Shown here piece by piece: positions 1 through 32,256 of a stretch of DNA of 32,256 nt. The position numbers and the translations under genes were made by a program. A model generated the notes under the pieces. It worked only from the letters and a program-made list of their open reading frames with translations, was not told the origin of the DNA and made no database searches. Positions within the stretch are counted from its first letter, which is position 1. Each line of letters begins with the position of its first letter. The DNA is from Terramyces sp. JEL0728 (taxonomy: Eukaryota > Chytridiomycota > Chytridiomycetes > Rhizophydiales > Terramycetaceae): the NCBI GenBank assembly GCA_027603945.1, contig JADIIU010000140.1:1-32256 (forward strand), given 5' to 3'.

Positions 1-494
1 TGTACTTGCAAATCTCCTCCTGCCCTCACTTTGTAATCTTCTCCACTCGTCTTGGCACTTGGTGGTGGAAATCTATGCCTTCTCCTATCTTCTTGATTGC
101 TATTATCGGTACTCAAATTGTTGCTGGTATTATTACTTTGATTGGTCCTGATGTATTTGAAGCTGTTCCTATTGGTGCAGGATGGACATTTGGTGTCTTG
201 GGAGTTTCCCTGCTTATGTTCATGCTGCTTGATATTGTCAAAGTATACACATTCAAATTCTGGTCATTCGAACTCACAGCCAAACTTTGGCCATCCAAAG
301 CCAGAAAAGAAAAATTGGCAAAGAAACAAGCAAGAAAGATTGTTGAAGATAGAGTCAACGCTAACTTCCATAAAGTTAGAAGAGCTGCTCGCGTCATCAA
401 TGCTATTGGTGCATTCCAGAATCCAGGTTCACAAGAAAAGCCTGTCATTGTTGTAGTTAAATCTGATAGCGAATCTACCATTCCAGTCAACTAA
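1..494 (+). CDS. P-type plasma-membrane (H+-)ATPase, C-terminal part, cut by left window edge
   Basis: Only the last ~164 codons are present; the frame is open from base 3 and runs to the TAA at 492-494. The peptide begins YLQISSCPHFVIFSTR, which matches the TM segment region of type IIIA proton ATPases (YLQ-S--DFL-LFS-R in fungi, plants and oomycetes). A W-rich loop and PSPIF follow, then two hydrophobic stretches (roughly residues 28-48 and 60-80 of the fragment) and FKFWSFELTAKLWPSK. The tail is basic and about 80 residues long. Such pumps energise the plasma membrane by ATP-driven proton export and are often autoinhibited by the C-terminal tail. The start, catalytic DKTG site and N-terminal TMs lie outside the window. 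The family call is by motif recognition; the transported ion is inferred. Confidence 0.85.
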   Translation, partial: YLQISSCPHFVIFSTRLGTWWWKSMPSPIFLIAIIGTQIVAGIITLIGPDVFEAVPIGAGWTFGVLGVSLLMFMLLDIVKVYTFKFWSFELTAKLWPSKARKEKLAKKQARKIVEDRVNANFHKVRRAARVINAIGAFQNPGSQEKPVIVVVKSDSESTIPVN

Positions 495-563
495 AGTTTA
501 TGTAATAAAAACTTAATTTTACTAGTATCGCAGGTTGGATCCGCCTTGCAAATCCTATCTTTA

Positions 564-1220
564 TTATAAATTATTCCACCAGTGCATGATTCTATCTTTA
601 ACTCCGCTTAAAGATAAGGCAGGCCTGACATCCAAATAAAACGAAACTGGTTTTCCATCAATGGGTTTACCAGAGTAAAAATCAATTACATAAGTAACAT
701 TCTGGCCGCATCTGTCGACAGTCCAATCGTGTCTATCAAATGGAAGCATATATCCAAACAGTTGTTTCAATCTTGCTTTTGGTGTAATATCCTTTGCTCT
801 CCCTTCAAACTTTAACAATTTAGGATTCCCGCAAGTGTCTTTATACATTTGCTCCCTAAATCAAATCCAGCGTACCATTTCATAATTTCCCGCCAGCACC
901 TTTCGTTTACTGCATTATGGATAGGAATGATCGAGTCCATATCGTCTTCTCTAGGATTATGGTTCTTTCTCTTCATTGCATTGTAAAACATTTGTTCAGA
1001 AGGATAGACCCAATTCGTTCTAAATTAGTTATATTTACCCTTCGTATTTTCCTCCCATTGGAATTGAAGAAACTTCCCGCTCTGTTGAAAGCGGTTTCTG
1101 TTGGTCTGGTGCTGGTTTTTGGTTCGGTTGCTCCATATTATTGAGTGTGTTAAAAATAGAATCGGATGAATGCGGGACTGGGCATGCTGAATCCTGTCTA
1201 TTTGGGAGAGGACAAGACAT
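564..1220 (-). CDS. HCCS/CYC3: Holocytochrome c synthase (cytochrome c haem lyase)
   Basis: Three exons, complement(564..855, 876..1019, 1039..1220), separated by 20- and 19-nt GT-AG introns, give 205 residues. The enzyme sits in the mitochondrial intermembrane space and attaches haem to the CXXCH site of apocytochrome c. Visible family features are two N-terminal CP haem-regulatory motifs ([17 protein letters not shown]), [44 protein letters not shown] (whose His is the haem ligand in the human enzyme), and [13 protein letters not shown] followed by DVRPAL near the C-terminus. The ATG at 1220 puts the CP motif at the N-terminus; an in-frame ATG at 1292 would add 24 residues. The 3' ends of this gene and the ATPase converge, 69 bp apart. 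Presence implies a functional cytochrome c and hence a respiring mitochondrion. The family call is secure. Confidence 0.93.
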
Positions 1221-1367
1221 TTCAACTTTTTTTTCTGGAATCGAGATGTTGGCTAGACACAAGTTGGGATGGATCACACATTGATGATTCATACTGTTTA
1301 GCAAATCAAAGGATATGGGATTTTATAATTTTATTAAAAAAATCAATAAGACAAGGAAATAAGACTA

Positions 1368-3182
1368 TCAAGCGGTTAATACTGGCGCTTCAGTCTGGTA
1401 GATGTTGGCTGTGTTTTCATTATCAGTAGGAGCTGCAGGCTGAGTCCAAGAATCATCAGTGGTTGGAGCTCCTGGTGTTTGAACTGGCCCAGATGTAGCA
1501 GCAGGATTCCAGTTGGAGGCACCGGAGGTTGAAGGGGCTGTCCAATTGTAACTGCTTCCTGAAGTAGTGACTGAAGGAATAGCTTCTGACGTTGACTGGC
1601 CCTGTGAGGCAGTTTGGCTTGCAGCCGAGGTTGATTGCAAGGCAGTTGCTCCAGTGGCTGCTGCACTAGTTGTAGCTTGTCCTGCCCCAGTGACTTCTGG
1701 AGTACTGTATGCTGAAGTTTGTGTTACAGATGAATTGCTTTGGCTTGCAGTGCCTGTATTTCCAGGAGACGAAGCACTAATTGGGATTGGGTGAATCCTG
1801 CGAGTAGTGGTAGTTACAGCACTAGTGGATGATGAATTTGAAGAACCTGTGCTGGCTGAGGCAGTTGCAGAAATAGTACCGGTTGCTTCCTGAGTGCCAC
1901 TAGTTGTAGATGATGAATTTGAAGAGCCTGTGCTGGCTGAGGCAGTTGCAGAGACACTACCGGTTGCTTCTGGAGTAGAGTAACTGGAATTAGCTGTAGA
2001 TGATGATGTGCCTGTATTTTCAGGAGACAAAGCGCTAGTTGGGATTGGGTGAATCCTGCGAGTAGTGGTGGTTACAGCACTAGTAGAATTTGAGGCACTT
2101 GCGCTCGATGTCGTTGAAGAAACATTTGACGAATTTGAAGTTACTTCTGGAGTACTGTATGGCAAAGATTGGGTTACTGTTGAACTACTTTGACTTGCAG
2201 ATGCACTAGTTGTAGAATTTGCACAGGAGGACTGAGAGGCGGTTGGTGTTGCACTTGAAGAAGAGTTGTTACTTGCTTGTGTGGAAGTTGGAACCGAGGT
2301 GTTATACCAAGTATAAGCACTGTGTGTCGATGTTGGTGGTGCATACCACGTATATCCAGTTGGAGTTGCGTACCCTGAATTTCCAGATCCAGTTGTGGTA
2401 GCAGATTGACCAGATGCAGTAGTGGAGGTGCCATTCATGGATGAAGCGCTTGTATTTTCAGGAGACGAAGCGCTAGTTGGGATTGGGTGAATCCTGCGAG
2501 TAGTTGAACTTGCAGTAGCGGACGCAGCAGCACTGCTGGTAGGGATATGGTGTGGCCTGGTATGTCTAGTTTTGGTTGGTCCATTTTCCGACGCGTTTGT
2601 TGGCGAAGCTTGAGAATTAGCAAGAGTTGTAGTAGCCCCTGGTTGAGTTCCATTGTTTTCAATTGGCCATTGTGGGCTGTCGCACCAGACATCTGGGAAA
2701 GTACCGTTATAGTTGTCGTAGAAGGTTAGGACCCATTTTAGTTTTTGACAAAGTCTTGCCCAGTCATCATCGTCCCAATTCCAATCATCCCAATCATGGT
2801 GGTTTAGTTGGTAATCATTATCATCTTCTTCACAATCTTCATCGTCCATTCCGTTTGTATCAGTGCTGTTTCCAGTTGGATATGAGTGATAATGATGAAC
2901 AGTAGAGGTAACTGTTAAGCATGCACTGGCAGTTGAAGAGGCAGAAGCAGTGTTGCTAGATGCAGAAGATACACCGGTGGTTGGTGAACTGGAAAGAGAG
3001 CTAGTTTTCTTGTGGCACTTTCTTATGGAAGTAGTTGTAGAAGCGGCTGAGGAAGCAGTTGTAGAAGCAGCACTAGTACTGGCGTCGGTTGCCGCAGACA
3101 TGGCAGTAATGGTAGCATCTGGAGAGTAATCTAAAGCATTTGCATGCTTGAATTGGGTAAGCAGTACCAAAATATTGAACAT
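1368..3182 (-). CDS. Secreted mucin-like Ser/Thr/Ala-rich repeat protein
   Basis: A single 604-codon ORF with ATG at 3182. The N-terminus MFNILVLLTQFKHANA looks like a signal peptide with cleavage after ANA. Residues ~17-105 are Ser/Thr/Ala-rich. Residues ~110-175 form a very acidic Asp/Trp segment with a few Cys (DDEDCEEDD and WDDWNWDDDDW). The rest is a long Ser/Thr/Ala/Asn-rich stretch typical of O-glycosylated cell-wall or cyst-coat mucins. A motif RRIHPIPxSAxSPxNT occurs three times (near residues 225, 371 and 458), and a unit around ASTGSSNSSST is duplicated. There is no C-terminal hydrophobic GPI signal. A TATA-like TATAAAA lies 43 nt upstream (3225-3231). The role is unknown; surface or extracellular matrix is inferred from composition. 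No intron is needed. Confidence 0.75.
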   Translation of the reverse strand: MFNILVLLTQFKHANALDYSPDATITAMSAATDASTSAASTTASSAASTTTSIRKCHKKTSSLSSSPTTGVSSASSNTASASSTASACLTVTSTVHHYHSYPTGNSTDTNGMDDEDCEEDDNDYQLNHHDWDDWNWDDDDWARLCQKLKWVLTFYDNYNGTFPDVWCDSPQWPIENNGTQPGATTTLANSQASPTNASENGPTKTRHTRPHHIPTSSAAASATASSTTRRIHPIPTSASSPENTSASSMNGTSTTASGQSATTTGSGNSGYATPTGYTWYAPPTSTHSAYTWYNTSVPTSTQASNNSSSSATPTASQSSCANSTTSASASQSSSTVTQSLPYSTPEVTSNSSNVSSTTSSASASNSTSAVTTTTRRIHPIPTSALSPENTGTSSSTANSSYSTPEATGSVSATASASTGSSNSSSTTSGTQEATGTISATASASTGSSNSSSTSAVTTTTRRIHPIPISASSPGNTGTASQSNSSVTQTSAYSTPEVTGAGQATTSAAATGATALQSTSAASQTASQGQSTSEAIPSVTTSGSSYNWTAPSTSGASNWNPAATSGPVQTPGAPTTDDSWTQPAAPTDNENTANIYQTEAPVLTA

Positions 3183-3470
3183 TGGTTAAAGTTTATGTGG
3201 AAAAACACGGTCAGACAACAAACGTTTTATAGGCAAAATTTGCCTTAATTTTCCAACAGCAATCAAATAAACAAACAAATAGTAAGGCGGTTATGCATAA
3301 AATTTATGCAATTAGCTCCACATGTCCTTGAATGTTTGATTTGGTTGGAGAAATACAAATTACCACCAATGCTTATATCCGGTTTCGCACGGTTACTGCT
3401 GCATACTACTTGCAGCAGTCTACTAAATTTGGTAACTTTGAAATAATCGTCAAGGAAATAGAAATATGTA

Positions 3471-4668
3471 TTAGCAAGTGGTAAATTTGCCCATGTAGCT
3501 GCAAGCCCTTGGAATGGTATTGTTTTTTGGGACGCAGAAATAATTTTTGTACAACGCATCACATTCATAAATGGAACTATTGGCGGGAATGGCAAATGGC
3601 ACCTTCAGGTTATTTCCACCAATGTACCTAAGTCAAGTTCAACTTACAGGTTACTCAAGTTTGGGTACGGCTGAGATTGGTTAAAGGCAGTAAATTTGTT
3701 GTTATTTAATGCCAATACTATCAAACTACTAGGCAATGCGGGAATCGTGCCGTTCAGTTGGTTATAGTCGACGCGTCTACATGTTAAATTTATAGTACAG
3801 TGATTTCAGCCATTTGTATTTTGCGAATGAATACAACGGACCGGTTAATTTGTTGTGGCTCAATTTACTATGTCAGCAAGCAATTACATTGTATCCATTG
3901 ACCAGAAGACCCAGTTTGGAATGGTTCCGGATAGTTGATTATAGCTGAGCTCCATATAGCTAAGACTTGTCAAGTTTGAAAACATTGGAAGTTGCCCTGA
4001 CAATCTATTTCCGTTGAGAATTCAATGTTAATTAAAAATTACAAATATTTCAACAGCCGAAGGTTTAGATTTGGTATCGTTCCGCTCAACCCCCCACCCA
4101 GCAAAGAGTTGTATTCAACATTGATATACGTGATATTGGCAGGCCAAGCAGAAGGTAAAGCACCCGTAAAGTTGTTTTGCTCCAAATGGATATAATTCAA
4201 GTTGGTCAAGTAACTCAGCGCAGGAATTGATCCATTTAACTGGTTGAATTGCAAATCCAAAAAGTTCAGGTTGGTTAGTCCTGAAAAAGATGGAAACTTG
4301 CCCTTTAGACTATTATATCCCAAATGTCAACGTTAGTGATTTCTTACAGCTCTTTTAGGTATTGCAGTCCACCAGTGAATGTTCCAATGGACCCGTTTTT
4401 CCCGCAGAACTGCGCTGTCCAATCGCTAGTATAAGTACAGCTTTACACTGCGTAGACTCGCCCATTCAAACATGAAACTCCTTGAAAAGAGCAACAATTT
4501 GCAGTAAGTGAAGTTGGCGTGAATAATGAATTTCCTCCCATCTTTAGCCACGCGGTGTTCAAAATGGCACAATCTAGATTAGCAATACCTACCATTGGTT
4601 AATGTAGATGCTCGTTTCTCAATTGCAGTTCCGCCAGAGAAGGTAAGCAATAAAGGCAGTAATAACAT
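3471..4668 (-). CDS. Secreted leucine-rich-repeat protein (copy B), seven tiny introns, two ending in TG
   Basis: Exons, complement: 3471..3627, 3648..3776, 3799..3867, 3888..4022, 4043..4327, 4348..4425, 4447..4573, 4593..4668; introns are 19-22 nt. The joined CDS is 1056 nt (351 aa), exactly the length of copy A just upstream. The protein has a signal peptide (MLLLPLLLTFSGGTA), a Kex2-like EKR at residues 17-19, and an LRR-N-terminal cap with CCSFQGVSC. Plant-like 23-24-residue LRRs of the type LxxLxLxxNxLxGxIP follow, then a Cys-containing C-cap ending CSYMGKFTTC. Introns 4347-4328 and 4042-4023 end in TTG rather than AG; splicing there restores perfect repeats. The next AG is 18 nt downstream in both cases and would delete six LRR residues in frame. 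All introns but the first are phase 2 at the start of a repeat. Secreted LRR proteins typically bind ligands or surfaces; the specific role is unknown. Confidence 0.8.
4023..4042 (-). other. Putative 20-nt GT-TG intron (LRR copy B, intron 4)
   Basis: The sequence is gtaatttttaattaacattg. It occupies the same phase-2 position as copy A's canonical 19-nt intron (5267-5249, ending cgcag). Removal gives YLILNGNRLSG, aligned with copy A's YLILDGNRLSG. A canonical AG occurs only 18 nt downstream and would remove six residues of the repeat. Confidence 0.62.
4328..4347 (-). other. Putative 20-nt GT-TG intron (LRR copy B, intron 3)
   Basis: The sequence is gtaagaaatcactaacgttg, with a normal donor and ctaac branch-like motif but TTG where TAG is expected. 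Removing it joins gag-ct to a-cat-ttg and yields the repeat start LKELHLGYNSL. Copy A has no intron here. The nearest canonical acceptor is 18 nt further on. Confidence 0.6.
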
Positions 4669-4716
4669 TTCGTGAAATTTTAACGCGTTCAACGAAAACA
4701 AAAAATAATTCTTAAA

Positions 4717-5873
4717 TCAACAAGTTGAATAAGAGCCTTCGTAACTACATGCTCTTGGGATTGAACTGCCTTTTGGAACACAAAAGGAATTCTTGAACAA
4801 AGCATCGCAGTCGCTCATGGTATTTGTTGCTGGTAGAGTCAGTGGCCCTTTTAAATTGTTGTTTCCAATATACAAATTAGCTAATTTGGGAGAAAGATGA
4901 GTTTGGTCAAACCCAGTAAACTTGTTGTTATTCAAAGCCCTGTTTTAGGAAATGGCTTACAGCGCAATCAGGGAAGAAGGCAAGGTTGGAATAACCCCTG
5001 ATAATTGATTGTTATTTACTCGTAGTGATTTCAACCACTTGAACATCTGGAATGGCGGCAATTGGCCGGTTAATTTGTTATGGCTCAGCTTGCTAAATTA
5101 GGAGAGTTGCTACATTGTGTCCATTGACCAGAAATAGAAATCAGGAATTTTCCCAGTCAATTGGTTGTAGCTGAGGTCTAGGTAGCCGAGTTTGGGTGAA
5201 TTTACAAACATTGGAATATTTCCAGATAGCCTGTTTCCGTCCAAAATCCTGCGTTAAACAAAGCTACAAGTATTTTAAATATGGATAGCCCAGATCTGGA
5301 ATCGAACCTGTCAAACCTCCTCCCATCAAAAAGTTGTATTCCACATTAATGTATGTGATATTGACAGGCCAGGCAGATGGTAGCGAGCCAGTAAAATTGT
5401 TCAATTCTAAATGTAGATAGCTCAAGCTGGGTAAATATTTCAACGATGGTATAGGACCAGTCAACTTGTTGAACTGCAAATCCAGGTATTTCAAACTGGT
5501 CAAACCAGCCAGATTTGGGAACTTGCCTGACAGACGGTTGAAGGCCAAGTAGAGGGATTGGAGATTTTGCAAACCACCAGTAAAAACACCAATTGTCTTT
5601 CCGCTTTTGGAAAAGCGATCTGTCCAGTCCCTATTATCAGTATTATATACAATGAAGTTACTCTGGCATTAGAACATGTAACCCCGGCAAATTGGCAGCA
5701 ATTGCTTGAATGTAAAGTTGGGGTGTTGGAAGAATCTCCGCCCATATGCAACCAAGCAGTGTTGAGAATGGAGCAGTCTGGTTAATAAAGGAGATACCAT
5801 TGGCCAATGACGAAACTCTCTTTTCCAGCGATGAGCATTCATAAAGTAATGGCAGAAGCCAGACCGTTTTCAT
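4717..5873 (-). CDS. Secreted leucine-rich-repeat protein (copy A), five tiny introns
   Basis: Exons, complement: 4717..4939, 4961..5092, 5114..5248, 5268..5630, 5651..5777, 5798..5873, with canonical GT-AG introns of 19-21 nt. The product is 351 aa. It starts with a signal peptide (MKTVWLLPLLYECSS) and a dibasic EKR at residues 17-19, as in copy B. Next is a plant-type LRRNT cap (DCSILNTAWLHMGGD and CCQFAGVTC), about nine LRRs including LGYLDLSYNQLTGKIP, and a Cys C-cap ending CSYEGSYSTC. There is no TM segment, so secretion is inferred. Introns 2-5 are phase 2 and sit exactly at LRR boundaries. Compared with copy B it lacks three introns (B introns 3, 6 and 7) and has one (4960-4940) that B lacks. 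The pair is a tandem duplication 48 bp apart. The ATG at 5873 is preceded by a TATA-like cataaaaag. Confidence 0.88.
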
Positions 5874-6319
5874 TTTTACGCGCAAGTTATCTTTTTATGC
5901 GCGTAGGTAAACATAAAGCCGTTTTAGAAGATTACTGAGAATTGATTTGGGAACATTATTGCGGTTCTCCAGCCAAGCTTGCATGCAATTGGAGGGAATG
6001 GCCTGTCCAGCACAGCCAGGCGGATGAATATCTTAATCAGATTTTTGTACATTGAATAACCAGTAGCTGGCTGGCTTGCCAATTTCTGTGGCTCAGGTTC
6101 CTTGAAACCTCAACTTTCAAATCGTTCTTAATCCTGTTCAAACTTACGGGATTTCTACCGCTGCTTATTCTTTTGCAATCAGTCCTCTCGATCACTCTCT
6201 TTCCCTGCTCCTTTGTGGAAATTCATGTCAGGTTTGTGTCATTTTTTCACAGCCACTTTGTTTTTGATTCAAAAGTAGGCTGTAACTTTCCTCAATATAA
6301 AGAGAAAAAAACAGCTCCA
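5874..6319. promoter_or_regulatory. Divergent intergenic region between LRR copy A and the cyclin gene
   Basis: 446 bp between two divergently oriented starts. A TATAAAG at 6296-6302, within aatataaagag, precedes the cyclin ATG, and a weaker cataaaaag faces the LRR gene. I see no further gene, repeat or RNA in it. A TTG-started extension of the cyclin ORF through 6173 is open but lacks an ATG and is probably leader. Confidence 0.5.
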
Positions 6320-6898
6320 ATGTCAATGATTCAGAATACTCTAAACGAAAGCGAATTCATATGCTATGCAATGTACAGAATAACACAATCCAATTACAAC
6401 AAGCTACGAACGAGGCATTACAAGAAACTAGAGTTGGAACCAATATACGAAAGCATAATTTCGCCCCCAGGTTCAGAAGGCTGGTTTCCCAATTTCTGTC
6501 GCAATGTTCATATCCTCCAGTACGAAGCCAAATTTTCACTTCCAATCATTGTTGTAGCTTTAATTTACATTTCGAGAATCAAACAGGCGATACCAGGCAA
6601 CCCAGAAAGAGGAGTAATGTTTTCCTTTTTCGTTGTCGCTTTAATTCTATCGAGGAAAATGTACAATGATAACCAGCTTACTGCGAAATGGTGGGCACAA
6701 AAGACTAGATTTACAACCAAACAGCTAACTAATATGGAACGCCTGTTCCTGGAGAGACTAGGAGAGCGATTATATGTCTCTGGAGAAGAGTACCAGCAGT
6801 GGTTGAGTGCACTGCAGATTCTTAAAAGAGATCACCAACTATTGAAAAGTACCAAGCAGCAAGATAGAGCTCAAGATAGAGCAGTTCCTATTTATTAA
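6320..6898 (+). CDS. PHO80/PCL-like cyclin
   Basis: 192 codons from ATG 6320. The Pho80-type cyclin core is recognisable: an FHS-like segment (CRNVHILQYEAKFS), LPIIVVALIYISRI (the conserved A-IYIDRI helix), then VVALILSRKMYNDNQ, AKWWAQKTRFTTKQLTNMER and LFLERLGERLYVSGEEY. These cyclins bind Pho85/Cdk5-type kinases and control phosphate, glycogen or polarity programmes; the partner here is inferred. The length is short, as in PCL-type cyclins with one cyclin box. Start choice: the upstream frame is open but has no ATG, and the chosen ATG follows a TATAAAG by 17 nt, implying a very short leader. No intron is needed. Confidence 0.78.
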   Translation: MSMIQNTLNESEFICYAMYRITQSNYNKLRTRHYKKLELEPIYESIISPPGSEGWFPNFCRNVHILQYEAKFSLPIIVVALIYISRIKQAIPGNPERGVMFSFFVVALILSRKMYNDNQLTAKWWAQKTRFTTKQLTNMERLFLERLGERLYVSGEEYQQWLSALQILKRDHQLLKSTKQQDRAQDRAVPIY

Positions 6899-7012
6899 TA
6901 CATTTATTTATTCGTGAATTGCGATTCGTTTGTTATTTCGTCCGACTCACGGGTTTCTTTCACCGCTTTTCGAGCCACTTTAGTTTAAAAACAACAAGCA
7001 CAGAAATCTAAC

Positions 7013-8071
7013 ATGAAAAATATCACCGTTTTCGGAGCCGGCTTGATTGGCATGTATGTAGGGCTTCACTTGAAAGCAGAAAACAATGTCCAATTCCTTG
7101 GTAGAAGCAGTTCTTGGAAGCAACTATTGGAATCTGCCAAATCATTAACAACGTCCAAATTACAACAAAAAGACACGACTACGACCGAAAAAGTAACTGC
7201 TTTTATATCATACGAAGAGCTGGAAAAGGAGTTTCCTTCGGATATCGTTATTTTTACCTTAAAGAGACTTACAATCGATGCAGCTCTGGTATCGTTTATT
7301 GAAGCTCTAAAAGCAAGTAGAAACAAGCGCAAGATTGTCATCGTCACATTAATGAATGGTGTTGGCGCTGCAGAACAGATAAAGACAATACTCGAAAAAC
7401 ACGAAACTGGGTTTCAATTTGAATACGTTGAGGGAATGTGGTCAACGAATGTTGTGCAACAGGAAAATGGAGGAACAATTAACTGGCATCAAGGATCTTC
7501 AGGAGATTGCTATTTTGAAAACAGTAAAGGTGGAAAATATCTTTATGACTGCTTGTCTAAAACTCCAATCAATATGAAACTATCCGATGAAATGCGAAAT
7601 GTCCAGTATGGAAAGCTGCTGCTGAATCTGAACAATGCAGTCAACGCCTTGTCTGGTATTCCGCTTGCACAAGAACTAATGACTGCAGGGTACAGGCAAA
7701 TCTTTGCCAGTTGTATGCTGGAAGCACTTCAAGCTTACAATAAAGCAGGCATCAACCCGGTTGCGGCGACTCCATTGCCGCCATGGTTTCTCGCAAACAC
7801 ATTGGCAATCGCGCCAACAATGTTGCTGGAACTGGTTAGACCATTGGTTGTCAAAGTAGATGAATATGCAACTTCCTCATCGTTTGAAGACTTGAAAAAC
7901 AATAGAAAAACAGAAATCGATTATTTGCAGGGAGAAATCATTAGGATAGCAAAAGACCACGACGTTCCAGTGCCAACATGCCAATTAGTGTTTGATCAAA
8001 TAAGAAAGAGAGAACATGAAGGGTTCGGTATTATTCCATTAACCCCTGAACAGATCCTTAATAAACAATAG
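7013..8071 (+). CDS. 2-dehydropantoate 2-reductase (ketopantoate reductase)
   Basis: 352 codons, no introns. The NAD(P)-binding N-terminus is MKNITVFGAGLIGMYVG (GxGxxG). The family's conserved segments follow: VTLMNGVGAAE (catalytic-site Asn), YGKLLLNLNNAVNALSG (catalytic Lys) and KTEIDYLQGEIIRIA with PVPTC (substrate-binding Glu). The enzyme reduces ketopantoate to pantoate with NADPH in pantothenate/CoA synthesis, probably in the cytosol. The length is within the family range (300-380). It lies 114 bp downstream of the cyclin gene. Some members of this fold act on other 2-keto acids, so the substrate is inferred from the motifs. Confidence 0.9.
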   Translation: MKNITVFGAGLIGMYVGLHLKAENNVQFLGRSSSWKQLLESAKSLTTSKLQQKDTTTTEKVTAFISYEELEKEFPSDIVIFTLKRLTIDAALVSFIEALKASRNKRKIVIVTLMNGVGAAEQIKTILEKHETGFQFEYVEGMWSTNVVQQENGGTINWHQGSSGDCYFENSKGGKYLYDCLSKTPINMKLSDEMRNVQYGKLLLNLNNAVNALSGIPLAQELMTAGYRQIFASCMLEALQAYNKAGINPVAATPLPPWFLANTLAIAPTMLLELVRPLVVKVDEYATSSSFEDLKNNRKTEIDYLQGEIIRIAKDHDVPVPTCQLVFDQIRKREHEGFGIIPLTPEQILNKQ

Positions 8072-8098
8072 TTTTCACATCCATGATTTCTTTTAAAA

Positions 8099-8986
8099 AT
8101 GACATTCAACGGTTCGTTAAATTCAGTGGTACTAGGAGTAGAGATAGCAATGCTGCTTTTACTGTCAGCACATTTCACAAAATTGCTGATACACAAACAT
8201 GAAAAAACAATAATCATCTCGATGTTCATTATAATCCGAATCGTATTCCTCATTATATACCAAGAACGGGCGGTATTGGATCTTGCAGATATAATATGTA
8301 AATGGATATCAGCACTGTCGTTGTACGCTGCTATTTTTCTATGTGTGTATTTTCAAACAGATTTTCTGTACGGGATTGTGATCATTTCAAATTTTCCTCG
8401 ATCGTATATTGCAGTAATCAAAAAGATCTTGATTGCATTGGCAGCAATTACATTTATACCTCCGGTTATATGTATGTTTGTTTTTACAATCTACGGCGGT
8501 TCGCCAATTTACGATAGTTGGCAAGCGGTTGAAGGTTACGTTGCAATATCATACAACTCTGTACTGCTAACGTACGAGCTAGTACAGTGCTTTTTCCTAC
8601 TAAGAATCGTGAACGACTATGTGGAAACAAGATACATTCACCATCAATATGAAAGTGAAAGGAAAATGATCGAGTCAGCACTATCTACGCAAAACTTGAA
8701 AATGCTACGGATATCGCTAGTATTAATTATAGCAAATGACATCATTTGCTTTATCCTCTACGCTTTGGGGTACGGCTACAATAATGATTTTGGCAAGGCA
8801 GTTGAAACTATTGGATCAGTTGTGGTTTCACTGCATGTCTTTGCATTAGAATACATACTAAAGATCGTCAAGATTGTGCTTTTACCCAAAAATAGCATGT
8901 ACGGAGATCTACTAATGGAGCCATTGAAGCAGGATAAAGTGGCCGACAGTCTTGTCAATTGCGAAACTATTAACCCAGACCGTTAG
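8099..8986 (+). CDS. Orphan multi-pass (probably 7-TM) membrane protein
   Basis: 295 codons starting ATG 8099, only 27 bp after the reductase stop. About seven hydrophobic segments are visible, near residues 8-28, 38-54, 63-87, 105-130, 144-168, 203-225 and 237-262. A charged loop follows the fifth (DYVETRYIHHQYESERK), and the C-tail is short and polar. The topology resembles a small G-protein-coupled receptor without a large ectodomain, but I see no DRY or NPxxY signature and do not recognise a family. It has no sequence resemblance I can see to the receptor-like family at 20-25 kb. Confidence 0.6.
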   Translation: MTFNGSLNSVVLGVEIAMLLLLSAHFTKLLIHKHEKTIIISMFIIIRIVFLIIYQERAVLDLADIICKWISALSLYAAIFLCVYFQTDFLYGIVIISNFPRSYIAVIKKILIALAAITFIPPVICMFVFTIYGGSPIYDSWQAVEGYVAISYNSVLLTYELVQCFFLLRIVNDYVETRYIHHQYESERKMIESALSTQNLKMLRISLVLIIANDIICFILYALGYGYNNDFGKAVETIGSVVVSLHVFALEYILKIVKIVLLPKNSMYGDLLMEPLKQDKVADSLVNCETINPDR

Positions 8987-9867
8987 ACTTAATAAAGCGT
9001 AGTTACCAGGTTTAAATGCATCTTTGAAAGGTAGAGTTGTCAATCGCGTTTTGTAGTTGCACGGGAAATTAGTTCACTGCCCATTTATTTTGAATAGAAT
9101 CGGGTTGGGATGCAATATTATTAGAGTACCATTGCAATGGCTATATAGAGTAGTGTCCTCCTCGCGAAAACTCATTGATAATTACTCGCTAATCTCACAA
9201 AATTGCCTCAGTTGGTTTGGATATTACGTAATGCAATTGCAGCGTGGAATATTAAATTGCATTCTGAATATGGGAGCAGCCTGTACCAAGCTTGGTTGGT
9301 TCTGAATTCAAGTGTTTCTGATTTCCTTGCAGATTCCTTAATTCAAAGCGCTTTGATTCTTGTGTGTAATCCATGTGGTTGGAAGCATGTGGTCTGTGCA
9401 CGGTTGTGTGGTTGGTGGAAGATAACAGTCAATTCCATTCCGTCTTGCGCCGCAATAAAAAAAAGTCCTTTAGTCTCTACATTAATTAAAATAAGCCTAA
9501 ATTACAAAACTGTGAAACACTGAATAAATTTTGCAAGATAAATGGGATTACCTTACGTGAACTTTTCGAGAGATTTAAAATTTGTGCTTTCAAGGTCCGT
9601 GTAGATATCCATTTTTGTGCGAGTCCTGAGAAGAAACCCCAATTTCGATACGAAAAATTAAAATCTGAGGTTTAACTAGGTCCTGGTGCAGGCTAACAAT
9701 GCATAATTAAGCCGTCACCTCATCTGATTGGTTTTCCTCTCTCTTATCGTAGCCAAAGCCAGTCACGGACCTCGTTCAGTGGATCATTTGGTTAAAGCCA
9801 CCCCCAATTTGGGGAACACAACAGAAATAATATAAAGAGCACGAAATTAAAAAAAGCCCTGCTCAAA
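8987..9867. other. 881-bp intergenic region upstream of the peptide transporter gene
   Basis: The overlapping ORFs here (for example 9057-9305 and 9203-9523) begin with TTG, resemble nothing I recognise and are not joined by plausible introns, so I treat the stretch as non-coding. Near its right end are an inverted CCAAT (ctgattggtt near 9724) and TATAAAG at 9831-9837 within aatataaagag. This is the same 11-mer that precedes the cyclin gene, and here it lies 30 nt before the transporter ATG. Confidence 0.5.
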
Positions 9868-11634
9868 ATGTCTGCATTGGAGGAACTTGACCTTGAATCA
9901 AGAATGGAGATGATCCATAGACAACATCGCGAAGATGAAATCCGAATTAACGCAAAGATCGATGCTGAAATTGAAAAGTACATTGACAACCCAATCTTGG
10001 GTGTTCAATTCAAGAGTCCGTTCCTTAGTCGCCCTTCAAACCCTTCGCTGTTTTTCATTGTTCCCAATGAATTTGCAGAGCGGTTCTGTTACTATGGATT
10101 TTCGCCTTTGCTAAAAAACTTGTTTGGTCAAGTTTTGGGGTTGACCACTCACTCCTATGGGATGGATGGAAAACTGACTGGAGAATCAAACAACTCTGCT
10201 GTCAACCAATTGAAGCTGAACTTTGATTTCGCTACCTATTTCACTCCAATCCTTGGCGCCATCGTCTCTGATTCTTTCTTGGACAAGTACAAGACGATCA
10301 TGCTCTTCAGTTCCTTGTATATGGTTGGTATGTATTTGCTTTCATTCGGAACAAACCCACACATTTTAGGCTTTAGCCAAGTCTTTGCCCCAATTACTTC
10401 TGCAACTCCAATGAACGATACTGTTGCGCAGTCTGGAGTTCAATTTATCGCCGAAGCAAATGTATCCCACGTTAACCCTTCTATCATCTACAGTGCTCTT
10501 GTGCTTTTGGCTCTTGGAACTGGTGGTATCAAAGCCTGTGTTTCTGCTCACGGTGGTGATCAATTCTTGGAAAAACAAACCTGGGGATTAAACCAGTTTT
10601 ATTCCATCTTTTATATTGCCATTAACACTGGTGCCATGATTTCTGGATTCGTCACTCCTAATGTAAAAAAACAAAACTGCTTTGGTGTCGAAGGTGATTG
10701 CTACAGTAATGCGTTCTTTATCTGTGCTGCTGTATTTACTTTTGCGTACATTATCTTTGGGATTGGTGTTCGCTACTACCGTGTTGTTCCACCAGCTGGC
10801 AGATTCATTATTTGGGATTTGTTATGTGCTGGATTTACCCGCCTCTTCAGAGGAGAAGAATACGCTCAAAGCGTGTATGGAAAGGCTCTACTTGTTGAAG
10901 CAGCTGATTTGGCTAAAGTATTGATTGCTATTTTGCCAACTCCTATCTTCTGGATGGGTTTCAACCAAAACTCTAATGTCTGGCAAGATTCAACTGACAG
11001 ATTGGGAGTCAGCGTCATGAACTCTGAAACTTTGAATTCTGTTGTGAATCCAATCTTTATTGTTCTCCTTGCACCAATTTTCAATGCTTACATTTACCCG
11101 CTGATCCCTAAGAAATACGGGCTTTTGCACCGTATGTGTGTTGGCTACTTGTTTGCTGCTGTTTCCTTTATTGCTTGTGCTTTGATTGAAAACTATGTTG
11201 AAGACAGATGTACTATTGACAAGACGCTGCAAAAGAATGATTACTACTTTGGTAAATGTGCTTATCCACAGTTGGACAATTTGATTTGGGCTATTCCATA
11301 CTTTTTGATTACTTGCGGTGAAGTTCTTGTCTCCATTTCTGGCTTGAACTTTATGTACGAAGAAGTTGGCAAGAGAACAAAGTCGTCATCCTTGGCATTG
11401 TGGTTGCTAACTTCATCTCTCGGATCATTCATCGCAGGAAGATTGTTGAAAATTGTTGACCCAACGCTCAAATCTGAAGGTGGAAATTCGTACGTTTACT
11501 TTTACTATCTCTGTGCAGGTATCATCATGGGTGCATTCGTTTTGCAATGCATTTTAGCTTGGTTTTATGTACCAAAAGCCCAACGTGTTGGCAATGATGT
11601 GGAAAATGTTGAAATTGAAAAAGAAAAGGCATAG
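9868..11634 (+). CDS. PTR2: POT/PTR-family proton-coupled oligopeptide transporter
   Basis: 588 codons in one uninterrupted exon. Residues 1-45 are a charged, helix-forming cytosolic N-tail. The first TM carries the POT ExxER-type motif (NEFAERFCYYG, residues 67-77). LALGTGGIKACVSAHGGDQF and the PTR2 signature FYSIFYIAINTGAMIS follow. TM segments continue to a long final helix before a charged tail (VENVEIEKEKA). The family imports di- and tripeptides (in some members nitrate or other solutes) with protons across the plasma membrane, consistent with the neighbouring proton ATPase as energiser. Length and layout fit fungal PTR2. The substrate is inferred. Confidence 0.93.
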   Translation: MSALEELDLESRMEMIHRQHREDEIRINAKIDAEIEKYIDNPILGVQFKSPFLSRPSNPSLFFIVPNEFAERFCYYGFSPLLKNLFGQVLGLTTHSYGMDGKLTGESNNSAVNQLKLNFDFATYFTPILGAIVSDSFLDKYKTIMLFSSLYMVGMYLLSFGTNPHILGFSQVFAPITSATPMNDTVAQSGVQFIAEANVSHVNPSIIYSALVLLALGTGGIKACVSAHGGDQFLEKQTWGLNQFYSIFYIAINTGAMISGFVTPNVKKQNCFGVEGDCYSNAFFICAAVFTFAYIIFGIGVRYYRVVPPAGRFIIWDLLCAGFTRLFRGEEYAQSVYGKALLVEAADLAKVLIAILPTPIFWMGFNQNSNVWQDSTDRLGVSVMNSETLNSVVNPIFIVLLAPIFNAYIYPLIPKKYGLLHRMCVGYLFAAVSFIACALIENYVEDRCTIDKTLQKNDYYFGKCAYPQLDNLIWAIPYFLITCGEVLVSISGLNFMYEEVGKRTKSSSLALWLLTSSLGSFIAGRLLKIVDPTLKSEGGNSYVYFYYLCAGIIMGAFVLQCILAWFYVPKAQRVGNDVENVEIEKEKA

Positions 11635-11752
11635 ATATATTGTGAAATAAATTACCTTTGTAATATCTGATCCGTGTACGAAACGTTTTGTAACTTTCCA
11701 GGCTCTGGGTATGTGAAAGGGACATTCAAAATTACCAATAACAAATAATTTA

Positions 11753-12970
11753 TTAATCCCAACCATCATCATCGTCATCTTCGTCTACATTAATATGAAA
11801 TACCTTGATCACTTTCACTAGCTTCAACAGCAGCCCTTCTCATCAAAATGGCAGCAACATCACCAGACTCGTTAATCTTTTTCTTTTCTTTCTGTGACAG
11901 TTCAGGCACAGCAGTCTTTTTTAATACAAACTATATTAGTTGGGGTTACTTGTTTGCTTCTGATATCGCCCAAGAACCCATTGATGTTTGAGGATGCTTC
12001 TGATGAGGGTGATGCTACACCTGGTGCTACACCTGGTGTTGCGGGAGTTGCTGGCACTGGACTTGCAACTGGTGGTGGTGGAGGTCCTCCGAGCATTGCA
12101 GGCGGTCTATAATTAGCATCAACTACGGTGGTGGAGGCGGTGGTGCAGCTTTTGGCGGAGGAGCAGCTTTAAATGCATTGCTTGCAGGGCTAGCCATATT
12201 TGGTGTGGATGGTGTATCGGCTTTAACCCTTTCTCTCCCAGTTTTGGCTGTGCTTGTAAACATTCCAGGCGATTTTGGAGCATTGTCGATAGGCTGATCC
12301 TCTCTATCCAGCGTAACCGATAGTCTTCTCATATCCGTACTATGCTTGACTCTTCTCTTTGCCTTCTTGCTATTTTGATCCTTTTGAAGTAAAATCTTCC
12401 ATTCTTCTACAAAGAATTCTGGATACGAAAACAGCTTCATACATGAAATACCGTCTGTTCTGAATTGATCAAGCACTTCTAATGGCGGAACTGGAGGACA
12501 AGACTCTAGATACATTGTCACAAACGCAGGTTTCGATTTTGGGACAAACACGTTGCTTGTAATAAAATGCTGTGATTTCCAGCAATTTCCTTGATTAAAC
12601 CAACCATACGTTCTCTATTTATTGGTTTTACTTCTTGCGATACCCCTTTTTGAAAGTCGTTGATCTTGTCGCCTATCAAATCCAGTTTGGTTTGTAAATG
12701 ATTGATTCTGTTTGATATTCTGATTGTGTGGTTTGCCAAATCTAATATTATGTAGTATTTACCTACAAATAGCTCGCTGGCGTGCGATGAAAAGTCTGAT
12801 AGTTGATCCAATAGTCTAGTTAGTTGCATGAAAGGCACCTTTTGTTATTTCGGCAGTACTTTTTTCAATGCAAACAAGTACGGCGGATCAACGCCTACTC
12901 CTGAATTATCCAGCTCCGGGATATTTAGTGATATCGGCCCTGCTGGAATTACTCTGTGAGGGAACGCCAT
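11753..12970 (-). CDS. SCAR/WAVE: SCAR/WAVE actin nucleation-promoting factor
   Basis: Seven exons, complement(11753..11784, 11804..11930, 11950..12106, 12127..12589, 12610..12741, 12763..12838, 12860..12970), with introns of 19-21 nt, give 365 aa. The N-terminal SCAR-homology domain includes QLTRLLDQLSDFSSHASELF and a long helix to ~residue 100. MYLESCPPVPPLEVLDQF with LFSYPEFFVEEWK corresponds to the ETY/C-PPPL-L--Y--DG--FYSNPSYFF--W block of animal WAVE. A basic segment (KKAKRRVK) and a polyproline region (residues ~240-280) follow. The C-terminus has a WH2 motif (FLGDIRSKQFVLKKT), a C-helix (DVAAILMRRAAVEASESD) and an acidic end with Trp (DEDDDDGWD). WAVE activates Arp2/3 downstream of Rac within the WAVE complex, driving branched actin and cell crawling. 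The intron at 12609-12590 is the least certain; a 17-nt alternative nearby gives the same downstream frame. Confidence 0.92.
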
Positions 12971-13073
12971 TTACAAAAAAGTTTAGACGCGTTTTTCCTT
13001 TTTAGCTTGACTCAAACGATAAAATTGATCTACATTATGAAAATATATTAAAACAAAATGGAATTATAATAGC

Positions 13074-13627
13074 TTACTCTGCGTTAGAATCTCCGCTAAT
13101 ATCGTTTTGGCCGGAATCTGCAGGCGATTCATATTCGTCAGTTTTTTGATATTTCTGGAATCGCTCGCCAGTCTTGAATTGCTTGATCAGCTCAGCTTCA
13201 GCTTCACTATTAGATATCGCTTTAGTTTTAGCTTCAATCCTAATATGCTTTGCCCATTCAATACCACATCGCTACATTAATTAATTCTTACGTTGCATAG
13301 ACTTCTTGCGCCTGTAGGGCCTTTTCTCCATTGAGCTGTTTTATGGCATTTGCACCACAAGCACTCGCCAAGTGAAGCGGTATGCTGTGCTACTTTACGT
13401 TTCTTGCCCATCTTTGGTTTTTTGTCAATCTTCTTTGGTTTATTGATTGCTCTATTCATCCTGTTCATTCTCCTTATCAACGATGACGAATTGATTTTGT
13501 GCACCGCAGGTTGAAGAGTATATCCGTATTCAGGCGCAGGCTGCTCTACTATCTCGATCGAGAATGTGATGCCCATCATATTGCGGATCATGCCAGATGG
13601 ATGCGGGGGGTTTTTTCTTGGAGCCAT
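13074..13627 (-). CDS. Small GATA-type zinc-finger transcription factor (copy 1)
   Basis: Two exons, complement(13074..13271, 13292..13627), with a 20-nt intron; 177 aa. The start MAPRK and a short motif GITFS near residue 20 are shared by all three GATA copies in the window, as is VHKINSSSLIRRM. A basic stretch (KKPKMGKKRKV) probably serves in DNA binding or nuclear import. The single zinc finger is C-LW-C-x17-C-N-x2... completed across the intron: ECLWCKCHKTAQWRKGP, LCN and RCGIEWAKHIR. The intron splits the finger exactly between Asn and Arg of the second half (CN|RCG), phase 0. The C-terminal region is polar. GATA factors bind WGATAR sites, often in nitrogen or light regulation; targets here are unknown. 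The ORF without splicing ends prematurely at CNVRIN. Confidence 0.9.
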
Positions 13628-14127
13628 GATAGATTAATTAATTGGGGTGGAAGTTTTAAGAAAGAAGCTTCTGAAACTTTTTCCCTGCAGCGCAATTTGA
13701 TTGGCTGAGGTCAGTGCCCGTACTCTGGGGTGTGGCTAGTTTTTGTAATTCGCCAAAAACAGAGATAACGTTAACGGGCTGTTACAAGTAAATTAGTATT
13801 CTGGCGTGGTGGGATTGATTGTTTTCAAGCAGATAGTTCAAGAATGGCGAGATGGGATTAATTGCTGCCAATGACTCATCTTGGGAACAGACTTGATTTT
13901 TCCCAAGATGAAACATCCAAAGCATGACTGTGAACACAGGATTTACAGGTGCGTATTCAAACAAACAAGTCGCATGACTAATTGATGTCATTTGATTGAA
14001 GCTAAATTAAACTCGGTCCTTATCCATCTGGATATTCGCAAGACTAATAGCATGAAACAGTGTCCTAATATAGAAACGTAAAGATGAACCTTGGAGATTT
14101 AAAGAGCTCTTGGTACTCGAAGAAACG
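13628..14127. other. 500-bp intergenic region upstream of GATA copy 1
   Basis: I see no supportable gene. A 69-codon ORF (13782-13991, minus) has an ATG but no recognisable feature, and its codons look unlike neighbouring genes. An inverted CCAAT (gattggctga near 13700) lies upstream of the GATA gene. No clear repeat. Confidence 0.4.
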
Positions 14128-14785
14128 TTAAATTCCTAATTTATTCGCCAGATCCCTCTTTTGCAGATGAGCTTTGATGAGCAGCTTTCTAATATCTTGC
14201 ATCTTTTCCATATGCTCATTCACAACACAGGTAAATTCCTAAATCAAATGAAAAATACATCCGCAACTTCTTTAAATTCCACCAAATCATCCACTGGAAC
14301 AGACTGAAACAACCCTTCATTTTCTGGATCAATTCCTTCTAGTATACGATCAAGAGAAAGTAAATCGCGATGCAAGTGTCCTTCAATTTCAACTTGCCTC
14401 ATCAGCTCTCTCGACAGCAAATCCACAATCCTTGATTTCAAAGTCTTTTTTATCGATTCAATGTATCTACAATCCTCTAATTTTTCTGGAATCTGCCAAA
14501 TATCTAATGAGTAAAAACCTACCTTCGATTTTGATGTTGTTGTACGGATCTTCATCGGGATTCTTTCTCTTTTTCACTATTGCTTTTCGTTTTCCAAATG
14601 GCTGGATCTATATTAATTTATAGTACGTCTTGGTCTTCATCTGGCGGGGTTAGTGGCCATAGGGATGGTCTTGATATTATGTCTGTTCCTGGTAGTAGAG
14701 CTACTCGCAGCTTGTTGCCTCTGTTGTTGGGTCTGTACAAGTGGGACAAGTCTATTTCTTTTGATTCAGTTTTAGTTTCAGTCAT
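14128..14785 (-). CDS. RXT2-like subunit of an Rpd3L-type histone deacetylase complex
   Basis: Four exons, complement(14128..14238, 14259..14503, 14523..14607, 14627..14785), joined by 20-, 19- and 19-nt introns; 199 aa. Near the N-terminus is LYRPNNRGNKLR, matching the RXT2 NRGNKL motif. A basic segment follows (FGKRKAIVKKRK), then DEDPYNNIKIEDIW, resembling the DPY--I-IE-IL segment of the RXT2 domain. The remainder is a helical region (ESIKKTLKSRIVDLLSREL) with many charged residues and a C-terminal helix. RXT2 in yeast is a structural subunit of the large Rpd3 deacetylase and acts in the nucleus. The match is by recalled motifs rather than search, so the family is likely but not certain. 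Each unspliced exon ends in a stop, explaining why no long ORF appears. Confidence 0.65.
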
Positions 14786-14869
14786 TTTCTGAAAAAAATG
14801 TTTTCTGAATTTGTGGAGTAGTCTGGTATCTATTCAATGCAGCTGCATCAATTGAAACTAACCTTTCTC

Positions 14870-14920
14870 GAATGGAAACACAGTAATATGAAAACACGGT
14901 AATATGGAAACACCAGCATA
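14870..14920 (+). repeat. Short tandem repeat, about three 16-bp units
   Basis: Three imperfect units of the form atatgRaaacacNgta run from about 14870 to 14920, between the RXT2-like gene start and the end of the small membrane protein gene. Confidence 0.6.
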
Positions 14921-14941
14921 ATAAGTGTGTAGAATGCAAGT

Positions 14942-15163
14942 TTATTGAACAATAATTCTCGGTATCTCCATTGCAGTTCTATTAAACAGTTCCACATTGC
15001 CAGTTTCCCTTGTAATTTCTGCAACAAGATCTATCTTATCGATACTCGGGAGTTGGCTGGGCGACAGCATGGATAAAGCTGGTTGGTAAAGTAGGTAAAT
15101 GCTGGCTGCAAGTGAGAATGCAAGGAACATTGAGATTATAATGATGAGCTGGATGTTGTTCAT
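14942..15163 (-). CDS. Small single-pass membrane or secreted protein, unknown
   Basis: 73 codons from ATG 15163. Residues 4-27 are strongly hydrophobic (MNNIQLIIIISMFLAFSLAA), followed by a polar tail of about 45 residues with one NRT glycosylation sequon. A TATAAAAA (15185-15192, minus strand) lies 21 nt upstream, as before several other genes here, which supports expression. I recognise no family. It could be a signal-anchored or secreted peptide; a chance ORF cannot be excluded. Confidence 0.45.
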   Translation of the reverse strand: MNNIQLIIIISMFLAFSLAASIYLLYQPALSMLSPSQLPSIDKIDLVAEITRETGNVELFNRTAMEIPRIIVQ

Positions 15164-15215
15164 TGGGTGATTCAGAGTGTGTTGTTTTTATAGAGTAGCT
15201 GTCAAAGTCAGCAGT

Positions 15216-15498
15216 TATCGGGTGTGCAAATCAAGTAGGAATAAAACCAACGCTATCTCATGAATAATGCGATCCAAGTGTCATAAAGCACTTTCGGGTA
15301 ACAGTGATCTACAGATTTCTCTTTCGATTGTAACAGGTTTAAAAAGACTCGATAGCGATAGTAGCATCTCGATAAGCTTTTGATGCATCTCCAATCTCTG
15401 TTAGCGAGGCGTCAAAGTCAGTTGCATGAAAATTGCAAACCCAAAGTGATAGCCTTTGGATAGTCTTTTGATTATCGGTTTATGCAAGATAACCTATC
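15216..15498. promoter_or_regulatory. Cluster of ten GATA core sites
   Basis: GATA occurs at 15351, 15357, 15371, 15448, 15459 and 15488, and TATC at 15216, 15254, 15473 and 15495. About two to three would be expected by chance in 283 bp. WGATAR-type matches include those at 15448 and 15488, and on the other strand 15254 and 15495. The cluster lies between genes for GATA factors, so auto- or cross-regulation is an inference. Confidence 0.45.
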
Positions 15499-15547
15499 TC
15501 TTCATCGGATCATACACGGTAAACCTATTCTCTTCATCGGATCATAC
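15491..15547 (+). repeat. Direct repeat of 25-26 bp
   Basis: aacctatctcttcatcgg followed by atcatac occurs at 15491-15515 and again, with one inserted t, at 15522-15547; the copies are six bases apart. No associated gene. Confidence 0.7.
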
Positions 15548-16243
15548 TGCTTAAGCGATCAAGCACAATTAAGTATTTTCAAGAGATATTTCACAGTAAA
15601 GCATATTTTCATAATCTTTGGTTTATTTTTTGAATATCTGCGGGGTAGAATTATTTCCTGATGGCAATTTCCACTATTCAAAATGGGATACACTGAAAAA
15701 TAATCTTTTTTCATTTTAACAATCACAAGGAGGACGGCGATAAAAGAAAATTTCCTTTTTTGAAGATTTTCTTTTAAAGATATGCGATTGCGTGATTTAG
15801 TCTGTTGTTTAGTTCAACTAGAGAATTTCAGCTCTCTCTGTATTCCCATCCCGCATTTCCTTTAGATTTTTGGCTAAAAACAATTAATCCTTGCTCAATG
15901 ATAATTTTGTTGAACGTTTAACCGCACGTTTTCGCTGGGGGTAATCAGGTCCCAGGTTCCTTCGATTAAATTTCAACCAATCAGATTGAGGAGTGTCTTT
16001 TACAGCACAGACCACGTTCTCCAGATATTTGCAATTAATTAGTAGTTTGTGCTGGGAATAGCCTTTCTTTTTCGAGTTTAAAAGCAAAATTATTAAACGA
16101 TAATGTAGATAAGCCGCCTGGCATTCTGTTCCTTGAAGCAATGTTTTCTAGGTTAATTATGGTGATGAGTGGCACTCCCACTTTAAGCCTGTGGTTCCTG
16201 TGGATGACTATTTAATCCCACCTTATTTGCAAGATTTATCGTT

Positions 16244-16825
16244 ATGGCACCAAGAAAAGTCACTCCAGTATCGCAGCAACAGCTAAAGTCTCTCAAAGGC
16301 ATCACATTTTCATTTGACCTGTCACCTGCTGGAACAACCATCATCAAGGCCGATACTTACTTGCCTCCAATCGAACCTATTTCTCCTCCGCCTTCTCCAT
16401 CGTCAACTACTACTTGCGTAGCACCCAATCCAACCTACAGTCTAAAACCAAACGTACACCGCATTACCGTAGAAAGTCTGCTAAACAGGCTCGATACTAG
16501 CGACGAAGCTACCGAGGTTGGTTCTGTTAGATCTCCTACACTCGCTAAATGCGAAATCATTATCCCGTTGAAGCGGGAATCGGGTGTCGGACGTAAACGT
16601 AAATTATCTTATGCTCCTTCTGCAAACAATTGCGGCTGGTGTCAATCCAACAAGACTGCCCAGTGGAGAAAGGGCCCACAGGGATCGAGAACGTTATGCA
16701 ATGCGTGTGGATTGGAGTGGGCAAAGCAAGTTAGACAAGCTGCTACACGCTACTCTGTTTCTCTCAAAGAAGCAGAACATAGACTGGTTTCCAATCCAGA
16801 ACTCATTCGCATTGTAACTAATTGA
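16244..16825 (+). CDS. Small GATA-type zinc-finger transcription factor (copy 2, intron-free)
   Basis: 193 codons. The shared family N-terminus MAPRK and GITFSFDL is present, then a Pro/Ser-rich linker (PPPSPSS), VHRITVESLLNRL, a basic GRKRKL and one GATA finger (NCGWCQSNKTAQWRKGP, then TLCNACGLEWAKQVR). Spacing is C-x2-C-x17-C-x2-C. After the finger come a basic helix and a short tail ending RIVTN. Unlike copies 1 and 3 there is no intron inside the finger: the codons for CNACG are contiguous. This is the canonical CNACG form; the other two have CNRCG. It is the upstream member of a tandem pair with copy 3 (426 bp apart). Nuclear DNA binding is known for the family; targets are unknown. Confidence 0.92.
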   Translation: MAPRKVTPVSQQQLKSLKGITFSFDLSPAGTTIIKADTYLPPIEPISPPPSPSSTTTCVAPNPTYSLKPNVHRITVESLLNRLDTSDEATEVGSVRSPTLAKCEIIIPLKRESGVGRKRKLSYAPSANNCGWCQSNKTAQWRKGPQGSRTLCNACGLEWAKQVRQAATRYSVSLKEAEHRLVSNPELIRIVTN

Positions 16826-17251
16826 TTTCCTTTTTTCAAAAATGTAAAATAAAAAAGCACATATTTATTCCCCTGTATTCCTTGTCTATTTCTAATTATC
16901 CGGATTTACTGTTTTGGATTTACTGTTTCACTGTCAATTCCTGGATTTACTTTATCCCTAACAGCCAATTATTTTCATTTCTGGCTAATTTCATCTCTTG
17001 CATGTATATTAAATTGGCCGCACTTGAACCTTGTGATACAATACAAAACTGATTATTACCCTCAAGAAAATATGAATCCTGAACGGGATATGAATCCGAT
17101 CACCCAGCAGCCGTCATATCCACTGCTGCTAAAAGTAAACCGGATTCAAATCTCTCTGAATTTACTTGTGAAAATACGGCTTATTTCAAATGGGGAAGTA
17201 CCCGTACAGACCGCTGGGTGAAAATATTTTTCTCTTAGTATTATTGTAGAT
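16826..17251. other. 426-bp intergenic region between GATA copies 2 and 3
   Basis: Nothing coding is supported. The sequence is AT-rich, with ggatttact repeated twice near 16903-16925 and a related ggatttactt at 16943. Short ORFs here have no recognisable content. Confidence 0.4.
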
Positions 17252-17784
17252 ATGGCTCCAAGGAAACAAAAGCCATTGGCACAAGATATAGTAAAGAACA
17301 CCAGAGGAATAACATTTTCATTCCAGCTGCAACAAGAACACACTCCGGCCTCATCTCCCTCAGTTACACCAGTCTCTTCCCCCAAAGAAGAAACTGAATA
17401 CAATCTAGCAGTCAATGTACATACAATCACATCAACATCATTATTGAATAGACTTCAAAATGAACCAGAATCAAAGCCTCGTAAACGAAAGATTACACAG
17501 TCGACATCACAACCTGGTGAGTGTCAATGGTGTTTTACAAAGAAAACAGCGCAATGGCGAAAGGGCCCGACGGGTGCTCGCGGGTTATGCAACGTAACTA
17601 ACACTAACGATAGAGATGTGGGATTGAATGGGCAAAGCAGATCAAGCAAGAAGCGAAACAGTTTGGCATAACTAATAGCGAAGCGGAACAGCGGTTAGTC
17701 GGGACTTATCGTACAAGCGAAAGATTTATTAGGTTCTCAAAAGAACATTTGGAGAATAGTGATAGTTTAGATCAAGTTTTTTAA
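17252..17784 (+). CDS. Small GATA-type zinc-finger transcription factor (copy 3)
   Basis: Two exons, 17252..17593 and 17614..17784, around the 20-nt intron gtaactaacactaacgatag; 170 aa. It starts MAPRK, with GITFSFQL, VHTITSTSLLNRL and basic KPRKRKI. The finger is ECQWCFTKKTAQWRKGP, GLCN|RCGIEWAKQIK, and the intron lies at the same position and phase as in copy 1. The C-terminal part (EAEQRLVGTYRTSERF) resembles the post-finger region of copies 1 and 2. The unspliced frame would run on 26 codons to 17671 and destroy the second Cys pair. Regulatory targets are unknown. Confidence 0.9.
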
Positions 17785-18254
17785 ATAGAGTTTTTTTATT
17801 ATTTTATTTCCATATTTGCTTTAATTACTGGGCTTTTTGATTTGGTCAGACGATCTTTGCAGTTACTCCACTCTCCAAATTACACTGGGACTTTCATATA
17901 GTCTTGTGTTACCGTGGATCAGATGATGCTTCAACTTACTTGCACATCCAGCTGCATGGAAATTGGGTTTGAATTCTATTACTCTTAATATACCTGATGT
18001 CATTATGATAATGCCATTATCTGAGCACAATCAATCCAAAACGAGACCACTAGTTTGGCTTTTACTATGGAGTGTGGTAAGGGCATGTTCAAAGTGACCA
18101 CGCTTGAATGAAATAGAAATACGACCCCAACTTGAATGCGGATGGATATTCTACACCGCATTGGAATCAAGAACACACCAGGTTGAATTAGATCTTGTCC
18201 CACCAGATGGCTTTGACGACGTGGCATTTTTTTCTCCAAATTAAAAAAAGCAGA
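17785..18254. other. 470-bp intergenic region upstream of the MBOAT-like gene
   Basis: No supportable gene. A minus-strand ORF (18003-18263) starts with TTG and overlaps the MBOAT start, so I regard it as chance. The MBOAT ORF could extend upstream to an ATG-less start at 18195, also unlikely. Confidence 0.4.
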
Positions 18255-19316
18255 ATGGAACAACAGATAAAAACATTGCTATTAATCACAACATTCAATT
18301 ATTTACTCGGCATAATATACAACAAAATCAATATACTCAAGTGGCGCCACTACTATTCCCCGCTTGTCGTATCTATTCCATTCATACTCACTAATAATAT
18401 TCCTAGCTTTGCGCTGATACTGTCACTGGGGTACTTGTCTTATTACTTGATCAAATACAATGCGCATGCGTACTGGATGCCTTGTATCGTCTATCTGCTC
18501 TGTGCTGGTGGCATGCTGATGGGTTGCTGGTCAGATTTCGTCGTTAAATTGGGTCTAGTCCATGTCATCAAGAAAATCATTGGCTTCTGCTGGAATGTAT
18601 ACGATGCCGGCGAACCAGTATTTCACTTGGAGATCAAGGACCTCTCAGAAAGCCATGAACTAATAGAAACAAAAACTAGACCGAGAAACGTTAATGAAAA
18701 AGAAGTGATTTATGATCTCCCTAGATGTAGAGAGTATCTCGGGTATTTGTTTTTCTTTCCTTCGTTCTATTTCGGGCCTTCACTCACATTTAATCAGTAC
18801 AGGAAATCTATAGAAAAAAAGTCTGTTTCGTTTGTTATTCCAATCATCGAAACGTTTTTCACTTTGTTGGCTGCTTGCTTGTTTCTTATTAAATTTGGCA
18901 AAGGATCACTAGGGTATGTGCTGGTTGGTGGACTGGTAGTTAGAATCGGGATGTTTGTGTTTTACAAAGCGAGCGAAGGTGTGATGATTTTGTGTGGAGT
19001 AGAAAGCGATGAGCCTGTGGATCGTATTGGGTTCTTTACAAACACTTATTTATACGGGCCACTGTTTTCCGGATCATTAGCACTAGTGAATGAAATCAAA
19101 TTCCAAAACAGGATAGCCAATTATGTGTTCAGGGAGCTATATTTAAACTACTGTTTCTATTCTGTAGTTTACCCTGGCTTTGATGGATATTCTGGAATCT
19201 ATTTCGTTGGCCATTTCTTGGTGTTTGGGCTCTTGATCTGGAGACTGGTGAACCATGGCGAAAAGAGCGCTAGTACCGGTATTGAATGGGTCTGTAAAAA
19301 ATTAATATCTCTATAA
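18255..19316 (+). CDS. MBOAT-family protein, lysophospholipid-acyltransferase-like but lacking the active-site His
   Basis: 353 codons from ATG 18255, multi-pass (about 8-9 hydrophobic segments). The family hallmark is at residues ~165-195: CREYLGYLFFFPSFYFGPSL then FNQYRKSI, matching the EYLGYvFFfPs--aGP----dYr block of Ale1/LPCAT-type enzymes. These ER enzymes reacylate lysophospholipids. The rest of the catalytic region is degenerate: the WN--T--WL motif is absent, and where SAfWHGxxPGY is expected the protein reads YCFYSVVYPGFDGY, so His is replaced by Ser. It is ~100 residues shorter than typical members. The frame is fully open, so this is not a frameshift artefact. It may be a non-catalytic homologue or a decaying gene still in frame. 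Confidence 0.7.
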   Translation: MEQQIKTLLLITTFNYLLGIIYNKINILKWRHYYSPLVVSIPFILTNNIPSFALILSLGYLSYYLIKYNAHAYWMPCIVYLLCAGGMLMGCWSDFVVKLGLVHVIKKIIGFCWNVYDAGEPVFHLEIKDLSESHELIETKTRPRNVNEKEVIYDLPRCREYLGYLFFFPSFYFGPSLTFNQYRKSIEKKSVSFVIPIIETFFTLLAACLFLIKFGKGSLGYVLVGGLVVRIGMFVFYKASEGVMILCGVESDEPVDRIGFFTNTYLYGPLFSGSLALVNEIKFQNRIANYVFRELYLNYCFYSVVYPGFDGYSGIYFVGHFLVFGLLIWRLVNHGEKSASTGIEWVCKKLISL

Positions 19317-19386
19317 ACATTATTTTATTTGGTTCAATGTCTGTGTGATCATTCTGCATGTGAATTTCACGGGCCAGAGTTTCCCA

Positions 19387-20219
19387 ATGTCTTCATTAGC
19401 TTGCTGCAAAGGATTCGTTGACAGGTTTATTTCACTAACAAAGCGGTACACCGGTAGGCCAAGAGCAGCTAATTAGCGGAATAAAGTGCTACGTTAGCGA
19501 ACCAAAGGAGCACAACAAAAAGGCGATTATCCTAGCTACAGATGTATTTGGATTCAAAGTGCCAAATATTAGACTAATGGCCGATGCGTACGCTAACCTG
19601 GGCTACTACTGCATCGTCCCAGACTTTTTCAATGATACACAACCACCTGCGGATATGATGGGAGACTTGAACAGTTTGGAGGATAAATCAACCACGTTTA
19701 GACAGAAATTGAGCACTTATGGACGAATGGTATATCATTTCCCAAAATTCCTTTTATTGAATTCGCAGCGACATTCAGTTGGAATGGTGAAGCAGCTTAT
19801 TCCACATTTAAGAGAAACCAACGCAAAAATTGGTGTGCATGGTACCTTTTACTTATTCAGGGTTCTGCTGGGGAGGGCTAGTTTCTGTTTACATTGCTCA
19901 TGAAGAAATCGTAGATGCGTGTGTAGCTTGCCATGCAGGTAAGCAATACTAACCAGGCATCTTGAGTGTGCCAAAAGATATACAAAAAATCAAGACTCCG
20001 GCATTCTTTATCAACGCTGAAATCGATAATCTCTTATCTGTTGAACAAGCAAAGCAAATTGAAACTGTAATGAAAGATAAACAGGGTGGAGCGAAACTCT
20101 ATCCTGGTGTCAAGCATGGGTTTGCGGTTAGAGGTGACGAGAATGACGAGCATGTTCGTGCACAGCGAGCTGAAGCTTATGACGACGCAGTTGCTTTCTT
20201 TAAACAATACTTGGAATAA
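19387..20219 (+). CDS. Dienelactone-hydrolase-family protein (copy 1)
   Basis: Four exons, 19387..19424, 19444..19841, 19861..19938 and 19957..20219, with introns of 19, 19 and 18 nt; 258 aa. The alpha/beta-hydrolase layout of fungal carboxymethylenebutenolidase-like proteins is clear: SGTPVGQEQLISGIKCYV, ATDVFG, VPDFFN, the nucleophile elbow GFCWGG (Cys ~148), FFINAEIDNL (acid Asp) and YPGVKHGFAVRG (catalytic His). The Cys-Asp-His triad is therefore complete. Family members hydrolyse dienelactones or other small esters; fungal AIM2-like members have no fixed substrate. The 18-nt intron gtaagcaatactaaccag is the shortest in the window. A paralogue lies at 26887-27757. Confidence 0.93.
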
Positions 20220-20406
20220 AGTGTCTGTTATTTCTATTGTGGTTTATCGATTGGTTAATACTGCAACTCTATAGTATGAGGAACCCTGCTCATTGGAAAT
20301 ATGGATCTCAAAGGTTATTCTTTCATTCATAAGTGGTAGAAACAACCAATATCACTCAATGATGGATAACTTGAAACAGAATAAAAAATCTATTCACTCT
20401 ATAAAA

Positions 20407-21973
20407 TCAAACATTGTCATTTACCGGTTTGGAACTTTGTTAATAAACATTACCTTTTTACAGCTTTTGACTTTGCAGAAGTACCTTTCGATATCGAGGA
20501 GGAAATATAGTGCGAAGAAGCAGAGATAATTCCGTAAATCTTGGAGGTCAAGTATGTGTGACAGGAAATACTGAAAAACATGTATGGAATCGCGTTTGTG
20601 TATCCAAAATCGTTTCCCAGAGCATACGTGTAGTTTTGCAGAATAAAAGGGATTCCATATAGCCCGAATGCTCCAAATTGAGCGATAATGTAGTATTTCA
20701 AATTCGGATCGACGCTGTTCACGTTTGCCTTTGCATCATTTTGAGCCATTTGAAACTTTAATAGTTTAACTGCAACCAGGATCGGAACTATAGTATTGTA
20801 CAGGAAAGTGAATAGTATCCACAGTACTGACAGTTCCTGCCAATTTCCAATTGCAATCAAGATTGGAATGGAATAGGTTGGCGGACCAACATTCAAAATG
20901 TACATTCCCCCATAAGAAGATCCGAAAAAGGCGATATGCAAGCACACAATAACTACAATATTGACCCATTTTGCAAGGTTCTTTTTTTTGTGGAAAAGAA
21001 CATTGGAAACCAAATAAGAGGTGAGAATGCAGTCAAGCAGAGTTCCAATTCCAAGAGTCAAAAAACATATGCTTGAGACAATTCCTCTCTGTACTGGAGT
21101 TACTACCCACGACCAATACATTATGCTTGAAACATAATACCCAAAGTAGAATATCTGTGCAACAAAGTTGATGTTTTTGGCCATTTGCGTCTTCTTTGAC
21201 TTTGATACCACTTTCCATGTTCTGTAAATCATAAATAACCCGACAATTAACGACCCAATGGCAAATATGAGAGCTATACAATCTCCAGCTGTGTGGAACG
21301 TTGGAACTACGAGCGCATGTGGAGCGTACTTGACCCAGCTGAAAAACATTGAAGCACCGGCTACTGTGTACTGTTGGGTGCTAATATTGCCCAGGAATAG
21401 TGAATTGTACGTGGAAAGTTGAGCATTGAGATTGATAGTTTCAGAGATGCCTGTGCAGCCTGGGTTTGTATAATAAGTAAAAGTTGAAGCACTACTTGAG
21501 CATTTGTAGTGGCCATCATAACAAATATCATCATTCGGTTTGAAATAAGCAGCTTTGTATCCTTCCAGTATCGATGAATTCGAAAAATCGTTTGATATCA
21601 GGTAGCAGTATTGCAGCCCATTAGCAACTTTTGGGACTGCATCCAATGCATATCCACCAGTATAGAATAAGGTGTAACCGCTGTAATATGGAGCTGAATC
21701 TGCAAAATCTAGCGAGCCCAAGCAAGTTTGCCCTGGCAGCGGAACAAACTCTGCCCCAGGACTACCAACTGTTGATTGAGTAGAATGAAATCTGTAATAC
21801 GGTGCCCATGTTTCATTCATAAATGGGAGCCATGGTAAAAAATCGAACGCGTATTGAGTATCAAAGACATAGATATTATCTGGTGGTCCCTGGCAATTGT
21901 TGCTAAAGTATTCCCCTTCTACAAGCAAGAGTGCGTTTGCAAGTCCTAGTAAGATTATGCTGTCCAAAAACAT
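20407..21973 (-). CDS. Receptor-like 7-TM protein with Cys-rich ectodomain (copy 1)
   Basis: The main exon (20454..21973) has ATG 21973. The signal peptide is MFLDSIILLGLANALLLVEG. The ectodomain runs to about residue 225 with six Cys shared by all copies (NNCQGPP, GQTC, QYCYL, DICYDGHYKC, PGCTG) and several N-glycosylation sequons (NETW, NSS, NIST). Seven hydrophobic helices follow, roughly at residues 232-252, 268-290, 300-325, 335-357, 372-397, 425-447 and 455-478, then a Ser/Lys-rich cytosolic tail. Splicing a 19-nt intron (20453-20435) adds nine residues and ends at TGA 20407-20409; without it translation stops at once (AAA AGG TAA) at 20450, giving 507 aa. Topology suggests a cell-surface receptor. 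I recognise no named family. Confidence 0.8.
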
Positions 21974-21997
21974 TGGGCAAAACTTTTAGAGGGGAAA

Positions 21998-22004
21998 ACG
22001 TCAT
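21998..22004 (-). promoter_or_regulatory. ATGACGT element before receptor-like copy 1
   Basis: CRE-like ATGACGT 24 nt before the start codon. All four paralogues have the same 7-mer 19-24 nt upstream of the presumed ATG. Here it would start an out-of-frame upstream reading frame. Confidence 0.45.
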
Positions 22005-22155
22005 TTCAACACCCGTTCCTCCAATGACTTGTTTTTTCCATTGTAATATACAACAATGAATTCCAGTTAGATTCTCCCTACTTGGACATCTGCAATAACA
22101 AAATACATTGGGTCTGTTCAACAATAAGCAAAACAATATATTTTTCAAAATTACT

Positions 22156-23696
22156 TTAAAATTCTCCTTCGGCGGTTTCCCTAAGTTAAATCTGAAATAC
22201 CTCTTTTCAGTTAGGGTGGTAGTAGAGGCACTGGTTTCCTCTTTTGCCTTTGAGGTTCGATAAGAGCTGACGAGGATTCCATAAATCTTTGCTCTGAAGA
22301 AAGTATGGCACGACATGGCAAAGAACAAGAATGGGAGTGTGTTTTCGCTGTCATTTCCCAAAGCAGTAGAGTATTTTTGGAAAGCCAATGCAGACAAGTA
22401 CATGGCAACTACTGCAAATTGCGCGGCAAAGTAATATTTCAAGTAGGGGTCATATTCAAAGACAAACTTTCCTCCTTTGTCGTTCTGAGCATTGAGTGCC
22501 CTCCTAGCAACAATGAGTGGGACAAGAGTGTTGTAAAAGAAGGTAAAGAACACCCAGATAACCGACATCTTTTGCAGATTGAGAAAAGTTCCAAGGAATG
22601 GGACGCTGACAGTCTTTGGGAACATGTTCAGTATATATGTTCCCAAATAGCTGGTTCCAAATGTACTGATATGTATCAAAATAATGGCAGAGATGCTGAT
22701 ATATTTCACTCTTTGGCTGTTTTCAAACATCAACTCGCTGACCAAACTGGACGTTACAATACAGTCAAAGACAGTTGCAAATCCAAGTGTAATGAAACAA
22801 ACCATGGCTAGCCTAGCTCTAGTTACTGACGAGCTTGAGAACGTCAAGTAAAAGATACTTCCCAAATAGTACCCAAAATAAAAAGATTGTGCCAAGCAGT
22901 TGACCATTTTAATAAAGTGCCGTTCTTTTGCTGTGCGCAAAGCTCTGTACGTCTTGTGAATCATGTATAGCCCAATGAATAAAGGTAAAACCGAGACGAC
23001 CAGGACAAACACATCTCCAAAGGAATTGGCAGAAAGAATGTTGAACGTTCGTGGAGTATATCTTGTCCAACTGAAAAACAACGAAGCACCTTTTACAGTC
23101 AAGTATTGCGTGCTGATATTCCCCAATAGAGCTGACTCAACACCAGTATAAGCTGGAGACATCGGAATGATTTCGCTGACACCAGTACACTCTTGATCGC
23201 TATAATAAATAAAATTTCCTTCTGGCAGGCATTTGTAGTGGTTATCATGGCAGATGTTGTTGTCTGGAATAAAGTACGCACTTTTATATCCGTTTAGTAT
23301 TGAATTATCCGCAAAGTTGTTGGACACGAGGTAGCAATACTGTTTACCATTCGCAGAATATGGAATAGCGTCAAGAGAGTATCCGCCAGTATACAATCGA
23401 ATATACCCGCTCCAGTAAGGCTGGGAGGTGAGAAAAGAGAGAGATCCAATGCAATTTTGACCAGGAATCGGGACGAATTCAGCTCCAGGACTTCCCAGAT
23501 TGATTTCTGAAGAATGGAATTTAAAGTATGGCGGCCAGGTTTCGCTACCTGGAGTGCTGGAATAGTCAAACGCGTGAGCAGTGTCAAAAACGTAAATGTT
23601 TGTTGGCGGTCCACTACAGCTTTTTGTAGTGTATTGGCCTTCGACGACCAATAACGATGCAACGGCAGTTACCAATACCGATCGAGCAAGTACCAT
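22156..23696 (-). CDS. Receptor-like 7-TM protein with Cys-rich ectodomain (copy 2)
   Basis: Exons, complement(22156..22180, 22201..23696), with a 20-nt intron gtatttcagatttaacttag; 506 aa. ATG 23696 gives the signal peptide MVLARSVLVTAVASLLVVEG. Ectodomain Cys positions match copy 1 (KSCSGPP, GQNC, QYCYL, NICHDNHYKC, QECTG). The seven TM helices follow the same spacing, including LYMIHKTYRAL after TM1 and LKYYFAAQFAV at TM6. The C-tail ends LTEKRETAEGEF. Without the intron the frame stays open through the intergenic region into copy 1, producing a misleading 604-codon ORF; the spliced length matches the family. It is the most divergent of the four copies. Confidence 0.85.
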
Positions 23697-23715
23697 TTCA
23701 AAGATAACTCTGTCC

Positions 23716-23722
23716 ACGTCAT
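23716..23722 (-). promoter_or_regulatory. ATGACGT element before receptor-like copy 2
   Basis: The same 7-mer 19 nt upstream of ATG 23696; out of frame with the gene. Confidence 0.45.
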
Positions 23723-23841
23723 CTTTATGTTTTTATGCAACGCGAGGCATATCTAAACTGAAATAGAAAAAAATGGAAGAATCGATGATTGGTTCTATTT
23801 GCCATTAATTCGCTAGTGCTCATATTTGTAAGACTCTCTAT

Positions 23842-25380
23842 TCATTTGTAGGTTAGCTTATCCTGCCTTTTGATTGATTTGGATGGGGTAGTACTGCTAG
23901 CGCAAATCTTGTTGGAAACATAATGCGATGAAGCGGATATTATACCAAAGATTTTGGATGTTAGAAAGGTATGAAAAGCCATCCCACAAAAACAATATGG
24001 AATAGCATTTTGGTATCCGAAATCACTTCCTAGCGCATATGTGTAATTCTGCAAGACGAACGCAGTCGCATACATACCAAAAGCAACAAACTGACACGCA
24101 ATATAGTATTTCAGGTTCGGATCCACTTTGTTCATCTCTCGTTTGCTATCTTTATCCAGTGCCTGGATTCTAATCAATTTCAACCCAACCAGAATCGGCA
24201 CAGTGGTATTGTAGATGAATGTGAATAGGATCCAAAATACAGATAGCTTTTGCCATTCGCCCATGGAAACCAAAAGTGGAATCGGATATGTAGGTGGACC
24301 GATATTTAAAATGTACATCCCGCCGTAGCTAGATCCAAAGGTAGCAATGTGCAGCGATACGATAAAAATTACATTAATGCACTGCACTATTTTCTTTTTC
24401 CTTTCAAACAGCACATCTGACACCAGAAAAGAAGTCAATATACAGTCCAGCAAGGTGCCAACACCAAGGGTAACAAAAGATGCTGTTGAAAGAACAGCTT
24501 GTTGATATTGGGTGACGACCGTACACCAATACACGACACTACCAATGTAGTATCCAAGGAAGCATATCTGCGCGATAAAGTTGATTAACTTTGCAGTCAG
24601 TTTACCTTTAGCATTTCGAAGGTTTGTAAAAGTTTTGTACAGCATGATTAGGCCGATAACTAACGATGAAACTGCAAATATCAACGCACACCAGTCACCA
24701 ACAGTTGTCATCCTTGGAACTCCTAAAGCGTGCGGGACATTTTTCATCCAACTGAAAAACAGTGTAGCTGCTTGCACGGTATACAGCTGTGAGCTGATGT
24801 TGCCCAAGAATCGCGTTGGAGTTTGCAACAGCTGGGTCGATAGTACGATTGATTCAGCAGCCCCACTGCATCCCAAGTCACTGTAATATGTAAATACACC
24901 ACCAGTTGAGCAGCCGTAGTGGTCATCATAGCATGCGTTATCACTTGGTCTGAAATAAGCTGCTTTGTATCCGTTTAAATTCGATGAATTTGAAAAGTCA
25001 TTTGAAGTTAGAAAACAGTATTGCAGCCCATTGGCAACTTGTGGTATAGTATCTAATCCATATCCTCCAGTATAGAACAATGTATATCCGCTATAGTAAG
25101 GACTAGAGCGAGCATAATCAAGTGAAATAAAACACGTTTGGCCAGGAGCTACAACAAATACAGATCCGGGACTACCTACTGTAGCTTCAATAGAATGGAA
25201 TTTATAGTATGGAGGCCAAGTTTCATTTAGTGATGGAAACCATGGTAAAAAGCTGTACGCGTAGTTGGTTTCGAAAACATAGATATTGTCCGGTGGTCCG
25301 CTGCAGTAGTTGTCGAGATATTGGACTTCTACTAACAAGAGGGCATTTGTTACTACCATGAGATAGTTTAGTAGGACCAT
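23842..25380 (-). CDS. Receptor-like 7-TM protein with Cys-rich ectodomain (copy 3)
   Basis: 512 codons from ATG 25380, chosen because MVLLNYLMVVTNALLLVEVQ aligns with the starts of copies 1 and 2; an in-frame ATG at 25407, inside ATGACGT, would add nine residues. The same six ectodomain Cys (NYCSGPP, GQTC, QYCFL, NACYDDHYGC, LGCSG), sequons NETW and NSS, and seven TM helices are present. LKYYIACQFVAFGMY and HTFLTSKIFGIISASSHY are nearly as in copy 1. At the position where copies 1 and 2 have the C-terminal intron, this gene has aaaag|gcaggataag, read through as KRQDKLTYK. This may be a former intron now retained, or a non-canonical one. Function unknown; surface receptor inferred. Confidence 0.83.
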   Translation of the reverse strand: MVLLNYLMVVTNALLLVEVQYLDNYCSGPPDNIYVFETNYAYSFLPWFPSLNETWPPYYKFHSIEATVGSPGSVFVVAPGQTCFISLDYARSSPYYSGYTLFYTGGYGLDTIPQVANGLQYCFLTSNDFSNSSNLNGYKAAYFRPSDNACYDDHYGCSTGGVFTYYSDLGCSGAAESIVLSTQLLQTPTRFLGNISSQLYTVQAATLFFSWMKNVPHALGVPRMTTVGDWCALIFAVSSLVIGLIMLYKTFTNLRNAKGKLTAKLINFIAQICFLGYYIGSVVYWCTVVTQYQQAVLSTASFVTLGVGTLLDCILTSFLVSDVLFERKKKIVQCINVIFIVSLHIATFGSSYGGMYILNIGPPTYPIPLLVSMGEWQKLSVFWILFTFIYNTTVPILVGLKLIRIQALDKDSKREMNKVDPNLKYYIACQFVAFGMYATAFVLQNYTYALGSDFGYQNAIPYCFCGMAFHTFLTSKIFGIISASSHYVSNKICASSTTPSKSIKRQDKLTYK

Positions 25381-25400
25381 TGTAAAGTAAAATGATATGA

Positions 25401-25407
25401 ACGTCAT
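25401..25407 (-). promoter_or_regulatory. ATGACGT element before receptor-like copy 3
   Basis: The same 7-mer 20 nt upstream of ATG 25380; here it is in frame and could itself be the start codon. Confidence 0.45.
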
Positions 25408-25506
25408 CGTTCGTCAGTAAAGACGGAAGGGAATCTTTGCAATCCAAACACATGTCAGAGCCGATCCTTGATCCAGAAGGAATCATGAAATGAACTCTTT
25501 ATTAAA

Positions 25507-26174
25507 TTACTTTTTCGTTAGTTTGTAGACAAAATACTCGAACCCTTCGTCACTATTAAGCGGAAAGATTTCCAAATCAAAATAATCAACATTGAAAAAC
25601 ATTCGTCGGAAATGCGGCTGACAGAATGTAATTTGGTAAAAACTGCATTTTGGTTTAAGAATAAAGTGGACTTGATTCATGTAAGCTTGAATTTCATTAA
25701 TGATTTCCGGCTCTGGATCCCACTTGTCGTATTTTTTCGTCAGTAGTGCATCCATAGTGCCTGAATAAGGATAAAAGTACCTTTGTCGAGACAAATATCA
25801 ATCGATTCTTTTTCAAACAATAAATCCAATTTGAATATATCTCCAGTGAGCCATTCCATCCTTGAATCTCTATTTTTCATCATTTCAATAACAGTTGGTG
25901 AGTAATCAACATTGATTTGGTTGGTGTATCCATCATCGTACATTTCCGTCGATAAATTTGAATTCCCACATCCCAAATGCACAATTTTGTCTTGCTTTTT
26001 AACATGCTCATTAATGAATGGTTGAATAAAGGCATAAGATTTGAACCAATCAAAGGAGAGCGAATCGATTTTATAACGCGTTTCCCAGTATTCGTATGTT
26101 CCATACTCTACGTTTGTCGTCCTGCTGTACAGCTGCTTCATTTGTTGTTCAATTTCGTCCTGCCTGTCTTGCAT
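25507..26174 (-). CDS. eEF1A lysine methyltransferase 4-like (METTL13/ECE2-type) methyltransferase
   Basis: Exons, complement(25507..25760, 25781..26174), with a 20-nt intron inside DKG; 215 aa. SAM-dependent class I methyltransferase features: YEYWETRY near residue 30, DWFKSY, motif I IVHLGCGNSNLS (68-75 core), NVDYSPTVIEMM, MEWLTGDIFKLD and CLDKGTMDALLTKKYDKWDP. DKGTxDA is the signature of the EEF1AKMT4/METTL13 group, which methylates lysine in translation elongation factor 1A. The C-terminal strand region (FYQITFCQPHFRRMFF) fits the family fold. The start is only 16 bp from the divergent neighbour's ATG. Substrate is inferred from the family. Confidence 0.9.
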
Positions 26175-26190
26175 TTTTTCAAAAAGAAAA

Positions 26191-26596
26191 ATGAACGGTC
26201 CAATTTCGCTTCCAGATGAAGAGCAGCAACAGCCAGTAAACAAGTACGATACGACAATTAAAATACCTATACAATTTCTCGCACCACTCTGTTATGCGCT
26301 TGGAGGTATTTCCGGAACGCTGATTTTGATTTTTGAGACTTCCAACGATTACGCCAGATTCCATGCTTACCAATCACTGCTGCTATTTGTACCATTACTG
26401 GTAACTGATTTTAATGTAGATTGTAATTATTATTATCGGGTTGATCAGCACGATTCTTAGTGATATTTTATTGTTTGGTTACGTTTGCTCGAGTTTGTTT
26501 TTGGCTTATCAAGCGTATTTGAATTCGGATGCTCTTTTTAGATTTAAAGTGCCAGTGTTGGGTGATTATGCTTCAAAATGGACTGATTCGGAATAA
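26191..26596 (+). CDS. UPF0132/DUF4870-like (Tic20-like) small membrane protein
   Basis: Exons 26191..26400 and 26420..26596 around a 19-nt intron; 128 aa. The sequence IQFLAPLCYALGGISGTLIL then FETSNDYARFHAYQSLLLF matches the L-Y--GgitGii-ll-E--n-yvRFHA-QS pattern of this family, and the C-terminal FKVPVLGDYASKW matches its y-lPilGd-a-k- end. Three to four TM helices are visible. Function is unknown in fungi; related Tic20/HOTT proteins are membrane translocon-like. The intron is phase 0 after LL and the second exon restores the last helices (VIIIIGLISTILSDILLFGY). Divergent from the methyltransferase gene. Confidence 0.85.
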
Positions 26597-26886
26597 AATG
26601 TATATTTTACCTTGAATTGGCCAGTGTTGCGGATGTGCACGGAGGGCATTAGGCGATATTGATTTAGATACGCAACTATGAATGCATAATCGTAGTTTTG
26701 GCAAGTACTATGCCGCAGTTCTTTGCCAACAACGCACTAAAGATACTCCATGTTTCCTGCAGCTGATTACACTTATCCGTAGGACTATTTCGGGTTGAAT
26801 TATGCCAATTCCCAAGCTTCCTTGTAGGCCGTCAAACCCGACGGAATCCGAACGTGTATTAAAAACAAATTTTTGCAATCAAAAAC

Positions 26887-27757
26887 ATGACGTCTATTGC
26901 ATGCTGCACAGGTTTTATTGATTCGTATTTGTCGCTAATATAGTGGTACTCCTGCTGGAAATGAAGAAATAATCAATGGGATCAAGTGCTATGTCGCTAC
27001 TCCAACCAACCCAAACTCACATGCAGTTATCATCGCGACCGATATTTTCGGTTACACTCTTGCTAATGCTCGTTTAACTGCTGATTCGTTTGCCAAGGAA
27101 GGATACTTTTGCGTTGTCCCTGATTTATTTAATGGCACTGAACCTCCAGCCGATCTTATGGCCAATTTTGATCATTTAATGACCAAGTACGTTCTTTTAA
27201 TATCCAGGACTTGTACTTATTATCAGAAAACAGTTGCATTTCTAAGGCTGTCGCTGTACGGCCCTCCATTCATACTTTTCAATTCTGCTTCGTCGGGAAT
27301 TAAAATTATCAAACAAATACTGCCGGAAGTTAAAAAGAATCGTGGTAAAGTTGCAGTGCAAGGTAGCGGCTTGCTTATTTTACAGGTTATTGCTGGGGAG
27401 GGAAAATCGCAGCTTTGATGGCACACGAAGAAGGAGCAGTTGACGCTACAGTTGCTGCGCATGCAGGCAAACGATATTAATATAGGTGGACTAAATTATC
27501 CTGATGATGTCGAGAAAATAGTTGTTCCGACTTTCTTTGTGAACGCGGAAATGGACCATGCGATTACGGTTGAACAAAAGGATTTAATTGCAAAGACAAT
27601 GGAAAAGAAAGGCAGTAAGTTTGATTCAAAGCTATATCCTGGCGTGAAACACGGGTTTGCAGTGCGTGGAGACGAGAATGATGAAAATGTCTGCAAGCAA
27701 AGAGCGCAAGCTTTCATTGACTCTGTTTCTTTTTACAAAACCATTTTCAACCAATAA
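26887..27757 (+). CDS. Dienelactone-hydrolase-family protein (copy 2), with a GC-AG intron
   Basis: Exons 26887..26924, 26944..27186, 27208..27362, 27386..27466 and 27486..27757; introns 19, 21, 23 and 19 nt; 262 aa. Start MTSIACCTGFIDSGTPAG parallels copy 1. The nucleophile elbow GYCWGG has Cys at ~148, the same residue number as in copy 1. FFVNAEMDHA and YPGVKHGFAVRG complete the Cys-Asp-His triad. Introns 1, 3 and 4 coincide in position and phase with copy 1's three introns; intron 2 is extra. Intron 4, gcaaacgatattaatatag, begins GC where copy 1 has GT. The last 55 residues of the copies are very similar (KLYPGVKHGFAVRGDENDE). Probable cytosolic esterase; substrate unknown. Confidence 0.92.
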
Positions 27758-27910
27758 GATACTTTTTCTCAATTGGTTTTCCTTCAAAGTTGTGGCAGAG
27801 TACGGATTACAGTATTCTATTGGCGGACAGATATCATTTGATATTGTGTCTCTTGGCTGGGATAAAGGCTGACTATGGCTGTGTTTAAGTAGAAACACAA
27901 AAAGATAAAA

Positions 27911-28486
27911 ATGGCCACTGAATCACCGCCGGAATACTCTGATATCCTTCCAGTTTACAGCCAAGTACTGCACGAGTAGCAACCATTCATTTATAAGATT
28001 CACAACCAGAATCATTCATTTGATAAAATAATCAAACTCTCCGGTTCCACAGAACCGTTGTACTACTCCAAGTACAGAAAACATATGACAGTAACATTAA
28101 TACGATCTTATTCAATCGGCACAATTCCTTGGTCGTATAGTTTACGTCAAAAAGAAATGAATGGACATGAAGAAGCAACCTTGCTATCGGAATCGAATGA
28201 ATTTAAATTGAGATACAACGGAATTGATATTTTGATTCGATTAGGCAAAGAACAAAGGTTTGAATTCGATGGAATGGAATATACTTGGTCAAATGATGCC
28301 GAAACTTTTCTCTTGAAGAAATCTGGTGAAATTATTGCTGAATATCGTGTATCTAATTCTACCAAGGTGCCAGGCAAGTTTCTCATCAAACAATCTGATA
28401 CCGCAGGGTTGATTTTGTTTACTGGGATCGCCGTGTCAAATAATATGACTAAATCATTCCCTGCTTTTGCTCCTATCTTTGCTTAA
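27911..28486 (+). pseudogene. Tubby-C/LURP-like protein gene with an in-frame TAG (copy 1)
   Basis: The reading frame from ATG 27911 to TAA 28486 is 191 codons and holds one in-frame TAG at 27977-27979. The N-terminus MATESPPEYSDILPVYSQ is the Pro/Tyr-rich leader seen in its paralogues. Beyond the stop the domain continues without shift (PFIYKIHNQNHSF, FEFDGMEYTWSNDAETFLLK, AEYRV, LILFTGIAVSNN). Alignment with the copy at 30685 (YSQVTTTQWFHIYR) places the stop inside a conserved segment, suggesting a nonsense mutation. The alternative is a 15-nt in-frame intron (gtactgcacgagtag) with no branch-like sequence. The rest of the frame is intact, so decay, if any, is recent. Confidence 0.6.
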
Positions 28487-28603
28487 TAAACGGATACTTG
28501 TCCAAATTGTTTCGTTACCAACAGTGCTTTTTGGTTGAATAACCCCTGGGTCGCATGATAGCCCTCTGGTGGTTATAAAGAAGCAATTAGTACAAACTGT
28601 TTG

Positions 28604-29158
28604 ATGACTCTACCAGACTATGAAGAACCGCCAGCGTATACAGATCGCCAATCAAACTTTACACTCTACGAACTAAAGAAAATCAAAGACGATGTTACCA
28701 TCACCCTGAACAGCGAAACCATTTTTCATGTTCAACATCGTAGACATGTAGCTCGTATTCTAACTGGCCTTCAACTTACAGCCGCAAACAAGGGTTCATT
28801 ATGGAGCATGGCTGGCTGGTCATACAATTTCAAAAAGAAAGCAACTAGCCAGCCAATCTACATTCTTGATAACTTGTACTCTCCTGAAAAGAAAGTCTAC
28901 AAGGTACGATTCAATCTCTACCAAAAGAATCAGAGTGAGATTGTATTTGCAATTGTACAAGGACTGATATTCAAATGGGAATGGGAAGGGGTGGAATTGC
29001 AGTGGAAAAGAGTATTCAATAGGTTGGAATTGCTTGTTGGGGAGCAGGTTGGTGCTATGTTTGAAACAAACAAGTTTTATATTTCACCGGAAATGACAAA
29101 CTTGACTGATATTGTACTAGTAACTGGATTCGCTGTTTCAAAATGGGAACCTGAATAA
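28604..29158 (+). CDS. Tubby-C/LURP-like protein (copy 2)
   Basis: 184 codons from ATG 28604, 23 nt after TATAAAG (28574-28580). It begins with the family's short leader (LPDYEEPPAYTDRQ), then a beta-rich domain with FTLYELKKIKDDVTITLNSE, AGWSYNF, FKWEWEGVELQWKR, VGAMFETNKFYISPEM and IVLVTGFAVSKWEPE. The repeated pattern (G-xY-W-, VA-Y-, D-VL-TG-A) resembles tubby-C-like/LURP-one-related and scramblase-like folds, which bind membranes or lipids. The family assignment is by pattern and tentative. It is the most divergent of the four copies and belongs to the same cluster. Confidence 0.7.
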   Translation: MTLPDYEEPPAYTDRQSNFTLYELKKIKDDVTITLNSETIFHVQHRRHVARILTGLQLTAANKGSLWSMAGWSYNFKKKATSQPIYILDNLYSPEKKVYKVRFNLYQKNQSEIVFAIVQGLIFKWEWEGVELQWKRVFNRLELLVGEQVGAMFETNKFYISPEMTNLTDIVLVTGFAVSKWEPE

Positions 29159-29341
29159 ATGGAATATTTTGAGTTGCCAACTGATGCATTTTGTACTGTG
29201 GGTTCTTGTAAGGAATCTGTAACAACTGGCGCACACTTTTATCGACTATTCCTCTACAATATTAAACCTGAAAGTTCCACGTCGGGGACCCTGACCAGAG
29301 TTTCACAAAAGCAGCAAATTGCTCACAAAAATCTTTACAAG

Positions 29342-29827
29342 ATGTATGAATTCATGGGGGCAGTATGTGGACGTTCGCTTATGCGAGAAGGAGTAATGAA
29401 CAACGAAGCACTGTTCGGTGGTCTGCTAGGTCTACTCCTAATGCAAGGAGTAGCTTGGTACACTGAAGAAGATATTCTAATTTACATGTGGGTATTCATG
29501 AAGTACACTGCTTTCTGGTTCTTTTCAAGTATCACCATGGGTGCACTAGTTTACTTGGCCACTTTTGGTAAATACCAGCGATGCTTCCAGCCTAAATGCA
29601 GTGCTTGGCCAGCTGGACCGTACCTCAACCCGTTTGCTAGAGCATTAAGAGAAATCATTGCTTCAGTATGTTCGGTGTTGTTCCCTGTTACTGATTTCAC
29701 TTGGACTGTAATTCAACATGGTGGGTACAAATACCTTGCGTTTGCAGTTTCCACTGGATATATTGCAATTGTTATTTTCAATTACTACGAAGAATGGCAG
29801 GATAACAAGAAATTAAAGAAGGAATAA
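29342..29827 (+). CDS. Orphan multi-pass membrane protein
   Basis: 161 codons from ATG 29342. The frame is open back to an ATG at 29159, directly after the previous stop, but that extension is polar and unlike the rest, so the downstream ATG is preferred. Three to four hydrophobic segments: ALFGGLLGLLLMQGVAWY, YMWVFMKYTAFWFFSS with TMGALVYLATF, a Trp/Pro-rich loop (KCSAWPAGPYLNPF), and FAVSTGYIAIVIFNYY, then a charged C-terminus (WQDNKKLKKE). I do not recognise a family. It interrupts the tubby-C cluster. Confidence 0.6.
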   Translation: MYEFMGAVCGRSLMREGVMNNEALFGGLLGLLLMQGVAWYTEEDILIYMWVFMKYTAFWFFSSITMGALVYLATFGKYQRCFQPKCSAWPAGPYLNPFARALREIIASVCSVLFPVTDFTWTVIQHGGYKYLAFAVSTGYIAIVIFNYYEEWQDNKKLKKE

Positions 29828-29912
29828 ATATAATACTTTTAGTTATAGATGGTGTCTGACTTGCAATACCTGTGTATAACAGAATTATTGAAAATAATGA
29901 TTGCAATTGTAT

Positions 29913-30530
29913 TTATTCATCGCCAGTTTCCCATATTTCAGCACCAAACCCAGAAGCAATCACAAAATTAGTATGTTTATGCATTTCAGGCTGCATCTCT
30001 ATATTTCCTTCTTTCTTGAACGAAAACCTATTCTTCCGATGGTACATTGCAACTACTTTCTTTTCAGGATACTGCAATAGTTGCATGTCTGCGGATAAAG
30101 TAACGCCTTTCCAAGCATACGTAATCCCATCTAATTCAAACTTGTACTTTCTCCCACTAAATTCACTTCCTCTATCAAGCAAAACCTCTTTTCCTGAACT
30201 ACATTCAATAATTTTGCAGTTCGAAAACTGCTTGTTATCCAATTGTAGTTTTTCAAGTACTATTGCTTGTGGGCCATCTTTGTCTAACCAACGGAACGTA
30301 TATGTCCATGTTCTGTCGTACATTTTGGTTTGGATTGGGAGTTTTTGTGGTTGGTAGTTGAATTTTACATAGAACATTGCTTCGGACTTGTCTTTGTGTT
30401 TTATTATTGCATTGCGGTCACAGATGCTTTCTCTGTAGATATGGTAACATTGTGGGGTTGTTACTGCCTCATATTGGGGAGCTGATTCGTACGCAGGAGA
30501 TTGATTACTTTCTGGCTTATTTCCCAACAT
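29913..30530 (-). CDS. Tubby-C/LURP-like protein (copy 3)
   Basis: 205 codons from ATG 30530. The open frame continues upstream to 30677 through the palindrome, but MLGNKPESNQSPAYESAPQY begins the family's Pro/Tyr leader, so this start is chosen. Domain segments: CYHIYRESICDRNAIIKHKD, WTYTFRWLDKDGP, FSGRKYKFELDGITYAWKG, LQYPEKKVVAMYHRKNRFSF and FVIASGFGAEIWETGDE. It is closely similar throughout to the head-to-head copy 4. The role is unknown; related folds contact lipids or membranes. Confidence 0.8.
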   Translation of the reverse strand: MLGNKPESNQSPAYESAPQYEAVTTPQCYHIYRESICDRNAIIKHKDKSEAMFYVKFNYQPQKLPIQTKMYDRTWTYTFRWLDKDGPQAIVLEKLQLDNKQFSNCKIIECSSGKEVLLDRGSEFSGRKYKFELDGITYAWKGVTLSADMQLLQYPEKKVVAMYHRKNRFSFKKEGNIEMQPEMHKHTNFVIASGFGAEIWETGDE

Positions 30531-30548
30531 ATTGGAGGCTGAATTGGA

Positions 30549-30671
30549 TACTTTTGGGGCATCAATTTGTATGGTTTGTACAAATTGGCTGTGTGATGCT
30601 GTGTTGAGATCACAGCCAATTTGTATGGCCAATTTGTACAATTGACCATACAAATTGATGCCCCAAAAGTA
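30549..30671. repeat. Large interrupted palindrome between head-to-head paralogues
   Basis: The 26-bp arms 30549-30574 and 30646-30671 are perfect inverted repeats (tacttttggggcatcaatttg... against its complement). Inside them, 30576-30588 pairs with 30629-30641 (13 bp) and 30581-30593 with 30611-30623 (13 bp), leaving a loop near 30594-30610. The structure sits between the divergent starts of tubby-C copies 3 and 4 and probably contains both promoters. Confidence 0.88.
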
Positions 30672-30684
30672 GCCCATTCAAAAA

Positions 30685-31317
30685 ATGATTGTGGGAGAAG
30701 AGAACAGTGATTCACCACCCAACTACGGCAGCCAATCCGACTCACCTGGATACTCACAAGTAACAACAACTCAATGGTTCCACATATACAGAGAGCATAT
30801 TTTCGACAGAAACGCATACATAAAACACAAAGACAAATCAGAAACAAAGTTTTTCGTACATTTCCACTATACAGCCCCAAAGCAATACAATATCCAAGTA
30901 GTAGTCCGACCATGGATATACGAATTCCATTGGATAGACAAATCAGGTCCAATTGCAATGTCAATCGAACCATATTTGCAAAAAACCAAGCAATTCCCAG
31001 ATTTCATAATCAAGGATAATTCCAGTCAGACACAATTCATTATTGACAGAGGATCAACTTTTGGCAGAAAGTACAAGTTTGGATTGGCAGGAATAGAGTA
31101 TTGCTGGAGAGGAGTTACACTCTCGGCTAATTTGGAATTGTTGAGGTACCCAGAGAAAAAGGTTGTTGCTGTCTATCATCGACGAAATAGGTTTTCGTTC
31201 AAGAAGGAAGGACGCATGGCTGTTGAGCCAGAGGTTTATGATATTGTTAATATGGTCATTTGTACAGGTGTTGCTGCTGAGATATGGGAATATGGAGATG
31301 AGGATGATCTTGCATAG
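30685..31317 (+). CDS. Tubby-C/LURP-like protein (copy 4)
   Basis: 210 codons from ATG 30685. Leader MIVGEENSDSPPNYGSQSDS, then WFHIYREHIFDRNAYIKHKD, WIYEFHWIDKSGP, FGRKYKFGLAGIEYCWRG, LLRYPEKKVVAVYHRRNRFS and MVICTGVAAEIWEYGDE. It is the mirror partner of copy 3 across the palindrome, consistent with an inverted duplication. The single-domain architecture and the Pro/Tyr leader are shared with copies 1 and 2. Tubby-C-like is inferred from the spacing of G-Y-W and TG-A motifs; no signal peptide or TM segment, so cytosolic. Confidence 0.8.
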   Translation: MIVGEENSDSPPNYGSQSDSPGYSQVTTTQWFHIYREHIFDRNAYIKHKDKSETKFFVHFHYTAPKQYNIQVVVRPWIYEFHWIDKSGPIAMSIEPYLQKTKQFPDFIIKDNSSQTQFIIDRGSTFGRKYKFGLAGIEYCWRGVTLSANLELLRYPEKKVVAVYHRRNRFSFKKEGRMAVEPEVYDIVNMVICTGVAAEIWEYGDEDDLA

Positions 31318-31691
31318 TCCTGTATATATGCGGCAAATTGGTTGGTTCAATGAATTGTGACAATAAATCGCTGTAATAGCTTGTAGACAATAAATCTATA
31401 CCAATCTCATCAAAACTTTTAATATTTTATTGTTGGTGATGCAGTACTCAGGGATCAGAGTTTGATATCTACTGTATCTTAATTGTTATCAGTATTACCC
31501 GAATGTTACTAACACTTTCTACTACAGAGTGCTGGAGTGTGGTCCTTTGAAAGCCAAATACTCTGAAATACTTGATTACCAAATAGTCTGTAGTTTGAAA
31601 CAACAAATTCTCTTAATTTAGGTAATGAAAACACTCCACACATTGTCTAATTGGAATTGGGATGACGTTTTTCTCTCCAAATCTTTGCCAA
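31318..31691. other. 374-bp intergenic region before receptor-like copy 4
   Basis: No gene is visible. The last ~40 bases (from gatgacg at 31661) resemble the upstream flank of receptor-like copy 1, so the duplication includes the leader. Confidence 0.5.
31662..31668 (+). promoter_or_regulatory. ATGACGT element before receptor-like copy 4
   Basis: The same 7-mer 23 nt upstream of ATG 31692. It is in frame with the gene and could serve as an earlier start, adding ten residues (MTFFSPNLCQ). Confidence 0.45.
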
Positions 31692-32256
31692 ATGTCTTTG
31701 GACAGCATAATCTTACTAGGACTTGCAAACGCACTCTTGCTTGTAGAAGGGGAATACTTTAGCAACAATTGCCAGGGACCACCAGATAATATCTATGTCT
31801 TTGATACTCAATACGCGTTCGATTTTTTACCTTGGTCTCCAGATTTAAATGAAACTTGGGCACCGTATTTCAAATTCCATGATACTTCATTTACAGTTGG
31901 TAGTCCTGGAGCAGAGTTTGTTCCGCTGCCAGGGCAAACGTGTGCAAGTTCGTTGGATTTTGCAGATTCAGCTCCATATTACAGTGGTTACACCTTATTC
32001 TATACTGGTGGATATGCATTGGATGCAGTCCCAAAAGTTGCTAATGGGCTGCAATACTGTTACCTGATATCAAACGATTTTTTGAATTCATCGATACTGG
32101 AAGGATACAAAGCAGCTTATTTCAAACCGAATGATGATATTTGTTATGATGGCCACTACAAATGCTCAAGTAGTGCTTCAACTTTTACTTATTATACAAA
32201 CCCAGGCTGCACAGGCATCTCTGAAACTATCAATCTCAATGCTCAACTTTCCACGT
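31692..32256 (+). CDS. Receptor-like 7-TM protein (copy 4), N-terminal part, cut by right window edge
   Basis: 188 codons of the signal peptide and ectodomain are present before the window ends. MSLDSIILLGLANALLLVEG and the six-Cys pattern are as in copy 1, to which most of the DNA is almost identical, but on the opposite strand. Differences concentrate in one block (residues ~48-70: SPDLNETWAPYFKFHDTSFT versus LPFMNETWAPYYRFHSTQST). The TM region lies outside the window. Confidence 0.85.
   Translation, partial: MSLDSIILLGLANALLLVEGEYFSNNCQGPPDNIYVFDTQYAFDFLPWSPDLNETWAPYFKFHDTSFTVGSPGAEFVPLPGQTCASSLDFADSAPYYSGYTLFYTGGYALDAVPKVANGLQYCYLISNDFLNSSILEGYKAAYFKPNDDICYDGHYKCSSSASTFTYYTNPGCTGISETINLNAQLST

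Follow-up and report, generated by a model that had tools for sequence, protein, structure and literature searches.

Evidence for a uniform class of introns of about 20 nucleotides in the chytrid fungus Terramyces sp. JEL0728

Introduction

Can the nucleus of a fungus carry a uniform class of spliceosomal introns only about 20 nt long? The question is raised by a 32,256-nt stretch of the 15.0-Mb genome of Terramyces sp. JEL0728 (contig C140), referred to here as the window. In the first-pass annotation, 13 of its genes had been joined across 36 introns, all 18-23 nt long and 27 of them 19 or 20 nt, with every CDS divisible by three. Rebuilt gene models give identical totals, and all 13 spliced genes run from ATG to stop, with a length divisible by three and without an internal stop. 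As judged from these models, the tiny introns of the window are confirmed.

Tiny introns in the genes of the window

Introns were called with a position-weight model that was trained solely outside the window and carries its own length prior; the control was the same model with the motif reversed. A first low-cost version was too permissive (454 calls, and 364 with the motif reversed), and stricter costs were therefore adopted. In the held-out window, 34 introns of 17-24 nt were called at cost -7 and 19 at cost -9, each against a single call with the reversed motif. Over all 272 kb of the sample described below, mostly training data, the figures at cost -9 were 325 and 31. Of the 36 final window introns, 33 are among the 36 window calls of any length, and three (5778-5797, 19425-19443, 27187-27207) were added by hand from homology and paralogues. 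The other three calls were discarded. One, 8028-8126 (99 nt), would fuse two genes; another, 25332-25353 (22 nt), lies where paralogues code; the last is 25497-25510 (14 nt).

The first four genes, all on the minus strand, are the following.

564..1292, minus: gene for HCCS (cytochrome c heme lyase), 2 introns; spliced product matches PF01265 at 196 bits
856..875, minus: HCCS intron, 20 nt; deposited model splices alike; junction gap-free in an alignment of 8 of the 120 homologues listed
1020..1038, minus: HCCS intron, 19 nt; deposited model splices alike; NWVYPSEQ restored
3471..4668, minus: LRR1 gene, 7 introns; LRR Pfam families; spliced CDS 352 codons including stop, as in LRR2
3628..3647, minus: LRR1 intron, 20 nt, CDS nt 899; missing in LRR2
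3777..3798, minus: LRR1 intron, 22 nt, CDS nt 770; missing in LRR2
3868..3887, minus: LRR1 intron, 20 nt, CDS nt 701; position of LRR2 5093-5113
4023..4042, minus: LRR1 intron, 20 nt, CDS nt 566, GT..TG; position of the GT-AG intron LRR2 5249-5267
4328..4347, minus: LRR1 intron, 20 nt, CDS nt 281, GT..TG; LRR2 continuous at the site
4426..4446, minus: LRR1 intron, 21 nt, CDS nt 203; position of LRR2 5631-5650
4574..4592, minus: LRR1 intron, 19 nt, CDS nt 76; position of LRR2 5778-5797
4717..5873, minus: LRR2 gene, 5 introns; 219/351 residues identical to spliced LRR1
4940..4960, minus: LRR2 intron, 21 nt, CDS nt 833; missing in LRR1
5093..5113, minus: LRR2 intron, 21 nt, CDS nt 701; position of LRR1 3868-3887
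5249..5267, minus: LRR2 intron, 19 nt, CDS nt 566, GT-AG; position of LRR1 4023-4042
5631..5650, minus: LRR2 intron, 20 nt, CDS nt 203; position of LRR1 4426-4446
5778..5797, minus: LRR2 intron, 20 nt, CDS nt 76; hand-placed from LRR1, no model call
11753..12970, minus: WAVE/WASP-family gene, 6 introns; alignment with 4 of 17 homologues
11785..11803, minus: WAVE intron, 19 nt; motif model, open frame
11931..11949, minus: WAVE intron, 19 nt; motif model, open frame
12107..12126, minus: WAVE intron, 20 nt; motif model, open frame
12590..12609, minus: WAVE intron, 20 nt; motif model, open frame
12742..12762, minus: WAVE intron, 21 nt; motif model, open frame
12839..12859, minus: WAVE intron, 21 nt; motif model, open frame

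The paralogues LRR1 and LRR2 lose 142 and 101 nt, respectively, to reach equal length, and share four introns at identical positions. The deposited HCCS product (HDV01_001568, 177 aa) is identical to residues 53-229 of our model. The remaining genes lie on both strands.

13074..13627, minus: GATA1 gene, 1 intron; PF00320
13272..13291, minus: GATA1 intron, 20 nt; column and phase as in GATA3; GATA2 continuous at the site
14128..14785, minus: g14 gene, unknown family, 3 introns; spliced frame open
14239..14258, minus: g14 intron, 20 nt; motif model and frame only
14504..14522, minus: g14 intron, 19 nt; motif model and frame only
14608..14626, minus: g14 intron, 19 nt; motif model and frame only
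17252..17784, plus: GATA3 gene, 1 intron; spliced frame open; GATA finger aligns with GATA1 and GATA2
17594..17613, plus: GATA3 intron, 20 nt; column and phase as in GATA1
19387..20219, plus: DLH_A, dienelactone hydrolase family gene, 3 introns; homologue alignment, spliced frame open
19425..19443, plus: DLH_A intron, 19 nt; hand-placed; position and phase of DLH_B 26925-26943
19842..19860, plus: DLH_A intron, 19 nt; position and phase of DLH_B 27363-27385
19939..19956, plus: DLH_A intron, 18 nt; position and phase of DLH_B 27467-27485
20407..21973, minus: 7TM_1 gene, 1 intron; spliced frame open
20435..20453, minus: 7TM_1 intron, 19 nt; motif model and frame only
22156..23696, minus: 7TM_2 gene, 1 intron; spliced frame open
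22181..22200, minus: 7TM_2 intron, 20 nt; motif model and frame only
25507..26174, minus: methyltransferase gene, 1 intron; PF13847 39 bits (tested model a few C-terminal residues short); full CDS open
25761..25780, minus: methyltransferase intron, 20 nt; motif model, open frame
26191..26596, plus: g26, membrane-protein-like gene, 1 intron; spliced frame open
26401..26419, plus: g26 intron, 19 nt; motif model and frame only
26887..27757, plus: DLH_B, dienelactone hydrolase family gene, 4 introns; homologue alignment; PF01738 126 bits (21-nt intron retained in query)
26925..26943, plus: DLH_B intron, 19 nt; position and phase of DLH_A 19425-19443
27187..27207, plus: DLH_B intron, 21 nt, in frame, stop-free; hand-placed from homologue alignment
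27363..27385, plus: DLH_B intron, 23 nt; GYCWGG restored; position and phase of DLH_A 19842-19860
27467..27485, plus: DLH_B intron, 19 nt, GC..AG; motif model; position and phase of DLH_A 19939-19956

Of the eight spliced proteins searched in Pfam, HCCS (PF01265), GATA1, DLH_B, the methyltransferase and LRR1 matched their families; WAVE, g14 and g26 gave no match at 1e-3. The spliced WAVE protein matches WASP-family proteins from other chytrids (Kappamyces, 46% identity over 97%). GenBank models of JEL0728 already splice some tiny introns, as in HCCS, and mishandle others. The deposited DLH_B model loses the exon carrying GYCWGG and would imply two longer introns, one of about 52 nt and one of about 123 nt; the seven residues encoded by 27187-27207 are present in that model only, and missing in DLH_A and five other aligned homologues.

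Distribution outside the window

The sample comprised 272 kb: the window and 24 chosen (non-random) 10-kb stretches (240 kb, about 1.6% of the genome), to which a few targeted loci outside the window were added. Introns of the 18-23-nt type were present in all 24 stretches. The class had been called genome-wide; it does recur throughout the stretches, and the scope of this statement is 240 kb outside the window plus the targeted loci. Extrapolation to the whole genome would give about 20,000 introns. Outside the window, 321 of 327 called introns measured 19-23 nt, under a model that itself favours short lengths.

In V-ATPase A, AspAT, IleRS and Prp8, precise excision restored the frame and the conserved protein residue for residue in alignments with PDB entries. 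Fourteen of their 16 junctions were visible, and all 14 were continuous; near two of these, the alignment has a one-residue gap about two residues away.

The length distribution was also assayed by a motif-free search of the 272 kb, based on codon usage only with a flat length prior, in which GT..AG bridges were compared with those of the 255 other dinucleotide end pairs. Once the codon table had been retrained, the 18-23-nt range held 74 of 133 GT..AG bridges (71 of 131 in the first run), against a mean of 8.6 for the other pairs (sd 4.6, maximum 28). None of the 74 lies in the window, where the coding signal is weak. From 24 to 150 nt, GT..AG fell under the control mean in all seven length bins and no such class was visible. 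Within 10-150 nt, the intron lengths in the sample form one narrow class of less than about 30 nt; 151-600 nt was covered by one scan, run without control pairs. By total likelihood, GT..AG ranked only 9th of the 256 end pairs in the first run and outside the best six in the retrained run. It is length concentration, not total likelihood, that sets GT..AG apart.

Intron anatomy and spliceosome components

The window introns measure 20 nt (14 cases), 19 nt (13), 21 nt (6), and 18, 22 and 23 nt (one each). Their ends are GT-AG in 33, GT-TG in two and GC-AG in one, which corrects the first-pass annotation for these three introns. The typical intron has a 5' splice site AAG|GTAATT, in which T and not G is favoured at +5, a spacer of about 5 nt, a YTAAY branch site and a YAG end. 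When the last two bases were left free, AG ended 330 of 444 calls; with the first two free, GT started 315 of 422.

The ctaa/ttaa element noticed earlier a few nt before AG corresponds to the branch site: YTNAY occurs towards the 3' end in 33 of the 36 window introns and is present in 62 of the 74 motif-free introns. In the latter 62, the branch A stands at intron position 14-15 in 55 and the intron ends 5-6 nt past it in 54; a polypyrimidine tract would not fit between the two. YTRAY was found in 54 of the 74, compared with 13 of 148 flanking 20-mers.

Examination of U2, U6 and branch-site factors had been suggested; U2 and the factors SF1 and U2AF65 were recovered, U6 was not. The U2 snRNA gene has an intact GUAGUA, with which the branch site is able to pair, and a U5 gene was also found. 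Prp8 is present and aligns to human Prp8 almost without gaps. SF1-HH gave one match of 113.5 bits when spliced and two (66.2 and 42.9) when unspliced; U2AF65 scored 334 bits spliced, above the curated cut-off of 310.3, and 251.7 bits (with a 27.9-bit piece) when read through. An RF00003 search did not find U1, and control genomes gave no match either. Genome searches for U6, including sequence patterns, did not find it: ACAGAGANGATNAGCA with one mismatch gave 7 matches and 5 for the control, and a 3' pattern with two mismatches gave one poor match and none for the control. Two weak U6 matches were rejected, as they lie inside a long repeat (98.9% identity over at least 3.1 kb).

Alternative explanations

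Taken at the level of sequence, these data support a uniform class of spliceosomal introns of about 20 nt spread through a fungal nucleus. Very probably, they are ordinary U2-type introns near minimum length and the sole intron class visible in the Terramyces sample. The bridging of frameshifts in pseudogenes or assembly errors by short, conveniently chosen GT..AG segments would produce a similar picture. AT-rich DNA offers many GT and AG dinucleotides, even the model with the motif reversed calls segments of 17-24 nt (31 at cost -9, 62 at cost -7), and the introns of g14, g26, 7TM_1 and 7TM_2 were placed by motif and frame alone. However, such an artefact would hardly generate so sharp a length peak relative to the 255 control pairs, the fixed branch-site spacing, the continuity of all 14 visible junctions in conserved proteins or the equal length reached by LRR1 and LRR2, and we consider it extremely unlikely. 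We give equally little credence to real but non-spliceosomal insertions, either DNA-eliminated elements or translationally bypassed sequences. The failure to find U1 and U6 would fit them, but the GT-AG ends, the branch consensus matching U2, the AAG|G exon context and the presence of Prp8, SF1 and U2AF65 do not. Programmed DNA elimination occurs in ciliates and some others and is not known from fungi, which also counts against them.

A mixed genome, in which the tiny class is real and equally numerous ordinary introns of 50-200 nt lie outside the sample or carry other signals, is somewhat less improbable, though still unlikely. The small fraction of the genome sampled, the weakness of a codon-based scan for long introns (control-free beyond 150 nt) and the longer introns implied by the deposited DLH_B model leave it some room. 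Against it, bridges of 24-150 nt stay under control level, the longer DLH_B introns lose conserved protein, and nearly all calls outside the window are tiny, though from a model with a preference for short lengths.

If the introns are indeed U2-type and minimal, their ends may be paired through intron definition, with U1 and SF1/U2 as the recognising factors; splicing geometry would set a floor near 18-19 nt, and deletion would keep pressing intron lengths down to it. A bolder proposal, which we hold only tentatively and think rather doubtful, is that a whole branch within the Rhizophydiales fixed introns of about 20 nt, with a rigid-ruler spliceosome (branch A at 14-15, 3' cleavage at the nearest suitable NG, 5-6 nt beyond it) replacing the polypyrimidine tract while U2AF65 was kept. 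GT..TG introns would then be tolerated because the cut falls at the first suitable NG. Against the U2-type explanation itself count the preference for T at +5, the negative searches for U6 and for U1 (the latter unmatched in control genomes as well), the modest rank of GT..AG by total likelihood and the lack of motif-free bridges in the window.

Comparison with known systems

Introns of about 20 nt approach the lower end of all known intron lengths, and one would not expect them in a fungus. An open-access literature search gave no report of such a class in any fungus among the matches listed, and the parts available of papers on Batrachochytrium and Rhizophydium give no intron length. It had been stated that such introns occur only in nucleomorphs and a few ciliates; both do have them, but so do mikrocytids (Rhizaria), as the excerpts of the papers cited here indicate. 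Chlorarachniophyte (Bigelowiella) nucleomorph introns, quoted in PMC10245619 as 18-21 bp, resemble those of Terramyces in length range and narrow distribution; they belong to a relic algal endosymbiont nucleus with slightly more than 800 introns, whereas Terramyces has a 15-Mb fungal nucleus. Nucleomorph introns of 21-27 bp are spliced less well, and size itself has been proposed as a signal (PMC5014332). The heterotrich ciliate Stentor also has a genome-wide ultrashort class, its commonest intron beginning GUAAUU and U2 GUAGUA being conserved, but its introns are shorter (15-16 nt), its branch region is U-rich instead of YTAAY, and all five snRNAs were found (PMC9505925), compared with only U2 and U5 so far in Terramyces. 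Introns of Mikrocytos mackini are likewise extremely short (16-17 bp) and uniform (PMC10245619); there are 224 of them with a reduced spliceosome, in contrast to the extrapolated number and the Prp8, SF1 and U2AF65 of Terramyces. Paramecium, too, has ultrashort introns only, of around 25 bp (PMC5014332). With ordinary fungal introns, those of Terramyces share GT-AG ends, a YTAAY branch and U2-type machinery; Cryptococcus, with a mean of 63 bp, is the example of relatively short introns in the accessible text of a fungal survey (PMC8476143).

Surveys can miss such genomes: a pan-eukaryotic one left out introns below 30 bp, according to its excerpt (PMC10639083), and the deposited DLH_B model loses a conserved exon. 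In the cited literature, as far as the excerpts go, introns this short come from a relic algal nucleus, heterotrich ciliates and reduced rhizarian parasites, and from no fungus. With a chytrid that has ~20-nt introns, SF1, U2AF65 and an intact U2, minimum intron length and what determines it would become a question for a fungus, one open to comparison with yeast and human spliceosome structures; its Prp8 gives a near gap-free alignment with the human protein.

In Paramecium, introns of 3n length are enriched in in-frame stops, according to the excerpt of PMC5014332. Among our called introns, 7 of 72 of 3n length were stop-free, compared with 111 of 271 others. Detection is biased and the difference fades at motif scores of at least 10; we therefore make no claim on depletion of stop-free 3n introns. 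Inside the called CDS, 24 residual motif matches were observed, 12 of them 21 nt long.

Gene models and introns of the window

The genome assembly of Terramyces sp. JEL0728 (Rhizophydiales, Chytridiomycota) comprises 15.0 Mb in 231 contigs, including the window contig. Genes in the window were re-derived with a dynamic-programming gene finder and manual work. The first-pass annotation had described 13 genes and 36 introns ranging from 18 to 23 nt, with 27 at 19 or 20 nt, and the rebuilt models give equal totals. Its claim that each joined coding sequence is divisible by three also holds for all 13 spliced frames, which run from ATG to stop with no internal stops. The intron ends are GT-AG (33 of 36), GT-TG (2) and GC-AG (1). 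A position-weight intron model (the motif model), run at a cost of -7, made 36 calls in the window, 34 of them of 17-24 nt. Three calls were discarded, and the final list of 36 consists of the other 33 plus 3 introns from homology and paralogues.

Paralogous genes were then compared. In the pair LRR1 and LRR2, splicing removes 142 nt and 101 nt, respectively, leaving 352 codons each (including the stop), and the spliced products share 219 of 351 identical residues. Introns at coding nucleotides 76, 203, 566 and 701 are common to both by position, with differing sequences; LRR1 alone has those at 281, 770 and 899, and LRR2 alone has one at 833. The two TG-ending introns, at nucleotides 281 and 566 of LRR1 (window 4328-4347 and 4023-4042, respectively), are both backed by the paralogue. 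Three introns are common to the genes DLH_A and DLH_B, at the same position and phase, and one to GATA1 and GATA3; the paralogue GATA2 is without it.

Length class beyond chance

The lengths were also assayed independently of any splice motif. A model based on codon usage only, with a flat prior from 10 to 150 nt, was tried on all 256 pairs of end dinucleotides in a 272-kb sample (the window and 24 stretches of 10 kb, namely the opening 10 kb of each of contigs C1-C20, plus four taken from the interior). In the first run, 71 of 131 GT..AG bridges measured 18-23 nt. After retraining of the codon table from parsed genes lying outside the window, the figure was 74 of 133, compared to a mean of 8.6 (s.d. 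4.6, maximum 28) for the other 255 pairs, several of the top ones being the same ends shifted by one base. GT..AG lay below the control mean in each bin from 24 to 150 nt, and extension to 600 nt, run without control pairs, gave scattered calls only. By total likelihood GT..AG ranked 9 of 256, AT-rich ends being equal or better at bridging. None of the 74 short bridges (the motif-free set) falls in the window, where coding signal is weak.

The motif model was trained on sequence outside the window only. At 17-24 nt it called 19 introns in the window at a cost of -9 and 34 at -7, versus 1 in each case with the motif reversed. Over the whole 272 kb, mostly training data, the counts were 325 versus 31 (-9) and 374 versus 62 (-7). 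At -8, 321 of 327 calls outside the window were of 19-23 nt, lengths that the model itself prefers, with a density of 1.7 introns per coding kb. The class had been proposed to be genome-wide. Each of the 24 stretches sampled contains at least 4 such introns. If the sample is typical, extrapolation would give about 20,000 in the genome.

Intron anatomy

In the motif-free set, the branch-site motif YTNAY occurs in 62 of 74 introns. Taking the last YTNAY of each, the branch A falls at intron position 14 or 15 in 55 of the 62, and in 54 of the 62 the intron ends 5 or 6 nt after it. At the 5' splice site the consensus reads AAG|GTAATT (+3 A 0.81, +4 A 0.47, +5 T 0.46, +6 T 0.59); thus, G at +5 is not the rule. 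The introns have a GC content of 30%, versus 40% overall. With the first two bases unconstrained, 315 of 422 calls start with GT. With the last two unconstrained, 330 of 444 end in AG, and TG is the commonest other ending by a small margin (15, versus 13 for AA).

Precise removal in conserved proteins and deposited models

Sixteen junctions were checked in PDB alignments: 5 in V-ATPase A, 3 in AspAT, 4 in IleRS and 4 in Prp8 (a partial gene). Two were not visible, one lying beyond the alignment and one in its unprinted part. The other 14 were all continuous, 12 being gap-free nearby and 2 having a gap of a single residue some 2 residues off. When read through, which includes 4 stops, U2AF65 scored 251.7 bits plus a piece of 27.9 bits; spliced, it scored 334 bits, above the curated cut-off of 310.3. 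For SF1-HH the gain was modest, from 66.2 and 42.9 bits unspliced to a single match of 113.5 bits.

The deposited Terramyces sp. JEL0728 protein HDV01_001568 is 100% identical to the spliced HCCS query over 177 residues, both tiny introns being removed exactly; the next named matches are from other chytrids. HDV01_001582 (DLH_B, window 26887-27757) retains a 21-nt stop-free intron, adding seven residues that are missing in DLH_A and in five other aligned homologues (of 46 further matches). This model is without the stretch GYCWGG...AHA and would imply intron lengths of about 52 and 123 nt. None of 17 WAVE homologues was named Terramyces.

Splicing machinery

The first-pass annotation had proposed inspecting U2, U6 and the branch-site factors. 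U2 snRNA is intact (140 bits) and U5 is clear (85.9 bits). The SF1, U2AF65 and Prp8 genes are present, all three containing tiny introns. U6 was not found in the genome by family and pattern searches, the matches to two patterns being at about chance level. Two weak U6 matches were rejected as part of a repeat. This repeat, of at least 3.1 kb and 98.9% identical, occurs in two places (L001 and L002; contigs C199 and C111) with its spurious U6-like stretch. A family search of the genome gave no match for U1, as in the control genomes.

Possible mechanism and known context

The sequence class, its anatomy, exact frame restoration and part of the machinery are direct observations. Recognition would probably proceed by intron definition, with a fixed distance from 5' splice site to branch and the first suitable NG serving as the 3' cleavage point. 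Splicing geometry may set a length floor, with deletion pressure acting above it; a floor combined with deletion bias is discussed in PMC10245619. The same paper gives introns of 18-21 bp for chlorarachniophyte nucleomorphs, 15-16 bp for heterotrichs and 16-17 bp for Mikrocytos. According to PMC10639083, introns below 30 bp were left out of a pan-eukaryotic minor-intron survey. Searches of a set of open-access papers showed no class of about 20 nt in a fungus. As judged from its genome sequence, Terramyces sp. JEL0728 appears to be a new addition, from the fungi, to the few genomes with ultrashort introns, and we regard this as a real and strong observation.

Other features of the window

1368-3182: open frame of 605 codons, rich in Ser/Thr/Ala, with internal repeats.
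29913-30677 (- strand) and 30685-31317 (+ strand): similar genes, divergent and head to head.
30355-30869: part of this pair with a 36-nt inverted repeat, 94% complementary, near the adjacent starts.
31692-32256: gene running past the right end, very similar to 7TM_1 (20407-21973), whose family has at least 4 members within 12 kb.
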